Shown here: piece after piece, positions 1-64,000 of the stretch | Numbering within the stretch: the stretch's first letter is position 1 | Layout of the letters: the number at the start of each line of letters is the position of its first letter | Source of the DNA: a virus | Virus record (IMG/VR): IMGVR_UViG_3300037042_002125 | Coordinates: 1 to 64,000 of that record | Direction: 5' to 3' (one strand) | Length of the DNA: 64,000 bases | Notes under the pieces: generated by a model | Told to the model about the DNA's origin: nothing | Seen by the model: the letters and a program-made list of their open reading frames with translations, nothing else | The model's database searches: none | Position numbers and translations under genes: made by a program

Positions 1-8
1 TTGATACC

Positions 9-36
9 TTGACAAAACTATATGATTTCCTATAAA
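9..36 (+). promoter_or_regulatory. Sigma70-like promoter with overlapping NATAAATA box
   Basis: TTGACA at 9-14 is followed after 16 nt by TATAAA at 31-36. The downstream part is also TATAAATA (31-38), the T4-type late promoter core, 28 nt before the hydrolase start at 59. Which of the two is used cannot be decided from sequence. Confidence 0.55.
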
Positions 37-58
37 TACGTTATTATAAAGGTAACGT

Positions 59-781
59 ATGGCACCATCTAAGGCATTATTGAGTGTAGAGGTATTGAGG
101 GCAATTTACGAATATGGGTTGGGGTGGTTATTAAATGTACCCCTCCAATTTATTTCGCCCAAAGGTGATAATCACCCTGTAATAATTATACCCGGTCTTG
201 GTACATCAGATGGTTCGACACACTTTATCAGACATTTTTTAACAAGTTTAGGTTACGACACTCATCCTTGGGGACTAGGTAGAAATCTGGGACCCAAGGA
301 TGGTATGGATGTACTTCTAGACAAACTAGTTGAAAGAACCGAGTATGTATCAAAGGCATCCGATGGGCAACAAGTCAGTATAATAGGATGGAGTTTGGGT
401 GGTATATACGCACGAGAGATAGCGAAAGTAATTCCCGATACAGTAAGACAAGTGATCACGCTAGGGACACCGTTCAAAGGTACCGACAGTACAAATGCTA
501 CCTTGCTATATGAATTGCTGAGCAAAGACACGAGCCACAAAGATCCCGATATATTAAGGAAAATAGCAGAACCGCCACCTGTGCCGTTTACCTCTATATA
601 TAGCAGAACAGACGGCGTAGTTCATTGGGAATCTTCTATCGAAATATCCGGCGCACAGTACGAAAATATCGAAGTACCCGGTGCATGCCATCTAGGATTA
701 GGTCATAATCCCATATCTATGTTTATTATTGCAAATAGATTATCACAGACAAAAGATAACTGGGCGCCATATAAAATCTAG
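59..781 (+). CDS. Alpha/beta hydrolase (lipase/esterase-like)
   Basis: 240 aa. Serine hydrolase of the alpha/beta fold. The nucleophile elbow is GWSLGG with Ser112, a candidate acid is Asp185 (SRTDG) and the candidate base is His211 (GACHLG). The IIIPGLG strand-loop near residues 42-48 would form the oxyanion hole. The WGLGRNLGP segment (71-79) and the VPGACHLGLG...NP block near the C-terminus are characteristic of a bacterial hydrolase subfamily I know from mycobacteria and proteobacteria, not of phage lysins. No signal peptide is evident, so it probably acts in the cytoplasm. The substrate is unknown (an ester or acyl lipid is likely). It is the first gene after the promoter at 9-36, and the next gene has its own promoter, so it may be expressed alone. 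It may be a gene acquired from a bacterium. Confidence 0.8.
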   Translation: MAPSKALLSVEVLRAIYEYGLGWLLNVPLQFISPKGDNHPVIIIPGLGTSDGSTHFIRHFLTSLGYDTHPWGLGRNLGPKDGMDVLLDKLVERTEYVSKASDGQQVSIIGWSLGGIYAREIAKVIPDTVRQVITLGTPFKGTDSTNATLLYELLSKDTSHKDPDILRKIAEPPPVPFTSIYSRTDGVVHWESSIEISGAQYENIEVPGACHLGLGHNPISMFIIANRLSQTKDNWAPYKI

Positions 782-796
782 TCCTGCGTCATTAGA

Positions 797-825
797 TTGA
801 CAAAACTTACAACTGTTGCTATAAT
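797..825 (+). promoter_or_regulatory. Consensus sigma70 promoter
   Basis: TTGACA (797-802), 17-nt spacer, TATAAT (820-825): a perfect match to the bacterial housekeeping consensus. It shares the TTGACAAAACT start with the promoter at position 9. The next start codon (850) lies about 18 nt beyond the expected transcription start. It probably drives the small-gene run from 850 and is read by unmodified host polymerase. Confidence 0.85.
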
Positions 826-849
826 ACTACATTAACTAGTTAGGATAGC

Positions 850-1080
850 ATGGAAAAAGATATGTATGTACCCATGAATGAGATGAACCTACATAAAGAT
901 ATTGTTTGGACTTGTACACATCTGAATATTCCTTATTATGAAATTGCCAGAAGAGGCATTGTTATGTGGTGCGTTGATAATTTAGAGGCACACTGGACTA
1001 TGTTGGGTGGTAATAAATTTGGATTTGAAGATAGTACAGATGCATTAATGTTTAAGATACAATTCGGTTTAGGAAGTTAA
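850..1080 (+). CDS. Unrecognised small protein
   Basis: 76 aa, start ATG after AGGA (842-845). Composition is acidic and aromatic, with Cys and Trp (VWTCTHLNIPYYEIARRG). No family is recognised. It is the first gene behind a consensus promoter, a position typical of early takeover genes, but function is not inferable. Confidence 0.65.
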   Translation: MEKDMYVPMNEMNLHKDIVWTCTHLNIPYYEIARRGIVMWCVDNLEAHWTMLGGNKFGFEDSTDALMFKIQFGLGS

Positions 1081-1086
1081 TTCATA

Positions 1087-2256
1087 ATGATAAATGTTGC
1101 AAAGACTATTTATTTCGGATGTGATCCGACAAGTCAGTCACACGAGCTACCAGAAGCAGAAGTAATTCCGTATGGCGATTCTAACGCTGAAAGAAAGAAA
1201 CTCGAAGTAATCAGTAATCGATATTCAGATATCAAAGAATATGAAAATATACCTCTGCCGGGTTTTACACTACATAAAACTAAAAATAAGAATTATTCGA
1301 CTAGTACAAAATGGTTAGTTATTGATCCACGTGGAATACTAGTTAGCATAACTACTCAGAACCTAGAAGAGATATTACATGTAACAGGTATCATCGAAGG
1401 ACTAATACAGCAAAAGTGTGTATGGGCAAGAGAAGATTCTGATACAAAGATGAAATTAGTGCCGATAAATTCCGATACATATCTTGAAGCAATTAAAAAT
1501 ACAGAACTACTAGATTGCAAAGTAAACATGCAAGATGTATCCATAGGCGATACCGTTCTTTTGCAGAATGGTTTACAAGGCACATATTTGGGTGTAGCAT
1601 CATTATATGGTACACTGAGTAATTATACAACACCTGCCGAATATAAACCGCAGGCATTTTTACGAAGACAGATTTTAGAAATAAATTCGGACAAATTCTT
1701 TTATAATGCAGATTTAAAGATATTGAAAATTATTAAAAAAGATATTACGGGAATGTCGCGAGCTGATGCCATAAAAAGAATGAACGAAGCAATTCAACGA
1801 AAGAATTCATATTTCGGTAGTTCACAGTATGCAGCAATGACTAATTCACAGTATTTTTCAGGTGACGGTTTGATTAAATATGTATCTGATATTTCTGTTC
1901 CTAAAGTAGATATAACTCTCGAAGAAATAGATATCGTAGAGGCAGCAGTATTATTAGCAGAAGCAAGAGTACGCGAAGATATAGGCACATTAGTATTAGA
2001 GAAAACAAATAAAACTAGATATATAATAGATCTTCCATATATCTGGGGATCTACTATTCCTCCATCTAGTAAATTTAAGGTGTGTAATATAGTTGCTAAT
2101 AAAAATGCAGAAGATATTCATAAAATTACATTGGGTAAAACTAGACGATCTATATTTGCATCAGCTAAACAACAGGCTGCTGATGATTATAATCTGGCAG
2201 ATTTTAAGAAGTTCTATATAATGATCAAGCACGTAAGAAAAGAAACATACATTTAA
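1087..2256 (+). CDS. Unrecognised 389-aa protein
   Basis: 389 aa, starting 6 nt after the preceding stop, so translationally coupled. Mixed alpha/beta composition. The middle (about residues 150-175, VSIGDTVLLQNGLQGTYLG) looks like a small beta-barrel or KOW/SH3-like segment. The C-terminal third is Lys/Arg-rich (LGKTRRSIFASAKQQ). No catalytic motif is seen. Codon use is AT-rich like its neighbours. Function unknown. Confidence 0.75.
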   Translation: MINVAKTIYFGCDPTSQSHELPEAEVIPYGDSNAERKKLEVISNRYSDIKEYENIPLPGFTLHKTKNKNYSTSTKWLVIDPRGILVSITTQNLEEILHVTGIIEGLIQQKCVWAREDSDTKMKLVPINSDTYLEAIKNTELLDCKVNMQDVSIGDTVLLQNGLQGTYLGVASLYGTLSNYTTPAEYKPQAFLRRQILEINSDKFFYNADLKILKIIKKDITGMSRADAIKRMNEAIQRKNSYFGSSQYAAMTNSQYFSGDGLIKYVSDISVPKVDITLEEIDIVEAAVLLAEARVREDIGTLVLEKTNKTRYIIDLPYIWGSTIPPSSKFKVCNIVANKNAEDIHKITLGKTRRSIFASAKQQAADDYNLADFKKFYIMIKHVRKETYI

Positions 2257-2264
2257 GGAAAATA

Positions 2265-2705
2265 ATGACAAAGAAAATTGATTTAAACAAGTACACTAAA
2301 TTCGTAGAAGGTGTAACAAGTAAGGCAAGTAATGATTTAACGACCTTTATGGATTCGTTAGATAGATTAGATGGAAATTTTAATACAGTCACCGATATGC
2401 ATGGGCCCGATGTTAATGTTCCTTTATTGCTTACAGCAGCAATGGGTATGTCCGGGGAAACAGGAGAATTTTCTGAAATTGTAAAGAAACTTGTATTTCA
2501 TGGTAAAGAACTTACAGTAGAGACACATCAGCATCTGCAAAAAGAATTAGGCGATGTAATTTGGTACTGGACAAATGCTTGCAGAGCATTAGGTGTAGAT
2601 CCCGATACAATTATTGCAGATAATGTAACTAAATTAGAATCACGCTACCCGGGCGGCAAGTTTGATCCATTCTATAGTGAAAATAGAAAAGATGGAGATA
2701 TTTAA
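2265..2705 (+). CDS. MazG-like nucleotide pyrophosphohydrolase
   Basis: 146 aa, RBS AAGGAAAATA. MazG proteins hydrolyse NTPs or dNTPs (some also ppGpp) to monophosphates with Mg2+. The family pattern is present: GMSGETGEFSEIVKK (acidic E-x2-E helix), then KELGDVIWYW (second E-x2-D helix), then the N-x3-LE-x-RYP-x-G-x-F tail (NVTKLESRYPGGKF) usual for phage and bacterial MazG-like proteins. All-alpha fold, probably a dimer or tetramer. It lies three genes upstream of dCMP deaminase, so a role in nucleotide-pool adjustment or in lowering ppGpp is plausible. Confidence 0.85.
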   Translation: MTKKIDLNKYTKFVEGVTSKASNDLTTFMDSLDRLDGNFNTVTDMHGPDVNVPLLLTAAMGMSGETGEFSEIVKKLVFHGKELTVETHQHLQKELGDVIWYWTNACRALGVDPDTIIADNVTKLESRYPGGKFDPFYSENRKDGDI

Positions 2706-2707
2706 CT

Positions 2708-3019
2708 ATGGGTTACTTTAGAAAATTATCAAACAAATTTGTTAATTGGGCAACTTATTCCAACGCTATAGATTCGGGCAAGGTAGCCTCTACAGGAAAC
2801 TGGAAAAAAGGCGCCAATCTTACAAATGGCGAATTTGAGGATTCTTCGGGATTGTCATTTGTAGTGTATTCGGCAAAAAGCGGTGGCAAGATAATTCAGA
2901 CGGTAAATTATGATCGATTAATGGATACTCGAAAAACTGGTTTATATATTATTGCCAGCGAGGAAGATTTCGGTGAAGAACTTGCACAAATCATTACACG
3001 AGAAATGTTGTCACGATAA
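2708..3019 (+). CDS. Unrecognised 103-aa protein
   Basis: 103 aa; RBS GGAGAT lies inside the end of mazG. The stop overlaps the ATG of the deaminase gene (TAATGG), indicating translational coupling. Contains a beta-rich stretch (LSFVVYSAKSGGKIIQTVNY). No family recognised; possibly linked to the nucleotide genes on either side. Confidence 0.65.
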   Translation: MGYFRKLSNKFVNWATYSNAIDSGKVASTGNWKKGANLTNGEFEDSSGLSFVVYSAKSGGKIIQTVNYDRLMDTRKTGLYIIASEEDFGEELAQIITREMLSR

Positions 3020-3480
3020 TGGATGTCTTGAATGAAAAATGGGCGAGTCGCCTATTAAAAATGGCTAAAGATGTGGCAGTTTGGTCTAAGGATGAGTCGA
3101 CCAAAGTCGGCGCAGTTATTACTACGTTAGATGGGTCTCCTGTCTCTTGGGGATTTAACGGTATGGCAAAAGGTATAGATGATACAGTAGCAGAACGTAA
3201 GGAACGTCCGCTTAAATATAAATGGATGTGTCATGCAGAACGCAATGCTATGGATTTATCTTCGCGTGGCGATTTAACTGATTGCGTTATGTTTGTTACA
3301 TTTTCACCGTGTACTAATTGTGCTCAATCTATTATACAGCGTGGTATTAAGACAGTTGTTATTGACGCAGATTATACCGCAGATAAATCTCCGGAAAGAT
3401 GGCAAGAAGATATGTTTGTTGCGTTAGAAATGATGAAGGAGGCAGGTGTGAAGATTTATGCATATCCTGCCGGAGGTTGA
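3019..3480 (+). CDS. dCMP deaminase (zinc-dependent)
   Basis: 153 aa. Converts dCMP to dUMP, the substrate of thymidylate synthase. The cytidine-deaminase zinc site is complete: CHAER (His72, catalytic Glu74) and PCTNC (Cys98, Cys101). KVGAV near residue 30 and the aromatic C-terminal part match the phage dCMP deaminase group (T4 gpcd-like), although at 153 aa it is shorter than T4 Cd (about 190 aa). It is coupled to the preceding gene. A ThyX-like protein is encoded at 59175-60590, and together they would supply dTMP. Confidence 0.9.
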   Translation: MDVLNEKWASRLLKMAKDVAVWSKDESTKVGAVITTLDGSPVSWGFNGMAKGIDDTVAERKERPLKYKWMCHAERNAMDLSSRGDLTDCVMFVTFSPCTNCAQSIIQRGIKTVVIDADYTADKSPERWQEDMFVALEMMKEAGVKIYAYPAGG

Positions 3481-3505
3481 CTAATATAACAGGCTATAGT
3501 AAAAT
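3477..3505 (+). promoter_or_regulatory. Sigma70-like promoter
   Basis: TTGACT (3477-3482), 17-nt spacer, TAAAAT (3500-3505), lying at the end of the dCMP deaminase gene and 27 nt before the start at 3532. Good spacing with one -35 mismatch; it would start a second transcript for the genes from 3532. Confidence 0.6.
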
Positions 3506-3531
3506 AAACACTTATTAACAGAAAGCGTAAT

Positions 3532-3798
3532 ATGATCAAGCAAATCACAAAGGTAGAATCTCCTAACCTTAAAGAAAAAAATGCAATTCATTCCTTCCGC
3601 GTAACCATCCGTGACCGCGAACATTTTTATAAAATCGTAAACTGGTTGAATACAAATGTTGGGAAAGGTTCGGATAAGTGGACTATGGAAGGCCGTGTAT
3701 TGAAAACCATCTCTACAGGCAAGACTGTTAGTCCGAAAATTTATATTTTCCAAGAAGATTTTGACACAGGATCGGCACTGTATCTTAGTTTAATCTGA
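3532..3798 (+). CDS. Unrecognised 88-aa protein
   Basis: 88 aa. The stop TGA overlaps the next ATG (TGATGG). Pattern resembles an alpha/beta sandwich (HSFRVTIRDREHFYKIVNWLN ... YIFQEDFDTGSALYLSL). First gene after the promoter at 3477-3505. The 80-aa product at 4324 has a similar size and a VLRFSEKDDVTAFYKRH ending that may reflect a shared small fold. Function unknown. Confidence 0.6.
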   Translation: MIKQITKVESPNLKEKNAIHSFRVTIRDREHFYKIVNWLNTNVGKGSDKWTMEGRVLKTISTGKTVSPKIYIFQEDFDTGSALYLSLI

Positions 3799-4094
3799 TG
3801 GCATTATATACACCGGGTTTCGTCGTATCCGACGGCATCATTATAGGTATACCTTTTATCGAAAGTATTGATCTTCGCATTGAAGAAGGCGAAGAAATAA
3901 TTGATAAATTAAAAGGTGATGTCAAGTTTAATATAAGAACAACATCTGGAAAAGAATATACGTTGTCGATGTCTCAACATTTGGTCACATTGAAAGATTA
4001 TTCTATTCCTGCCAATGAAAAAGTATTGGGTCAGTCTATTTTAGAAAAATGGTGTCATGTTATGGAGAATAAATGTGGTAACCTTACCCGCTGA
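3798..4094 (+). CDS. Unrecognised 98-aa protein
   Basis: 98 aa, coupled by overlap to the gene before. Beta-rich with an acidic central part (RIEEGEEIIDKLKGD). No recognised family. Its end overlaps the next reading frame by about 20 nt. Confidence 0.6.
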   Translation: MALYTPGFVVSDGIIIGIPFIESIDLRIEEGEEIIDKLKGDVKFNIRTTSGKEYTLSMSQHLVTLKDYSIPANEKVLGQSILEKWCHVMENKCGNLTR

Positions 4095-4323
4095 TTTTGT
4101 TGCAACCAAATATACGGGATATTTCTGGAACTTAAAAGAACAGAAGCTCTACTCTATTAAGGTAGATGGCATTCTTAAGCCAATAAAGAAATATCCGCCC
4201 AATCAATGGAATCATTTTGTGGATGCATATAGAGTGTCTGTTAAAGGACATCGCCGTGCATTAATGATAGATTATCTAAAGAAACTCGTACCGTCGAATT
4301 CAGTTATACCATTGGAGAAGTAA
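4075..4323 (+). CDS. Unrecognised 82-aa protein (GTG start)
   Basis: I choose GTG at 4075 because GGAG (4063-4066) sits 8 nt before it. The in-frame ATG at 4057 has no Shine-Dalgarno and would deepen the overlap with the upstream gene. The product has a beta-hairpin-like start (GYFWNLKEQKLYSIKVDG) and a basic end (VKGHRRALMIDYLKKL), somewhat like the DNA-contacting modules attached to homing endonucleases, but no nuclease domain follows. Function unknown. Confidence 0.55.
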   Translation: MVTLPADFVATKYTGYFWNLKEQKLYSIKVDGILKPIKKYPPNQWNHFVDAYRVSVKGHRRALMIDYLKKLVPSNSVIPLEK

Positions 4324-4566
4324 ATGAAGCAAGAAGGCAAATGCATTGTCGGTGACCCAATATCTGTTGATAGCTACACAGCAGATTGGATATCAGTAAA
4401 ATTACATCCTACCATGTTTTACCGCCGCCTAAATGAAATCCAAAAAGGATTCAAATCGGTAAAGGGGCTTTATGCCGAACTCGACATGGGACAATATGTT
4501 GTCCTACGTTTTTCTGAAAAGGATGATGTTACAGCATTCTATAAGCGACATCATATGTATGTATAA
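4324..4566 (+). CDS. Unrecognised 80-aa protein
   Basis: 80 aa, starts directly at the preceding stop (TAAATG). Short alpha/beta pattern, no known motif. Overlaps the next start by one base. Confidence 0.6.
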   Translation: MKQEGKCIVGDPISVDSYTADWISVKLHPTMFYRRLNEIQKGFKSVKGLYAELDMGQYVVLRFSEKDDVTAFYKRHHMYV

Positions 4567-5174
4567 TGGACAAATCTCTATACACTGACGAATTTAGGAC
4601 ATTTAAGTTCTTACAGTTTTCGCCTAGTGCTGTAGACTATTATAAGAAAACGACAAAAATATTAAATGGTATACGACCGGAAGACCAGGTAGATAATCCC
4701 GATTTTGTATGGAAGTGTCGTGTCGAGTTTGTAGAGCAATTAATGGATTTTAGAGATAGCTCGCTGCATATAGTCGAGCAACCGAGTCCAAGTAGTAGTC
4801 AGGTAACATTTAAGAACGAACTTATACTACAATACGAGGATGCACGCATATACACGTTAGATAATCCCGTAATCTTCTATGGCCATCCTTTGATGCCTGC
4901 CACAAGAAGATTAGCAGAAGGAAGTGATATATCCGAGATAGAGGATGAAGACAGAATACCCAAATATTATTTATGTTCCGAAGAATATATGATTTCTGTC
5001 AATTTATTAGATAGCAGGATCTTCCCAATTTATCACCCTGGGTTGATAAGATCGGCAACAATAGAAAATTCTTTATTTACTGCTATATTTTATGATAAGG
5101 AATGGGCCGAGAAGTTCCAGAAAGCTTTAACTAAATATTTTAGAAAGAATTCTTCTACTAGCTCAGCATTATAG
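4566..5174 (+). CDS. Unrecognised 202-aa protein
   Basis: 202 aa, coupled to the gene before (TAATGG). Aromatic-rich with an acidic loop near residues 122-133 (GSDISEIEDEDR) and a C-terminal amphipathic helix (DKEWAEKFQKALTKYFRK). No catalytic pattern recognised. Last gene of the 3532 run; a NATAAATA box follows. Confidence 0.65.
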   Translation: MDKSLYTDEFRTFKFLQFSPSAVDYYKKTTKILNGIRPEDQVDNPDFVWKCRVEFVEQLMDFRDSSLHIVEQPSPSSSQVTFKNELILQYEDARIYTLDNPVIFYGHPLMPATRRLAEGSDISEIEDEDRIPKYYLCSEEYMISVNLLDSRIFPIYHPGLIRSATIENSLFTAIFYDKEWAEKFQKALTKYFRKNSSTSSAL

Positions 5175-5192
5175 GGGTTGTAGTAATCTTAA

Positions 5193-5200
5193 CATAAATA
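5193..5200 (+). promoter_or_regulatory. NATAAATA late-promoter-like box
   Basis: CATAAATA followed by CAT, 25 nt upstream of the ATG at 5218. It matches the NATAAATA consensus of T4-like cyanophage late promoters and has no -35 partner. See also 31-38 and 11080-11087. Confidence 0.5.
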
Positions 5201-5217
5201 CATCAATAAGGAGTATT

Positions 5218-5466
5218 ATGCACCCTTTTCTAGATGCAAGTAAATTAACGGACGAAGAAATAATTGAACGATTAGGTCGAGCATATACATATATGAACGC
5301 TCAAGTAATGTTAGGACATAATCCTACTGTTCATAGTATCAAAGAAGTAATACAGACATTAGAGGATGTTCGTTTAGAGAGGCAACAAAAGAGTTCAGAA
5401 GATGAATTTAATAAGAAGTATCCTGATAAAAATAAGCCACTCGAATTAGGAAAATTAGATGATTAA
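5218..5466 (+). CDS. Unrecognised 82-aa helical protein
   Basis: 82 aa with a strong RBS (AAGGAG, 7 nt before the ATG). Mostly helical, with heptad-like spacing in SIKEVIQTLEDVRLERQQK and a charged end. Overlaps the next gene by 8 nt. Possibly a late or virion-associated protein given the box upstream. Confidence 0.65.
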   Translation: MHPFLDASKLTDEEIIERLGRAYTYMNAQVMLGHNPTVHSIKEVIQTLEDVRLERQQKSSEDEFNKKYPDKNKPLELGKLDD

Positions 5467-6172
5467 AAAAGGACGCCATCTTATCAAAAGTCATATGACG
5501 TTGGAATATGACTTTACAGGTATTAGGATACGAGATAGTGATCTAATACCCGTAGACTGGAAATTAACTATTGATCTTGTTGCTACCGGAAAAAAAGGTA
5601 AGGCAAAAGAACTCGTAGAATATGACGCAAGCATAACGTATCAAAAGATTTATTTTTGGTTAGATACGAATTTACCAAATATCGTAGTAGTGAATGTAAA
5701 TAATGAAGACGATCTGTATATTGCTAATTTATCGAGCAATATAATGATGTATTGCCCAGATACACCTAACGACGATATGCTTATACAGTTGTTACATTCT
5801 AAGATATCGGCATTAGCATTTCCTAATTTAATGGTGGGAGAGATACATTTAAAAGCAAGTGATACAGCACTCCAATATACATACGATTGCACAGACGGTA
5901 ATTATATACTTCCTATGACAACATCTGAGTATTATGCAGAAGGTACTACTCGCGATAAGATACCTTGGTGGATAAGAGATGACGGATTTTGTTTCGAATT
6001 TGTTAAGCCTCTTGATAATAAATTGACAGACGAAGAACTATTCAAGGATATAGTTGATCCAATGAGCGAGTTTCATCGTATTGTGACAGAAGTAGCAGAA
6101 ATACCTATGAGCATACTAAATGAGCCTGCCAGAATTGTACAGATAGAAAAATGGAAACCAAAGAAAGTTTAA
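5459..6172 (+). CDS. Unrecognised 237-aa protein
   Basis: 237 aa, overlapping both neighbours. Beta-rich middle (YDASITYQKIYFWLDTNLPN) and an acidic C-terminal half. No family recognised. Its tight overlap with the DnaE-like gene at 6151 suggests co-translation. Confidence 0.65.
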   Translation: MIKKGRHLIKSHMTLEYDFTGIRIRDSDLIPVDWKLTIDLVATGKKGKAKELVEYDASITYQKIYFWLDTNLPNIVVVNVNNEDDLYIANLSSNIMMYCPDTPNDDMLIQLLHSKISALAFPNLMVGEIHLKASDTALQYTYDCTDGNYILPMTTSEYYAEGTTRDKIPWWIRDDGFCFEFVKPLDNKLTDEELFKDIVDPMSEFHRIVTEVAEIPMSILNEPARIVQIEKWKPKKV

Positions 6173-6684
6173 GAACTAATCTATATGGACAAGCCATACT
6201 CTCTGATACTGACCTCAGAGAGTTGCTACTCCAGGGAAAGAATATAAGTCATTTAAATGTTATATTCAATGAAGAGGTAGATTTATTCAAACAGTATCAA
6301 TCAATGTTACTGCCCGAAACTATTACATTTTTAGATGCCCCTGAGGAGAAGTTAACATTTGATGAGTTCCATCACAAATGTGCAGACGAATGGATATTTC
6401 CAATTATCTATCAGCAAATAGATGTACGTGCGTGGTTATATGATAAATGTACGACACAAGAAGAAATAAATAGAGTAGACGAAGAGTATCTACTTTACGA
6501 GGAACGAGAATTGATTATGCTACTAAGACTATTCATCTTTCTCATTGATTATATGAGAAAGAATAAATTTGTTTGGGGTGTTGGCAGAGGTAGTTCTACT
6601 AGTTCTTATATATTATATTTGATAGGTACACATCGTATTAATTCGATAAAATATAATTTAGATATAAGAGATTTTTTAAAATAG
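6151..6684 (+). CDS. Short protein with a DNA polymerase III alpha (DnaE) GRGS motif
   Basis: 177 aa. The last 40 residues read like the segment just before the catalytic aspartates of bacterial DnaE/PolC. GVGRGSSTSSYILYLIG (143-159) corresponds to the G-x-GRGSAAGSLVAY motif and SIKYNLDIRDFL to DPLRYNLLFERFL. The protein stops exactly where DnaE would go on to PDFDVD, so the catalytic aspartates, thumb and fingers are absent and it cannot polymerise DNA by itself. In DnaE the GRGS loop contacts the incoming nucleotide. Residues 1-135 are helical and unrecognised. Lies just upstream of replication genes (clamp loader at 7594). It could bind nucleotide or act as a decoy or partner of host Pol III. 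Confidence 0.6.
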   Translation: METKESLRTNLYGQAILSDTDLRELLLQGKNISHLNVIFNEEVDLFKQYQSMLLPETITFLDAPEEKLTFDEFHHKCADEWIFPIIYQQIDVRAWLYDKCTTQEEINRVDEEYLLYEERELIMLLRLFIFLIDYMRKNKFVWGVGRGSSTSSYILYLIGTHRINSIKYNLDIRDFLK

Positions 6685-6702
6685 TTTTTATAAGGAAAAG
6701 AT

Positions 6703-7029
6703 ATGGCTCGACATGTATCATACAGAGGTGCGACAATAGATATGGAATCTCTAAGTCGCGAAAATGAAAAGATTCCTGCAATTGGTAATATGAAGGTTAA
6801 CGCAAGGGGCGACCAAATTAATCGCGGCGTAATAACAAAAACAGCAGATCAAATAGCAAGAGATAATCATCGCGTTCAAACTATTATTACAAATACGGGG
6901 TTAAAAGGTAAACAGCCTATTGTACCCGATATTCAAATGGAAGCACCTAAGGCGCCTAAAGCAGTTAAGACACCTAAAGTAGCATCTAAAGAAACCGAGT
7001 TACCTTCTGGTGATATTATAGTAGAATAA
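6703..7029 (+). CDS. Conserved T4-like phage protein of unknown function
   Basis: 108 aa, RBS AAGGAAAAG. The start MARHVSYRGATIDMESL and the internal GNMKVNARGDQI and ADQIARDNHR strings look like a small protein I have seen in T4-like cyanophage and pelagiphage genomes, always annotated hypothetical (recall, not a search). The C-terminus is a Lys/Ala/Pro linker (PKAPKAVKTPKVASK), so probably an ordered N-terminal part with a flexible tail. Role unknown. Confidence 0.65.
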   Translation: MARHVSYRGATIDMESLSRENEKIPAIGNMKVNARGDQINRGVITKTADQIARDNHRVQTIITNTGLKGKQPIVPDIQMEAPKAPKAVKTPKVASKETELPSGDIIVE

Positions 7030-7030
7030 T

Positions 7031-7204
7031 ATGGACGGCGATATCGAGGGAAATGTGAATGGTGTGAAATACACCATAGGCAAGGCCGTCTTGGAACAAC
7101 TGAAATTGCATAATATTGATGCAGTAAAAGAAGTGGAAGAAGCATTAAATACATTAATTAAAGAAGAAAGGCCTACAGATGCAAATCAAAGCAATGCCCG
7201 GTAA
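7031..7204 (+). CDS. Small unrecognised protein, 57 aa
   Basis: Short ORF with ATG directly after the preceding stop (TAATATGG), in the same AT-rich codon style. It encodes MDGDIEGNVNGVKYTIGKAV and then a helical, charged remainder. The stop lies 26 nt inside the following co-chaperonin gene, whose RBS (AGAAAGG) sits inside this ORF, so both probably belong to one coupled run. Function unknown. Confidence 0.55.
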   Translation: MDGDIEGNVNGVKYTIGKAVLEQLKLHNIDAVKEVEEALNTLIKEERPTDANQSNAR

Positions 7205-7523
7205 AGTACTGGTAACAGATTTAGAACGCGGTTCTAGACTTATAAATGGAATTATTATTCCAGATGATAATGGTAAGAGCGAAGGCATTCGCCCTCGCTG
7301 GGGCCGGGTATATTCGATTGGCGAAGGTATCGATGAAATTTCTGTTGGACAATGGATATTGGTCGAGAATGGTCGCTGGACTCGCATGTTAAAGATAAGA
7401 GAAGACGATGGCACCTATATACAGGTATGGGGTGTAGAATGGCCTAAGTCTGTTATGCTTGTATCGGACGAAGATCCTGATATGAATATATTTTCTGAAT
7501 TTACCACATCACACGCATTTTAG
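7179..7523 (+). CDS. GroES/gp31-like co-chaperonin
   Basis: 114 aa, close to the T4 gp31 length (111 aa). The beta-barrel pattern of GroES-type co-chaperonins is visible: PGKVLV start, a mobile-loop region ending in NGIIIPDD (about residues 15-31), RWGRVYSIGEG, and VGQWILVENGRWT. T4 gp31 replaces host GroES for folding the major capsid protein gp23. A similar job, capping host GroEL, is inferred here. The match is by pattern only and some T4-like phages carry related barrels of unknown use. Confidence 0.6.
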   Translation: MQIKAMPGKVLVTDLERGSRLINGIIIPDDNGKSEGIRPRWGRVYSIGEGIDEISVGQWILVENGRWTRMLKIREDDGTYIQVWGVEWPKSVMLVSDEDPDMNIFSEFTTSHAF

Positions 7524-7543
7524 GCCTGCATTAGCCGAAAGTC

Positions 7544-7572
7544 TTGCATAGCATGCCTTACTATGCTATTAT
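7544..7572 (+). promoter_or_regulatory. Sigma70-like promoter before the clamp loader
   Basis: TTGCAT (7544-7549), 17-nt spacer, TATTAT (7567-7572). Transcription would begin near 7579, which rules out the TTG codon at 7573 as the start of the clamp-loader gene and supports ATG at 7594. Confidence 0.6.
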
Positions 7573-7593
7573 TTGTCAATTAAGAAAGAACAT

Positions 7594-8532
7594 ATGAAGA
7601 ATCTGTGGACAGAAGTATATAGACCCAAGACGATAGGAGACTATGTCTTCAAAGATCAAAAACAAAAGAAACAAATAGAGAAGTGGATAGAGAGTGGTGC
7701 ACTTCCACATATCTTGTTGTCAGGGTCTCCGGGTACGGGTAAATCAACCTTAGTGAAAGTTCTGTTAAATGAACTAGGCGTAGATCCTTTTGATGTATTA
7801 GAAGTAAACGCATCTAGGGATAACGGTGTAGATTTTATTAGAGATACTATTACTCGATTTTCTGAAACAATGGGTGTGGGAGATATAAAGTATATATTTC
7901 TAGATGAAGCAGACGGTCTTTCGGCGCCAGCACAGGGTATTTTGAGAGGCACATTAGAAAAGTATGCAGGATCTGTAAGATTCTTACTTACATGTAATCA
8001 TCCACACAAGATTATAGATGCGATTAAATCCAGATGTGAAATTGGTCGTATGCATATAGAGAAATTAGATACAAGCGAATTTTATATGCGATTGGTTAAT
8101 GTGCTGGATAAAGAAAACGTCGAAATTGACCCAGATGCATTAGAAGCTATAGTACAGAAGACATATCCCGACCTACGCCGCGGGATTAGCATGATTCAGG
8201 CTAATTCCTTCAATGGAAAGCTAAATTCTCCCGACGCAGACTCTGAGGTTGTATCCGATTACAAGACTGATATGGTAGTGTTATTCAAGGCAGGTAGATA
8301 TACAGATGCTCGTAAGCTGATATGCGAAAAAATCAGTAAAGACGAATATGATGATGTATATACATTCATGTATAAGAATTTAGAAATTTGGAGTGAAAAT
8401 GATATAGAACAGAGTAGACTGATTATTGCAATTAGAAATGGATTAATCAATCATACTATGTGTTCTGATATTGAATTAAATCTTAGTGCAACTTTATGTG
8501 AACTTGAAATGATTTCGAAAGGTATTTTATGA
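7594..8532 (+). CDS. Clamp-loader AAA+ ATPase (T4 gp44 / RFC small subunit-like)
   Basis: 312 aa from ATG 7594 (upstream TTG 7573 rejected, see promoter). Loads the sliding clamp on primed DNA using ATP. Order of motifs: the family start LWTEVYRPKTIGDYV; Walker A SGSPGTGKST with Lys50; Walker B IFLDEAD (104-107); sensor 1 LTCNH (132-136); the SRC motif with the arginine finger (KSRCE, 145-149); sensor 2 PDLRRGISM. Length equals T4 gp44 (319 aa). It overlaps the next gene by 4 nt. In T4 the partner gp62 follows; the next gene here does not visibly resemble gp62. Confidence 0.93.
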   Translation: MKNLWTEVYRPKTIGDYVFKDQKQKKQIEKWIESGALPHILLSGSPGTGKSTLVKVLLNELGVDPFDVLEVNASRDNGVDFIRDTITRFSETMGVGDIKYIFLDEADGLSAPAQGILRGTLEKYAGSVRFLLTCNHPHKIIDAIKSRCEIGRMHIEKLDTSEFYMRLVNVLDKENVEIDPDALEAIVQKTYPDLRRGISMIQANSFNGKLNSPDADSEVVSDYKTDMVVLFKAGRYTDARKLICEKISKDEYDDVYTFMYKNLEIWSENDIEQSRLIIAIRNGLINHTMCSDIELNLSATLCELEMISKGIL

Positions 8533-8885
8533 GTAAAGAAAAAGTTTTTATCGTGTTATCTCACAAACATAATTTAAAGAAGGGTTCTAGAACAGAGTGG
8601 GAAGTTGCAGAATCTGTAGAATTTGTTAATCAGTTAAGAAATAAGCATATCACTATGTCTAGCGCAATCGGCGATTATCTTAATAGAAAGATGATAAGCG
8701 GCGAAAGTAAAGGAATGGGCGATTATGCAAAGTTCGAAGAATATGTATGGAAGAAGTATTCTAAGCAAATGACAGAACTCGAGACTGCCTATAATGCATT
8801 ACGTGTTCCAGAAATTGTCATACCCGAAACAATGATTACTGATTCTTTCGGTAACGTAAGACCACATACGGTATTTGATATATGA
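8529..8885 (+). CDS. Unrecognised protein in the position of gp62
   Basis: 118 aa, ATGA overlap with the clamp-loader gene and 4-nt overlap with the next. Helical, with EWEVAESVEFVNQLRNKHIT and a Lys/Tyr-rich helix (EEYVWKKYSKQMTELETAY). Position suggests the clamp-loader small subunit gp62, but it is shorter than T4 gp62 (187 aa) and I see no clear similarity. It could equally be an unrelated conserved phage protein. Confidence 0.55.
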   Translation: MSKEKVFIVLSHKHNLKKGSRTEWEVAESVEFVNQLRNKHITMSSAIGDYLNRKMISGESKGMGDYAKFEEYVWKKYSKQMTELETAYNALRVPEIVIPETMITDSFGNVRPHTVFDI

Positions 8886-9487
8886 TTAAAGAGAAGATTA
8901 TCTTAACAGATTGCGACGGAGTACTCTGCAACTGGAACGACGGTTTTAATAAGTTCATGGAAGATAAAGGTATGCCACAATTACCCAATACGGATGATCA
9001 ATATCTATTATCGAAAAGGCACAATATTACTTCTGCATATGCTACAGAACTCGTCAGGGAATTTAATGAAGGCCCGAGTATTGCTGATTTGGAACCATTT
9101 GCTGATTCCGTAGAATATGTAGCCCGACTCTCAGATAAAGGTTTTAGATTTATTGTTGTCACAAGTCTTAGTGATGCGCCACATGCCCATTATTATAGAT
9201 CAAAGAATCTGCACAGTATTTTCGGTAGTCATGTATTTAAAGAAATCAATTGTATTGAAATGGGTGCAAGCAAAGCGCATATTTTAAAAAATTGGCAAGA
9301 TACGGGATATTTCTGGATTGAAGATCACATGCGTCAGGCAGAGGCTGGATATGAAGCTGGCCTACAAACAGTATTAATTAGACATCCATATAACGCACAT
9401 TACACAACTGATTTATTTCCAACAGTAAGTTACGAAAGACCGTGGGAAGAAATATATAATATGGTATGTAAGGAGTATAATTTATAA
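8882..9487 (+). CDS. HAD-superfamily phosphatase / 5'(3')-deoxyribonucleotidase-like
   Basis: 201 aa. HAD motif I is LTDCDGVLCNW (Asp nucleophile at residue 9, Asp11 general acid), motif II is VVTSLSD, and motif III/IV is FWIEDHMRQAEAG followed by TVLIRHPYN. The arrangement with a short alpha-helical cap fits the 5'-nucleotidase, deoxy (NT5C) group that many T4-like phages carry. The likely reaction is dephosphorylation of a nucleotide or polynucleotide end. Overlaps both neighbours by 1-4 nt, within the 7594-11056 operon. Confidence 0.75.
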   Translation: MIKEKIILTDCDGVLCNWNDGFNKFMEDKGMPQLPNTDDQYLLSKRHNITSAYATELVREFNEGPSIADLEPFADSVEYVARLSDKGFRFIVVTSLSDAPHAHYYRSKNLHSIFGSHVFKEINCIEMGASKAHILKNWQDTGYFWIEDHMRQAEAGYEAGLQTVLIRHPYNAHYTTDLFPTVSYERPWEEIYNMVCKEYNL

Positions 9488-10212
9488 TGCTTATAAACGT
9501 ATTTTCATTGCATCGCACTGGATCTACCTGGTGGGCACATTATATTAAAAATCAATACCCTGGTAGTAAAATATATAATGAAATATTTAATCAGCTATGG
9601 TATTTTACTATTAATGAGAACGGAAGTTTTACATGGCACAACGAATATAGCGACGGATGCTTCTGGAGAGCACCAAATGCTTCCTGCACAGAAATTGTGC
9701 ATAATTACAGAGAACTTGCAACCAAGGATAATCTTAGATTCGACAGATGGTTAAAATTCTTAGAATTATCTACAGATACAATTATTTGCCATACTCATCT
9801 TTCACCCCTACAAGATGATAAGTATCTTACAGAATTATGCAAGATAGGTAATAAGAACTATTATGTCTATAGAGAAAATATCTTAGAGAAAATAGCATCT
9901 TTCGTAATATTAGAACATACAGGTGAATATACAGTATTTACTAAAGATAGAGCTAATATTAATGTAAAATTTACATATCCTATTATTAACATGAAATCAA
10001 CAGAATGGAAGATATATGAAATATTACATGCTAATGAATTCATAGAAAATAAATTATTTAATTATGAAAGAATTAAATATGAATTTATGCCATTCAACGA
10101 AACAATAGAGGGAATGCCACTAAAACAAAATGTGTCAGCATTCGACAGATTGTGCATTATAGATCAAGAATTAATAAAACAAATATATACAAGGACAAAA
10201 AATGGCAGGTAA
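9487..10212 (+). CDS. Sulfotransferase-like protein
   Basis: 241 aa. The start LINVFSLHRTGSTWWAHYI resembles the PAPS 5'-phosphosulfate-binding loop of sulfotransferases (R-S/T-G-S/T-T-W) after a first beta-strand. YVYRENILEKIASFVI (about residues 127-142) resembles the 3'-phosphate-binding strand-helix with Arg followed by Ser. Between them lies CHTHL, a candidate catalytic His region. The acceptor is unknown (glycan or protein). It overlaps by 11 nt the next gene, a CysC-like kinase fused to a nucleotidyltransferase, which is the enzyme pair needed to make PAPS. The match is by motifs only. Confidence 0.55.
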   Translation: MLINVFSLHRTGSTWWAHYIKNQYPGSKIYNEIFNQLWYFTINENGSFTWHNEYSDGCFWRAPNASCTEIVHNYRELATKDNLRFDRWLKFLELSTDTIICHTHLSPLQDDKYLTELCKIGNKNYYVYRENILEKIASFVILEHTGEYTVFTKDRANINVKFTYPIINMKSTEWKIYEILHANEFIENKLFNYERIKYEFMPFNETIEGMPLKQNVSAFDRLCIIDQELIKQIYTRTKNGR

Positions 10213-11056
10213 AATTTTAATAATGGGCCTACCAGGGTCTGGCAAAACAACACTCGCAATAGCACTTAAGAAGTATTTAGAAGATAATGGTACCGCAAAC
10301 AACATGTCATTATCTAATGCGATGACTACTGACATGCTTATCGGTGATTATAAGGTCACCGTTGACTGGTTCAACGCTGATGAAATTCGTAAACGCTTCA
10401 ACGACTGGGACTTCAGCCAAGACGGCCGTATCAGACAATCGCTACGCATGGCAGAGTTCGCCCTGAAATCATCAGGTGATTTTGTTATCGCTGACTTTGT
10501 TGCACCGCTAGTGGAGATGCGAAATAACTTTAAGGCAGACTGGACTATCTGGATGGATACTATCGATCAAGGTCGTTTCGATGATACAAACAAAGCATTC
10601 GTACCACCCACTATATATGACTTCCGTGTCACTGAACAGAACGCAGACAAGTGGGCCGAGTTTATTGGTACACATATTCTTGAAAATCGGCGCCGCCCAG
10701 TGTTTAATTGGCAAAAAGAAACTGTTATGCTACTAGGAAGATATCAGCCTTGGCATCAAGGGCATAGGGCATTATTTGATATTGCTATTGCTAAAACAGG
10801 GCAGGTAATTGTACAGATACGAGATTGTCAGGGTTGGAACGGTAGCAATCCTTTTACTCTTAAACAAGTGGCAGACTATATTAGACGAGATCTCGACCCC
10901 TTATATCAGGGCCAGTATGAAATACAAATTGTGCCCAACATTGTTGAAATTAATTATGGACGCGACGTGGGCTATAAAATAAACAAAATAGATCTTCCAG
11001 ATGAGATACAACAAATATCTGCTACTAAAATTCGTAAGGATATGGGTATAGAATAA
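10202..11056 (+). CDS. Bifunctional CysC-like kinase / HxGH nucleotidyltransferase
   Basis: 284 aa. N-terminal domain (1-165): P-loop GLPGSGKTT (9-17), WFNADEIRKRFNDWDFSQ and a Gly/Phe-Val-Ile-Ala-Asp-Phe-Val-Ala-Pro strand, matching adenylylsulfate (APS) kinase CysC, which makes PAPS. C-terminal domain (about 174-284): GRYQPWHQGH (HxGH motif, His185 and His188), NYGRDVGY, and the final ISATKIR motif of the nucleotidyltransferase superfamily (NMN adenylyltransferase, cytidylyltransferases). Possible activities are a PAPS synthase analogue (ATP sulfurylase plus APS kinase) or a NadR-like pair in reverse order. The neighbouring sulfotransferase-like gene favours the first; the ISxTxIR motif favours the second. 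Roughly 10310-10710 is richer in G/C-ending codons than the rest of the gene, suggesting a recently joined N-terminal domain. Confidence 0.75.
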   Translation: MAGKILIMGLPGSGKTTLAIALKKYLEDNGTANNMSLSNAMTTDMLIGDYKVTVDWFNADEIRKRFNDWDFSQDGRIRQSLRMAEFALKSSGDFVIADFVAPLVEMRNNFKADWTIWMDTIDQGRFDDTNKAFVPPTIYDFRVTEQNADKWAEFIGTHILENRRRPVFNWQKETVMLLGRYQPWHQGHRALFDIAIAKTGQVIVQIRDCQGWNGSNPFTLKQVADYIRRDLDPLYQGQYEIQIVPNIVEINYGRDVGYKINKIDLPDEIQQISATKIRKDMGIE

Positions 11057-11079
11057 AATTGTTGGGACGATGGCACAAT

Positions 11080-11087
11080 GATAAATA
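11080..11087 (+). promoter_or_regulatory. NATAAATA late-promoter-like box
   Basis: GATAAATA followed by CATT, 25 nt before the ATG at 11105: the same spacing as the box before 5218. No -35 element. Confidence 0.5.
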
Positions 11088-11104
11088 CATTAAGGGAGAA
11101 ATGT

Positions 11105-11341
11105 ATGGACTCATTTGTATATCAATGGACTAATTTAACATTAGATAAAATTTATATAGGATTTCATAAAGGGACAGAAGGTGATGGATACATTTGTTCA
11201 TCGGCATCTTCTATCTTCTGGGAAGATTTTCGTAATCCCAGTAGCCCCAGTAGCCCCAGTAGCCCCAGTAGCCCCAGTAGCCCCAGTAGCCCCAGTAGCC
11301 CCATCAATCCCTGCTGGCGCAGCATTGATGATTGTGTTTAG
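11105..11341 (+). pseudogene. 5' fragment of a GIY-YIG homing endonuclease joined to a repeat
   Basis: The start at 11105 has RBS GGGAGA 5 nt upstream. The first 44 residues (to about 11236) are a GIY-YIG N-terminus: FVYQWTNLTLDKIYIGFHKG, then GDGYICSS and FWEDFRN, as in free-standing phage homing endonucleases. The reading frame then runs into seven copies of a 9-bp repeat and yields only Ser-Ser-Pro repeats, so the remaining nuclease (catalytic Arg/Glu region) is missing. The repeat is in frame with a collagen-like ORF on the other strand. Broken by recombination, or the point of an assembly error. Confidence 0.6.
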
Positions 11342-11353
11342 GTTTTTGGACAT
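11198..11353 (-). CDS. Short collagen-like ORF, 51 aa
   Basis: Starts with ATG at 11353, 4 nt after the stop of the gene at 11357 (GGAATAAACC in front, SD-like). It encodes MSKNLNTIINAAPAGIDG, then about seven Gly-Ala-Thr triplets, then ITKIFPEDRRCR and TGA. The N-terminus looks like a true start of a collagen-containing fibre gene. The short C-terminus, antisense to the GIY-YIG fragment, looks accidental, so this may be the 5' part of a longer gene cut at the junction. Confidence 0.4.
   Translation of the reverse strand: MSKNLNTIINAAPAGIDGATGATGATGATGATGATGATGITKIFPEDRRCR
11240..11302. repeat. Seven tandem copies of a 9-bp unit (AGTAGCCCC)
   Basis: Perfect 9-bp tandem array. On the - strand it encodes Gly-Ala-Thr collagen-type triplets, like the fibre genes to its right. 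It marks the change from the AT-rich + strand block to the GC-richer - strand block. Confidence 0.9.
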
Positions 11354-11356
11354 GGT

Positions 11357-11731
11357 TTATTCCGGGTTTGCGGGTAATTCCACCCAAGATACTGTTGATT
11401 CATCCCATTGATATTGTTTGCCGTCCTCTGGGTAGGAGGCTGGAGGCTCCCACAAACACGATTCTTCGTTAAGCAGCCATGAGTCAAACGGTTTTGGAGC
11501 TATGAACGCATCACGGACGGCATCGTAGGTATATCCGACACCAGCGTAGTTCTTTCGGAAGTTTCCGTTGTAGCTTGTCTGTTTCCAGTTGGAATATCCA
11601 CCCGACCAATTTGTCAGGAACTCAATTCCCTTGGCCTCAGACTCAACTCCGTTGTCGAGTAATTCGTTGTTGTTCAAACAATTAACATCAACGACGATAT
11701 TGTTCGCGTCGAGTTTTGCAAAATGTGCCAT
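11357..11731 (-). CDS. Tail-fibre-associated protein (MAHFAKLD family)
   Basis: 124 aa from ATG 11731 (GGAATC before it). An upstream in-frame start inside the adhesin gene is less likely. MAHFAKLDANNIVVDV, NWKQTSYNGNFRKNYAGVGY and KPFDSWLLNEESCLWEPP resemble a small protein or domain that recurs beside or within tail-fibre genes of marine T4-like phages (from memory). Probably a virion fibre component or fibre tip; no enzymatic motif. Lies directly downstream of the adhesin gene in the fibre operon. Confidence 0.65.
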   Translation of the reverse strand: MAHFAKLDANNIVVDVNCLNNNELLDNGVESEAKGIEFLTNWSGGYSNWKQTSYNGNFRKNYAGVGYTYDAVRDAFIAPKPFDSWLLNEESCLWEPPASYPEDGKQYQWDESTVSWVELPANPE

Positions 11732-11739
11732 GTTGATTC

Positions 11740-14562
11740 CTAGAAAGTAATGGAGCCGTTGCCGGTCCATGTATAGATGCGATAACCACCTGATACGGTT
11801 ACCGTGGGGGAGCCTGTGGTTGCAGATGCGGCTGCATAACTGTCTGCATAACGGATGACTACTACGCCAGAACCCCCGGTTCCCCCTGTTCCTCCATTAT
11901 TAGCGCCGCCCCCACCACCACCGGTATTTGTTGTGCCGGAATATCCGTTGGCGCTTGACGAGACTGCCCCACCATTACCGCCACCACCTAACCCCCCAGT
12001 TCCCGGAGTTCCTGATGCGTAGCAGGTTCCGGCGCCGCCACCTGCATAATAAGTTGCAGTTCCAGATATAGAGGATTGTAATCCAACTCCGCCATTTCCG
12101 CCTTGTCCTGTTGATGCATTACCTCCAACAGCACCGGCGCCGCCGCCGCCACCTGATGGATATGGATTTGTACTTGCACTAGTTCCCCCGGTATTTCCTT
12201 GCCCCGATGTTCCAGCGCCGCCTGCATTAACGCCCCATGATGATCCGCCACCACCAGAACCGCCAGGTTGACCAACTCCCCCATTGCCAGTACCACCCCG
12301 GCCACCACCAATTGCAGTAATATCTGCCCAATTATTTGCACCGTCTGTAGTATCAGTCAAAATAGTTGCTGTTTGCGTGTCATTTGTACTATCTTTGTTA
12401 TAGTATAAAAATACTTTGTAACTAGTTCCCCCAGTTAATGAGACAGTTTCTGAATATATTACAGTATCACTAGTATCAGTGATAGAGAATACAATTGATG
12501 CTCCTGTTTTAGTTGCCCTAAGTCTAAATGGTGTGCTAGCGGCTAAACCTGCATAGGCGTAATTAATTAATTTTCTGGCTAATGCCGTGCCATACGCTGC
12601 ATATTGTGCATATTCTACCGCCTGTGTAAATGTATTGGCATTAGTGTTATTAAGACCAATACCTAGATATCCAGCATTAGTGGGGCGTGTTCCTGAAATT
12701 TGAACTTTGAAATCAAAGTTGGCACTAGCAGAAGTAAATATATCCGACACTACATAATTATTTGGAGATGGAGCATTAACTAACGTTAACGGAGGATGAG
12801 CTATTCCTAATGAAGAATTACTTCCATTGTTTGCCACGGTTGTAGACGAATTACCAGCACCTCCGGCTCCTATAGTAATTCTATAACCAATACCAGCAGT
12901 AACAGCAGTAGTAGTAAAATATCCACCCGCACCACCACCCCCTGATGGTTCTGCATAACCACCAGAACTGCCCCCACCTCCCGCCACGATAAGGCATTCA
13001 ACAGCAGGAGGACGCTCAACAGCTGCAACCGTCCAAGTAAATGTCCGGGTGGCAGTCTTGTTGGTAGTCGCAGTAGCAGCCGTGATGACGCTTGCTCCGC
13101 TGCTGATTGTCGTGGGTGCCCCGGTGATCTGATCGCCGCTGATGCTCACCCCCGCAGGAAGGGTGTCGGCTGAGTACGAAATCGTCCCTCCCGTTGCCGA
13201 AGCTGCAACCAGCGTGATCGCGCTCATGGCCGTGCTTTGCCCCAGTAAATAGGCGGTGCCATCAGCAGGGCTTGTCCAAGTCACCACATCGGGATTGACG
13301 GTGATTGAGAAACTGCGGTTTGTGGTCTGGTTCTGTGCGTCAACGGCCTTGATGACAAAGCTGTAGGTTGTCGAGCTTGCAGTTACAGCGTTGGTCCCGC
13401 TTATCAGGCCGGTGGAACTGTTCAGTGTGATGTTGGTTGGTAGAGAACCCGAAACGACCGAATAGGTTACTGGCGCATCACCTGTGGCAGCAAGCGTTGT
13501 GGATACCGCACCAGTCTCATAGGACGCTCCAAGGGTTCCAGCTGCCGTTGTCCAAGCGGGTATACCGCTGTACGAGATACCCGGAACTGCGATGGCCGTT
13601 GCACCGTCTGTATTGACAAGGTAGACCGGGTACGTTCCAGCGGCCACGGCTGGTGCAGTGAAGGTGATCGAGGTTGAGCTGACTACCGCCACCACGGATA
13701 CTGTGGTGAAAGGCGAGGTTCCAATCAGAAGTGAAGCCCCTGCTGCAAAGCCAGTGCCGACCAAGGTGACAGTCTCTCCACCAGCCACGTCTACGGCTGT
13801 CTCCGAACTGGGGTAGGTGATTCCCGTGATTTTGGGTACGTCTGCTCCTGCACCCGTAGCTCCAGTCGGGCCAGTAGGACCACCTGGAGTACCAGCGGCT
13901 CCAGTAGCACCAGTCAAACCCACCGTAGGCGTCTCGGCCACCTTCCAGTTGGATGTAGCGCCGATATAAACCAGCGGCACAAAGGCACCGTTGATGTTGA
14001 TGTTCAATCCAGTGCTTTCCCCCTCCACCGAACTTGCTCCAACCACCAGCACGTTATGAACCGCGCATTGGTTGGCAACGTCAAGGATTGAGATAAGAGC
14101 GCCGTCCACGCCTATAGGAAGGGTGATCGTGAATCCCCCAGCGGTTGAGTCCACCCGCACCAGATCGTTTGCCGCAGCCGTGTAGTTGGCCGTCTTGACT
14201 GCGGTTGGTGTGAGGCCGGAGCCACTTCCACCACTGCCAGCAGGGCCAGTTAAGCCGGTTGCACCTGTGGGACCTGTTACCGTAGAAGCAGCACCACCGG
14301 GTCCTGTCCAACCTGTGGGTCCTGTGACTGTGCTGGCTGCCCCGTTAGGACCTGTCCAGCCTGTGGGACCTGTTACCGTAGAAGCAGCACCACCGGGTCC
14401 TGTCCAACCTGTGGGTCCTGTGACTGTGCTGGCTGCTCCAGTGGGGCCTGTGACTGTGGAGGCTGCCCCGTTAGGACCTGTCCATCCAGTGGGACCTGTA
14501 ACCGACGGCCTGCCGTAGGTCGAAATTGCCCCAAGTCGTAAACCCGTTAAGGTTATTGCCAT
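11740..14562 (-). CDS. Modular adhesin / tail fibre with collagen, IPT, Ig-like and polyglycine domains
   Basis: 940 aa. Order: N-terminal tip (1-15); Gly-Pro-Thr collagen-like repeats (about 15-115); a phage-fibre beta domain (about 116-212, ...[15 protein letters not shown]...NWKVAETP) also found in the 1.9-kaa fibre upstream; more GPTG repeats; an IPT/TIG Ig-like domain (about 234-334); two putative-Ig (He_PIG-like) domains (about 334-514); then a glycine-rich receptor-binding region (from about 520). The last is interrupted by a beta-sandwich-like insert (about 590-740, [20 protein letters not shown]) and ends in [11 protein letters not shown] and [14 protein letters not shown]. Polyglycine-rich loops are the receptor contact in T4-type gp38 adhesins. 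Likely the distal, host-range-determining protein. Confidence 0.8.
14220..14520. repeat. Collagen-coding DNA repeats
   Basis: Repeated 9/18/27-bp units coding for (Gly-Pro-Thr)n blocks such as [18 protein letters not shown] in the 940-aa adhesin. The same units recur at about 15050-15900, 16220-16440, 18640-19040 and 24510-25850, giving homology for recombination between fibre genes. Confidence 0.85.
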
Positions 14563-14613
14563 GTTAGTTCCTTGAGCGTTAAAGTTAGAGTTACTGTTAT
14601 ACTACGGTACTAA

Positions 14614-17600
14614 TTACGGTATGAAGCGTTCTTCTAGATCGTGCAATCTTGCTTCCTGATCTTTTGCTATCTCGATCAAGAATGCCAGCAGAGGCAAGTA
14701 CGACACGGACTTCATGCCGTTTGCGTCATCCTTAACAAGCTCTGGCAATATCTTTTCAAGCTCTTGGGCGATCAAACCGTATGACTTATCCCCTGACTCT
14801 TTCCACGTAAAGGACACACCCATAAGACGTTTGATTGTCTCAATAGGATTCTGGAGCAACCGAATGTTTTCCTTATACCTTATGTCTGACGTCGTGTTCA
14901 GTATAGTTGAGTTGAGCGTGCCTGTTGATGGGTCAAACGTCAACTTGGTGCTAGACACATACGTATCTGCTTGAGTACCTGATGTTGCGCGCGTCATCCC
15001 AACGTACTGCGTAACCACAGTCGTTGTGTCGTTCGTGATCGTTACTGAGGTGCCTGCAGGACCCGTAACCGACGGCCCTGTCCAACCAGTGGGGCCTGTG
15101 ACTGTGCTGGCCGCTCCCTCAGGACCTGTCCAACCTGTGGGTCCTGTAACCGACGGCCCTGTCCAACCAGTGGGGCCTGTGACTGTGCTGGCCGCTCCCT
15201 CAGGACCTGTCCAACCTGTCGGTCCAGTAGGCCCTGTGACGGTCGATGCTGCCCCGTTGGGACCTGTCCAACCTGTGGGTCCAGTAACCGTAGAAGCAGC
15301 ACCACCGGGTCCTGTCCAACCTGTGGGTCCTGTGACGGTCGAGGCAGCACCGTTAGGTCCTGTCCAACCTGTGGGACCTGTTACCGACGGCCCTGTCCAA
15401 CCTGTAGGTCCAGTTACCGTAGAAGCCGCCCCTGTAGCGCCAGTAGGACCTGTGGGTCCTGTTACCGTAGACGCAGCCCCGTTAGGTCCAGTCCAACCTG
15501 TGGGTCCTGTGACTGTGCTGGCCGCTCCCCCGGGACCTGTCCAACCTGTGGGTCCAGTGACGGTCGAGGCTGCGCCTGTGGGTCCTGTTACCGACGGCCC
15601 AGTCCAGCCTGTAGGACCTGTAGGACCTGTGACGGATGGACCTGTCCAACCTGTAGGTCCTGTTACCGTAGAAGCAGCACCGTTAGGTCCTGTCCAACCT
15701 GTGGGACCTGTTACAGTAGACGCTGCGCCTGTGGGTCCTGTGACTGTCGATGCAGCGCCTGTAGCACCAGTGGGACCTGTGACTGTTGAGGCTGCACCAC
15801 CAGGCCCTGTCCATCCAGTGGGTCCAGTAACCGAAGGCCCTGTCCATCCAGTGGGGCCAGTTACGGATGGGCCAGTTACGGATGGGCCAGTAGGTCCTGT
15901 AATAGATACTATAGGTGTCTCAGCTACCTTCCAGTTTGTGCCGGTGCTGTTGTATACCAATACAACGTAAGCACCGCTGACGTTTGCAGACAGGCCAACT
16001 GCATCACCTTCAATGGTTTTGCCACCAGCAACCGCAATAAGCACTGGGTTCAAGCTACATTGGTTCGCAACGTCAAACAGACCAGCTCTATCACCATCTG
16101 AAGGAGAGGCTGGCAGTGTGATAGTAAACTCACCACCTGTACTATCTACTCGCACAACCTCATTCAATCCTACTGAATAAGCAGATGTCTTGATTGGAGT
16201 ATAGTTTACTTCGTAAGGACCTGTAGGGCCAGTAACTGAGGGACCTGTTGGTCCAGCAACGGTACTATCAGCTCCTGTTGGGCCAGTCAACGATGCTCCT
16301 GTTGGGCCAGTCAACGATGCTCCTGTTGGACCTGTGACAGAGGGGCCAGTCCAGCCAGTGGGACCTGTTACCGACGGACCTGTCCAACCTGTAGGTCCTG
16401 TGACTGTCGAGGCTGCCCCTGTAGCGCCAGTAGGACCAGCAACTAAGGCCACATTGTTGACGTAGAGACCAGAATTGTCTACCCTAATCCGCTCGCAGGT
16501 TCCAGCACCAAGCAACAGGGTACAGACGCAGCCAGCAGCACCGACCAAGGAGCCGATCACAGTGTTGTTAACACCTGTAGTAATCGCGTTACCCGCGTTA
16601 GCACCAATCGCTATGTTGTTACCTGTGGCGTTTGATGCGTACAAGGCGCAGCAACCGATACCGATATTATTATTACCTGTGGTGTTGCATGTTAGAGATT
16701 GAGATCCTTGAGCAATGTTGTTACAGCCTGTAGTATTACAGTAGAGCGCCGAGTATCCTTGGGCACTGTTGTTACAGCCTGTGGTGTTGGCGCATAACGC
16801 TGTGTTACCTTGAGCAATGTTGTTACAGCCTGTGGTGTTTTTCTTAAGCGCCATGTAGCCTACGGCCACGTTATTTGACCCAGCAGTGTTAGCTACTATG
16901 GCATTGTATCCAATAGCCGTGTTGTAGCATCCCGTGGTGTTACCGTATAGTGACCCATAGCCTAAGGCCACGTTACTCATGCCGTAAGTGTTAAACTTTA
17001 GAGCTTGTGATCCTATCGCCACATTAAAATGACCGGTAGTATTGCTACACAGAGTAAGACAGCCTGCCGCGAAATTGCGGCTACCTGTGGTATTCCCGTA
17101 CAGAGAACAGAAGCCGAAGGCGAAGTTACTGTAGCCAGTAGTTGTCTTGGCAAGAGCGCCTCGCCCAATTGCTACGTTATTCGAGCCATTGGTAATAGCA
17201 GCCAACGCACTAGCACCAACCCCAAAGTTATTGTAGGTGGCTGTGAGACTAGGATTACCAGTGAGTGCAACATTGTTGATGTAAAGGCCACTGTTATCAA
17301 CCCTTATACGTTCGCAGGTTCCAGCACCGAGGAGCAAGGTGCCTACACAACCTGCGGCTGCTGGTAGAGAACCAATAACAGTGTTATTGTTTCCAGTGGT
17401 TATGGCGCCACCCGCCCAGTAGCCTATGCCTATGTTACACGATCCAATCGTGTTCAGTCCGAGCGCGCAGTAGCCTTGGGCGATGTTATTGCAGCCTATT
17501 GTATTTTTGGCGAGACCGTAGGCTCCTATCGCAACGTTGTAGCTACCTGTGGTATTGCAACATAAGGCTATGAATCCGATGCTAGTATTGTATCCACCGA

Positions 17601-20283
17601 GCGTGTTGGCACGTAGTCCGAGGCAGCCTATAGCAATATTGTAGTCACCATGGGTGTTACCGTAGAGAGCCTTATTTCCTATTGCTATGTTATTACAACC
17701 AGTGGTGTTGGAGTATAACGCCATGTATCCTTGGGCGATATTGTCACTACCGTAGGTATTCTTGCAAAGGGCTGCGTACCCTATTGCAGTGTTGCTCATG
17801 CCTGTGGTGTTGGCGTAGAGTGCATTAAAACCTGACGCGAAATTATTACAACCAGTAGTGTTGCCGTAGAGTGTCTTGCAGCCGTGAGCAAAGTTGTTGC
17901 AACCAGTGGTATTCCCGTACAGAGCACAGAGGCCGAAGGCTGAGTTGTTACTGCCAGTAGTACTCTTGGCAAGAGCGCCTCGCCCAATTGCTACGTTATC
18001 ATGACCAATGGTAATAGCAGCCAACGCGCTTGTACCAATAGCCAGGTTGTTGTAGGTAGCACTTAGACTAGGATTACCAGTGAGTGCAACATTGTTGACG
18101 TAGAGACCACTGTTATCAACCCTAATCCGCTCGCAGGTTCCGGCACCTAGGAGGAGCGTACAGACGCAGCCTGCGGCTGCGGGTAGGTTTCCAATAACTG
18201 TGTTGTTAGCGCCTGTGGTTATACTCTTACCTGCAAACGCACCAATTCCGATGTTGCTACCAGCAGAATTTGCACCATAAAGAGAGCAAATTCCTATTGC
18301 AATGCTGCAACTGCCGGTGGTATTGTATCTGAGCCCATAGAATCCTATGGCAACGTTATTAGCGCCGGTGGTGTTCTTGTAGAGTGCCTTGTACCCTTGG
18401 GCAACGTTACTAGAGCCGTATATGTTACATGCAAGAGCTTGATATCCTTGAGCAAAGTTATCCCTACCTGCGGTGTTGCAATATAGGGACATGCATCCTT
18501 GGGCGAAGTTATTGCTACCAGTAGTTGTCTTGGCAAGGGCACAGACACCAATCGCAAGATTGTTAACACCTGTAGTTACTGAAGCCAACGCACCTGTACC
18601 AATAGCCAGGTTGTTGTAGGTAGCACTAAGACTAGGTGTTGCCCCCGTAGGGCCAGTGACAGAAGACCCACCTGGACCTGTCCAACCTGTGGGTCCTGTG
18701 ACTGTGCTGGCCGCTCCACCTGGACCTGTCCAACCAGTGGGACCTGTTACAGTAGACGCTGCACCAGTTGGGCCAGTGACAGTAGACGCAGCCCCTGTAG
18801 CACCAGTAGGGCCTGTTACTGTAGAATCAGCACCACCAGGTCCCGTCCAACCTGTGGGACCTGTGGCGGTGCTGGCTGCTCCAGTTGGACCTGTTACAGT
18901 AGACGCAGCCCCTGTAGCACCAGTAGGACCTGTGACGGTGCTGGCTGCTCCACCTGGACCTGTCCAACCTGTGGGACCTGTTACAGTAGACGCTGCACCA
19001 GTTGGGCCAGTTAACGACGCGCCTGTTGGGCCAGTCATGCTCGTCCACCCTTGGACAGTTGCAAGTTCAGCGTTGGTCAAGTGGTTGTATTCGTTGGCTA
19101 TCCCACCTTGCAGACCAGCAAGCAGATTGTGAGTTCCTATAGATACAGCCGTATTTGTAATGAGAGATGCGTTGATACGGACGGGCGTCCTCATCAGTGA
19201 GCATAAGCCTAGGCCAGCAGCATTTACCAGCCAAGTGAATTGATAGATGGCGACGAGTTCTTCTACAGGCGCACCGACCATTGAAAAGGAACCAAACGTT
19301 TCTGCGTAAGCTGTGGCGGTTGTAGTGAACAACGCACGACCTGGCACCCACATGAAGCACTCTTGGCCTTGAACGTTAGTACAGCACAGGTAGTAGTTGA
19401 CGTAACGATTCGAAGCAGCCGTAACTGCGGTCATTGTGCCTGCGTTGTCGTACTGGATACCACCAGCACCTGTGTACTTGAAGGGCACCAGACTACGCTG
19501 CCATTCCCAAGTGGACGCACCTGTGCGGTACATGATGGAGTAGAACAGATTCGATGTTGCGTTACCAGCAGTGACTGCAGGTAATGTTTCGTAAATGTCT
19601 TGATCGAAGATGTACGCGGTGCTAATTGCACACGTCTTATTAGCGTTGACGGCACTTGCTACTGTAGGGCCGGTAAGCACCGCACCACTAGAGTACTGAG
19701 TACCTTCTGTCAAGTGCTCGATCATCAAGTCACGCCGGGTTATCAAAACGGCATGGCGCTCCTCTGCCATAATGTACGTTGGTGTCAACCCAGAATTACG
19801 CGAGATTGTCACAATAGGTATTATGCTTGGGAGAGATAGGTCCCAAACAGTTGTGCTATATGACAACGTGCCGTCTGTTGCGTCGATGTAGATATAGTAC
19901 ATCGTTGTCGTCGCAGTTGCATTAGGCAAAGCGAGGGTCTTGCTGCCTGTTACGGTGTACTTTACGCCTGCACGATAGTAAGACCAAGGATTTGACCCAC
20001 CAGCGGTTGGTGCAATCGTGAAAGTACCGATGAATGGGGTTGTGCCCACAGCATCGGCAAAAGAAATCGTGGTTTCAGTTTGGTTCAGAAAACCGCACAT
20101 CTGAGTGTCTACGCGAGCTGCATCAGCATTTGCGCCTTGAGCTGCTGACGCGTAATCTACACCGGCTGTAGCCGCACTAAGGGCGCCAGCAGTTAACTTT
20201 GCCAAGCCACTTAGGGCTGTGTCGAGGGTTGTGTTGCCGAGGACGACTAGGCCATTTTTGGCCTTAAAAGGGACGTTTGCCAT
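14614..20283 (-). CDS. Giant tail fibre with YadA-head-like repeats and S74 chaperone domain
   Basis: 1889 aa from ATG 20283 (GGAAG 5 nt upstream); an in-frame start at 20340 is possible. Domains: N-terminal attachment part (1-414, [14 protein letters not shown] start); collagen-like repeats (414-550); three tandem blocks of G-x-x-N-x-A-x-G-x-x-A/S-L repeats (about 554-1281) as in trimeric autotransporter (YadA/Hep) heads, each closing with [18 protein letters not shown]; collagen (1281-1355); the fibre beta domain shared with the 940-aa adhesin (1358-1461); a long collagen shaft (1461-1744); C-terminal Peptidase_S74 intramolecular chaperone (about 1790-1889, SDIRYKENI ... [16 protein letters not shown]). 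S74 domains trimerise the fibre and then cleave themselves off, so the mature fibre should end near residue 1793. Probably a long trimeric side fibre. Confidence 0.85.
15050..15900. repeat. Collagen-coding DNA repeats (longest uninterrupted shaft block of the giant fibre)
   Basis: About 850 bp of near-repeats coding for GPTG(A/W)TGP-type triplets in the 1.9-kaa fibre. Antisense frames of this region give long Pro/Val ORFs that are artefacts. Confidence 0.85.
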
Positions 20284-20352
20284 TTCGCTTCCATTCCACG
20301 AAAGAGTTAAGAGAGGTCCTCTGTTACGAAGACCTCCCATAAGGACTACCTA

Positions 20353-20372
20353 CTGATTAGATGTATAATCAG
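20353..20372 (-). terminator. Small hairpin at a stop codon
   Basis: CTGATTA / TAATCAG (7-bp perfect stem, 6-nt loop) spanning the stop of the 844-aa gene, in the gap before the giant fibre gene. No U-tract follows on the - strand, so it may only slow polymerase or shape mRNA ends. Confidence 0.3.
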
Positions 20373-22903
20373 ACCACCAACATTGTTTTGCTGATGTTGA
20401 TAGTTGCAGACGTTGCCGCAGCCATCGTAACAATAAGACGAGCGTTACCGCCGCTAATATCGGCAGTGAAGTCGCCCAACACGCCGTTGGTTTCAAGAAC
20501 AGCGTACTCAGTCTTTGTCGTCGTCGTACCGTTATGGATCACCATTATCTCAGACACTTGGTAGTCAGTACCTTGCGTGATTTGAACAAGGTACTTGCAC
20601 GACCGGTACGTTGCAACTGCCCACGAATCAACTGCTGTAGCAGATACTGTAGCAACCGTAGCCTGGACAACGTCCTTGTTGGCGATAACTGCACCAGCAG
20701 ACAGAGATTCCAGTGTAGCGCCACCAATCGTCAGATTCTTGGCAATTGCAACACCGCCGCTAAACTGCATAGAGCCAGAAGACAGGTCGGTACTATCTGT
20801 GGTGTTAGTGAACGTCAGAGCAACCGCAGTAGTTGTACCACGACCAGTGACAGAGGCCAATGTGTCTGCCTCTGCGGTCAGGTACGTGCTAGTATCAATG
20901 CTGTACGTGTCAGCAGCAGTCTTCTTCAGGAAGCCTGCTCCTGCACCAGTCATTGCACTAGCCAAGGCCGTTATAGCTGGGCCAACGGTGTTCTTGATCG
21001 TAACGTTAGAGGCACTGTTGGCATCCCAAGAGCCGCTAAACGTAACTTCAACACCAGTGTTGGTTGCACCAGCCGTAGAAGTCGTTGCACCCAACGTACC
21101 AGAGTTAACCGTCGGCAAATCAGATGTCAACGCCATCGTGCCAGTTGCAGCCGGCATAGTGATGGTCGTCGAACCAGCAATAGCGGTCGGGACCAAGGTC
21201 GTAGAGCCAGATGTAGCTCCAGCAAACGCTACACTAAGAATGCCTGTAAGCGCCAGGTTAGCGGATGCACGATTAAGAGCGACCGACGTCGTACCGATGT
21301 TGACATTGCTATTACCTAGAACTGCACTAGGGATAGTACCGGACAAATTGCCAGCAGTCAGCGAGGTCAAGTTAGCGCCACTTACTGCGCCGAACGAGCC
21401 TGACCACGTACCGCTAGTGATTGTACCGACTGAGGTCAAGCTAGACGTAACAATCGTTGAACCGAGTGTTGTACCAGACAGGACTGCCACATTGTTGATC
21501 TTGAAGCCCTTGCCGGTAGGCACATTCCAGTCTTCACTTGATGTCCAATTTGCATTTGCAAGGTCCCAAATGATCGTCTTGTCTGTGGTGCCGAGCAACG
21601 TAATACCACCACCATCCGCTGTGATGTTGGTAGGTACTGCCACGTTACCCATCTCAATGTTCTTGTCCAACACCTTTATGGTCTGCGTATCAAGAGTTGT
21701 CGTAGTGCCCTTGACTGTCAAGTTACCGTTCACCACCGTTTCAGTGTTGGTATTACCGATGTTGACTGTATTAACGCTAGTGCCAGATGCCGCAATGTTA
21801 ACGATACCAGTTGTCAGACCAGCAGCAATGGACAGCGTACCAGTGGTCAAGCTTGCCCAAACACTTGGCGTACCAGTAGTGGTTGTGTCCACAGCCAACG
21901 TAGCCGCTGCACTGCCATTGTAGGTAGTGCCAGTGGACCAGACCAAGCCAACGCCAGCAGTCAGGCTAGCAAGATTTGATCCAAGTGCAACGCCAGAAAT
22001 GGTCGAGTTCGACAGAGCGCTGTTGGGGATGCTAGTAAAGTTAGTACCAGTCAACGTTGGTGTGTTAGACCAAGTAGGAGCAGTTGGGCTACCAACCAAA
22101 ACTTGGCTAGTAGTACCAGCAGCAAGAAACGCTGTAGTGTCAGCGCCTGATTGATACGGCAGGGAACCTGCAGCACCACCAGCAAGGTTAGTAGCCTTGG
22201 CCGCTGTACCAGATGTATCTTGGTTCAACGTCGGTACGTCAGCGGCCTGGATCGTTGACATCACCACGTTTGTGCCATTACCACGCAGGTAAGAGCCGCT
22301 TGTAACCGCCGCTGCAAACGCGTTCATTGCCAGTTGTGCGCTAACCTGACCAGAACCACCGTTTGCCAATGCCAAGGTGCCGCCAACAGTGACGGTGCCA
22401 CTTGTTGCAGTGTTAGGTGTAAGGCCTGTGGTGCCAAACGAAATGCTTGCAACACCAGTGGACGATGTCAGGTATGTGCTTGTATCCAAGCTATACGTGT
22501 CAGCAGCAGTCTTCTTGACGAAGCCTGTAGTTACGCCAGTCATCAACGTAGCTAGTGCGGAGATTGCAGGTCCCACCACGTTCTTGATCGTGACGTTCGA
22601 GGCGCTGTTGGCAGACCAAGATGCACTGAACGCTGTTTCAACCGTTGTGTTTGTTGCACCAGCGGTTGAACTAGCTGCACCCAAAGTACCATCGTTAACC
22701 GTTGAACCCAGCTGAGAAGTCAACGCAATAGTACCAGAGAGGTCTGGCATCGTCAACGTTCTGTCTGCAGACAGAGTCGTTGGGATAAGGGAAGAGGTAT
22801 AGGCGGAGTTAGCATCTTTGACTGCAGGCGTAACAAGTTGGCCTGCTGCATTGAATACTGTTACTGTTCCTATCTGCAAACTGTCTTTGATTTTGAATGA
22901 CAT
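20369..22903 (-). CDS. Tail-fibre / structural protein, 844 aa
   Basis: Rich in Thr, Ser, Ala, Gly and beta-strand repeats typical of phage fibre shafts (LTGTNFTSIPNSALSNSTISG-type units). A block near residues 65-141 is repeated near 594-674 (STAGATNT ... SANSASNVTIKN ... DTYSLDTSTYLT), an internal duplication of about 75 aa. The C-terminal 95 residues (SCKYLVQITQGTDYQVSEI ... GGNARLIVTM) match a domain I recall at the end of structural proteins of T4-like cyanophages. First residues MSFKIKDSLQIGTVTVFN are a plausible attachment motif. Part of the - strand fibre operon. Confidence 0.75.
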   Translation of the reverse strand: MSFKIKDSLQIGTVTVFNAAGQLVTPAVKDANSAYTSSLIPTTLSADRTLTMPDLSGTIALTSQLGSTVNDGTLGAASSTAGATNTTVETAFSASWSANSASNVTIKNVVGPAISALATLMTGVTTGFVKKTAADTYSLDTSTYLTSSTGVASISFGTTGLTPNTATSGTVTVGGTLALANGGSGQVSAQLAMNAFAAAVTSGSYLRGNGTNVVMSTIQAADVPTLNQDTSGTAAKATNLAGGAAGSLPYQSGADTTAFLAAGTTSQVLVGSPTAPTWSNTPTLTGTNFTSIPNSALSNSTISGVALGSNLASLTAGVGLVWSTGTTYNGSAAATLAVDTTTTGTPSVWASLTTGTLSIAAGLTTGIVNIAASGTSVNTVNIGNTNTETVVNGNLTVKGTTTTLDTQTIKVLDKNIEMGNVAVPTNITADGGGITLLGTTDKTIIWDLANANWTSSEDWNVPTGKGFKINNVAVLSGTTLGSTIVTSSLTSVGTITSGTWSGSFGAVSGANLTSLTAGNLSGTIPSAVLGNSNVNIGTTSVALNRASANLALTGILSVAFAGATSGSTTLVPTAIAGSTTITMPAATGTMALTSDLPTVNSGTLGATTSTAGATNTGVEVTFSGSWDANSASNVTIKNTVGPAITALASAMTGAGAGFLKKTAADTYSIDTSTYLTAEADTLASVTGRGTTTAVALTFTNTTDSTDLSSGSMQFSGGVAIAKNLTIGGATLESLSAGAVIANKDVVQATVATVSATAVDSWAVATYRSCKYLVQITQGTDYQVSEIMVIHNGTTTTKTEYAVLETNGVLGDFTADISGGNARLIVTMAAATSATINISKTMLVV

Positions 22904-22926
22904 GGCGAATCCTTAAAAATGTTAAA

Positions 22927-23838
22927 CTAGACTAAGCGCCGAAACTTGAAAACGTAATTTGAATCTGAATCTGTAGGTGTGTTTGAATACATCTGCAATT
23001 TCAGATGGAGGGGATTTGCTGTCTCCGTTCGGTAGGTACGAAGATACAGACTTCCTTCTCCACTTGCCCCTGCCCGGTGTAATGCAATTTCGTCTGTAGG
23101 CAACGCCAGCGCGGAATTTGTGCTACCGCTATACCAACTCATAGTACCTGAGTAATATTCGTTGTTATTAGTTCCCCCAGAACTTAGATCATTTGCATAC
23201 ACTTGGACTATATAGGTACCTGTTTCAAGGTCAGTGTTGTTTATGCCTACGTCAGACCAATCAGTTGTGAGAGTCAATGCTTTAGTGAAAATCGCCACTT
23301 GATCAATGGCAGTCCCTTCGCTAAGTATCAATCCTCCGCCGTGTTGAAAAGTTCCTGTTATTTCAACATTGCCAGTTATGGTTCCCCCAGTTAGTGGTAA
23401 GGTTTCGTCTGCAATATCGTTCGTGTCCACCAACATTGAGTCAACGGTTGAACCCGGTGGCAGATTCGTGTAAACACTATCGCTCGGTAGCAAGCCATAT
23501 TTAAGCTTGGTTGATGGTTGGCATAGCAGAGAATACGAACCATTAGTAGGAGCATCGTCTTCAGTACCAAGCTCGTCCCATACGATGGTTCCACTTAAGG
23601 TATAGTTGTCAACAGGGGTTACTGTCGTAAATTTATACCTGTGAATTATTCCCGGAATAGGGGTTCCTAAAGCCAAGTCAGTTGCAGGAACATAGAGTAA
23701 GAACCCTACCTGTACATCGTATGCACCATTCCCTGTAGCGTCTGATTGATTTTCGAAAACCGCATTTGCGAAAGTATATTCACCTGGGCTACCACCTACA
23801 AAACTGTCAACGTATAAGGTTGCATTTATAGGTCTCAC
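22927..23838 (-). CDS. Putative fibre / virion protein, 303 aa
   Basis: Beta-rich, Thr/Ser/Gly-rich, no transmembrane segment or enzyme motif. The centre (LPLTGGTITGNVEITGTFQHGG, about 160-181) is the phage-fibre G-x-I-x-G-N-v shaft motif that frequently precedes a C-terminal tip. The C-terminal half has a jelly-roll-like pattern ending in YVFKFRRLV. Lies between two collagen/fibre genes with 15-25 nt gaps; likely a short fibre or accessory tip. Confidence 0.65.
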   Translation of the reverse strand: MRPINATLYVDSFVGGSPGEYTFANAVFENQSDATGNGAYDVQVGFLLYVPATDLALGTPIPGIIHRYKFTTVTPVDNYTLSGTIVWDELGTEDDAPTNGSYSLLCQPSTKLKYGLLPSDSVYTNLPPGSTVDSMLVDTNDIADETLPLTGGTITGNVEITGTFQHGGGLILSEGTAIDQVAIFTKALTLTTDWSDVGINNTDLETGTYIVQVYANDLSSGGTNNNEYYSGTMSWYSGSTNSALALPTDEIALHRAGASGEGSLYLRTYRTETANPLHLKLQMYSNTPTDSDSNYVFKFRRLV

Positions 23839-23853
23839 TGGAAGTACCTTTCA

Positions 23854-26124
23854 TTAAAAGTTTGCAAGAATATGTATACCAGTAGTAGACGCGGGCAATG
23901 CTCCCCATTGAAATGTACCAAAGTCACCAGCAGTATTTGTCACTATGGTAGATGCAACGACCACCAAACTATTGCCATCTTGGCGAACCGCTTGATTCGG
24001 AATGATGATGTCGTCCATGCCAGTGTCCGGACCTACACCATTGACATTTCCCTTAGGAACAGTCAGTGCATATATCGTTCCTGTTCGAGTACCTACTGCT
24101 AAGTGAATACGAATAGACATTAGCTGTGCATCTCCACCAGAAGGTGCGCTTAACGTACCACCATTGATAGAGCCAGCGCCTGCGTTATGAGCAAAGTTGA
24201 AGCCCATAGAATATGCACCATCACTGCCTGATAGGTTGCCAATTGGCGAACACGCAACCGTAAAGGTATCAGCATCATAAGAGGTTATTACCGCAACTTG
24301 GTAATCAACATTAGTGTTGTGTATGATTGCTCTATTGCCTGTAACGTGACCATGGGCAACCCTGGTGATAGTCAACGCAGAGCCAGAGCGTGTCCACGCC
24401 AAGCCGATGCGAACCGGGCTTGACGACATGCAGCTAACACCTTGACCAGTGGTAGACACCATCTGGTAGCGTGAAACAGGATTGTAGATATCGCCGCTAG
24501 TAGAGCCACCACCGGAAGGTCCAGTGGGGCCAGTGGGGCCAGCAGAGCCAGATCCAGTTGGGCCAGTAGCGCCTGCTGATCCGCCAGATCCTGTTGGGCC
24601 CGTTACTGTACTATCTGCACCTGTTGGGCCTGTTAAAGCGGGACCGGTAGACCCTGTTGGGCCAGTGACTGTAGATGCAGCACCAGTAGGTCCAGTAACT
24701 GACGGGCCAGTGGGGCCTGTTCCGCCTGGACCTGTTGGGCCTGTCGCACCGTTAACTCCTGCACCTGTTGCTCCAGTTGGCCCTGTTACTGTAGATGCGG
24801 CACCTGTTGGGCCTGTGACCGATGGACCTGTAGGTCCTGTTGAGCCGTTAGATCCAGAAGAACCAGTTGGCCCTGTTACTGTAGATGCGGCACCTGTTGG
24901 GCCTGTGACCGATGGACCTGTAGGTCCAGGAACAGTTGAGTCAGCACCAGTGGGACCTGTAAGAGAGGAACCTTGGGGACCAGTAAGAGAAGCGCCAGTA
25001 GGACCTGTTGCACCATTAACACCATCGGTACCTGTGGGTCCTGTGACTGTAGACGCAGCGCCAGTAGGACCTGTAAGAGAAGCCCCAGTTGGGCCTGTTA
25101 CTGAAGAACCTTGAGGACCTGTAAGAGATGCTCCTGTTGGACCTGTTAAAGAATTACCTTGGGGACCTGTTGGCCCAGGAGTTGTTGATGCGGCGCCAGT
25201 AGGACCAGTGACAGAGGGACCAGTAGCACCATCAATGCCAGCAGAGCCAGTTGGGCCAGTAGCACCATTTGAACCAGTAGGACCAGTTGCACCGTCAACG
25301 CCGTTCGTGCCAGCAGTGCCTGTTGGTCCTGTTACTGACGGACCCGTAGCGCCGTTCGTACCAGCGGTTCCCGTAGGACCAGTTGCACCACCAGAGCCAT
25401 AGGCACCAGTGGGGCCAGTAGCTCCATCCGTGCCGTTCGTACCAGCAGAGCCAGTGGGTCCAGTAACGCCGTCTGCTCCTGTCGATCCAGTTGGGCCAGT
25501 AGCACCGTCTGTCCCGTTCGTGCCGTCGATACCAGCAGCGCCAGTAGGACCTGTTGCTCCGGAGCCTGGACCAGTGGGGCCAGCGGTTCCGGTAGGACCA
25601 GTGGCGCCGTCTACGCCTGCAGAACCTGTGGGTCCAGTTCCACCAGGACCTGTTGGACCAGGTACGGTACTATCAGCACCAGTAGGGCCGGTTATGGATG
25701 TGCCATCATTTCCTGCTGGACCCGTAGGTCCTGGAACTGTTGACGTAGCACCAGTAGGACCAGTAGCCCCTCCGCCTGCGCCAGTAGGACCTGCAGAACC
25801 AGTTGGACCTGCCGCACCAGTTGGACCAGTGGAGCCTCCGCCTGTACCAACAGGGTCAATGAAGTCCATTGAATTCTGCTGGTATACTGGAAGACCATTT
25901 ACTGGGTCATACAATGTAACTGAATACAATTTTCCGTTTGGAATGTAGACAGTGATAGAACCTGTTGCATCTGTAGTTGTAGATCCAGTTGCACTAACAA
26001 GCAAACCTGGTTGCGTATAAATACGTGCAGGTTGATTAGACAAAGATTCATCAATTTGTGCGATGTACCCCACGTAGGGGTTATTATTGGCATCAACGAA
26101 GGTTTTGTGAAAAAGCTGTAGCAT
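23854..26124 (-). CDS. Collagen-like fibre protein, 756 aa
   Basis: N-terminal domain (1-95) is a beta-rich module ([20 protein letters not shown]) likely to dock on the virion. About 91-538 is a long GPTG collagen-like shaft with scattered dipeptide inserts such as NGVDG and AASTV. The C-terminal 215 residues form a beta-structured tip ([18 protein letters not shown] ... IHILANF). Expected to be trimeric. The collagen block shares its DNA-level repeats with the other fibres. Confidence 0.75.
24510..25850. repeat. Collagen-coding DNA repeats
   Basis: About 1.3 kb of GPTG-coding near-repeats in the 756-aa fibre gene; the largest such array in the window. Confidence 0.85.
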
Positions 26125-26156
26125 GTAAATTCCTTGTTATCTGCGCTTGTATAAAA

Positions 26157-26588
26157 TTATAAAGTGACTGCGACAACTTCGCCTTTAGAACCCGCGGCGA
26201 ATACAAACTTGTATAGTGAGAACACCATCATGTTAGTCGTAATCACGTCACCAGTAGCCAAGCTACCAAGAGATTTCCAACGTCCTGTCATGATAGCAAT
26301 CAAACTTGCTTGAGTGTTGATCAGGTTTGCGTATTCCTTAGGAGCAATTGCCCCGAAAATTTCGCAAGCAACCGGCCCAAGGTTTTGGAATGTAGGCCCA
26401 ATGTTTAGGCCAACTCTATGTAAGCCTGTTCCATCCCACCATAGCTCGTTACCAGGTAGGTTTGCCTGTTGGCCTGATCCAGCTACAACACTCCCGTCAA
26501 ATAGGACCTGTAGTCTGTAGTTGGCAGGGAGAAGTCCTCCTCTCCTCTTAACCAACTGATGTGATTCGCTGTATGCGCGTGTACCCAT
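26157..26588 (-). CDS. Unrecognised virion-region protein, 143 aa
   Basis: No known family. Contains RGGLLPANYRLQVLFDGSVV and a helical stretch (AIAPKEYANLINTQASLIAIM), with a well-spaced RBS (GGAGAATATCTC). It sits between the collagen fibre and the large SNF2 gene, so it is probably a structural or assembly protein of the fibre operon. Confidence 0.6.
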   Translation of the reverse strand: MGTRAYSESHQLVKRRGGLLPANYRLQVLFDGSVVAGSGQQANLPGNELWWDGTGLHRVGLNIGPTFQNLGPVACEIFGAIAPKEYANLINTQASLIAIMTGRWKSLGSLATGDVITTNMMVFSLYKFVFAAGSKGEVVAVTL

Positions 26589-26617
26589 GAGATATTCTCC
26601 GGTTATCTACAATAAAA

Positions 26618-29600
26618 TTAGTCACGTCTGTTGACGAGTTTAAGCTTCTTGAATTGATCTTTTAGCTCGTCCAAGTTAGAAATGATTATTCCTGCGTCTT
26701 GCAATTGTTTAAGTACAGAGATAGCGTCGGGTTTGGAAGTAACGAAGCGAATCACTTCGTCCTCACCACCACCCTCAAGCCAGTTGATGTTCCGGCTAAT
26801 AAGTCTCTTGGCCTTAGCGTTACCTGCCTGACCCTTCTTTGGCAGCATCAGGTACAAGTTACCATCTTGGATAACAGGATATATCTTGATAATTGTCGGG
26901 TCAGCACTAGGCTTAACTTCTTCTCTGTAGAAGTTACGGATAGCCAACTTGGTGCTAAACCCAAACGCATTGAGACCAGCCTTATTAGACTTCATTGTCT
27001 CATAGATGTGTTTGAACATGCTACTTGTGTCTTTCTCGATTGTGAAGCCTTTATCTCTCCACATACGGAACAAGCGTAACAAGGCTTGGTGATATTTAAC
27101 ACGAGCAAACCAGTACTGAGGGCTGATCCGGAAGCCGAAGTTTTGCAGAGCATTTACCAAGGTAGAGTCAGTGCTATCACCACGGTACATGATTGCTAAA
27201 TGGTCATTCATGACAGTGAAGTCAAATTCGCCACTTAGGCCTTGCTCTGGCAGAACTTCCTCAACAGGTCCCTTGTTGCCTTTGCGTTTCTTGTCTTGCG
27301 GACTTTTTTCCACTGGCACAACGATAGGCGTGTCGATTGGGATTTCGCCAACTTGCTTCAGCAGTTCATTACGCATGTCGATTCCATTCGTAGTGGATCG
27401 AGTAATGACAAACACAGACATCTTTGGCACTATGACTATATCGCCATTGCTAAGGCGTACACGGATTTTCTTCTTGCCAATGCCAGTACATACACCATCA
27501 CCGAACTCTGTGTGGACGGCCCTATGCTTGATCAACAGACGTTCTTTACGGACTGCTTCCCGGAGAGCCAACCTGACTAGTTCCTTTGGATCAGTCGTGT
27601 CATTATCGACGTCCTCTTGTGGGACGTCATCCATAGAATCATCATCTTCATCCTCGCTATCATCTCCATCTTCATCAGAATCGTCAGCGTCGTCACCGGC
27701 GTCTATGTCAGTGCTTTCCATATCCTGACGGACAAACTCGTCGTAGCGGATTAGGCCAAGTTCGCTGGCATTGTAGATTTCCATTTCTGGAACATACGGT
27801 ACACGGCTGATCAGCTTTGAATCTGGTAGAAGACCCTTTGTTGGGCAAGGAACTGCTTCAACAGAGTTAGGATTATCAATAAGGTATTGAGCATAATCAT
27901 CTTTGACAATGCTTTGATACCGTTGGAACTCTTCCAAGTACACGCTGAGGTGCTCGTTGAAATCATTGTTTGCCTTGATAGAGTCAAGGGTAATGGGCGT
28001 AGGCGGAAGGTCCTCCAGGCCTGCGTAGTCTGAATTATCTGCTTCATCAAATTTTGCAGCATCGATGATCTTGGCAACTAACCGGCTGACCTTTGTAATG
28101 TCAACAGAGCGATTAACAACCAACCAGTCAAAGTAAATGTCTGTACGCAATTCCTCAGACTTCATTTGTGGTCTGTTAATACGCGAGTTACCTTGCTCCA
28201 ACGTACCAGGTGTCCAGACAGTCTCCATGCGGATTAAGCGAGACACATGCTGGAAGTTCAAACCAGTATCCATGGAGGACGAAACACCAACCATGAACAT
28301 CATGTTATCTTCGCGTTCGAAAGCTGTGCGACCTTCAATCTTGTTACCTGCCGTATAGTGAATCATCATCTGCTTGATATGCCCAGGAGCATTATCATAG
28401 ACGGCTTCCGCACTGGCTTTATATTGGGTAAATATTAAGACCTTACCGATGATCTTTTTGTCCAAATGCTCTTGGCAAATCTTGTAGATCTCTTTTGCTT
28501 TGGGGCTTACATTATCCTCAGCATCTTTTAAGAAGACTTTAGCAGCAGGGTCAGCATCTGGGGCACTAAGGAAGCGTTCAAGGCGAGCCATATAAGGCTT
28601 CAACATAGACTCAAGTTGCTCAGCTACTGTGTCATCCTTAGACTCAAGCATATCTTTCAGCTTAGGCTTTTTAGCCATAGCTTCTTCGATCAGCTTGACA
28701 GTTTCTTCTAAGATTGATTCGTAGAGAATACGTTGGTTATCACTAAGCTCGACACCAATGAAACGCTCGTGTTTAGTAGGCAGCAAGGCCGCCCACTCTT
28801 TACGTTTGGCACTGGCATAAACGCAATGCTCGTTGATCAAGTCTTTCATTGCCTTGATGCCACCAGGCTTGTATGCCAAGATCTTTTCACCTTTAGCCTC
28901 TGCTGCATAGTCCTTGATGAAGTTAGCAACGCTACCGAAGATAGTTGGGTCCAACAGAGCAACTTGAGACACAACGTCTTTAGGCGTGTCTGCAACAAAC
29001 GTACCGCTAGCAAGACGCTTCATTGGGACGTCTTGCATGAAACGTGCCACAGCACCACGACGTGCGGACTTCACATTCTTCAGGAAGTGGCACTCGTCAA
29101 TAATGACCATGTCGAACTCAAACTGTCTCATGAACTCTGCGTTCTTGAAGACCTTGATGCTCTTTGTTCCGTAAGCGACCGTATCAGTGCGGTTCTTCAT
29201 GAAGTTGAAATCGGCCAACACAATGGTGTTCTTAGGAGCATGTTCGATCAGCTTCTTCAACGCATCTTCGCCTTGGGAAGCAAACGTCGTATTAGTTACT
29301 GGAATGACATTCATGCGACCGCTTGTGAAGTACACAATGTCTTTCACATAGTTAGAGATCAGATGCGATGGGCACAAGATTATTGGCTTGAGGCAACGCT
29401 TCTTGTCCAACTCGTTAATAGTGTTGGTGATTGCCAGCGGCGTCTTTCCCCCACCTGCAGCAACCGCCCATATAGCAAATTTGGGACCACGGCGCATTCT
29501 GTTCTGCACACGGAACTGATGCGGTGCATACTTCAAATCCTTGCGGATATTTGGAAGTGCCTCAGGTTTGTACTCGGGATCAAGACCTTGGTCAAGGTAG

Positions 29601-31201
29601 GCTTCACGTTCTGTTCTGTCTGTAGCAACGATCTGGTCTCTATCTTTGGAATACTTAGCTATGATGTTGAGTACTGCCAGAACCTGACGCGTTGTGATGA
29701 CTGAGAGTTTGCTGTACATCACGTCTACGTTATTGCTCAGCAGAGCATTTGCATCCTTGACAATACGGCCAAGAAACCTCAAGCTGGCAACACCGTTAAC
29801 AGGATCTATCTGGTACACACGAGGTGTATAGTCTCCGTCGATATGGTCAAACTCCAGAAGGTCACCAAAGGCATCTGAGTGGACTACAAGAGCTGCCTTG
29901 ATAAGATCAGGGAAGCTGTTTGCTCCACGGAAACGACGGTCGATCATATCCTGATCCCATCCGCCGAGTTCGGCAGAGGTAGGACGAATCTGGAGTAAGT
30001 CGGTTCTAAGCTGCGCCGCCGCGTTAATACCAGTTAGAAGCATTGCAATGCCAGCGTCATCGCTGTCAACTGCCTTAAGCGGCAAGTTTATCAGCTTTTG
30101 CAGATGATAGGCTTTAACTGGCACGGTTGTACCCAAGTCCATTACTGTCAACGCACCTGAGGTGTTGGAGTAGACAAACTTATCGTTCAACCAGTCAGTG
30201 AACACTGGTATGTTGGCTGGCATCCGTTTCTTAGGAGCAGGGTTAGACATGTCGAAGACTTGATTACCGTTCTCGTCAAGATCTACCTTTTGTTGCCAGG
30301 TATATGAACCGTCTTCTTGCAGACCAAAGTCCATGAGACGCTGTTCATACTCTGATGCGCGATCTTCTTCTGGCAAGGTGTAGTACCGCAGGTTAATATC
30401 GACGATCATGTCGTCAATACCTACACGTGGTTTGATGTTGCTACCTTGCAGAGTCTTCTTTACGTCAGAGGTTACGGCAATAACACTGCTAACAGTGACA
30501 GGAACCTGCCCTATTTCACCGTAGATAGTCGAACCCCATTCAGACAATGAGGGGTAGAAGTTGCTGAGCTTTATTTCAAGGAACGGAGCATTGTTCAAAT
30601 ACTCTGCTTCCTTCTGGTGGATAATCCAGTTTGCCCATATAACAAAGTCGTTACCAGAGGTGTCTGCTTCGAGACTTACCAGACAATTCTTTAGGATTTC
30701 TTTGGTACGCATCGAGGTTTCGACAAACTTAATTACCTCGGCACACGGGATGATTGGGGTTTGACCAAATGGTGTTTTCTCAACGCCTATTACAGAGTTG
30801 ATCATATCCAATTTTTCTCTTAGGGGTGCGTTACCTAGAGATTGAATCAAAATTGTCTCACACTCGCTAACAGGACGAACGCCGTTGTATTTAGGAGTAT
30901 GGTAAATGACTGAGCGGAAGTGCAAATCTTTATTTGCAGAGTCCCTGCGGAGAACAGACTTGCCACGGTATGTATTGGATGCTACCTGTAGCGCACAGAA
31001 CTTCTTCATGTCCTTTGCGGGAATGCCACCAAGTTTACCTTTGGTAAACGGATACAAGATGTTCAAAGCCATAGAAGCCGCAAACTCATAGATGTTTTTA
31101 GCACCCGAGCGAGAATTCCAAAGAGAGATAAACGTATTGCTCTTCTGTGCCTTTGTCAGTTTGAACTGTTGATTGGACTTTAGGTTACTTGATGGGCGCA
31201 T
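26618..31201 (-). CDS. Giant SNF2-type superfamily 2 ATPase, 1527 aa
   Basis: N-terminal 560 residues are unrecognised. The motor follows: motif I AAGGGKTPLAI (about 578-588), motif Ia ILCPSHLISNYV, motif II IIDECHF (DECH, about 699), motif III ASGTF, second lobe KVLIFTQYK, and motif VI EQGNSRINRP (about 1003-1010). This is the SNF2/SSO1653-like arrangement used for translocation on dsDNA. A very acidic linker (about 1160-1204, Asp/Glu runs) and an unrecognised C-terminal 300 residues follow. No methyltransferase motif (NPPY/DPPY) seen. Its place between fibre and virion-type genes, and its size, recall virion-carried helicases such as P1 DarB; injection with the DNA is possible but inferred. 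Confidence 0.8.
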   Translation of the reverse strand: MRPSSNLKSNQQFKLTKAQKSNTFISLWNSRSGAKNIYEFAASMALNILYPFTKGKLGGIPAKDMKKFCALQVASNTYRGKSVLRRDSANKDLHFRSVIYHTPKYNGVRPVSECETILIQSLGNAPLREKLDMINSVIGVEKTPFGQTPIIPCAEVIKFVETSMRTKEILKNCLVSLEADTSGNDFVIWANWIIHQKEAEYLNNAPFLEIKLSNFYPSLSEWGSTIYGEIGQVPVTVSSVIAVTSDVKKTLQGSNIKPRVGIDDMIVDINLRYYTLPEEDRASEYEQRLMDFGLQEDGSYTWQQKVDLDENGNQVFDMSNPAPKKRMPANIPVFTDWLNDKFVYSNTSGALTVMDLGTTVPVKAYHLQKLINLPLKAVDSDDAGIAMLLTGINAAAQLRTDLLQIRPTSAELGGWDQDMIDRRFRGANSFPDLIKAALVVHSDAFGDLLEFDHIDGDYTPRVYQIDPVNGVASLRFLGRIVKDANALLSNNVDVMYSKLSVITTRQVLAVLNIIAKYSKDRDQIVATDRTEREAYLDQGLDPEYKPEALPNIRKDLKYAPHQFRVQNRMRRGPKFAIWAVAAGGGKTPLAITNTINELDKKRCLKPIILCPSHLISNYVKDIVYFTSGRMNVIPVTNTTFASQGEDALKKLIEHAPKNTIVLADFNFMKNRTDTVAYGTKSIKVFKNAEFMRQFEFDMVIIDECHFLKNVKSARRGAVARFMQDVPMKRLASGTFVADTPKDVVSQVALLDPTIFGSVANFIKDYAAEAKGEKILAYKPGGIKAMKDLINEHCVYASAKRKEWAALLPTKHERFIGVELSDNQRILYESILEETVKLIEEAMAKKPKLKDMLESKDDTVAEQLESMLKPYMARLERFLSAPDADPAAKVFLKDAEDNVSPKAKEIYKICQEHLDKKIIGKVLIFTQYKASAEAVYDNAPGHIKQMMIHYTAGNKIEGRTAFEREDNMMFMVGVSSSMDTGLNFQHVSRLIRMETVWTPGTLEQGNSRINRPQMKSEELRTDIYFDWLVVNRSVDITKVSRLVAKIIDAAKFDEADNSDYAGLEDLPPTPITLDSIKANNDFNEHLSVYLEEFQRYQSIVKDDYAQYLIDNPNSVEAVPCPTKGLLPDSKLISRVPYVPEMEIYNASELGLIRYDEFVRQDMESTDIDAGDDADDSDEDGDDSEDEDDDSMDDVPQEDVDNDTTDPKELVRLALREAVRKERLLIKHRAVHTEFGDGVCTGIGKKKIRVRLSNGDIVIVPKMSVFVITRSTTNGIDMRNELLKQVGEIPIDTPIVVPVEKSPQDKKRKGNKGPVEEVLPEQGLSGEFDFTVMNDHLAIMYRGDSTDSTLVNALQNFGFRISPQYWFARVKYHQALLRLFRMWRDKGFTIEKDTSSMFKHIYETMKSNKAGLNAFGFSTKLAIRNFYREEVKPSADPTIIKIYPVIQDGNLYLMLPKKGQAGNAKAKRLISRNINWLEGGGEDEVIRFVTSKPDAISVLKQLQDAGIIISNLDELKDQFKKLKLVNRRD

Positions 31202-31232
31202 GGTATTTACCTAGTTGAATTTATGCAATGTC

Positions 31233-31514
31233 TTACTCGGACACAATCTTGTTCCAGTACATATTCGTCTTGTCTGGAAAGTGGTTTATTAGGGCACGGC
31301 AAAGAGCTTTTGTAAACTCTGGTGTCTCATCGCTAAAGAAAACAGAGTTGTACATCTCACAAGCATGGTAGTAGTCGTCATACCCGTTACCAATGGTAGA
31401 TACGATGAACGCAACCTTTGCTTCAATCTCATTTGTTGTTTCAGAGGCGTCTAACTCACTCAACTCCTGAGTGTGTTTGGCAGCTTGTGGATGAGTGTGA
31501 AAAGATGTGAGCAT
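31233..31514 (-). CDS. Unrecognised 93-aa protein
   Basis: Helical, acidic protein with no familiar motif. Upstream of the SNF2 gene in the same direction. No strong Shine-Dalgarno. Confidence 0.5.
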   Translation of the reverse strand: MLTSFHTHPQAAKHTQELSELDASETTNEIEAKVAFIVSTIGNGYDDYYHACEMYNSVFFSDETPEFTKALCRALINHFPDKTNMYWNKIVSE

Positions 31515-31563
31515 GATTTAGTGTGCCTAATAAGTATATTTACATTGCATGAAATTACTGTCT

Positions 31564-32385
31564 CTAGAATATCCTTGTACGGACGTTCTCGAAACGGTGT
31601 GCCTTGATCAAAGGGAAATAAATTGTTCGGTCAATGAAGTCATCTACTTCCAATCTTGTCGCTAGTGGATCGCCTGGGACGCGCACATGGCCGTCAATGT
31701 CGATCTCAAATCCAATGCGAACACGGTACCGGTTGAGGAACCGTACCCACATACGAATACGAGGCGGGCGTACAAACTTGACGTACCTGTTGTTCGTCAT
31801 TTTGTACATGCGAGGCATGGGGGAGGTTGTTAGCCACTTCTCAAATCCGTCTGCGACGTCAGTGTCCATTGGATATAGATCAGCCCAGGAAATGAGAGTC
31901 ATTCCGTTGTCATTGCGAACGTATTCCCGGAAGGCTTTGCGAACTTTAACGCGTTCAAACAGCTTGGCTTCGTCTGCATACTGCACCAACAAAATACGCG
32001 CGTACCTGACAGCATCTTTAAAGGCTTCGTTCTCAGACACTTCCATATTGAGATCAATAGGATCAACACCCAATGTCTCGCAATCGTTCATGAAGTTCTG
32101 GATTGTGTTAGCCCAGATTTCGTTAATAGTTCCCCAGCTCTTGACTTGTGCCTTGTAGTCCTCGCCTTGAAGCATCTCATTCCAGATAGGTCTAGCGAGT
32201 TTGCTAAACGACCTTGGGTAAGCGTCTTGAAAAGGCAAACGTGCCTGGTACTTAGCAGGCACGCCAATGAGAGTCAAATCTGTCAGTTTGTCGATCGCCG
32301 AGTCAGGTTTGTTGGTGTAGCTATACGGATCAGTACGACCAGGAACTGGTAGCAGATCCGATTTTACTAACAGTTTGATTGCCAT
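31564..32385 (-). CDS. Unrecognised 273-aa protein
   Basis: Start taken at ATG 32385 (MAIKLLVKSDLL), which resembles the M-x-IK start of neighbouring tagged proteins; an in-frame codon at 32415 is an alternative. Contains basic, aromatic segments (PPRIRMWVRFLNRYRVRIGF) in the C-terminal half. No family recognised; probably a virion or head-associated protein by location. Confidence 0.6.
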   Translation of the reverse strand: MAIKLLVKSDLLPVPGRTDPYSYTNKPDSAIDKLTDLTLIGVPAKYQARLPFQDAYPRSFSKLARPIWNEMLQGEDYKAQVKSWGTINEIWANTIQNFMNDCETLGVDPIDLNMEVSENEAFKDAVRYARILLVQYADEAKLFERVKVRKAFREYVRNDNGMTLISWADLYPMDTDVADGFEKWLTTSPMPRMYKMTNNRYVKFVRPPRIRMWVRFLNRYRVRIGFEIDIDGHVRVPGDPLATRLEVDDFIDRTIYFPLIKAHRFENVRTRIF

Positions 32386-32392
32386 GATTGTT

Positions 32393-33070
32393 TTAGTCGT
32401 TAAATATAAATTCAATCTTGGAGGCAGAACCTCCGCCAGTTACTGACAGAACATACTTCTCATCATGAGACCATTCTTTGTATCTGTCATCATAAAGCCA
32501 ACCTGCATCTGTCAAAATTTTATCGACCCCTTTAGGGGAAGTGTGAACAATCAAATGGTTATCGCCATAACGTTCACAGTTTACGCTACTGTCTGTAAAC
32601 AAGTGTATCACGTCTTTCTTAAGACGTTTTAGATCAGCAGTGTCTGCGATAACTAACAGTTTGATTGCCTTTTGATTGTTAGATGTTTCTTCATCAAGGG
32701 CAACCAAAGATTTGCCAAATACGGTGGGTCCGGAAGTCTCTATCAAACGTGCTGTGCTCTTAATTTTGTCAAGAGCTTTCTCCGCTTGCCCTTGTGTTTT
32801 AAACGTAGCATCTGGACCTGGACCAAATTGGCCGGTCTTTCCACCTTTGTCTATACTAAAGGTGCCAAGTATCCACACGCCTTCATTGAAGTCTGGACCT
32901 ATGTATCGGATAGTATCCCCAACTCGTTTCGCCTTATGTATGTCTGCAATTGATACTTCATCTCCACTCTTCTTAGCCAATTTTAGAAGAAGGTCTACAA
33001 CTGGGCCCTTAGGAGACGCCAAAGTTTGCAGACGTGCGAGTGCTTTGATTTTGAGTGGTTGGATTGACAT
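32393..33070 (-). CDS. Leader-tagged unrecognised protein, 225 aa
   Basis: Begins MSIQPLKIKALARLQTLAS, the clearest form of the shared leader (IKALARLQTLAS, residues 8-19). The rest is an alpha/beta protein with GPGPDATFKTQGQAEKALDK (about 83-102) and a C-terminal half that may be a second small domain. RBS AAAGGAAACACGCC. Function of the body unknown; if the leader is cut, the mature protein would start near residue 20. Confidence 0.65.
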   Translation of the reverse strand: MSIQPLKIKALARLQTLASPKGPVVDLLLKLAKKSGDEVSIADIHKAKRVGDTIRYIGPDFNEGVWILGTFSIDKGGKTGQFGPGPDATFKTQGQAEKALDKIKSTARLIETSGPTVFGKSLVALDEETSNNQKAIKLLVIADTADLKRLKKDVIHLFTDSSVNCERYGDNHLIVHTSPKGVDKILTDAGWLYDDRYKEWSHDEKYVLSVTGGGSASKIEFIFND

Positions 33071-33105
33071 GGCGTGTTTCCTTTGTAAGTGAGAGTTATG
33101 TTGGG

Positions 33106-33588
33106 TTAAGAGTTACTGTGACTATGTCCGAAATGTTTCTGTGCTTGGGCCAAACGTGCAATACTGGGTTCGTCTTTCAGAAGTGCGTCAAGGCCGTAAT
33201 GCCTGCGTTCTGTTGGGATATGATCTGGGTGGCACCAAACGTGCCCGTGTGTCTCCCAGTTCAACGTTGGATGAAACTGCTGGGGCACAATCCCAAGGAA
33301 ATTGTGGAACTTTAGCTTGGGTTCATCATAGGTGTAGATCGGGATTTGAGTCATCTTGCCTTTGTAGCCCAACTCTTCTTCGATCTCACGCCGAGAGGCT
33401 TGCATCGGGTCTTCACCAGGTTCGATTTTGCCACCCGCTCCGCACCATAGGTTAGGATCGACTACATCCGATGATCGGTAGACCACCAGGACGTTGCCCG
33501 TGTCAGCTGCAAATATCAGGGCACCTGCTGCCTGCACTTGCTTTCCATCTTGTCCAGCGTACTGAACATTTTTTTCTTTGATTGCCAT
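33106..33588 (-). CDS. Nudix hydrolase
   Basis: 160 aa. The Nudix box is complete: G-G-KIEPGE-x7-REIEEELGY (GX5EX7REUXEEXGU). Nudix enzymes cleave nucleoside diphosphates linked to another moiety with Mg2+. Substrate unknown; candidates in phage are NADH-like or Ap4A-like compounds, mRNA caps or oxidised dNTPs. Starts MAIKEKNVQYAGQDG with RBS AAAGGATAG. The location inside a block of virion-like genes is unusual; it may be packaged or simply transcribed there. Confidence 0.85.
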   Translation of the reverse strand: MAIKEKNVQYAGQDGKQVQAAGALIFAADTGNVLVVYRSSDVVDPNLWCGAGGKIEPGEDPMQASRREIEEELGYKGKMTQIPIYTYDEPKLKFHNFLGIVPQQFHPTLNWETHGHVWCHPDHIPTERRHYGLDALLKDEPSIARLAQAQKHFGHSHSNS

Positions 33589-33611
33589 GATGTGGTCTAT
33601 CCTTTGTTGAT

Positions 33612-33971
33612 TCAGTATCCGTTGTAGCTAACAGTCTCAAGGGCTCCAGGGCTCAAATAAACGTGGAAAGAACCACTGTAGCGGCCAAAATTACCACCCC
33701 AGGCTCCGCTATAGGTATCAGGATACTTTGGATCGCTTTTTAGATTAAGACCTTGGGGGGGTCAACTAAAAAATCAATAATCTTTTGGCGTTCTTCGTCA
33801 CTCACTTTCTTATCCGAGAATTCCCAACGCCAGTCTGCGCCTTTTGTAGAGCGTACTCTTTTGAAGGAAATCCCTTCCCCCTTTCAAAAAGGATTCAAGA
33901 TGTTTCCCACCCAGGCTTTTCATCTTAGGGGCAGCTAAAGTTTGGAGACGTGATAGTGATTTGATTGCCAT
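33612..33971 (-). pseudogene. Leader-tagged gene interrupted by two homopolymer frameshifts
   Basis: ATG at 33971 (AGGAACAACC upstream) opens MAIKSLSRLQTLAAPK, another copy of the leader. The frame breaks at a G5 run (plus-strand C's near 33877-33881): removing one base leads into GISFKRVRSTKGADWRWEF and DEERQKIIDFL. It breaks again at a C7 run (33755-33761), where adding one base leads into GLNLKSDPKYPDTYSG to a TGA at 33612. With both corrections one coherent protein of about 119 aa results. Two compensating indels at homopolymers look like sequencing errors or a recent knockout. Confidence 0.65.
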
Positions 33972-33996
33972 GGTTGTTCCTAAAGTTAAAACTCTA

Positions 33997-34365
33997 TTAC
34001 TTTCTGGGAAAGAAATCTATGAAACTTTTGAAGGATGGGCGGTGGTCTAAATGTAATTGCATTTTTACACCTTGTGGATCCCTCCACGCATAAGCTGACC
34101 AGGCATACTCAGGTCCTTGTCCTGCTGCTCTCCCCCTCACTGGTTTGGCATTGTGTTTAGTTTGGAGAGTTTCAAGAATGATCTGCTCTTTAGCTTTAGG
34201 TACAACTACAGTGATACAATAGTCATCATCTGTTGTGTTGGTTAGCCTGCACTTTTTAACAGAAAATCTTAGATTCTTTTTTATCCAATCTTTTGCATCC
34301 TGCTCGGTAAATAAAACCTGTGCAGCCAAACTTTGGAGACGGGCGAGGGCAAGTGTCTTGATCAT
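33997..34365 (-). CDS. Leader-tagged unrecognised protein, 122 aa
   Basis: MIKTLALARLQSLAAQ leader (residues 1-16), then a small alpha/beta protein (FTEQDAKDWIKKNLRF, DDYCITVVVPKAKEQIILETL) resembling ferredoxin-like folds. Basic middle part (KPVRGRAAG). RBS AAAGGATGACCTT. Body function unknown. Confidence 0.65.
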   Translation of the reverse strand: MIKTLALARLQSLAAQVLFTEQDAKDWIKKNLRFSVKKCRLTNTTDDDYCITVVVPKAKEQIILETLQTKHNAKPVRGRAAGQGPEYAWSAYAWRDPQGVKMQLHLDHRPSFKSFIDFFPRK

Positions 34366-34369
34366 AAGG

Positions 34370-35059
34370 TCATCCTTTTAGTGCGTCGTACATTTTCTGG
34401 CTAACCTCTCGGTAAGCCGCTGTCATTTTGTTGGCCAAATCCTTAGCGAGATTTCTCAACTCTTCGCTATGCTTGCTAACATGCTCGACCTTCACGTAGG
34501 TCTCTGTAGCCCTACGGAAGTCATGGTGATCGTTAATTATGTCCTGGGCCAAGCCCATGAACGCTGGCTTGAGGATGGTCTCGGCAATGCTTTGCGCGAT
34601 GTATTTCCTATCCTCATCAGCCTTGATATCTGTTATCAGCTCACGTACCTGGGACACCAATGTAGCAAACTGGTATACACCCTTTTGCGCTCCGCTATCA
34701 ACAAGTTGCTGCTCTGCCGCTGGCAATACGTTAACCGTCATCTGCAACAACCGCTTCTTCAGCAAGGTGATACCACCATCGTTGTTGTTCATTTCCAGCA
34801 TATTTATGATGGTCTGGCTATGCTTGCCGAAGTTGCTCTCGATTGCCCTTTGGGTTGCCTTGTTGCTGACTACCAAGGCCGTTCCAACCGTCTTAGTCTT
34901 CAACTTCGAACTAGGTCGGATCTTTATGGCCTTGGCTTCAACATCAACGACGAGGTCTTCCTTGGCCTTACGCGCCTTTCGTTCGGCCTTCGTCTCTTTC
35001 TTGTCCAACTGACTGCGCGTAAACCCACCTGCTATGTTTGATTTTTTGTGTTTAAGCAT
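34370..35059 (-). CDS. Unrecognised basic, helical protein, 229 aa
   Basis: N-terminal 45 residues are Lys/Arg-rich and probably disordered (KKETKAERKARKAKEDLV); the rest is long helices with coiled-coil spacing. No leader. No family recognised. Could be a scaffold or DNA-binding head protein. Confidence 0.6.
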   Translation of the reverse strand: MLKHKKSNIAGGFTRSQLDKKETKAERKARKAKEDLVVDVEAKAIKIRPSSKLKTKTVGTALVVSNKATQRAIESNFGKHSQTIINMLEMNNNDGGITLLKKRLLQMTVNVLPAAEQQLVDSGAQKGVYQFATLVSQVRELITDIKADEDRKYIAQSIAETILKPAFMGLAQDIINDHHDFRRATETYVKVEHVSKHSEELRNLAKDLANKMTAAYREVSQKMYDALKG

Positions 35060-35106
35060 GACGTGATTTTTTCTTGGTGTTGTGTTTAGTGTGTATCTTA
35101 TAACCG

Positions 35107-35376
35107 TTAGCCCCCGTACTTTCTTGACCCAGTTGCTTTGATTTTTATATCTGTGAACGTACCAGTGCTTTCACTGTGTATCCTTATGTAGCCAGATTCT
35201 TTATCAAGAGCATTTACCTGAGGTTCAGCGTCGTATCCTTTTGCCTTAAGAGCAGTTGCGCCTGCTTTTAATACTTGCCAAACTATTTTCCGCATGTCTT
35301 TAGGTTCTTTACCCTTTGCAGCCGTTGTCTTGAGACGAGCCAAAGCCATTTGTGCGATTTGTTTGTTCGATTTCAT
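35107..35376 (-). CDS. Leader-tagged small protein, 89 aa
   Basis: Begins MKSNKQIAQMALARLKTTAA, the ARLK-TTAA variant of the leader, nearly the same as the next tagged gene at 35415. The body (Lys-Met-Arg-Lys..., Gly-Tyr-Asp-Ala-Glu-Pro) is a short alpha/beta domain ending in a Gly/Arg tail. RBS AAAGGTAACACC. Function unknown. Confidence 0.6.
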   Translation of the reverse strand: MKSNKQIAQMALARLKTTAAKGKEPKDMRKIVWQVLKAGATALKAKGYDAEPQVNALDKESGYIRIHSESTGTFTDIKIKATGSRKYGG

Positions 35377-35414
35377 GATGGTGTTACCTTTAGTGATAAT
35401 TGATGTTTGAAACC

Positions 35415-35843
35415 TCAGTCGCGACTACCTTTAAAGCCAAAATCTTCTAACATAAGGATAGCAATGTTACTCATTCTCTGGACTGTAACGTTAAAAGTTA
35501 GATCTTTGTATTTTGCATTTTCTGCGTAGGCTAGTTTCTCACTTTTATCTTTAAAAGTGGCCTTAAATGTCTTCTGACAAAATTCTTTGAGTTTGGCGGC
35601 CTCCGTTGCAGCCTCATCTCTAGACTCAGTCTTGAATGTGTGGGAGAACATACTCCCAGTAACTACCCGTAATTCCTTAACAGAAACGGCTTTTGCTATA
35701 ACAACAGACAAAGCGATGAGAGCTCTCATCCTGTCTATTTCTGTTTGCATCTGTGCAATGCTTTCTTCTAAGTCAGACTTTGCAGCCGTTGTCTTGAGAC
35801 GGGCAACTGCCATACGAGCGATTTGTTTGTTTGATTTGATCAT
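35415..35843 (-). CDS. Leader-tagged unrecognised protein, 142 aa
   Basis: ATG 35843 chosen (TTGGAAACACATC before it); a longer in-frame opening to 35945 lacks an RBS. MIKSNKQIARMAVARLKTTA is a paralogous leader to the 89-aa gene. Bodies differ, so the leader has been combined with different domains. The body is helical, followed by a beta segment and MLEDFGFKGSRD at the end. Confidence 0.6.
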   Translation of the reverse strand: MIKSNKQIARMAVARLKTTAAKSDLEESIAQMQTEIDRMRALIALSVVIAKAVSVKELRVVTGSMFSHTFKTESRDEAATEAAKLKEFCQKTFKATFKDKSEKLAYAENAKYKDLTFNVTVQRMSNIAILMLEDFGFKGSRD

Positions 35844-35922
35844 GATGTGTTTCCAATAGTTAAAAATTAGGAATTGGGTAGGGTCCACCTTCAATAGAAA
35901 GCAGACCCCTAAACCTGTTAGA

Positions 35923-36756
35923 TCAGGCGAACGAGTGTTGATCAATCATATCGATCAGTTGCTGGATGTATTCCGGAGCGTAACCGTATGCCTTCTTGTA
36001 GTATTGGATCTGCAGTTCGCGATCAATAACACCACCAGCGGTAACGGCCATCTTGCTGCCGAATTGCTTCTCATCTTCACCCTCGAAGGCGGCCACTTCG
36101 ACCAGTTGATCGACGCCAACCTCTTCTGGTTCACCTTCACCGTCGAACGCCAGCACAGTCATCTTGGTGTTGTCATCCGAGCGGGCGACCACGTAACCGT
36201 GCATGACTTCTTCTTGGTTTTGATCAACGTAGGCAGCGAACTCACGGCACTCACCAGGAACCTTGGCGATTTGTGCCAGAGTGGGCTGACCATGTTTCTT
36301 GGCGTGAGCCAGATGTACCAACTCGCTCAAGTCTTCTTCGCCCTTGCGTACCAGGTACTTGCCAGTCGAGCCGGCCTTGATTTGCCACATAGACTTGTCT
36401 TCGGTGTCCATCAGCAAGTTGCTTGCCATTTGCTTGTAACGACCTTCGTTGGCAGCGGTTGCCGTCTCGTCGTATTCCTTGACGTCCGACTGGTAGCGGA
36501 TGAAACCAGCCAAGGTCTTGGAACCACCGGTGCGCTCCAGGCTACGGAACGAATTGGCTACAGGGGAAGCTTGTTGGCCAAACAATTTGGCAATAGCGGC
36601 TCTCACTTCTTCCTTGATCGGTGCTGTACCACTGTAGGTGATCAGAACCTTAGCCAGCGTAGGCGTAAGGACTTCGTAGTCTTGCAGGTTGACGCTGAAG
36701 GTGTTTACTTTGGCCAGCAGAGCGTCGGTATCCCAGTTTTTGAAAGATGCGGTCAT
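35923..36756 (-). CDS. Putative virion protein, 277 aa
   Basis: ATG 36756 chosen (TGGAAAATTATC before it). Contains a Lys/Gly turn (STGKYLVRKGEEDL), an alpha/beta middle and a C-terminal helical part (YYKKAYGYAPEYIQQLIDMI). GC-rich codons compared with neighbours. No family recognised; probably structural by context. Confidence 0.6.
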   Translation of the reverse strand: MTASFKNWDTDALLAKVNTFSVNLQDYEVLTPTLAKVLITYSGTAPIKEEVRAAIAKLFGQQASPVANSFRSLERTGGSKTLAGFIRYQSDVKEYDETATAANEGRYKQMASNLLMDTEDKSMWQIKAGSTGKYLVRKGEEDLSELVHLAHAKKHGQPTLAQIAKVPGECREFAAYVDQNQEEVMHGYVVARSDDNTKMTVLAFDGEGEPEEVGVDQLVEVAAFEGEDEKQFGSKMAVTAGGVIDRELQIQYYKKAYGYAPEYIQQLIDMIDQHSFA

Positions 36757-36831
36757 GATAATTTTCCAGTACAAAAGTTAAATGATAAATGTTGTGGGTG
36801 AGTGTTGGTCTGTCTGTGGTTTAGAAAATGT

Positions 36832-37386
36832 TTAGGTCAATACATCTTCCTCCATATCCATATCCACATCGTCTTCGAGTTCTTCATCGTCTAAGTCTTC
36901 GAGACCTGACAGTTCGCCCTCTTCATCCAAGTCGTCTAAGTCGTCCAGATAAGGATCAATTCCCTGATCTTGAACAAGCAGACGATTTATGCGTGTGTCT
37001 AAATCTCCTACTGACATACCAAGTAGCTCAGCTAGATCGTTGATCATGCCGTTCGACAGGTTAGGTTCAAATAAGAAGAGCGCCAGCATAAACAGATCAA
37101 GCGTATCCCTGTGTAGATCATGATCTTCTGGATCTTCTGGATCTTCTGGATTGAAGTCATGAAGGACCTCATCTTGATACAGCAGTTCAGAAATCTTGGC
37201 CTCAAATTCATGTGGCTCAAAACCAAGAATCCTACCCAAGTAGAAAACTTGCTCGTCTGTTGGGTCAGGGAACGCGTCGAGAAAGGAGTAGATTACCGTA
37301 TCTACATCGACGTCCTTTTCAAGGGGAGGTGGTGTAGGCAGGTTTGGATTTGCCGTACTAGGCGGCAACTTGGTTTGGGCGGACAT
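36832..37386 (-). CDS. Acidic unrecognised protein, 184 aa
   Basis: Proline-rich N-terminus (PPSTANPNLPTPPP), then two similar helical segments (FYLGRILGFEPHEFEAKISELL and NDLAELLGMSVGDLDTRINRL) that look like an internal duplication of a small helical repeat, and a strongly acidic C-terminus (Asp/Glu runs). May mimic nucleic acid or bind a basic partner. RBS CGGAGACC. Confidence 0.6.
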   Translation of the reverse strand: MSAQTKLPPSTANPNLPTPPPLEKDVDVDTVIYSFLDAFPDPTDEQVFYLGRILGFEPHEFEAKISELLYQDEVLHDFNPEDPEDPEDHDLHRDTLDLFMLALFLFEPNLSNGMINDLAELLGMSVGDLDTRINRLLVQDQGIDPYLDDLDDLDEEGELSGLEDLDDEELEDDVDMDMEEDVLT

Positions 37387-37453
37387 ATAGGTCTCCGGAT
37401 TGATAGTGGAACATTGGACTCGAAGTCACTATTAAATTACTGTAGGCAACGAT

Positions 37454-37819
37454 TTACCGCCAACCAGAAAATTTTGATTTGGGCGCAGTAGATACAAGCA
37501 TAGTCAGAGACCTAATAGGTGGGACATATGGTCCGCTCTTCATGTGACCATGCTTGGGCCTCTTGGCATGACACTTGTCGCAGCAAGTACCTAGGTTGGC
37601 TCGGGTCGTTGTCCCACCGTCTGCTATGCGTACCAAATGGTGAACGTCATGGAAGATATTTGCCTTAGGTTGCTCAGGTGCGCCACAGAAGATGCACTTG
37701 TGACCATCCCTTTGCTTTATGATCTTGCACAAGGCAAACCACTCAGCCTTGGAGCCGTATCCATCGCGGACTATCCGTGTAACCCCGCTTGCTCTGTGTC
37801 GGAAGAATGGTTTTGCCAT
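37454..37819 (-). CDS. HNH endonuclease
   Basis: 121 aa. Treble-clef pattern: CIFC, VHHLV with GG, N-L-x-x-CC-DKCH. This is the HNH fold with Zn-binding Cys pairs, close to the size of phage free-standing HNH nucleases. The C-terminus is short and basic. Either a homing-type enzyme or a phage recombination/packaging HNH. Lies between an acidic protein and a membrane protein, with 6 nt to the latter's end. Confidence 0.85.
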   Translation of the reverse strand: MAKPFFRHRASGVTRIVRDGYGSKAEWFALCKIIKQRDGHKCIFCGAPEQPKANIFHDVHHLVRIADGGTTTRANLGTCCDKCHAKRPKHGHMKSGPYVPPIRSLTMLVSTAPKSKFSGWR

Positions 37820-37825
37820 GGCCTG

Positions 37826-38203
37826 TCACTCTTTTGATTTGAGTTTTGTCTCGGCTACTGCCTGAGATTTTTGGACTTCTGCTATATCCAAGGAACGGCG
37901 CTTGTACCTTTGGAGCATTGCCTCGTCAACCGGTGTCCAATCCTTAGGCTTGTCAGCTTTCTTCATGTCAAGCTCGAACACTTTGTCCTCAAGACGGTCA
38001 GCTTCAATCTTGGTGATCTGCTTCTGTTGGGTCAAAGCTTCTTTTTGGATGTCAGCCGCATGGGCGTACCTTGCGTCAACTGTCAAGATCGCTCCAATGA
38101 TAGTTGCGGCTGCGGCTACCGTAGCCGCAGTTGCCTTCAATGGGTTCTCTTTTATAGGAGTGGGAAGGCGCTTGTGCATTTGTGAAAAGCTTAGTACGTC
38201 CAT
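37826..38203 (-). CDS. Single-pass membrane protein with coiled coil, 125 aa
   Basis: ATG 38203 after a strong RBS (AAAGGAG). One hydrophobic segment (TAATVAAAATIIGAILTV, about residues 28-45), then a charged coiled coil (QKQITKIEADRLEDKVFELD). No signal-peptide cleavage site required; probably N-in. Size and design resemble inner-membrane spanin or other phage membrane accessory proteins, but no outer-membrane partner is seen. Confidence 0.6.
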   Translation of the reverse strand: MDVLSFSQMHKRLPTPIKENPLKATAATVAAAATIIGAILTVDARYAHAADIQKEALTQQKQITKIEADRLEDKVFELDMKKADKPKDWTPVDEAMLQRYKRRSLDIAEVQKSQAVAETKLKSKE

Positions 38204-38231
38204 AGAATTCTCCTTTAGTAACTGTTTTTCT

Positions 38232-39716
38232 TTAACGGATGCCCCATCTGGCATTCCACTTACCCCAACCAGTAGCAGGACTCAACGAGATTGCCACAGC
38301 ACCAGCGGCACCACGCATTTGGTTTGTACCATTAGCCGGACCAAGATTGCCGTCACCAGCCATGTGGCCTTTGATAACAAGGTTTTGCTTGAACGGTTTG
38401 ACTTCATTGTCGATTCCTGACTGTATGCTGTCTGCCAACTGAGAGTAGAAACCAGTGCGATCAACATCCAACGATATGGCCTGGCCACTAAAGTTGAACA
38501 CCTTCTCGCCCTCCGCAAGGAACTGAGCACGGAGTGTCATTACCTCCGCAAAACGCAACCAGAACTCTCGCACACTGCCAGTAGCGTTAGTCATTGTGAA
38601 GCCTGTCATCACACCTTGGGCACCATTGAAACCATCACGGCCACGGCGTAAGTATGCAAGCAAGAGTGGTGTGGTAAACAGTAGGTCCTTGCGGTGTGCA
38701 ATGGTAGTAGCACTCTTGTTTACCAAGATCCGCATGTCGTTCACTGCGCTCATGATGGACGGGTTAACAATAAAGATGCGACCGGTTTCCCTCATTTTGC
38801 CAGCAGGGTTAACCTGGTTCCAGCCTGTCCAGACAATCGTGTAGCTCTCAAGAGCAGCAGGCATGTTCAACGGTGATTGGATTACGCCTGCGTACATATA
38901 ACCGTCAGGAGTAAGTACATTGCTATTTACAGAGACTGGTGCCACCACCATGCTGTTTTCCCTGTAGACCTCGAACGTCACATACTCATAAGGTTGATCA
39001 AAAATAACATAAACAGGGATATCATTAAAGGCAAGTTCAACAACATCTTCAACTCCTTCAGGTGTAGTGTTAGGGCCAGTGACGACCAGAGATTCAAACG
39101 AGTAATAGGTCTGCCCGTTGACGGTCAAGCCCCAACGTATTTGGTAGTTCTGCCCAGACAGAGTTGGAACCATGTCAGTGGGTGTGTTGATAACGGCGCT
39201 GCCTGTGATTTTCACATCGCTGCTAAGGTTAACACCTTCATAGGAGTGGGCAACACCTGAGCTATAGACAACACCGTCACGATCAATCAAGCACCATTGG
39301 ATGTTTCCATTGGCGTAATCGAAGGGCAAGGGAAACATGAAGGACACAGAGCCTATACCAGCCTGACCTGCTTCAAGTTCACCCACCAAATCAGAGAACG
39401 CGTCAACGTTCTTGGTCTGATAGTCAGTGGCGAGATTGGAGTTGACCACTACCGCCAATGTCTTTGTGTAGATGTGCGCCTGGTCCGTGTTGACCGTTAC
39501 GTTGATACCGTAGGATTGCAGGTCAGTACCTCCCGACACCTGCAGCTCAATTACAGGTGACGACACAGATAGGACCGTCGTCGCTATCGTGTTGGGGTCT
39601 ATCTGGGTAATGGCGCCCGCGCTGATAACTTCTCCACCGACGAATACGTCTGAGAAGTCGATCTGGACTCTCCGTGTATCCTGGGGAAATTTTACGATCA
39701 CTTTACTAGATTGCAT
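38232..39716 (-). CDS. Putative large virion protein, 494 aa
   Basis: ATG 39716 (MQSSKVIVKFPQDT) with GGAAAGAATTACA before it; the TTG at 39731 is rejected. Several beta-sandwich segments in the N-terminal 300 residues (Ig-like pattern, e.g. VISAGAITQIDPNTIATTVL), then a helical region and a Gly/Ala/Asn-rich C-terminus (GDGNLGPANGTNQMRGAAGA). No enzyme motif. Likely a tail or decoration structural protein. Overlaps by 19 nt the nuclease ORF at 39698. Confidence 0.6.
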   Translation of the reverse strand: MQSSKVIVKFPQDTRRVQIDFSDVFVGGEVISAGAITQIDPNTIATTVLSVSSPVIELQVSGGTDLQSYGINVTVNTDQAHIYTKTLAVVVNSNLATDYQTKNVDAFSDLVGELEAGQAGIGSVSFMFPLPFDYANGNIQWCLIDRDGVVYSSGVAHSYEGVNLSSDVKITGSAVINTPTDMVPTLSGQNYQIRWGLTVNGQTYYSFESLVVTGPNTTPEGVEDVVELAFNDIPVYVIFDQPYEYVTFEVYRENSMVVAPVSVNSNVLTPDGYMYAGVIQSPLNMPAALESYTIVWTGWNQVNPAGKMRETGRIFIVNPSIMSAVNDMRILVNKSATTIAHRKDLLFTTPLLLAYLRRGRDGFNGAQGVMTGFTMTNATGSVREFWLRFAEVMTLRAQFLAEGEKVFNFSGQAISLDVDRTGFYSQLADSIQSGIDNEVKPFKQNLVIKGHMAGDGNLGPANGTNQMRGAAGAVAISLSPATGWGKWNARWGIR

Positions 39717-40201
39717 TGTAATTCTTTCCAAGTTAATTCATGAAAATTAGATATTCTAGTAATATGTTTAGTTTTTGGATTTACTACCCACACCCTTAAA
39801 TCAATGCCTAAACTATCTGCAGCCTTAGCTTTCATTTTGATACGTTTGAAAGTATCGAGGTCCGTTAAACCCACAGTGTACAAGCTTTTAACCTCTATAC
39901 ATATGTCTTTATTCTTGTATTTTATTCGTATGTCTGGGTAGTATAGGCTATCCTTGTTCCGTTTTGGATTGAACCACCATATTTTAGGTTGATCTCTTTT
40001 TCTAACATAAATATTCTTGGCGGGGACTTTCAACTGATTTACTAGAACGCCTAAAACATGACCTTCGTACCCTTGATAAATAAATTCCTTACCTTGCAAA
40101 CATGCAGAATGACGTAAGTATCTACTTAACAAAAATTTATCTGCAATATCTGGATCTTGACTAGGAAAATCTACACCATAGCGACGTTGGCATCTTCCCA
40201 C
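39698..40201 (-). CDS. PD-(D/E)XK homing-type endonuclease
   Basis: 167 aa, GTG start possible at 40201. YYPDIRIKYKNKDICIEVKS is a PD-(D/E)XK core: Asp in PDI, then E-V-K in IEVKS. It is followed by a helix and VWVVNP strand. GYEGHVLGVLVNQLKV is the usual helix of phage VSR/homing-like nucleases of this size. It sits inside and out of frame with a truncated copy of the KGKG-motif protein (40171-40269), as expected for an insertion. Lower GC than its neighbours supports acquisition. Confidence 0.7.
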   Translation of the reverse strand: MGRCQRRYGVDFPSQDPDIADKFLLSRYLRHSACLQGKEFIYQGYEGHVLGVLVNQLKVPAKNIYVRKRDQPKIWWFNPKRNKDSLYYPDIRIKYKNKDICIEVKSLYTVGLTDLDTFKRIKMKAKAADSLGIDLRVWVVNPKTKHITRISNFHELTWKELQCNLVK

Positions 40202-40269
40202 TTCTTTTCCAGCTTAGCCTTGGTGCCTTTGCCGTCTTTGACAAGTTTGTTTATGTAGGTATTTGGCAT
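40171..40269 (-). pseudogene. Truncated copy of the KGKG-repeat protein
   Basis: MPNTYINKLVKDGKG and KLEKKWEDA (32 aa to a TAG at 40171) match the first 30 residues of the product at 41532-42218 (MPNSYINKLVKQGKG). After these residues the frame is lost and the nuclease ORF begins. Either a paralogous gene fragment broken by the nuclease insertion, or part of a frameshifted fusion. Confidence 0.6.
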
Positions 40270-40271
40270 GG

Positions 40272-41360
40272 TTAACCCCGATTAGCTAAGTAAACGCACA
40301 GATCAAGTCTGTCCTTCCAGGTGCTCGCTATCTTTGCCAACGTGTATTTGCCCATGTCCTTGTACCACATTTTGTATTCTCCAGTGGCATCCCCTTCTCC
40401 TTCCATGTCACGCTCCAAATTCATCATAATGCTTTCACCAATATCCTTTGTGGAACGTTTGGCTAAATCATATGATACGGCTCTTCCCATGGTTGTAACG
40501 CTTAGGATGCTGCCACTGAATTCAGATTCACCAAGACCCATGTTGCTAACAGTGAACATGGCGGCAAAAAACTCCCTCTCATAGGGCTTTAGTGCTCTAT
40601 CCTTGGCTTTAAGTGCCTTTAGAGCACCGCTTGATTTTTTGACTTCACCAAACGCAGATTTGAGAAGATTGTCAAAAGCTTCCTTTGCTTGAGCTGTTGA
40701 AGAGTCTAAATCAAGAGTTATTTTTGTTACTTTAGACGTCTTGTACGGGTTAACTGTCAGATGCAGTGTATGCGGCGTACCTCGTATGCTACGCCCTTTT
40801 GCATCTTCCTCCCTTTCAATGTACACCAAAAGATTTGTGTCCTTTGCTTTGGACATCTTTATCATCAGCAAACCCTCACGAGTAGGCTCCTTAAAAGAAT
40901 ACCCCTTAAGAGACGTGCCCAAGGATTTGAGATCCATTACAGCTAAAAGCTTGTTGGCCTTAGCCACAAGTACCTGGCCTGCTTTTTGATTCTCTTCCGC
41001 GTTTGCTTGTAGAGCCTTGGCATAGGCTTTCATGGCCTTACTTGAAGCTACTTTATCAAGTTCTTTTGGCCACTCCGGTATGCTTTTTATCTTTGCAGCC
41101 AACTTCACCAAACCCTTTGCAATACCTGTTTTGTAGGTAAAAGTTGAAGGACAGTAATCACCATCAAAATCAACTTTAATATCACCAATACTTTGCGGCA
41201 TACTATATGCCGGTAGGTCATCACCCAATATTCTGTTAGTGACCCTTTCCCCCAACTTGTACATCCACTGTGAGATTTTTATCAGAAGAGAAATGTCCTC
41301 TGCAGATATAGTAGGTTTGGCCCCTAAACTTTGCAGACGTGCGAGTGCTTTGATCATCAT
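40272..41360 (-). CDS. Leader-tagged unrecognised protein, 362 aa
   Basis: MMIKALARLQSLGAKPT leader, then a long alpha/beta protein. Helical middle (KAMKAYAKALQANAEENQK), a beta part (LHLTVNPYKTSKVTKITLDL), and a C-terminal region with YDLAKRSTKDIGESIMMNL. RBS AAGGAAACACT. The largest of the simply tagged proteins. No homologue recognised. Confidence 0.65.
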   Translation of the reverse strand: MMIKALARLQSLGAKPTISAEDISLLIKISQWMYKLGERVTNRILGDDLPAYSMPQSIGDIKVDFDGDYCPSTFTYKTGIAKGLVKLAAKIKSIPEWPKELDKVASSKAMKAYAKALQANAEENQKAGQVLVAKANKLLAVMDLKSLGTSLKGYSFKEPTREGLLMIKMSKAKDTNLLVYIEREEDAKGRSIRGTPHTLHLTVNPYKTSKVTKITLDLDSSTAQAKEAFDNLLKSAFGEVKKSSGALKALKAKDRALKPYEREFFAAMFTVSNMGLGESEFSGSILSVTTMGRAVSYDLAKRSTKDIGESIMMNLERDMEGEGDATGEYKMWYKDMGKYTLAKIASTWKDRLDLCVYLANRG

Positions 41361-41372
41361 AGTGTTTCCTTA

Positions 41373-41621
41373 TCAATGAACTTTTTGGGATTTGGCTTTA
41401 TAGCCTGTACGGCCTTTGAACTCTTTCTTATTCAAAAGGTCTGCCTGTTTGGCTGCGTCTTGCTTGGTGAATTTCTTGGGGTTAGATCCACCTAACCAAC
41501 ACGTTACAGTTCGAGTTGACCCGCCTGTGGTTTATTTCCAGATTTGCCATATCCCAAATTCTTTTGGTTCTGCTGCCAAACTTTGGAGGCGAGCCAAAGC
41601 GAGTGTCTTGATTTGGGTCAT
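41373..41621 (-). pseudogene. Leader-tagged gene with an in-frame stop
   Basis: Internal ATG 41621 with RBS AAGAAGGAAACACC starts MTQIKTLALARLQSLAAEP. After ten further residues a TAA (41532-41534) interrupts the frame, which then continues in the same frame with GGSTRTVTCWLGGSN and NKKEFKGRTGYKAKSQKVH to TGA at 41373. Readthrough would give 82 residues. The leader is also in frame with the 228-aa ORF upstream. Nonsense mutation, readthrough site or sequencing error. Confidence 0.55.
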
Positions 41622-42218
41622 GGTGTTTCCTTCTTCGGTTTCAGGTTCGGGGGTGGTCCATATTTTGGAGTAGTCGTCCATTGTGAGAACGTCTTTCTCC
41701 TTGGAGAGTTTGAGGACGGCCTCCACTACGTCGTGGAGTTCAACATCACCTTTCAGTGTCTCGCGAGCAAGCTCAAGCAAGCGTATGAACAAAGGGACAT
41801 CAACGGTTATTGTGTCGAGTGGGTCTTTTGCTGACAAGCTTACCATAGCAACATCTGCTTTCACTAAAGTTTGAAACACGCTCATAATGTGACTCCATGT
41901 ATCTGCATGACCTGCCTTGTGGACCACGTCTTCTGCCTCACGCCACTTCTGGAGCAAGAACTTCTTGTCGCCTTTACCATCTTTAATTAGCCTAGCCAAG
42001 TAGTGGTCAGGTGGTGGAGGACACATATTGGAATGAGACAACACCAAGCCTGATCCAGCAACGTGAGCCATCTTCTGGAAGATGCTCATGATATACGCCC
42101 AATCTTCTTTGTGTCCTTGTGCGGCAGCGGCTGCCTTTGCATCTTCCCATTTCTTTTCCAACTTGGCCTTGCTGCCTTTTCCCTGTTTGACAAGTTTGTT
42201 GATGTAGCTGTTGGGCAT
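41532..42218 (-). CDS. KGKG-repeat protein with a C-terminal leader motif, 228 aa
   Basis: Two copies of a motif of about 50 aa: YINKLVKQGKGSKAKLEKKW...GHKEDWAYIMSIFQKM (1-50) and YLARLIKDGKGDKKFLLQKW...GHADTWSHIMSVFQTL (about 70-117). Then a helical part follows. At residue 200 comes an internal Met with its own RBS opening MTQIKTLALARLQSLAA. So the leader is at the C-terminus of this ORF, which has no stop of its own before it. The KGKG motif recurs truncated at 40171. Family unknown to me; likely virion or head assembly. Confidence 0.6.
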   Translation of the reverse strand: MPNSYINKLVKQGKGSKAKLEKKWEDAKAAAAAQGHKEDWAYIMSIFQKMAHVAGSGLVLSHSNMCPPPPDHYLARLIKDGKGDKKFLLQKWREAEDVVHKAGHADTWSHIMSVFQTLVKADVAMVSLSAKDPLDTITVDVPLFIRLLELARETLKGDVELHDVVEAVLKLSKEKDVLTMDDYSKIWTTPEPETEEGNTMTQIKTLALARLQSLAAEPKEFGIWQIWK

Positions 42219-42220
42219 GT

Positions 42221-42439
42221 TTATTTCCCAATTGAAGGGTTTACAATTATTTCGTTTAGTTGTAGAACTTTATCACTAGAGCGTGACCACAACCTGGTAC
42301 AGTCATCTAATCTCCTGCGCCTATCAAAGTCTACCTGTTGTTGGACTATACGCCTGTCTTTTATAATTCTTCGTTCTTTCAAGGCGAACGTAGCAGCGTC
42401 ATTCCGCTCGTCTTTTTGTGCTTCTGTATCCTGACCCAC
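42221..42439 (-). CDS. Unrecognised small basic protein, 72 aa
   Basis: GTG start, no clear SD. Rich in Arg, Asp and Gln (RRIIKDRRIVQQQVDFDRRRR). Its end carries the GGGAAATAAAC RBS of the downstream 228-aa gene. It fills an otherwise empty 220-nt gap, but the weak start keeps confidence moderate. Confidence 0.45.
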   Translation of the reverse strand: MGQDTEAQKDERNDAATFALKERRIIKDRRIVQQQVDFDRRRRLDDCTRLWSRSSDKVLQLNEIIVNPSIGK

Positions 42440-42442
42440 AAG

Positions 42443-42811
42443 CTACACGTCAATGACGTCCAAATTGGACGTAACTACAAGGATGCCAGACCTAGCACAG
42501 TAATTAACCGTGGTTGAGATAGTTCCCGACTCAGGACGGAACCCACCGTATATGCCGCTTACATCGCTCCGACCGGGTGTGAAATCAAACTCGTTCAATA
42601 GAGCGTATACCTTACGACCCATCATAGGCTTACCTGCTAGAACGTGGTGCGTAAACTTGGATGGGTACGTCTTGAACGCACTGTTCTGCTTCTTGAACGG
42701 CCCTAACAAGTGAGTAAGGGCATCCATAAGAGTAGGCAGCAAGTCCTTTGCGGTGAGAGACTCACCTAGGCGTTCTGCCTGCTCTTTTGTTTTAAGTTTT
42801 CTAATTGACAT
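42443..42811 (-). CDS. Unrecognised 122-aa protein
   Basis: ATG 42811 (MSIRKLKTKEQAERLGES) shares the M-S-I-x-x-L start of leader proteins but not the ARLQ core. Alpha/beta with a beta C-terminus (GTISTTVNYCARSGILVVTS). Gap of 2 nt to the protease gene upstream, so likely co-translated with it. Confidence 0.6.
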   Translation of the reverse strand: MSIRKLKTKEQAERLGESLTAKDLLPTLMDALTHLLGPFKKQNSAFKTYPSKFTHHVLAGKPMMGRKVYALLNEFDFTPGRSDVSGIYGGFRPESGTISTTVNYCARSGILVVTSNLDVIDV

Positions 42812-42813
42812 AG

Positions 42814-43587
42814 TTAGGCCTTGGTAATGGTCCAAAAATCTGCAGACAAAACACGATCAGATAGATAGGCGTAAGGCATTGTGAAGTATCCCCCAAGACC
42901 CCAGTCAACACCCCAGGAGTTGCGTACTAACCCGCGTTGAGTCTCGTCATCATACCCAACGAGCAACACTGCATGGCATCCGTTGCATTTGGCCTTCGGG
43001 CCTGGCATAGGAAGCTCACCAGTGACTGCCACATCCTCAGAGTCGAATTCGTCGTAGACGTCAAAGCAGAACACAATAGGGTAACCAGACGCTAAGGTGC
43101 GCTTAACTTCCAGCATATTCTTGTCTCGGCTGACGCGGGCGTAGGCGCTTATCTTATGCTTGGCCGCCTTATCAAATACTTCGGGTGGAGGACGGATTCC
43201 TACTTTAGCAGCACGGTACGGCCATATTTCCTCCAACGGCGTACCATACTTCTCGACCACCTTGAGGCCAGTACGTATTTGCGTACCCACGTCCTTGTTG
43301 ACGGTGCGCTCTACCACGCGACCATTGTAGAACGGGAACAAACGGCTGAGATCAGAGTAGTGGTGATCGTGGTGATGCTTGATTTCCAGGTACTCCATAG
43401 CCCCAACTATTGAGTTGTAGACACAGCTACTCAAACTCGCCTGGTTCTCTACAGGAGAACAATGTGGGCGCAGATCGACCTTAGCTGGTAAGTCCTCGGC
43501 ATGTTTCAGTTTGAAGAAATCAGATGTGTGGACATATTGGTCGCGAGCGTCATGCGTGTCACGGCTGGCATTAAAACGTTCAAACAT
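42814..43587 (-). CDS. Papain-like (C1A) cysteine protease
   Basis: 257 aa. Catalytic set of the papain family: Gln49 (oxyanion hole) and Cys55 in PVENQASLSSCVYNS, His205 in NGCHAVLLVGYDD, Asn223 in VRNSWGVDWGLGGYF. DLPAKVDLRP is the usual start of the mature enzyme, so the first about 33 residues are at most a short propeptide. No signal peptide. Located amid proteins carrying the common LARLQ leader. Papain-like proteases are rare in phages. It may process leader or virion precursors, or be delivered into the host; both are inference. Confidence 0.88.
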   Translation of the reverse strand: MFERFNASRDTHDARDQYVHTSDFFKLKHAEDLPAKVDLRPHCSPVENQASLSSCVYNSIVGAMEYLEIKHHHDHHYSDLSRLFPFYNGRVVERTVNKDVGTQIRTGLKVVEKYGTPLEEIWPYRAAKVGIRPPPEVFDKAAKHKISAYARVSRDKNMLEVKRTLASGYPIVFCFDVYDEFDSEDVAVTGELPMPGPKAKCNGCHAVLLVGYDDETQRGLVRNSWGVDWGLGGYFTMPYAYLSDRVLSADFWTITKA

Positions 43588-43596
43588 AAAAATCCT

Positions 43597-44052
43597 TTAT
43601 AATTTACCCTTGTAACCCAATTCCTTTAATGCTTTGTCTGCATCAAGGTGTTTTGACTGTGCATACTTACGGAAGATTTCAAAGGTCTTTTTACATCCGT
43701 TTACTTCATCCTCAACAGTAGGATCTTCTTCAGAAAGCCCATCTTCCTGTATGTAGTTCAATGTCTCTAAGGCTTCTTGTACCTTACGTATTACTGCCTG
43801 TGGAAATCTTGGTACCTCAAGAGGCTTACCATCGTCACCACTTAGTGGTAAGAGTTCAAAAGATTTAACCTCTTGGTCTGTTAATTCACGTGTGTAGGTA
43901 ACAATCCCATGTCGTACCCTGTCAATACCTTCACAGTCTTTGTCATACGTGTACTCACCTTTGGGTACAGCCCCTAAACCAGGTGGTCTGTTGACAAGCC
44001 CATACCTGAACTGTTTATTTGCCAAGATTTTGTGAAGTGGTTGGATTGCCAT
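43597..44052 (-). CDS. Unrecognised 151-aa protein
   Basis: MAIQPLHKILANKQFRYGLV start, reminiscent of the M-x-I-x-x-L beginnings of this block. Acidic C-terminal half, ending KALKELGYKGKL. No family recognised. Two nt from the leader gene at 44055. Confidence 0.6.
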   Translation of the reverse strand: MAIQPLHKILANKQFRYGLVNRPPGLGAVPKGEYTYDKDCEGIDRVRHGIVTYTRELTDQEVKSFELLPLSGDDGKPLEVPRFPQAVIRKVQEALETLNYIQEDGLSEEDPTVEDEVNGCKKTFEIFRKYAQSKHLDADKALKELGYKGKL

Positions 44053-44054
44053 TG

Positions 44055-44285
44055 TTATTCCTGGTACATTGCATCCGCTTGAACACCATTTAGAATTCCT
44101 GCAACTATTTTGGCATCTTCCTTAGAACAGGAACCTGGTGGAAAATTAAATGTCCAAGTATGGCCCTTAGACTCCCCTGATATGTGCAAAGTCATACCAG
44201 CAGTTACTTTAAGTTTTACCTTAGACATTGAAAGAGACCCTGCGGCTGTTGTAGAATGTAAACGTGCAATTGCTTTGATTGTCAT
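44055..44285 (-). CDS. Leader-tagged small protein, 76 aa
   Basis: MTIKAIARLHSTTAAGSLS leader variant (RLH-STTAA), then a small beta-rich body (KVKLKVTAGMTLHISGE, HTWTFNFPPG). RBS TAGGAACAATC. Function unknown. Confidence 0.6.
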   Translation of the reverse strand: MTIKAIARLHSTTAAGSLSMSKVKLKVTAGMTLHISGESKGHTWTFNFPPGSCSKEDAKIVAGILNGVQADAMYQE

Positions 44286-44300
44286 GATTGTTCCTAAATT

Positions 44301-45152
44301 TCAATATTTCTTAGGTTCGAGGTGGGTCTTCAACTTGTTAACCAACCCCATGTCGTTCATCTTGCGAGCGCCTGTGAACACAAATGCAATGGCGAGGTTG
44401 GCTATATTTGAAGCAAGCCAAGCTACACCAAGGCCAGTAAACAAGCCTGCACCCAACAAGGTAAGCATAGTCAATCCATCTGCGCTAAGGAACAGGTCGG
44501 TCAGATCAAACTGTCCTTTGAATGCGGCTACGATCACCGCAATGTCAAAGTCAAATTGCGGGTTGCCTGTAAAGGACATTGAGAGCCATATCCAGAGCAG
44601 CAAACCTGCAAGAGCAATACCAGCCAGCTTCGTCAACAGAGGGTGGGCATGAAGAATCTCGTCGATCTTCATTGTGCCTTTTCTCAGGCCGTCAAGTGCG
44701 CCACTCTTTACCAGCGCATCAAATGCCTTGAACAGACCCTTAGGCACAAGGCTGGTAAATGCAGTGATTGCCTTCCACAATGCCTTGACATTGAATGCCA
44801 CGCCTTTGAGGAGGGCGAACACATCTTTTTGCTTGAACGCCTTAACCACTTCCTCAAAACCAACCTTGAAGTCGTTCGCAATGTCTGTCAGCAATTGCTT
44901 CAGGTCACCAAAGGCTTTTACCAGTATACCTGGGAGGCTGAAATCAAAGGCAAGGACCTCACCAACTGGCAGGCACATCTGATCCATTACCTGGCAATAG
45001 ACAGCGTAGTTGATTTCATCTGCACTGGCTATAGTAATCAGTTTAGGACCTTGTGTTAAGGCAGTCGCGAACGCGGCGCTCACTTCTGTGTTGAGCGCCA
45101 AGCGTCTCTTCAACTGATCATGGAATTGCTTCGCGTTATACGTCTGGTTCAT
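44301..45152 (-). CDS. Multi-pass membrane protein, 283 aa
   Basis: N-terminal 180 residues are mostly amphipathic helices (GVAFNVKALWKAITAFTSLV). Strong membrane segments follow at about 190-210 (LAGIALAGLLLWIWLSMSF) and two at about 233-265 (LTLLGAGLFTGLGVAWL, NIANLAIAFVFTGA). No family recognised. Possibly an inner-membrane or ejected pore-forming virion protein. RBS AAAGGACTG. Confidence 0.6.
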   Translation of the reverse strand: MNQTYNAKQFHDQLKRRLALNTEVSAAFATALTQGPKLITIASADEINYAVYCQVMDQMCLPVGEVLAFDFSLPGILVKAFGDLKQLLTDIANDFKVGFEEVVKAFKQKDVFALLKGVAFNVKALWKAITAFTSLVPKGLFKAFDALVKSGALDGLRKGTMKIDEILHAHPLLTKLAGIALAGLLLWIWLSMSFTGNPQFDFDIAVIVAAFKGQFDLTDLFLSADGLTMLTLLGAGLFTGLGVAWLASNIANLAIAFVFTGARKMNDMGLVNKLKTHLEPKKY

Positions 45153-45171
45153 GGTCTGTCAGTCCTTTAGA

Positions 45172-46725
45172 TTACTGAGCTTCATCTTGAATGTAATCCC
45201 AGACCTTATCTGGTATTTGTTCGAGGCTTGATGTATCCATTGAAGAATACCTGTCAACCTTCTTGACTTGAATGTAATCCCAGGCCTTATCTGGTATTTG
45301 TTCGCGGCTTGATGTATCCATTGAAGAATACCTGTCAACCTTCTTGATGTTGTTTTCCAAGAAAGCAGAAGCAAGGCGAATGTGATCGGCAGCGTCACCA
45401 ATTACCATAGCTGCCATACCCAGACCAAAATCCTCTTCTTCGTCAGAGATCCAACCAATAGCATTTTCAGCACTCAGCTCTCCCTTGAACGCATTTTTGA
45501 AGGTAAGCATACCCAAGGAATTCATCTTTGCATCTTTGCCAAGTTTTGCTTTTGGTCCCCTAGCCTTTTCAACAAGTTTGGCAACCTGTTCTACAAACTT
45601 GAGTACTTCCTCAGTACCTTTATAAAACTTTTTGTTCTTCTCGACAGCATTGAGTACCTTAGCGATACTGGCCAAGAAGTCAGCACAAGCTTCTGTAGGG
45701 CCTAAAGCCTTGGCCTTACTGTAAGCTGCCTTGAGAATCTTAGGAGCATTCTGATCTACAATTTTGTAGATTTCTGCCAAGTTATCTTCTTCGGTATCGT
45801 GCTCAAGAACATCTTCAGCAGGTTTTTTGCCTGCGTTCTTGGCAGGTTTGGATTGCTTTGCCAACTTGTTTGCCAGGTCCAAAGTGAGAGTAAACACCTT
45901 GTTAGGTCCAAGCTCTGGGCTTATCATGCGAATCTTTTTGCCGTCTGCTGATTTACGCACACCAAATTTTTCACCAGGGCCAAGGGTCAACTTAGTCCCT
46001 GCCCCAGATTTAAGAGGAAGACTTTTCCCTTTATAGATAAACCAATCATAGGCAGATTCTCCTTTGGGGGTCGCAATGGCCTGGAGGCGGGCACTTGACT
46101 CTTCTTTGATCTTGGTAGTCCTGACTACGGCTGAGTGCATGCCTTTGCCAGCTTTGTAACCTTTTTGGTCATTGTAGTCAGAGGCAAATTTATCAGCCTT
46201 TGCTTTATCAGTAAACGTCTTTAACAGATCGTAGTCAGGGCCGCCTGCCCTATCACCTTTGACCTTGTGGTAGACGTAAAAGGTAGTCGCAATGGCTTGG
46301 AGGCGGGCGAGTGCTTGAATCTGGGTCTTGATTGTAGTCATGGTATGGTCTTCCTTTGATTGTGATGCCATTGCGTTCGTGTCGTCGATGTTGACGGCGT
46401 TGATAAGTGTTACTATCCGTTGGTACCAGCCATCGCATATACCGTCGAGATAGGACGAAAGGTGTTGCATTGCCCGCAAAGCTTCTTGGCGAGACTTAGC
46501 CCCAATGAGATTGGTGTAAGCCTTACGGACATACGGCAAGGCTTTTTCATAAGGGAGAGCCTTTGATCGTCCAGCGTAATCGGTGCTACCAGGTGTGATG
46601 ATCCTTTCCAGAGAATCACCGAGGTGTTCAAGAGCTTCTAGGGCAGCAGGGAACATGCAGTCTTGCGTAGGACCCGCGGTCACAGAATTTTTCCAAGGGC
46701 TAGGTATGTTGGTATTGCTCATCAT
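45172..46725 (-). CDS. Composite 517-aa protein with two internal leader motifs
   Basis: Residues 1-128 are a helical unit (AALEALEHLGDSLERII). At residue 129 an internal Met (46341) with RBS AAGGAAGACC opens MTTIKTQIQALARLQAIATT, a full leader in the same frame. A second copy, SARLQAIATPKGES, lies near residues 214-225. Between them is a unit of about 70 aa (VYHKVKGDRAGGPDYDLL...); after the second is a longer Lys-rich helical body. The end carries a tandem 27-aa repeat (KKVDRYSSMDTSS...). So the ORF looks like three joined modules separated by leader motifs: either a polyprotein cut at them, or fused genes with internal re-initiation. Confidence 0.6.
   Translation of the reverse strand: MMSNTNIPSPWKNSVTAGPTQDCMFPAALEALEHLGDSLERIITPGSTDYAGRSKALPYEKALPYVRKAYTNLIGAKSRQEALRAMQHLSSYLDGICDGWYQRIVTLINAVNIDDTNAMASQSKEDHTMTTIKTQIQALARLQAIATTFYVYHKVKGDRAGGPDYDLLKTFTDKAKADKFASDYNDQKGYKAGKGMHSAVVRTTKIKEESSARLQAIATPKGESAYDWFIYKGKSLPLKSGAGTKLTLGPGEKFGVRKSADGKKIRMISPELGPNKVFTLTLDLANKLAKQSKPAKNAGKKPAEDVLEHDTEEDNLAEIYKIVDQNAPKILKAAYSKAKALGPTEACADFLASIAKVLNAVEKNKKFYKGTEEVLKFVEQVAKLVEKARGPKAKLGKDAKMNSLGMLTFKNAFKGELSAENAIGWISDEEEDFGLGMAAMVIGDAADHIRLASAFLENNIKKVDRYSSMDTSSREQIPDKAWDYIQVKKVDRYSSMDTSSLEQIPDKVWDYIQDEAQ
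45187..45348. repeat. Tandem duplication of an 81-bp unit
   Basis: Two near-identical copies (about 45187-45267 and 45268-45348) at the 3' end of the 517-aa gene, encoding 27 residues each (KKVDRYSSMDTSS[RL]EQIPDK...). Recent in-frame expansion. Confidence 0.8.
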
Positions 46726-47987
46726 TCATTGTCCATGTTGATAATGTCAATAACGCGGCGCAGTTTCTTAGCGTCAAGACCAAATTGGTCTTGAAGGAAG
46801 TCAATGTCATTCACGCTAACTTTATTCTCAGGCGACAGGTTGGTCAAGGTAAACTTGATTACCTTAGGGTCTGTGCCTTGGTCAATCTTCATGCTAACGG
46901 TTGCCTTCTTGATCTTAGCAAAAATACCCTTAACGTCTTTGAGAAGGGAAACGGCAACCGCTTGTATGTCCTTGGCCTTAACGCCCTTCTTGAGCATAAA
47001 GTTGATTGAGCTAGGGGTGAACTCAATGCTCTCAATGCTCTGGCTAGCCTCAAATTTACCTTTAGGGTAATCATCTGGGTTGAGGTTGTGAGGTTGAGTA
47101 CCGATAGCTGTATAGATGTTTTCCATCTCCAGCATGGTACCTAGCATGGTTGCAGCTTCTTTAGAAGAAGTGACCTTACGACCCAAGGCGTATTTGCCAG
47201 GTGTGGCAAAATCATGCATCACAGTCAAGTAGTAAATTGTCTCTACTTTTGTCAAATCCTTGGTAGGTTTCAATACGCAATTGAACACAATGTAGAACTT
47301 GGGATAGATATTACCTTCGTCATCTGTGAGGCTGGTGAGTTCGAGATAGACGGCAAATGCCAAGTTGCCTTCTTTTGTCTCATACCCGTACATAAAAGTC
47401 TTGTGGGATTTGAACGTCAACTCCGGGCTAACTTGGGTGATTGTGTCTTTAATCAAGTCCTTAAAGTTCTTAGGAGTATGGCGCTCGCCAATGTCACCCA
47501 AGAAGGTAAGTGCCTTATCTAAAGAGGATTTTGCGGTACGTTGCAGGCTTTTGATTGCCTTGAGCATCTCGTTAGAACCGCGGATGCCCCTAAAGTTAAC
47601 CGACGTAGAGTTGTACAGCTTGTCTAAGTCATCGACCTTGTCTGCTATCTCGTCAACGATGGTGAAGTTCTTTCTAAGCACATCGATCTTTGGGATAACG
47701 ACCTTATCAATGATGTCTGTATTGATGGTATTTCCGCCTTTAGGTTTTCTAGGACCTTTAGGTGTGTTTACATCAATGTCAAAGATGATTGACTCGGCGG
47801 CAGTAACAGGAGATTGGACCCTTGAGAATTGCAGCTGGTATTGTTTTATCAAACCATCCAAATCCTGAAGATCATTCTCAATCCCGTCCAGATATTTTTG
47901 CACCTCTTGTAAGGACCGAAATGCACCTTCTGCAATCTCCACAATCCTGGGGACTTGTTTGATGAGGTGAAGTGGTTTAATTGACAT
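46722..47987 (-). CDS. Unrecognised 421-aa protein
   Basis: MSIKPLHLIKQVPRIVEIAEG start. Long coiled-coil-like N-terminal third (GIENDLQDLDGLIKQYQLQF), an alpha/beta middle, and a C-terminal Lys-rich part. ATGATGAG overlap with the next gene. No homologue recognised; by length and place a structural or ejected protein. Confidence 0.6.
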   Translation of the reverse strand: MSIKPLHLIKQVPRIVEIAEGAFRSLQEVQKYLDGIENDLQDLDGLIKQYQLQFSRVQSPVTAAESIIFDIDVNTPKGPRKPKGGNTINTDIIDKVVIPKIDVLRKNFTIVDEIADKVDDLDKLYNSTSVNFRGIRGSNEMLKAIKSLQRTAKSSLDKALTFLGDIGERHTPKNFKDLIKDTITQVSPELTFKSHKTFMYGYETKEGNLAFAVYLELTSLTDDEGNIYPKFYIVFNCVLKPTKDLTKVETIYYLTVMHDFATPGKYALGRKVTSSKEAATMLGTMLEMENIYTAIGTQPHNLNPDDYPKGKFEASQSIESIEFTPSSINFMLKKGVKAKDIQAVAVSLLKDVKGIFAKIKKATVSMKIDQGTDPKVIKFTLTNLSPENKVSVNDIDFLQDQFGLDAKKLRRVIDIINMDNE

Positions 47988-48022
47988 AGTTAGCCCTAAT
48001 GATTATTTCTATCAAAATTAAA

Positions 48023-48382
48023 TTATTTTGCGTGTGTGCCAAGATTCCTTAGGCGCATAACCGAGGAAAAGGAACTAGATGGGGCGCTGCTCTTGAAATC
48101 GGTTATCTTTCTCAATTCATCTGGACCTGTGTTGATGTCACTAGGAGGATGATTGCCTGTGTAATCCGTGTTAGGGAACGTCAACGACTCTTCTAATTCT
48201 TTGTCAGTGAAAGATTGGTTGCCTTCAAACTCAATCTCGTAACGCTCTTGGCCTTCGTCCCAACCTTCTGGATCACCGCTGTTCATATCCGGAGCGTTGC
48301 CAGTTCCTTGCCTTAAACCGTCGTTGAAATTGTGTTGCATGTTCGGGGCTTCGTCATACCCTGACAGATGTTTGATGCTCAT
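48023..48382 (-). CDS. Unrecognised acidic protein, 119 aa
   Basis: MSIKHLSGYDEAPNMQHNFN start; Gly/Asp/Asn/Glu-rich and probably disordered. ATGA overlap with the 421-aa gene upstream. No family recognised. Confidence 0.5.
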   Translation of the reverse strand: MSIKHLSGYDEAPNMQHNFNDGLRQGTGNAPDMNSGDPEGWDEGQERYEIEFEGNQSFTDKELEESLTFPNTDYTGNHPPSDINTGPDELRKITDFKSSAPSSSFSSVMRLRNLGTHAK

Positions 48383-49644
48383 GTTCTGGGTCCCTTTCCA
48401 TTGTCACGGACAAGTGTGGTGTTGCGTTGATTGAGTTGCCTGCGACGGGGGAGGTTGTGCAGGAGCTCACTAGGTTGGATGACGCGCGCGGTCACATCCC
48501 AACCAAGGACATTACGATCACGATCATTCCACCAACTAGACGATCCTACTACGAACGCCTTGCCGAATGTAGATTCCACCAGCACATCGTAGGTAGACAG
48601 TTTAGGTATGCTAGGGCTGCCGACGATTGAAACATCTTCCGTCAAGTCACGTACTTCGATCGCCGTACCGCTTGTCAGCTTAGGGAATTCAATCATTGCC
48701 GTTTCGCGGCTAAGGCCTATCTGGACTTCGAGGTGAGACCAGTAAGTCAAGTCCTGGAACTTGAGTGTGATACTGTGGACCCGTCCATCACAAAAGGCAG
48801 CAAGCAACTGATCAGAATACGGCAAAGTATCTATCTGCACTTGATCAGGTGTGACCCTCTGATCGTTGTTCCAGACTTTGAACGCGTCGAGGTAGACGAA
48901 TCCTTTTGGTAGGATAGTCTTGAACGTAACAGAGGTGGCAAAGAAGCGATTGGGAATTTCGTTTGCCTCAATAGTTCCTGTCACCGCAAAGCATTCTGGG
49001 CTATGTCCCGTGAATACTTTTCTCCAGCTGTGGAGAACAGAATATCCGCCTACAAAACCGGTACCAAAGCAAACGGTGCATTTGGAACTGGAGTAGTCGA
49101 GGATGTTTGTATCAAACATTTCGACCGCATCATCTAAAGTATCAATTTGGACAGGGCCGTTGTCACCACGTTCGCCAGGCGTACCCAAAGGAGTTCTGTC
49201 TATGTAAGGACTTTCAAGCGGTCCAACGTTGTCACCTAACAGGCTATCCTCTGAGGTTAGTTCTCCGTAGAGTTGATCATCGCGAACAAGAGGAGGAATT
49301 TTCCGTATAGGTCTCAGATCATCTCGACCGCTTGCTCTTGATCCATACGGTTGGATCTTGAACTCCATACCACCGGTCAATAAATCGTTCATAGTACCAA
49401 TAGGCATTTTCCCATCTTCACCCAGCAATGTCGTAAAAACCTTTTGGTGGGATTGGCAAGAGCAAGCGAGACCTTGAGTCAAACGATTGTAGACTAAGCT
49501 TTCGTAACCTTGGACCTTAAATACATTGTCATACTTGCGTTGCTGAACAGGCATCAAGTCTCTGATAGCTTCTTTAGCGACATCAACGGTTCTTGAATTA
49601 GGGGGTAGCAGCCTACTGTGTGTTCTTCCAGAATTAAAAGGCAT
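48379..49644 (-). CDS. Putative baseplate/virion protein with Cys motifs, 421 aa
   Basis: Opening gene of the long - strand run. Contains ACSCQSHQK (about residue 60) and KCTVCFGTGFVGGY (about 189-202), two Cys pairs that could bind Zn or Fe, as in some phage baseplate and tail-tip proteins. The rest is beta-rich (Ig or galectin-like pattern). No enzyme motif. Confidence 0.6.
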   Translation of the reverse strand: MPFNSGRTHSRLLPPNSRTVDVAKEAIRDLMPVQQRKYDNVFKVQGYESLVYNRLTQGLACSCQSHQKVFTTLLGEDGKMPIGTMNDLLTGGMEFKIQPYGSRASGRDDLRPIRKIPPLVRDDQLYGELTSEDSLLGDNVGPLESPYIDRTPLGTPGERGDNGPVQIDTLDDAVEMFDTNILDYSSSKCTVCFGTGFVGGYSVLHSWRKVFTGHSPECFAVTGTIEANEIPNRFFATSVTFKTILPKGFVYLDAFKVWNNDQRVTPDQVQIDTLPYSDQLLAAFCDGRVHSITLKFQDLTYWSHLEVQIGLSRETAMIEFPKLTSGTAIEVRDLTEDVSIVGSPSIPKLSTYDVLVESTFGKAFVVGSSSWWNDRDRNVLGWDVTARVIQPSELLHNLPRRRQLNQRNTTLVRDNGKGPRT

Positions 49645-49748
49645 TTCGCACCATCCTTAAGTAATTTGATTTGGCATATTGAGCAAGACTACGCCAAAAT
49701 TTGTACGCATTAAATTAAAGTTGCCGCGGGTTTGCTGTTTCACGTCCG
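49645..49748. promoter_or_regulatory. Divergent intergenic region
   Basis: 104 bp between the - strand gene ending at 49644 and the + strand RuvC operon. AT-rich patch (ATTAAATTAAAG near 49709-49720). It must hold promoters in both directions, but I cannot point to a convincing -35/-10 pair or a NATAAATA box. Confidence 0.35.
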
Positions 49749-49778
49749 ATGGTTGTAAATAACAGTATGGAACCAATA

Positions 49779-50372
49779 ATGATAAATATCCTAAGCTGCG
49801 ATCCTGGTTCAATAAACTTTGGATTTTCGGTACTGACAGGCAGAATACAGGACGGAGAAATATCGTTCAAGGTTGTTGCGAACGGAATGTGCCCTTGTCC
49901 ATTGAAACGTGTCAAGAAAAGTAAAGACCTCCGTGATCAGCAGGTACAATTCCAACTGTGGTTTGAAAACCTGATCTTCAAACACAACATAGACGCTGTC
50001 TGTGCAGAGCGTTTTATGGCGCGAGGTCTTTTGGGACCCCTTGGTGAGTACATTGGAATCATGTTGGGCATGATGGGCTTGATCTTGATACAGAAGAATA
50101 AGAAACCTCTCAAGATATTTCCAGCAGCAACATGGAAGAACGCCGTACGCCGTAATGCAGACGACAAAGAGTTTCTGGACAAGACGTACAAGATAGCCAA
50201 GGTTCCACCACACCAACTTGACGCATCTCTAATGGGTGTGTGGACATTGTACCAAGGTTATAACAGAACAGATTTCGAGGGATTGGATCTAGTCCAAATC
50301 CGAGATAAGCTTCTTGATCAGATAGAAGCAACAAGTGAAACCAAGTTAATCAACCGTAAAATAAAGAGGTGA
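49779..50372 (+). CDS. RuvC-like Holliday-junction resolvase
   Basis: 197 aa from ATG 49779 (upstream in-frame ATGs at 49749 and 49767 are possible; none has an SD). The RNase-H-like acidic residues are in place: Asp8 in SCDPGSINFG, Glu77 in CAERF, Asp148 in HQLDAS. LLGPLGEYIGIMLGMMGLILI forms the middle helices of the fold. Cleaves four-way junctions during recombination or DNA packaging. First gene of a short + strand operon inside a - strand region. Confidence 0.85.
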   Translation: MINILSCDPGSINFGFSVLTGRIQDGEISFKVVANGMCPCPLKRVKKSKDLRDQQVQFQLWFENLIFKHNIDAVCAERFMARGLLGPLGEYIGIMLGMMGLILIQKNKKPLKIFPAATWKNAVRRNADDKEFLDKTYKIAKVPPHQLDASLMGVWTLYQGYNRTDFEGLDLVQIRDKLLDQIEATSETKLINRKIKR

Positions 50373-50376
50373 TGCC

Positions 50377-50523
50377 ATGTTAGATAAATTTCGGAATGCT
50401 TGCCAGATAATTTGCTATGCAGTCGCGTTCTGCATTGCTCTTGGTATAGGGTTGGCTATTGTTGCATCTACTGCTACAGTTATGTACCAAAAACTTATTA
50501 CATCTTCCTTCCCATCACGTTGA
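50377..50523 (+). CDS. Small membrane protein, 48 aa
   Basis: ATG 50377 with AGAGGTG in front (overlapping the resolvase stop). One hydrophobic helix (AVAFCIALGIGLAIVASTATV, residues about 15-35) with a short basic cytoplasmic end. No known family; a small phage membrane peptide. Confidence 0.65.
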   Translation: MLDKFRNACQIICYAVAFCIALGIGLAIVASTATVMYQKLITSSFPSR

Positions 50524-50532
50524 GACTAAAAA

Positions 50533-50988
50533 GTGTTCTGCCCAATAGAAAAACTCGAACTAAAGGTTAACACTTGTCCCGCATGTGGCTGCATCTACAA
50601 AGGTGTAGGGGGTGCTTGCCACTTTACGACATTGACAAAGGAGAATGTAGGAGTTAAAGATATTGCCGCGGCTAGGCAAAAGAAACCGTATATGGTGCAG
50701 ACCATGGCATCAACGGCAAAACACTCTGTAACCCTTGGCGCTACTCTGTTATCTTATGCACAATACATCAAAGACAGTTTTCCAGGCAGACAAAATTCCA
50801 GTCAAACTGTAAATAAACAGGACGATACGCAATTGAGCAAAGCATTGTATGTCATTTTTGGTTTATCGCAGGAACAACAAAAATACTTCTGGGACGAATC
50901 AAGAGTAATTGAGTGGTCAAAGCGGAAAAACATAACGCTTACCATTTCAGACATACGGGCCTTACTTTTAGCCGCGTCAATATCTTGA
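50533..50988 (+). CDS. Cys-rich protein, 151 aa
   Basis: GTG start. An N-terminal Cys cluster FCPIEKLE..NTCPACGC (Cys3, Cys15, Cys18, Cys20) suggests a metal-binding knuckle. The remainder is helical. No family recognised. Between a membrane peptide and a 238-aa protein in the resolvase operon. Confidence 0.6.
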   Translation: MFCPIEKLELKVNTCPACGCIYKGVGGACHFTTLTKENVGVKDIAAARQKKPYMVQTMASTAKHSVTLGATLLSYAQYIKDSFPGRQNSSQTVNKQDDTQLSKALYVIFGLSQEQQKYFWDESRVIEWSKRKNITLTISDIRALLLAASIS

Positions 50989-51024
50989 CAATAACTCACT
51001 CAACTGGAAACTGGAGAAATACCC

Positions 51025-51741
51025 ATGTCACTTAGTACAAAATCTGCCCCTAAAAGAACAGTCGCGCCCGTATCTATGGTCACGTCGAAGGTCAAAAAAT
51101 TCATGAGCATTGAACAGCTCGAAGAAGTAGAAAAGGGCCCTGTGTTCGTAATCAACGCAACCTCAGGTGAACTAGGTGGCAACCTTTTGTTCAGTGTGCC
51201 TAAGTTGAACGGCAACGGACATGATCTCATCCGTGTACCCAAGACGTTCATTCCGATCGACCTGTCGATGCAGGTTAGCCGCCAGCAATTGATTGCAAGC
51301 TCTGAATTCCGTTCAACGGTAAACAAAGGGCTGATCAAGATTGCCAGCCGTGAGTATGCTAATATGCTGTTGCAGAGCGAAGATGGACGCGCAGAACAAT
51401 TGCGTATTCAGAACGAAATGAAAGCCGCTCGTATGGTGGTTGAGAATGCTGTTGTCCAAGAAGACTCGGATGATGATTACATCGAGGTGAAGGCAGCGGA
51501 GAAAGAAGCTAAGAAGGCATCTGATGCAGATACAAACACAGTAAGCATCAAGTTGAAGACGCTGGTGAATAATGCCAAGCATGAAGAGTGGGCGCAGACA
51601 AAGGTCACCACAAGCCTGCGTAACTATGGCGAATTAAGCCGCAAAGATGTTTCGTACCTGAGCAAACAGTTCAAGGACAGCCCACGTATCCGCAAATACT
51701 TGCAAGAGGTTGCCAAGGAAAAAGGGTACCTTGCTAAGTAA
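51025..51741 (+). CDS. Unrecognised 238-aa protein
   Basis: ATG 51025 with GGAG upstream. N-terminal beta part (GPVFVINATSGELGGNLLF), a central helical Glu/Ala/Lys-rich region (ENAVVQEDSDDDYIEVKAAEK) and a C-terminal helical end. No family recognised; acidic middle suggests interaction with basic partners. Followed by a palindrome that probably ends the transcript. Confidence 0.65.
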   Translation: MSLSTKSAPKRTVAPVSMVTSKVKKFMSIEQLEEVEKGPVFVINATSGELGGNLLFSVPKLNGNGHDLIRVPKTFIPIDLSMQVSRQQLIASSEFRSTVNKGLIKIASREYANMLLQSEDGRAEQLRIQNEMKAARMVVENAVVQEDSDDDYIEVKAAEKEAKKASDADTNTVSIKLKTLVNNAKHEEWAQTKVTTSLRNYGELSRKDVSYLSKQFKDSPRIRKYLQEVAKEKGYLAK

Positions 51742-51762
51742 GACGATTTCCTAGTCGTAAAG

Positions 51763-51796
51763 ATGGGGCGTAGATTTACGTAAATCTACGCCCCAT
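51763..51796. terminator. 34-bp perfect palindrome between convergent genes
   Basis: 17-bp arms (ATGGGGCGTAGATTTAC and its complement) with no loop, centred at 51779/51780. It lies between the + strand stop at 51741 and the - strand stop at 51816, the place for a two-way terminator, although no U-tract follows on either strand. Confidence 0.6.
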
Positions 51797-51815
51797 TGTC
51801 ATGAGCAAAACAAAG

Positions 51816-52091
51816 TTAACGTTTGTGTGGAATCAAATACTCTTCACCTTCAAAGTCTCCGGGGTCTGTTGGGACTTTGTACGAGTGAGTTTCTGGAACT
51901 GGTGCTGGTTGTGCCTTATGTCTCTTGCTTGTTAAGTGTGACGAAATAGGCGGGACGCTAACCTGGGAAGTGTGGTGATCTAGAGCGGCATGCCACGCCC
52001 TACGCATGAGGTATATCTCTTTCACAGATGGGTGAGGAGAGAATTTCTTGGCAGCTATCTGACTATCTATCCAAGTATCAAAATCTGACAT
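51816..52091 (-). CDS. Unrecognised small protein, 91 aa
   Basis: Helical N-terminus (TWIDSQIAAKKFSPHPS), Pro/His/Thr-rich tail. It directly follows the radical-SAM gene (15-nt gap). Its size would suit a precursor peptide, but it has no Gly-Gly or Cys-rich core, so this is only a possibility. Confidence 0.5.
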   Translation of the reverse strand: MSDFDTWIDSQIAAKKFSPHPSVKEIYLMRRAWHAALDHHTSQVSVPPISSHLTSKRHKAQPAPVPETHSYKVPTDPGDFEGEEYLIPHKR

Positions 52092-52105
52092 GGTATCTCC
52101 TAATG

Positions 52106-53224
52106 TTATGGCATCACTTCTACGAACTCGTATACCTCACAGGTCATAATCTTCTCCCGCACAGGCGAGGATACGTTCTTGAACCATTCGAGCGGAGAGT
52201 GCCTGTCTATTTCTTGACCCATGAAACGGATTAGATCACATATTGGGTCTGTGACATTGGAACGATACGCGAGATCGCGTTCAACGTAGCCCTTATTCAA
52301 GTTCTTTAGACAATTACCTCGGCACCAAGAGTAAGCCTCACACTTGGAACATGGCATTTCAGGGGTTAGTTGGAGAGGACTTGGCTTAAGCCAGTTGTTC
52401 TGTATATCTCCCATGCACATCGCAGGATCGTACAGCATATCAGGACACGGATAGATTGCACCGCTTGGCATAACGTTTAGCAAATGTGTTGATGTGCGGC
52501 ACTGAGTTTGGCCGTCATACAAATACTGTGCTAGGTTAGGAAACACTTTGTTTCGTACAATGCCCATAATAGGAATCATGGGGTACAATACGTCAGTAGA
52601 CTCGAAGAAACGGTCGATGAGTTTGGTCAACACGGTTTTCCGTTTACTCATCGAGTCGCCTCCGTACATAGCGTCTGCGACGAATTGCCAATACATATAG
52701 TCAAAGGGTGTACTGCCACTAACCAGTTCGTCAAGTTCTTCAAACGTCGTGTCTGGGTTGCTCCACGTAACTCTTGCAGTAACCGACCCACCAATGTGGT
52801 GACGGACCTCTTTCAACTTAGCTATTACTTGACGGTAGATTCCTCTACCTCTATAGTGGTCGGTAGTGGACTCGCCGCCGTCGATTGATGCTAGAACGTT
52901 TGATAGTTTTCCTAATGCCCATACTGGCATCTTGTCTATAAGAGTAGCGTTGGTCTGAAGCTGGAAACGGAAGTGAGGGAACCTCTCCATTACCTCAAGC
53001 ATCATAGGTTTGTTGAGCGTAGGCTCACCGCCGTAGAACGTGACGTAGATGTCCTTACCGCGCAGATGCATTTTGACGAACGCCTCAAGCTGGTCCAAGC
53101 TGTACTCGATCTTTGTCTGCGAGTCACGTACATCACCAACGCCCAATGAGCAGTATGTGCATTTGAGATTGCACTTGAGCGTGGTCAGCAATTGAAGTTC
53201 TACTTTGCCGCACTGTATTGTCAT
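52106..53224 (-). CDS. Radical SAM / SPASM peptide-modifying enzyme
   Basis: 372 aa from ATG 53224 (GAGG 8 nt before). The radical-SAM triad is Cys18-Cys22-Cys25 (CNLKCTYC), followed by FYGGEPTLN (GGE motif). The C-terminal third holds a SPASM-type Cys set (CRTSTHLL..., CPDM, CMGDI, PCSKCEAYSWCRGNC) for auxiliary Fe-S clusters. Such enzymes modify Cys, Thr or other side chains of peptides, or mature sulfatases. The methyltransferase gene upstream overlaps by 4 nt. A possible substrate peptide is not identified. Confidence 0.88.
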   Translation of the reverse strand: MTIQCGKVELQLLTTLKCNLKCTYCSLGVGDVRDSQTKIEYSLDQLEAFVKMHLRGKDIYVTFYGGEPTLNKPMMLEVMERFPHFRFQLQTNATLIDKMPVWALGKLSNVLASIDGGESTTDHYRGRGIYRQVIAKLKEVRHHIGGSVTARVTWSNPDTTFEELDELVSGSTPFDYMYWQFVADAMYGGDSMSKRKTVLTKLIDRFFESTDVLYPMIPIMGIVRNKVFPNLAQYLYDGQTQCRTSTHLLNVMPSGAIYPCPDMLYDPAMCMGDIQNNWLKPSPLQLTPEMPCSKCEAYSWCRGNCLKNLNKGYVERDLAYRSNVTDPICDLIRFMGQEIDRHSPLEWFKNVSSPVREKIMTCEVYEFVEVMP

Positions 53225-53946
53225 TGAGGTGCCTCTATTATAATGCAATGCTGTATCTCTGGAGATACAAACCTTTTTATTGTGCAGGTTGGGAACACGG
53301 CTTTTATAAATTCATCTTTGTGAAACGCCAGCATCAAGTGCTGCTCAGTCAAAGCCTCTAGTTCTTCGTTCTTCAACAACACATTAGCAGACCCAACTAA
53401 GTACCCGTACCAACGTCCTTTAAATTTGTTGCGTACACTTAGCTTCAACTTCTCTTGGAAGCCTAAACGTTTCTGCAGGAAGAAAGATAGCGGGGCTTGC
53501 GCGTCTAAGCTCAAGTAGGTAGTCATCAACACACCGCCTGGATTAAGCAGGGGCATCAACTCGTTGCCTATTGTCTCTTGCATCTCCGTTACTGCCGTTG
53601 TGGTGAATACAGAGAACACAATGATGACGTCAAACTTTTGATCAGTTACTGACGTAGGCAAAGGCTCACCTTTAACCCCCTTGAAGTTGTATACCAAATT
53701 GAAGCGGTTGTACAAATGCCAATGCGCCTCAGGGAAAGCAGCATTACCATTTTCTAATGCGGCCTGTGACACATCCAAGCAGTGATAATTCTCTGGTTTG
53801 ATGGTGCAGTTGGGATCCCGTAAAATATTCCCCCAGTTGCCACCAAAGTCCAATACCTTTTTGTCCTCCCACCAACTTAGCGGTTGCCCCAACTGGGTTG
53901 CAAAGTATGAGAAGATTGGGTAGTAATTGTGAACGTGGTTATCCAT
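53221..53946 (-). CDS. Class I SAM-dependent methyltransferase
   Basis: 241 aa. SAM-binding motif I KVLDFGGNWGNIL (about 29-42) and motif II YHCLDVS, with VIIVFSVFTTTAV following. Start ATG at 53946, two nt before the upstream stop. ATGA overlap with the radical-SAM gene suggests the two act together. No DNA-type NPPY motif; the substrate may be a small molecule or peptide. Confidence 0.8.
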   Translation of the reverse strand: MDNHVHNYYPIFSYFATQLGQPLSWWEDKKVLDFGGNWGNILRDPNCTIKPENYHCLDVSQAALENGNAAFPEAHWHLYNRFNLVYNFKGVKGEPLPTSVTDQKFDVIIVFSVFTTTAVTEMQETIGNELMPLLNPGGVLMTTYLSLDAQAPLSFFLQKRLGFQEKLKLSVRNKFKGRWYGYLVGSANVLLKNEELEALTEQHLMLAFHKDEFIKAVFPTCTIKRFVSPEIQHCIIIEAPQ

Positions 53947-53947
53947 G

Positions 53948-55057
53948 TTAGTTCCTAAAGTCCTTGAGCTGTTCTCTTAAGCCAACTACAAATTTCCTTG
54001 CGATCGGGACAGGCATGTCCAAATACTTGCGTACCTTGTTAGCATAAGCCTTCCTGTCAATACGAGAGCACATAGAGTCGTTATCGTGGCCAAGCCACTC
54101 ACTAAACTCTTTGTTGTAAATCCCCATAAGTAAATTCAGGAACAGCTTCTTTTTGCTAGACTTTGTCTCACTCATTATGTGATCAACAGTTTGCTCTAAG
54201 TCCCTGCGCCTGTCTACGTCTATGAATTGCTCACCTTCAACCACACGCCCGTCCAAGCCTGTAACTAAGGAGTTAGCTATCAACGTAGGGCCAAATCCCA
54301 TGTCAGGTATGCGATCAGATACAAGTAACTGTCCAAGGCTGACCAGCGTACCAGCAAATGTACCATCCCTTTGCTTGGACAACCTCATACGACCGGTTGT
54401 CGTCTGCTCTTTGATCACATTCATGCCACGGTTATGTATGGCAGTCTTTGCAATGTTGAGCATGTGCAGGCTACTCTTAATAACAGGGTAAGCCTTGTAG
54501 ATAGCGTAGACACCAAACTCTAGCAAGCCTTGCCGTATATCATCTTTCCCAAGCTGACCAGACTGTGTCAAGAACAAGAATTTGCGGTTAACAAACTTCT
54601 TGCAGTACACGTCAAGGTCACGCACCACACCGTTGAGCACGGTGCTGAACTTATAAGGAGACTTAGGTGTGTACCCCTTACGGCAATAATACTTGCACCT
54701 CTTCACAAGCTTAAGTGCTAGCCCATCTTTGGATCGTAGAACACTGTTAACAAGCTTAATATCATCAGCATGTACTTCAAGTCCTTTGGCTGGTTCCTTG
54801 ATTTGATTTATGCGAGCGTAGGCGTACAGCTTTAGGTCACGCTGAATCCTGCCACTCGTTTTCAAGTTTGATCTGAAATCAATGCAGTCCTGCCCTGACC
54901 AACCCATGTTCCCTTTGAGTGTTTTGCTCAACGTAGGGCTGTCAATGATGCGGAACATGTACATCAAGACTGAATACACAATTTCGCGGCGTGATGCTTT
55001 GCTCAACAGAATGTAATCTGGATCCTGATTAGCAAGTAGTCTTCCTATGGAGTTCAT
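53948..55057 (-). CDS. Possible divergent sigma-like transcription factor, 369 aa
   Basis: Residues about 135-225 carry a pattern like sigma-70 region 2: FVNRKFLFLTQ, KDDIRQGLLEFGVYAIYKA (compare DLIQEG...GL..A), and a helix to IHNRGMNVIKEQTT. The C-terminal helices (LLMGIYNKEFSEWLGHDND, about 310-330) could be a region-4-like HTH. Conserved residues are few and the protein lacks other sigma hallmarks. Phages of this kind often encode highly diverged sigma factors for late transcription. Confidence 0.35.
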   Translation of the reverse strand: MNSIGRLLANQDPDYILLSKASRREIVYSVLMYMFRIIDSPTLSKTLKGNMGWSGQDCIDFRSNLKTSGRIQRDLKLYAYARINQIKEPAKGLEVHADDIKLVNSVLRSKDGLALKLVKRCKYYCRKGYTPKSPYKFSTVLNGVVRDLDVYCKKFVNRKFLFLTQSGQLGKDDIRQGLLEFGVYAIYKAYPVIKSSLHMLNIAKTAIHNRGMNVIKEQTTTGRMRLSKQRDGTFAGTLVSLGQLLVSDRIPDMGFGPTLIANSLVTGLDGRVVEGEQFIDVDRRRDLEQTVDHIMSETKSSKKKLFLNLLMGIYNKEFSEWLGHDNDSMCSRIDRKAYANKVRKYLDMPVPIARKFVVGLREQLKDFRN

Positions 55058-55068
55058 GTAAGTAACTC

Positions 55069-55767
55069 CTATACATTAAAGACCAGCGTACCATCCAAAC
55101 GCTTCTTAGCAGAAGGCGTAACCTTAGCTGACTTTTTCGCTTTGTCAAACCATTCCTTAGGGGCTGAGTCCATGCTAGGCGGGTTGTAGTCCAACTTGGC
55201 TAACACCTTATCATCCTCCTCCATTTGGAAGTTAGGCTTGGGATCTACTAGCTTACCGGCTTTTTGCAGGCGTACCTTCCGCTTCGCAAACTCCGTTGCT
55301 GTGTATATGCTATCCCTAAGGAACGTGCCAATCATAGGCTTGTTTCGTTGCGCCTTAGCCAAATCGGAGGTCACGTACACTAGCTGTGGTGACTGGGTTG
55401 TCACATTCAAAACAAACCCGCGGTAGTAGTTGCCCAAATAGTCATTGCCAATGCAGAAGTACACAGGCATGCCAAAGTGCAACTTGACCTTCTCAAACGT
55501 CTTGGACTTTTTCAACAATGACATGAACACTCGCGTCTCTTGTGACGTGAAATCTTTGTACAGCAAAGCCAAGTTGAACAGCAGCTCTGAATTGTGACGT
55601 GCCAACAGGTACACATCAGGCGCATAACAATCAGGAGCATCTGCGAAATGCTTTCGTCCTAGCTCACTGCAAGGTTTGCCAAACTTTTGCATCCGTTTGT
55701 AATGGATGCAATCTCCGCATTTTATCCCTATAGTGGCTTTGCCAATTGGGATTATTTTTCTTGCCAT
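55069..55767 (-). CDS. Unrecognised Cys-containing protein, 232 aa
   Basis: N-terminal CGDCIHYKRM and PCSELGRKHFADAPDC give four Cys/His-rich sites, likely a metal knuckle (residues about 17-46). The rest is alpha/beta with a Lys-rich end. No family recognised. Lies between the sigma-like protein and an HNH nuclease. Confidence 0.6.
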   Translation of the reverse strand: MARKIIPIGKATIGIKCGDCIHYKRMQKFGKPCSELGRKHFADAPDCYAPDVYLLARHNSELLFNLALLYKDFTSQETRVFMSLLKKSKTFEKVKLHFGMPVYFCIGNDYLGNYYRGFVLNVTTQSPQLVYVTSDLAKAQRNKPMIGTFLRDSIYTATEFAKRKVRLQKAGKLVDPKPNFQMEEDDKVLAKLDYNPPSMDSAPKEWFDKAKKSAKVTPSAKKRLDGTLVFNV

Positions 55768-55775
55768 AAATGCCT

Positions 55776-56228
55776 CTACTTAAAGTGTGTGTTATAAAGC
55801 TTATTGACCGCAAATTCGATAAGTCTCTCTCGGGAGACGTTACCGTAGACTTTTTTAAGTTGTTTGAGTTGAAGAAGAGTCTCTCCTTTAGGTGAAATCA
55901 CTAGCACTTGTTTCTTGTTTGGATCATTCTCAGTTGCGATGCGAGCATTGCATACAACGGAAGCCAACCAAAGAAGCTTCTTGTTTTGGTCTTCGTATTT
56001 GGTGAGTAGTTCTGTAAAGGGCCTTTTTGAATAAAGTCTAAGCGCGATATTGTTAAGTGCGGTGTGGTGAGAGTCACACAGGCTAACCTGTGGTCCGTCT
56101 ACTCCCCCATACGCTCTCGGAATAATATGGTGATCTTCCCTTTGATTGGAACTGTCAAAGGGGACCTTGCATACCCAACAATATGGAAGTATTGTTGTCT
56201 GTGTAATGGAAAATTCTTGTGTTGCCAT
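55776..56228 (-). CDS. HNH endonuclease, 150 aa
   Basis: CWVC, then EDHHIIPRAYGG (catalytic His pair), then LCDSHH: a treble-clef HNH nuclease with two Cys-type metal sites. C-terminal half is helical (VYGNVSRERLIEFAVNKL), perhaps a DNA-binding part. Possibly free-standing homing; no intron flanks seen. Confidence 0.8.
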   Translation of the reverse strand: MATQEFSITQTTILPYCWVCKVPFDSSNQREDHHIIPRAYGGVDGPQVSLCDSHHTALNNIALRLYSKRPFTELLTKYEDQNKKLLWLASVVCNARIATENDPNKKQVLVISPKGETLLQLKQLKKVYGNVSRERLIEFAVNKLYNTHFK

Positions 56229-56243
56229 ATTAGGCTAAGCGAG

Positions 56244-56678
56244 TTACACGCTGATCAAGAAATCTTTTTCAAAAGTAAAGGGTTCAAATTCTTTCATGAC
56301 AAGTGTATCACTTACACTAACCAGAAAGCTTTTGTTGGTGTGGCTCAAAGGAGGAGCCTGATCAAGGAACACCAACCGGATTGGATAATCATCTAGCGTA
56401 CCTAGGTCCAAAGCACGTTGCTTGAGTGCTATACTACCTAGTCCGCCACTTAGCTCAGATATCTCATGAGTTGGACTCCACGAGCGCCCAAAGCTTGTGA
56501 ACTTTGATTGGTAAGGTCCTTGAGGAGAGAAGCCTTTCGGATAACCTCCGCCTTCATCTCCAATCCACAGAGGCACATACAAGTGATCGAAGTCAACGGA
56601 TATAGGCGCTGACATGAAAATCTCTATAAGACGCTTCTTGGTCCGCTCTGTTGGGACAGTTACTACAAGGTGCCTCAT
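56244..56678 (-). CDS. Unrecognised 144-aa protein
   Basis: ATG 56678 (AAGGAGATTACAA in front) overlaps the preceding stop by ATGA. A longer opening to 56741 has no RBS. MRHLVVTVPTERTKKRLIEIF start, then a beta-rich part with many aromatic residues. No family recognised. Confidence 0.6.
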   Translation of the reverse strand: MRHLVVTVPTERTKKRLIEIFMSAPISVDFDHLYVPLWIGDEGGGYPKGFSPQGPYQSKFTSFGRSWSPTHEISELSGGLGSIALKQRALDLGTLDDYPIRLVFLDQAPPLSHTNKSFLVSVSDTLVMKEFEPFTFEKDFLISV

Positions 56679-57493
56679 TTGTAATCTCCTTGGAAGGGGA
56701 ACGTCCATGACTTCAAGATAAAGTGCCCACCTAACGTACATGCACTAAGCTTCTTAAGGTCTGCATCTGTTATAAGCCACACCCACTGAACAAATCCAAC
56801 CTTCTTGGCGTTCCCAAGCATAGTGTATGACTTGCCCGTCCTCTCCTTGAGAGTCTCTATGATGTAGTTGACAGCAGCTGGTAACTGCCTCTTGTAAGAG
56901 GAGGTTATCCAATCCATGTCAAGACCAATCACAACTTGGTTATCGAGCACAGGGTAGCCCTCAAATGATCCTGAACTCAAGTGCAGCGTCTTAAGCTTGT
57001 CACTTATGAGCATGTTCTTGGTAATAGCTATCACAGGAGCTCTTGTAGCTTTGAACTTCTTGCCCAACAGCTTCTTTACTATTACCTTCTTGAAGACCGC
57101 ATACTTCTGCAGCATCTTCTGGCCTTCCTTCTTCATGTCAATGCCGTGCATGTCTTGGAGGGTATCTTGCTCTTCTTCAGATGGGGTCAAAGGAAGATTT
57201 TTGCTCTTTTTGTACTCCATCTTCTTGCAGTCGTCCCACAGGTTGTGGACGTCGCCTGCAAGTTGGTTAACTTCTTTCTCGCCCGCATCATCAGATGCTA
57301 GGCCGTCTTTCAAACTTTGTACACCGTTATATGCCTTCTTGTAGAAGACCTTAAACGGAGCAGGCGTACTATCCACATACTTATCGAGGATCGTACATAA
57401 ACGGGTTAGGCTTTGAATCTGAAAGTTGACTGGACGCCCAGCCAATTTTTTCACACCACTCAGGAGTTGAAATAGTTTATCAGAATGTTCCAT
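56675..57493 (-). CDS. Unrecognised 272-aa protein
   Basis: Helical first 170 residues (Lys-rich, coiled-coil-like), then an alpha/beta C-terminal domain (YPVLDNQVVIGLDMDWITSS). No family recognised. Confidence 0.6.
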   Translation of the reverse strand: MEHSDKLFQLLSGVKKLAGRPVNFQIQSLTRLCTILDKYVDSTPAPFKVFYKKAYNGVQSLKDGLASDDAGEKEVNQLAGDVHNLWDDCKKMEYKKSKNLPLTPSEEEQDTLQDMHGIDMKKEGQKMLQKYAVFKKVIVKKLLGKKFKATRAPVIAITKNMLISDKLKTLHLSSGSFEGYPVLDNQVVIGLDMDWITSSYKRQLPAAVNYIIETLKERTGKSYTMLGNAKKVGFVQWVWLITDADLKKLSACTLGGHFILKSWTFPFQGDYK

Positions 57494-57532
57494 GGTATCA
57501 TGTTACTCTAGTAGCCCTTAAAAACGCACATA

Positions 57533-57567
57533 CCCTGCCAAGGTTGCCCAGAGACACTTTGGCAGGG
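57533..57567 (-). terminator. Hairpin downstream of the histone-like gene
   Basis: 9-bp stem CCCTGCCAA / TTGGCAGGG with a 17-nt loop, followed on the - strand by a TTTTT tract about 8 nt later. Likely terminator of the gene ending at 57602; it separates it from the gene starting at 57493. Confidence 0.55.
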
Positions 57568-57601
57568 TTAGTAGCTGAATACGTCAAGACGTTAGCCTAG
57601 A

Positions 57602-58042
57602 CTAAATCCAGGAGTCATCATCCTTAGCAGCCTTCTTGGAAGCCTTTTTGTCACCTTTGGACTTCTTGGACTTCTTGTCAGCTTTTTCTGCCTTTGCTTT
57701 CTTAGCAGGAGGCAGGCTTGCTTTGGCAGCGACCTTCTTGGCTGCCACTTTCTTAGCAGCGACCTTCTTGGCTGCCACTTTCTTAGCAGCTACCTTCTTG
57801 GCTGCCACTTTCTTAGCAGCTACCTTCTTGGCCGGAACAGCATTGTCTTTTTTGGCCTGCTTTGCAGCAAGCTTGGCGGCCTTCCGCTCTGCTTTAGATG
57901 GCTTAGCCGCTTTTTCCGCCTTTACCTTCTTTGCCTTTACCTTCTCAGCCTTCGCTGGCTTTGCAGCCTCGTTGGTGTCCAAAGCCTTGATTGCCTTGAA
58001 CAGGGCCTTGACTTGGGTCAGGAGTTCTTTTTTGGTTGACAT
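57602..58042 (-). CDS. Histone H1 / AlgP-like Lys-Ala repeat protein
   Basis: 146 aa, dominated by KKVAA repeats (seven in a row around residues 70-105) flanked by K-A-E and PAKK stretches. No folded domain apart from a short N-terminal helix (ELLTQVKALFKAIKALD). Such proteins bind DNA non-specifically, like AlgP and eukaryotic H1 tails. In a phage it could condense its own or host DNA. The coding DNA itself is a 30-bp repeat array at 57720-57835. Driven by the promoter at 58135. Confidence 0.75.
   Translation of the reverse strand: MSTKKELLTQVKALFKAIKALDTNEAAKPAKAEKVKAKKVKAEKAAKPSKAERKAAKLAAKQAKKDNAVPAKKVAAKKVAAKKVAAKKVAAKKVAAKKVAAKKVAAKASLPPAKKAKAEKADKKSKKSKGDKKASKKAAKDDDSWI
57720..57835. 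repeat. 30-bp repeats coding for (KKVAA)n
   Basis: Tandem near-identical 30-bp units (with 15-bp sub-periodicity) inside the histone-like gene; expansion and contraction prone. Confidence 0.85.
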
Positions 58043-58057
58043 ACTCTTCTCACTTCT

Positions 58058-58072
58058 TAAGTTATTAACTTA
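58058..58072. promoter_or_regulatory. 15-bp palindrome in the histone-like 5' UTR
   Basis: TAAGTTA-T-TAACTTA, a perfect dyad 16 nt before the start at 58042. It could form an mRNA hairpin near the ribosome-binding site, or be a second operator. It is close enough to the RBS to affect translation, perhaps via Hfq. Confidence 0.4.
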
Positions 58073-58134
58073 CCACTAGCACAAATGTTATCAACGTTTT
58101 ACAGATAACCAGAGTTATGGCTTTCCGTAACTAC

Positions 58135-58143
58135 ATTATAACA
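58135..58143 (-). promoter_or_regulatory. Extended -10 promoter
   Basis: TG-T-TATAAT on the - strand (TATAAT at 58135-58140, TG at 58142-58143), about 93 nt before the histone-like start. No good -35; the extended TG and the upstream repeats compensate. A 5' UTR of about 85 nt results. Confidence 0.65.
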
Positions 58144-58155
58144 CAATTCTTTTTG

Positions 58156-58194
58156 TTGTTTAGGCACAACAATCCAGTTGTTTAGGAGCAACAA
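58156..58194. repeat. Two 17-bp dyad repeats, operator-like
   Basis: TTGTTTAGGCACAACAA (58156-58172) and TTGTTTAGGAGCAACAA (58178-58194), 22 bp apart, i.e. about two helical turns on the same face. Each is a TTGTT-N7-AACAA dyad. They lie at about -28 to -66 relative to the extended -10 promoter, where a repressor or activator would bind. Confidence 0.65.
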
Positions 58195-58195
58195 A

Positions 58196-58435
58196 TTATC
58201 TATTGGCGTTTTGTGTACTTCCTTTCCTTTCAAGATGTTTTTGGACGGCTGATACAGTGTGACGTTCGATAGTGACCCCACCTTCGATATTGGATGTCAA
58301 GTGAAGGCTATCGTCGTCAAAGCTCTGTATGTTCCCGACCAGTTTTACTCCGTTTACAAGATACACGTCAACAAGAGTTTTGTTGGACTGCAGATCGCGC
58401 AACCGGGAATTCATGATTGAATCTTTGGTCGTCAT
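58196..58435 (-). CDS. hfq: Hfq-like RNA chaperone (Sm fold)
   Basis: 79 aa. The Sm1 motif is well kept: VDVYLVNGVKLVGNIQSFD corresponds to bacterial SIYLVNGIKLQGQIESFD. The Sm2 region TIERHTVSAVQ keeps the His of the YKHA motif (R-H instead of K-H), with His at about residue 58. N-terminal MTTKDSIMNSRLRD replaces the SLQDPFLN of host Hfq. Length matches the conserved Hfq core (about 65-80 residues). Hfq hexamers pair sRNAs with mRNAs. A phage copy could retune host or phage post-transcriptional control. It is adjacent to the histone-like gene. Confidence 0.85.
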   Translation of the reverse strand: MTTKDSIMNSRLRDLQSNKTLVDVYLVNGVKLVGNIQSFDDDSLHLTSNIEGGVTIERHTVSAVQKHLERKGSTQNANR

Positions 58436-58449
58436 ATCTTCTTTCTTCT

Positions 58450-59178
58450 TTAGAACACTGCCATGAACCTCGATCCAATAGGGGTTTTCATCTCACCCTG
58501 TAGAAGCGGCTCAGTATTAAAATACTTTGACAAATCTTCTACGCTATGCACCAAGTTGGTGTGATCGTCTGCAGGCATGTTAGTTCCTTGCAAAAGCCAA
58601 CGTATAGTAGGGTGAGCCCTACTTATGAAATTCAATATACGGTTAGGTTCAAAGTGTTCAATTCCTGTCCATACAACCAACGAGCCAGCATCCAAAGAAG
58701 CGGGATTTAAATCCCATACATCGGTATGTCCCCAGGATGAATTATTATGCGTCCTGTTATCTCTGTGGGCAGTCTCTGATACTACTAAGGCAGTTTTGTC
58801 CAAGTCAAAATAGTACCTGCTTGTCTGATCATCCTTGTATCCAATTCGGAGAGCATCAAATGCGCCTTGCATACCAAACCATGACCCAAAATAGTAAACC
58901 TTCTTCATAGGGAATTGAGCCCACAGCCACAAGTAGGCATTTGATGCCCACCGGCGACTAAGTATCTGGAAGGGGCTTAGAGCATCCAACACAGACTGTT
59001 TGAACTCTATATCCTTATGGTAGCTTTGCCTCACAAGTGATGCAACAAAATTCCCAGGAGTAGTGTCTTGTATATGTATCAGCTTGGTGCATACTGCCCT
59101 GTTACTTGCATTGTTGCTGACAAACCATTCAACTTCTAGTCCTCCGTAACACTGTACATGGTCAGCTTTGGCAGTCAT
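58450..59178 (-). CDS. Rossmann-type protein, possible methyltransferase, 242 aa
   Basis: KKVYYFGSWFGMQGAFDALRIG (about 91-112) resembles a SAM-binding loop and YFDLDKTALVV a second strand. SLVVWTGIEHFEP corresponds to motif IV. The rest is alpha/beta. I call methyltransferase-like with low certainty. ATGA overlap with the ThyX-like gene upstream. Confidence 0.45.
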   Translation of the reverse strand: MTAKADHVQCYGGLEVEWFVSNNASNRAVCTKLIHIQDTTPGNFVASLVRQSYHKDIEFKQSVLDALSPFQILSRRWASNAYLWLWAQFPMKKVYYFGSWFGMQGAFDALRIGYKDDQTSRYYFDLDKTALVVSETAHRDNRTHNNSSWGHTDVWDLNPASLDAGSLVVWTGIEHFEPNRILNFISRAHPTIRWLLQGTNMPADDHTNLVHSVEDLSKYFNTEPLLQGEMKTPIGSRFMAVF

Positions 59179-60590
59179 TTAGATGCCCCTATCTCACGTT
59201 GCTTAAGGTCCTGATCGCCTCTGTTTGACTGAACGTAGTCTTCACGCATGTCCACAGGAAAATCAAGTTGCTCCTTAGCAGTAATTGATTTGTGTAGACT
59301 GTGGCACCACTCACGCAGAGTAGGATGCACAGACGTCTTGGTACGAAGGGCCAGAACGTACTTCAACTGTGACTTGGACCAGAACATACCTGTAGGCACC
59401 TGAGTCATCATTGGGTGTGCATACTGCAACTCAAACACAGACCCAGATTGAAAGTTGGTAAGGACTACCAACTGATCGTATATGTCAAGCGCCTTACGGA
59501 ACAGATCAAAATCAACTGCCTTAAGTATCTTGTGGTAGAAATGATTGATAGCCCCAGCCCTTGCGTTGACTAGTGGCATCTGATTCTTACCATTGCGATG
59601 CCTCTGCAAATCCCTGTATGACCCAAAGTCAATGCAGCCTTGAATCCCATACCAAGTGTTATCATCATCGTTTGCCAAATACTGACCTGACCCACCTAGA
59701 TTAACTACATCACGAACGTTTGCATAGCTTGTTGAGCCGTATACCTTGCGGGTCATGTAGAACTCACGAGCAGGTGTATCACTAATCTTGCGTATAGGCT
59801 TGAATGTGTTTGGGTACCTAGCAAATAACAAATCGTTGATATAGATAGCGAGCTTACGCACCTCCAGCAACGGATGTGTAGATAACTGGGTCAGGTGGTC
59901 TCGGTATTGCCTAAGAGACATATACATGGACAAGGACGTCGTTGCGCCACACGGTAGCAACCCCCTAGCGATGTCAAAGGAGATTGCTTTGCACGTCTTA
60001 TTCCACAAAGCTTCCCTTTTCTTGTCGTACGCAAGTAAAGCAGACATCTGATCTCCGCCAAATGACGCAGAGGCCCCGCTAGGGGTATTATCGTCAGGCA
60101 TGATGCGGTCACGCTTGTCCTTGTATGCCGCCTTCACCCACGCTTCGATCTTAGGCAAGTAGGCAACGTATAGCTCGCGCCACTTTTCCACAGCGTCCTT
60201 GCTGAACTCTGACTCGGCGTAGAATGGAACCTTAGAGAAGTCTTGGTATCGTGTGCTACGTTCCTGCCCGTTGTATAAAGGATTGTCTTGCATAGCCTTA
60301 GCAGCCAGCATAGACACACCCTCAATAAACACAGGTACGTTGGCGCAGTCGGCAATTGAGGCATGTCCGTAGTCAAGGTAGTAAGTCTTGATAGCTGCCT
60401 TAATTCGCTTCTGCTTTGTGTCGGCATCGCCATCTGCCAAATCAGCTAGGCGTGCTTCGATAGGCATGTCACTGCGGCTGTACATGCTCTGCAACATAGC
60501 CAGAATCTCAGGATCATTCAGTTCGTTATGATCTGGAATGAACACATGGGGCTCTGGGTTTATAGCTAACTCAAGTTCTTTTGTTTTCAT
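59175..60590 (-). CDS. ThyX-like flavin-dependent thymidylate synthase, long two-lobe form
   Basis: 471 aa from ATG 60590; the TTG at 60614 rejected. Flavin-dependent thymidylate synthases methylate dUMP using FAD/NADPH and folate. N-terminal lobe: YLDYGHASIADCANVPVFIEGV, then QERSTRYQDFS (the E-x-S-x-R-Y end of the ThyX motif, without its RHR). C-terminal lobe: LQRHRNGKNQMPLVNARAG (the RHR part). So the conserved motif is split between two repeated lobes, as in the long ThyX-related proteins of some bacteria and phages. If active, both lobes would be needed to build one site. It lies in the same phage as dCMP deaminase. Confidence 0.7.
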   Translation of the reverse strand: MKTKELELAINPEPHVFIPDHNELNDPEILAMLQSMYSRSDMPIEARLADLADGDADTKQKRIKAAIKTYYLDYGHASIADCANVPVFIEGVSMLAAKAMQDNPLYNGQERSTRYQDFSKVPFYAESEFSKDAVEKWRELYVAYLPKIEAWVKAAYKDKRDRIMPDDNTPSGASASFGGDQMSALLAYDKKREALWNKTCKAISFDIARGLLPCGATTSLSMYMSLRQYRDHLTQLSTHPLLEVRKLAIYINDLLFARYPNTFKPIRKISDTPAREFYMTRKVYGSTSYANVRDVVNLGGSGQYLANDDDNTWYGIQGCIDFGSYRDLQRHRNGKNQMPLVNARAGAINHFYHKILKAVDFDLFRKALDIYDQLVVLTNFQSGSVFELQYAHPMMTQVPTGMFWSKSQLKYVLALRTKTSVHPTLREWCHSLHKSITAKEQLDFPVDMREDYVQSNRGDQDLKQREIGASK

Positions 60591-60786
60591 CAGAAGTCTT
60601 TTTAGAAAAGTCAATCGTGCATTTCATGGTAGGCACATTGGCGCTTATGAACGCCAGGTAGCATACGGGGCAGACCGGGTCACCACCTATAACAGGGTGA
60701 TCGCTGTGTTTGTATGCGTGTGGGCTATATTGTTCTGTGTGCCCACACTTAGGACACGAATAGGGTTGAGGCAGTATGTAAGTCAT
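60571..60786 (-). CDS. Zinc-ribbon protein, 71 aa
   Basis: CPKCGH (residues 11-16) and CPVCY (39-43) form a C4 zinc ribbon separated by 24 residues. The Lys/Asp-rich tail overlaps the ThyX-like start. Could bind nucleic acid or transcription complexes; family not recognised. Confidence 0.7.
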   Translation of the reverse strand: MTYILPQPYSCPKCGHTEQYSPHAYKHSDHPVIGGDPVCPVCYLAFISANVPTMKCTIDFSKKTSDENKRT

Positions 60787-61148
60787 AAGGCAGGATCATC
60801 TTCCCACTTCTCTTCCGCTTTAGACTCTGGGTTTTCATCATCATCCAAATCTTCTTGCGGATCCAACTCATCATCTTCGTCTAGGTCACCATCATCGTCC
60901 TCTTGGTCATCAACTTCGTCAACAAGATCGTCCAGCAAGGACCTAAGCATCTCAAGGGCATTTTCTTTCTGCTCTTTGGTTATAGGGCTCTCGCGCATAT
61001 AGTGTACAAGAGAAGCCGCAATGCTTTCGATCTTAAGGCGCTCTAACGTGTCATCAATATCAGAGAAATCTGCATCGAACGTTTCTAGAACAGAAAGGCT
61101 ATCCATGTCGATTGCGGAAAATTCAAGCATATCGTCTGTGGTTGACAT
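60783..61148 (-). CDS. Acidic helical protein, 121 aa
   Basis: Asp/Glu-rich C-terminus (residues about 75-121, very acidic). N-terminal half helical (DIDDTLERLKIESIAASLV). No known family. ATGA overlap with the zinc-ribbon gene. A DNA mimic is possible but unproven. Confidence 0.6.
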   Translation of the reverse strand: MSTTDDMLEFSAIDMDSLSVLETFDADFSDIDDTLERLKIESIAASLVHYMRESPITKEQKENALEMLRSLLDDLVDEVDDQEDDDGDLDEDDELDPQEDLDDDENPESKAEEKWEDDPAL

Positions 61149-61202
61149 AATAATTTCTTTCGAGGTTGATTGGTTGTTGTCTATACAATCCTAATTTACA
61201 AC

Positions 61203-61733
61203 CTACAGAAATATAACCTCATCTCGTATTGAGTCAGAATCGTCTGCAAGAAACCTTTTGGCTTTGCAGTAGATATCGAATGTAACCCCATCCTCTGGAT
61301 TGCATTGTAAGAAGGCCCCTGTTTTAAGATCCCGGTCGTCAAGCACCACGTACTTTTCTACTTTGTGTTCTACGATGAAGCTTCGTATCTCACCTTCTCG
61401 CGTCCTGCCCTGTACTGTAACTTCGGATGATAGATACTCGGTTGGGTCTTCTAACCAAATAGGTGTCACCGCACACAGGCCTGAGTAGGTTTCTGGAGCA
61501 TTTCTAAGTGTGCTAGTCAAAACTATCTGCGCATCGTAATCAACAGCAAGCTTGTACACCATCGCCATACCTTCACGGTCGATGAACCGATGCCATCCAG
61601 TATACCCGCCACGATAGAACTCGCCTTTAGTAGGACAGTGTTGTCGCACAATACTGCGATGAGTTACAACCACGCCCTCTATGTCAAGGAAGATCACCTT
61701 GCGATATTTATTAGGCTCAAGGACGTTAGTCAT
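61203..61733 (-). CDS. HAD-superfamily phosphatase (SAK-type)
   Basis: 176 aa. Motif I VIFLDIEGVVVTHRS with Asp nucleophile, motif II VLTSTLRN, motif IV VVLDDRD. This is the HAD family associated with RNA-repair or SAK proteins. A second HAD protein is at 8882. Substrate likely a nucleic-acid or nucleotide phosphate. RBS GGATGC; ATG 61733 chosen over upstream Met codons. Confidence 0.75.
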   Translation of the reverse strand: MTNVLEPNKYRKVIFLDIEGVVVTHRSIVRQHCPTKGEFYRGGYTGWHRFIDREGMAMVYKLAVDYDAQIVLTSTLRNAPETYSGLCAVTPIWLEDPTEYLSSEVTVQGRTREGEIRSFIVEHKVEKYVVLDDRDLKTGAFLQCNPEDGVTFDIYCKAKRFLADDSDSIRDEVIFL

Positions 61734-62073
61734 GTTTAGCATCCGATGGTTCAACTTGAAGACTGACCCTAATGTTTCCAGCTTCCTCGTCTACGCTAGG
61801 AGGAACATCGCCAAAGGCACACCCAGCATAGTCACGCCAACTCATAGTGCCTTCATCGAAGTCAGTTAGGCGCTCTTCGATGTAGTCCCTGTATGGCTCG
61901 TACAAAGCCAACAAAGGTTGGAACTGCTCTAATGTAATGCAGATTCTACGAGACGGTATGCCCAATGATTCGGCTATCTCAATACTCTTGTTGGCGCCAG
62001 TATCACCCTCAACTATTAGGTCCCACTGCCAGGCCAAGTAGTCATCAAGTTTGTATCCAGGTAGGCTGCTCAT
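61726..62073 (-). CDS. Unrecognised 115-aa protein
   Basis: Contains DLIVEGDTGANKSIEIAESLGI (about 18-39), a mixed alpha/beta start, and an acidic C-terminus. Overlaps the HAD gene by 8 nt and the next gene by one base. No family recognised. Confidence 0.55.
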   Translation of the reverse strand: MSSLPGYKLDDYLAWQWDLIVEGDTGANKSIEIAESLGIPSRRICITLEQFQPLLALYEPYRDYIEERLTDFDEGTMSWRDYAGCAFGDVPPSVDEEAGNIRVSLQVEPSDAKHD

Positions 62074-62468
62074 TATGTCAAGGTACTCACGTGGATTACA
62101 TTAAATATCGTTTGCTGGTAGTCTATCCGTACCTTATCTAAGTACTCTTGCTCAGAAGGTACAGTGACAACAAACTGTGGAGTCAGCTTGTATTCGTGGG
62201 GTGGGTTGAACCATTCGAGCGGGCCACCTTTGCGGAAGCCTTTCCCCCAGCGGTAAGCAGGAATAGGTTCAAGGACAGCCCGACCTGCATTGCGAGCAAC
62301 TGAGTCGGTGTAATTAACAATTGCATGGGAGCCTGTGTCAGTGTATAGCTCAACTCGCTCACGGTCGATAAGAGCCTGGAGCTCTTCAACTGAGTCAGCA
62401 CGGCACACACGAGTCAATTCCTCTACATGAGAGGACCTCATGTCATTTAAGAATAGGAAGAAAGGCAT
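62073..62468 (-). CDS. Unrecognised 131-aa protein
   Basis: Alpha/beta pattern, no catalytic motif recognised. Arg-rich and acidic patches. Runs immediately upstream of the 115-aa gene. Confidence 0.55.
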   Translation of the reverse strand: MPFFLFLNDMRSSHVEELTRVCRADSVEELQALIDRERVELYTDTGSHAIVNYTDSVARNAGRAVLEPIPAYRWGKGFRKGGPLEWFNPPHEYKLTPQFVVTVPSEQEYLDKVRIDYQQTIFNVIHVSTLT

Positions 62469-62511
62469 TTTGCTTCTCCAAAATTATTTTTGTTGATGTT
62501 GGTAAAAATTT

Positions 62512-62766
62512 TTACCAACTGATAATGAATTTGAGAATAGGGTCAACTCCAATCTGTGTTATGTCGTAGCCTTGGGCAACAAACAACTCAGTCAGATTAA
62601 AGTGTTGGAAGGAACTAACCTCCAAAATATCTAGAGACGTCTGATCAAGTTTGACGTACTCTTTAACCTTTGTCATGATGGTGTTGAACGCCAATATGCG
62701 GTTGACGTCATAGTCTTGTGTAACGTCCAAGGCAGCTTGCGCTGCGGGGTATTGAATGTAGCCCAT
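62512..62766 (-). CDS. Unrecognised 84-aa protein
   Basis: Helical start (PAAQAALDVTQDYDVNRIL) and Val/Leu/Ile-rich later part. No family recognised. Confidence 0.5.
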   Translation of the reverse strand: MGYIQYPAAQAALDVTQDYDVNRILAFNTIMTKVKEYVKLDQTSLDILEVSSFQHFNLTELFVAQGYDITQIGVDPILKFIISW

Positions 62767-62775
62767 TGTGTGTCC

Positions 62776-62979
62776 TCAGTAAACCCCGCCGCCAGAAATG
62801 CACATAAGCCGCCTCTCGTTCAGGCCTAAGTCCATTGGAACTCTGCGGGGTGTAGCTGAAATTATTTTGGCCTTGACTTCTTCACAAGCCTTTTCTGAAT
62901 TGAACTTTGCAACAGTGGCAGTGGTGTACGGATACGGGCTAATGCTAATCAGCAACCACACAATAATCGTTTGTGTCAT
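62776..62979 (-). CDS. Small exported or membrane-anchored protein, 67 aa
   Basis: N-terminal hydrophobic stretch (TIIVWLLISISPYPYT, residues 4-19) resembles a signal anchor. The rest is soluble with two Cys (Cys32, Cys60). RBS AAGGAAC. Function unknown. Confidence 0.55.
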   Translation of the reverse strand: MTQTIIVWLLISISPYPYTTATVAKFNSEKACEEVKAKIISATPRRVPMDLGLNERRLMCISGGGVY

Positions 62980-62988
62980 AAAAGTTCC

Positions 62989-64000
62989 TTAGTCAAGTAA
63001 GTGGATAAAGCCTTTGAGTTGCTCTGCCATGAACGCTGCGGGCTTGGCTTTGCGATGCTCCAAAGTCTTCTTCTTTGTCATGACCTCTTTCATCTGCTGT
63101 TCAAGGGCTTTGCGCTCAAGTGCCCTAAGTTGGCGTACCTTCAGGTCATAAATGAAGGCGGCCTCAGCTTGCGTGATCTTCAACTTTGCAGCAAGCCACT
63201 TTTCCAACTCGTCTTGGCTAAGTGTTTTGTCCAGCGACTCAATGATGATCTTGCGATTATCCACAGCAAGCATGAGTAGCTCTAGCTTTCGTATTTGCTT
63301 TACCGTCTCTCCAATCCAATACGAGCATGCCTTACGCTCCAAGTCTGTGCGCCACTCGACCCAGTTGGTTAAAGCCTCCGTTACAGATTGCGGTTTCATG
63401 CGGGCTTGGCCTTGCCCCTCTTTGTCCAAGTAACGCTCTGTGAAGTTCAGGATGTAGTTCTCCCGCGAACTAACTTCCTCGTCAATGCGAGTCAATAGCT
63501 TGGCGTAATCTTTTGTTGTGAGGTTGCGCCTAACGTTGACCTTGACCGTGCCGTACTTCTCGCCCTTGGTAGAATTGTCCAAAGCGGACGCTACACCGTT
63601 CATCGCGCCTAAGTTTCCTAGCAACTTCTCTACGTTGACTTTGCTATTGCCGAAGCGAGAGATAGTTATGGTCTTGGCCTTATCATCAAACACAGGGTTG
63701 CCGTACAGAGTAGCTCTGCCTGTCATACCCTTGAACATAGCAAGCCGCTCAAGCTTCTCTTCTTTAGGCGCTTCCTCGAGGCGCTCGACACCACCAAAGA
63801 GTGTGCATAGCTTCAATCCCTTATAGAGCAACTTAGCGGTGATCTCTTCACCATCATAGATTGCCTTGAGAGTCTTCAACACGCTCTTGAATGTGAAGCT
63901 TGGGATGTTGGTCTGCGCGCCAGGTGCAATACCAAAGCGTCCGTTTAGGAAAACAATGGGTAGCAAAGCTGGCAACACTACAGGCTCTTTGCCGCTGCTA
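62989..64000 (-). CDS. Type IIA topoisomerase subunit A (T4 gp52/ParC-like), 5' part outside the window
   Basis: The frame runs off the window edge at 64000. LPIVFLNGRFGIAPGAQTNIPSF matches the GyrA/ParC signature N-G-x-x-GIA-x-G-x-x-TNIP. WVEWRTDLERKACSYWI matches the R-x-x-(V/L)-x-x-R-R segment of the coiled coil. AAFIYDLKVRQLRALE matches the QA-x-x-IL-x-M-x-L-x-x-L-T-x-LE motif. The catalytic Tyr lies upstream outside the window. The C-terminal beta-pinwheel of GyrA is absent; the ending after the coiled coil is as in T4 gp52 (442 aa). Relaxes or decatenates DNA with a gp39-like ATPase, not in this window. Confidence 0.88.
   Translation of the reverse strand, partial: SSGKEPVVLPALLPIVFLNGRFGIAPGAQTNIPSFTFKSVLKTLKAIYDGEEITAKLLYKGLKLCTLFGGVERLEEAPKEEKLERLAMFKGMTGRATLYGNPVFDDKAKTITISRFGNSKVNVEKLLGNLGAMNGVASALDNSTKGEKYGTVKVNVRRNLTTKDYAKLLTRIDEEVSSRENYILNFTERYLDKEGQGQARMKPQSVTEALTNWVEWRTDLERKACSYWIGETVKQIRKLELLMLAVDNRKIIIESLDKTLSQDELEKWLAAKLKITQAEAAFIYDLKVRQLRALERKALEQQMKEVMTKKKTLEHRKAKPAAFMAEQLKGFIHLLD

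Follow-up and report, generated by a model that had tools for sequence, protein, structure and literature searches.

A short leader on otherwise unrelated proteins of a jumbo myophage clade as a candidate capsid-targeting tag

The 64,000-nt stretch of DNA analysed here (the window) is part of the 222 kb record of a jumbo myophage, which is distantly related to Achromobacter phage Motura and of the Burkholderia phages BcepSaruman and Sauron. A sequence-only reading of the window had described nine proteins that open with variants of one short leader, and all nine leaders were confirmed at the starts named there, all on the minus strand. The leaders, the proteins that carry them and the neighbouring genes are given below.

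26618..31201, minus strand: SNF2-like helicase gene, the cluster border; 31% identical to Motura and BcepSaruman
32393..33070, minus strand: leader protein (225 aa) without a match in Pfam or PHROG; a second copy, IKSTARLIETSG, weaker and near residue 103
33014..33049, minus strand: leader IKALARLQTLAS, residues 8-19 of the 32393-33070 protein; score 15.6 with a profile from which the window phage was left out
33106..33588, minus strand: NUDIX hydrolase; clear leader absent here, leader on homologues in relatives
33930..33971, minus strand: leader MAIKSLSRLQTLAA of a twice-frameshifted gene, other frames staying open to about 33610
34321..34365, minus strand: leader MIKTLALARLQSLAA of a 122 aa protein (33997-34365); profile score 7.3
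35317..35376, minus strand: leader MKSNKQIAQMALARLKTTAA of an 89 aa protein (35107-35376)
35781..35843, minus strand: leader MIKSNKQIARMAVARLKTTAA of a 142 aa protein (35415-35843); DNA near-identical to the 35317..35376 leader
38232..39731, minus strand: head-tail connector protein (phrog_17327); in relatives its gene anchors the leader cluster
41319..41360, minus strand: leader MMIKALARLQSLGA of a 362 aa protein (40272-41360); profile score 15.5
41571..41621, minus strand: leader MTQIKTLALARLQSLAA, in-frame ATG within ORF 41532-42218
44241..44285, minus strand: leader MTIKAIARLHSTTAA of a 76 aa protein (44055-44285); profile score 11.9
45172..46341, minus strand: protein that follows the 46341 leader; residues 98-164 match the KMPT-N domain (PF20294, E 1.2e-07)
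46072..46104, minus strand: second internal copy EESSARLQAIA in ORF 45172-46725; profile score 10.4
46285..46341, minus strand: leader MTTIKTQIQALARLQAIAT, in-frame ATG in ORF 45172-46725; profile score 21.5, the best of the record
46722..47987, minus strand: Motura gp157 homologue; leader absent here and in Motura, present in L059 and L078

Past the leader the nine proteins had no mutual similarity (best E 0.57), in agreement with the claim that their bodies are unrelated. Among the 27 called genes of the region, eight pairs of N-terminal 22-mers scored 30 or higher, compared with no interior pairs. The motif is common to all nine proteins, but the form IK-x-LARLQ first given for it was not retained, [IL]-x-A-x-x-R-L-x-[AS] being the better consensus. 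The 41621 and 46341 copies sit within longer ORFs, each with an in-frame ATG and an AAGGA-like purine stretch upstream, and each could be a start of its own or an internal leader. In the 41621 gene a stop (41532-41534) interrupts the frame after 29 codons, followed by about 52 further open codons; with this stop and the two frameshifts of the 33971 gene, two of the nine leader genes look decayed. The proteins starting at 35376 and 35843 have approximately 20 residues in common, over which their DNA is almost identical, and no relatives of the 362 aa protein were found in phages or IMG/VR.

The same type of leader was present in the relatives, each with its own dialect, giving the consensus M-(x)-[IL]-x-A-[AS]-x-R-L-x-A. 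A MAFFT alignment of 145 proteins gave MKIxAAxRLxA, where the consensus ends, and at loci other than Motura and Sauron the motif was enriched 56-fold at ORF positions 0-9. The expectation that related phages would carry the same leader on different proteins was strongly borne out, as 28 phage groups contained at least three leader proteins. Removal of the leader from the 224 distinct leader proteins left 109 unrelated clusters, 80 of them singletons, which excludes the full-length paralogous family that the sequence-only reading had named as the finding that would count against it. A single diverged family with the leader as its best-kept part would suit those proteins that are paralogous within a phage (Motura gp174/175/177), but it is already refuted by these clusters, by the unrelated Pfam folds and by homologues existing both with and without the leader, and can be given almost no weight. 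The NUDIX hydrolases and the gp157 homologues are of this last kind, and in both the leader is an add-on to a pre-existing domain. Whole-genome leader counts, which are lower bounds because the gene caller was crude, were 4 in the window phage compared to 0.44 expected, 13 in Motura compared to 0.60 and 3 in Saruman compared to 0.57. In six outgroup jumbo phages (PhiXhv-12, PaBG, Voja-6, Yoloswag, GR11A and Lu11) motif matches were almost nil and there was no excess of shared N-termini, so a leader general to jumbo phages was rejected. No published description was found in the open-access literature; the leader is real and apparently undescribed.

A profile search, which had been suggested as a check on the leader, recovered most of the window-phage leaders using the profile built without that phage. 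The profile was trained on leaders matched by a Motura-derived pattern, which partly imposes the I, A and R-L positions; the window leaders had been found independently of this pattern. Three window leaders scored above all other N-termini of their own genome with the same profile, the 46341 copy being highest overall. The search also added two copies that were out of sight of the sequence-only reading: a C-terminal copy, NLKALARLSSTSKTSK*, on the gene right after the major capsid gene (record 116305-117291), and an N-terminal copy on the gene right after the tail-tube gene (record 121355-121732). Motura gp197 occupies the same place after the Motura tube gene, and in the L057/L108 phage a leader gene separates the post-capsid gene from the head gene that comes next. 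In several relatives the post-capsid protein contains a leader-like [VI]xAxxR[VIL]xA, then acidic sequence and a C-terminal FAxxLASM-like helix; the match is clear in a few lineages (the phage's own, Motura, L090 and L113) and faint or missing elsewhere, RSL1 and Saruman among them. The main leader cluster of the window phage is located approximately 70 kb away from its capsid gene.

The use of different codons for the same leader residues had been taken as a sign of selection on the peptide. This argument held in the relatives, where codon sharing at 15 loci was at or near chance and where the invariant R is spelled with all six Arg codons in L048, whereas within the window phage codon sharing among the leaders exceeded chance (0.60 compared to 0.29). 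The near-random choice of synonymous codons in the relatives indicates that selection acts on the peptide. A DNA or mRNA effect, such as enhancement of translation or recombinational copying of the 5' ends of genes at a hot spot, would be consistent with the codon sharing of the window phage, and the near-identical DNA at 35376 and 35843 shows that copying does occur. This explanation was nevertheless rejected on codon usage, is largely refuted by the synonymous codons of most relatives, and is very improbable given that copies also occur at C-termini and within proteins.

Of 275 strong copies 40 (approximately 10-15%) were internal or C-terminal, and the extreme N-terminus is therefore not required. 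Internal copies are often preceded by an N-terminal part of 55-160 residues and followed by the remainder of the protein, and C-terminal copies stop 0-3 residues short of the stop codon. No LxE/AxE protease site was found, and position frequencies gave no acidic residue that is conserved in the motif or behind it; together with the non-N-terminal copies this means that the leader cannot yet be taken for a simple presequence cleaved from the N-terminus. That part of the analogy originally drawn with the T4 capsid-targeting sequence (CTS) was not upheld, while a T4-like head address agrees with where the leader genes lie, with the copies next to the capsid and tail-tube genes and with the cargo.

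The internal and C-terminal copies are placed as cut sites would be, and the motif could mainly be a prohead protease recognition site, the proteins being brought to the head by other means and cleaved at or just past RLxA, whether near a terminus or between domains. The acidic scaffold-like proteins that bear leader-like motifs are what such a protease would typically cut. Motura, Saruman and the window phage each encode a head maturation protease, and targeting and cutting are joined in one propeptide in T4 and SPN3US (PMC9026906, PMC5694885). However, the N-terminus of the major capsid protein, the expected main substrate, is without the RL core. The motif reaches I at -5 and A at -3, 2-4 residues from Met, which exceeds the needs of a cut site, and no conserved P1 residue follows it, making this explanation quite improbable.

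It is also unlikely, though somewhat less so, that the tag directs proteins elsewhere in the infected cell, to the membrane, a host machine, a phage compartment or a chaperone. A short Ala-rich N-terminus with Leu/Ile and Arg resembles targeting peptides generally, AlphaFold2 gave a short low-confidence helix at residues 3-11, and the leader proteins of the window phage mostly do not adjoin its capsid genes. However, an amphipathic helix was rejected, as the mean helical moment of 0.346 was not above that of shuffled leaders (0.337), which argues against a classic membrane-binding helix. The absence of an h-region, the invariant Arg inside and the internal and C-terminal copies are unlike Sec/Tat-type signals. 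Import into the Chimalliviridae nucleus is reported to proceed without terminal signals (PMC13282480), and the copies in structural gene clusters favour the head.

Judged from sequence, the leader is probably a portable capsid-targeting tag that loads host-takeover enzymes into the head. The best explanation is that it would act like the T4 CTS, a likeness in manner and not necessarily in descent. The T4 CTS looks different from the leader consensus. The leader differs from it in being [IL]xAxxRLxA without an LxE/IxE site, in occurring internally and C-terminally, and in the number of tagged proteins, which reached about 16 in the readable parts of one phage. In T4 10 residues are enough, and as with the leader the CTS is a short N-terminal tag on otherwise unrelated proteins of one phage (IPI, IPII, IPIII and Alt), the tagged proteins vary fast between relatives and include host-takeover enzymes, and related sequences recur in related phages (PMC9026906). 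The injected anti-restriction protein DarB of P1 likewise has an N-terminal signal of 10-30 residues, but no consensus exists among the Dar proteins according to the P1 authors (PMC9024508), whereas the leader consensus is strong and clade-wide. The head propeptides of SPN3US and phiKZ are also N-terminal segments of jumbo phages tied to the packaging of ejection proteins, for example gp53 and gp54, whose first 15 residues are identical (PMC5694885, PMC10052503). Unlike the leader, these propeptides are mostly 111-254 residues long, are cut after AxE or SxE and are found on few, partly paralogous proteins, and the phages are not close relatives. Encapsulin cargo-loading peptides resemble the leader in being short, portable and carried by unrelated cargo, and load an HK97-fold shell; they differ in being typically C-terminal, in belonging to a bacterial compartment and in sequence.

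As a capsid-targeting tag, [IL]-x-A-x-x-R-L-x-A, usually at the N-terminus, would let a component of the head draw proteins into the prohead as it assembles late in infection. This component may be the capsid shell or the acidic protein whose gene directly follows that of the major capsid protein. The tagged proteins would then be carried by the virion to the next host cell, and ejection, the binding partner and any trimming of the tag are putative parts of this route. Because the tag alone would suffice, each phage could fuse it to host-takeover and conflict enzymes that make up a changing repertoire of its own. A broader proposal, which we hold tentatively and at slightly below an even chance, is that a cargo-loading tag used throughout this jumbo-phage clade, whether N-terminal, internal or C-terminal, is recognised by a protein of the head core or shell and brings into the virion a large, fast-changing set of enzymes (0.7-like kinases, acetyltransferases, NUDIX, SprT-like proteases, polymerase X, polyamine synthesis). 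On this view, carrying the tag would identify hundreds of unknown proteins as effectors delivered by the virion.

Should the tag prove to be a head address, the virion-delivered proteins of the clade, mostly of unknown function, could be listed from sequence alone, a task that normally needs proteomics, and the T4 CTS idea would extend to a distant lineage with a much larger cargo set. It would also provide a short handle for loading proteins into the capsids of phages of approximately 220-260 kb and a route to the head component that reads it. The recognisable cargo is of takeover or conflict type, comprising NUDIX, GNAT, SprT-like, T7-0.7-like kinase, polymerase X and homospermidine-synthase-like proteins, to which the window adds KMPT-N; the NUDIX hydrolases, 0.7-like kinases and homospermidine-synthase-like proteins would then be carried in the particle. 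The paralogous Motura cargo gp174/175/177 was considered as an ADP-ribosyltransferase like T4 Alt, since Y-R-x-T, S and an E with ExE-like surroundings are conserved in it. A Foldseek search with an AlphaFold2 model (pLDDT 59.8) did not confirm this reading, giving nothing significant beyond the family and no solved structure, and a Pfam search of gp177 gave no ADP-ribosyltransferase.

A short peptide with the consensus [IL]-x-A-x-x-R-L-x-[AS] was confirmed on all nine window proteins named in the sequence-only reading, which start on the minus strand at 33070, 33971, 34365, 35376, 35843, 41360, 41621, 44285 and 46341, and its extent was broader than reported there. The cargo behind these nine leaders was mutually unrelated (best match E 0.57), and N-termini in the leader region were shared more than by chance, with 8 N-terminal pairs scoring at least 30 versus 0 pairs of interior segments. 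That reading needed correcting on three points: the copies at 41621 and 46341 sit within longer reading frames, at in-frame ATG codons preceded by purine-rich sequence, those at 35376 and 35843 form a recently duplicated pair at the DNA level, and two of the genes look decayed. Features of the cluster are as follows.

Window 33610-33971, minus strand: apparently decayed leader gene (start 33971), frameshifted twice, once close to a run of seven C
Window 41364-41621, minus strand: apparently decayed leader gene (start 41621), interrupted by an in-frame stop once 29 codons have been read
Window 42814-43587, minus strand: cysteine protease of the papain family (PF00112, E 3e-15) within the cluster, without leader
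Window 45172-45400, minus strand: C-terminal tandem repeat in a 517 aa ORF, with a unit of ~28 residues (KKVDRYSSMDTSS.EQIPDK.WDYIQ)

The IMG/VR virus record, of which the window covers bases 1-64000, is 222,078 bases long, and the 20 kb window core gave no match to phage records at the DNA level. The 1527 aa window helicase has 31% identity to the helicases of Achromobacter phage Motura and Burkholderia phages BcepSaruman and Sauron, and the head-tail connector 37-39% identity to theirs; protein homology assigns the window phage to the jumbo myophages of the Motura/Saruman lineage. Over the first 10-11 kb (window 1-11000) the G+C content is 0.34-0.37, with genes on the plus strand, against 0.43-0.57 beyond, and this stretch may be a separate region or an insertion.

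Relatives were gathered from IMG/VR by connector and helicase alignments, and the fetched loci (L-numbers) were scanned for the leader. The expectation that related phages carry the same leader on different proteins was borne out in most relatives, each with its own dialect, and loci lacking the exact pattern often had a shifted dialect instead. Around the connector gene of Motura, from the tail-fibre genes to the helicase, about 14 annotated proteins start with M-x-I-Q-A-x-x-R-L-x-A or a close variant.

Leader dialects and shifted dialects in relatives
L048: MKIEAAxRLxA
L065: MKVKLNAATRLAA
L058: MKINAxxRLxA
L062 and Motura: MEIQAxxRLxA
RSL1-like: IKAAVxRLQxT
L095, close relative of the window phage: TQALARL
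L050, shifted: KIEAxxRIQA
L046, shifted: MAIKNRIQA beside MRIQAVARLK
L070, shifted: FAxRVLA
L060, shifted: NFAxRLL
L057, shifted: EIAxRLxxT

At least three leader proteins were found in 28 phage groups and at least five in 16, and motif density at positions 0-9 was 56 times that elsewhere (ORFs of at least 100 aa, Motura and Sauron left out). The outgroups PhiXhv-12, PaBG, Voja-6, Yoloswag, GR11A and Lu11 had no excess of shared N-termini. Judged by these scans, the leader is a clade-wide feature.

A single paralogous family would also produce shared N-termini, but with the leader cut off 224 distinct leader proteins formed 109 clusters, of which 80 had a single member, and an alignment of 145 leader proteins gave MKIxAAxRLxA with no consensus beyond. 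Varied codons had been read as a sign of selection on the peptide. This stood in the relatives, where leaders in 15 loci spelled identical residues with the same codon about as often as general codon usage predicts (0.23-0.44 versus 0.25-0.32) and all six Arg codons occur at the invariant R of the L048 leaders; in the window phage sharing was 0.60 versus 0.29 expected, which points to recent copying as well. NUDIX homologues carry the leader in the Motura/Saruman-lineage clade, while outgroup versions begin directly at the domain. The gp157 homologues of L059 and L078 have it, unlike Motura gp157 and the window homologue. From sequence comparison, the leader is selected as a peptide and is modular.

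The 275 strong copies comprised 235 N-terminal, 9 C-terminal and 31 internal, with spurious frames accounting for some of the latter two classes. Several C-terminal copies lie 0-3 residues before the stop (L033:14696-14935, which is BcepSaruman gp094, L040:6618-7112, L059:4356, L062:13439, L065:16124 and L106:8139); copies at both ends were seen in the L040 protein and, for one protein, in BcepSaruman. Because of these internal and C-terminal copies, a docking peptide or protease site fits better than a strict N-terminal signal.

A profile of 172 leaders, with the window phage left out, found most window leaders and two more copies in the record, beside head and tail genes.

Record 115167-116219: major capsid protein, by homology to Motura
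Record 116305-117291: gene directly after the capsid gene, C-terminal copy NLKALARLSSTSKTSK*, by profile
Record about 118858-120786: tail sheath, by homology to Motura
Record about 120843-121334: tail tube, by homology to Motura
Record 121355-121732: gene directly after the tail tube, N-terminal copy MAIKQATRLKTVA, by profile
Record about 149890-150525: head maturation protease, by homology to Motura

The leader is MAMRIQAQARLNAAK on Motura gp197, directly after the Motura tube gene, and MKLEAAARLLATS on BcepSaruman gp077, which immediately precedes the tube gene of that phage. The clade's post-capsid proteins have a common layout: the N-terminus looks helical, a strongly acidic portion is present, and the C-terminus carries a helix-like FAxxLASM. 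A scaffold or core protein would fit this layout. Several contain a leader-like element, IKASKRLKA (Motura), LKAKARLKA (L090), VQATKRLKA (L113) or VGAAKRVKA (L085); others, with Saruman and RSL1-like among them, lack it. Where the window phage has NLKALARL, NLKALDQL and NLAALDRL are found in its two nearest relatives. The L057/L108 phage has an inserted leader gene that separates the post-capsid gene from the head gene that follows. A module, WWxxLSxxQxxxYLxxHPxSK, recurs in many leader proteins (L055:2432, L048:9653, L078:1565, L082:1018, L087:6623) and is DNYSKDKQAKYLLNHPGSK in the window-phage post-capsid protein (record 116305-117291).

The leader would act as a head address: tagged proteins would attach to some part of the head as it assembles, become enclosed and leave with the DNA at ejection, a mechanism that we regard as well supported and fairly likely. 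As a putative head address it resembles the T4 capsid-targeting sequence, of which 10 residues are enough (PMC9026906), and the P1 DarB signal (PMC9024508). The T4 tag ends in a protease site that the leader lacks, and partly for this reason the leader was not classed in the T4 family. No published description was found in the open-access literature searched, nor in the searched passages of a 2026 jumbo-phage review.

Compared with Pfam and PHROG, leader proteins matched NUDIX (9 proteins), GNAT acetyltransferases (7, weak matches), SprT-like (5) and DUF3175 (5), and the window protein at 45172-46341 matched KMPT-N. Kinases L048:14391 and L058:11597 match the PHROG 'protein kinase and inhibitor of host transcription', which we take to mean T7 gp0.7. 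Several of these cargo types are known among injected or host-takeover proteins. ART, GNAT and SprT proteins have been discussed in these roles in jumbo phages (PMC7824862). One leader family (L063:14817-18747, Motura gp174, gp175 and gp177; L062:15285; L059:11504; L051:834) has invariant Y-R-x-T, S and E resembling the ADP-ribosyltransferase R-S-E set; a fold search did not confirm that fold. The leader also occurs on homospermidine-synthase-like proteins (L052:8449-9897, of saccharopine-dehydrogenase type, and L067:2721) and on a polymerase X with DNA polymerase beta thumb and palm (L046:4111-4893); enzymes of polyamine synthesis and repair may be carried in the virion.
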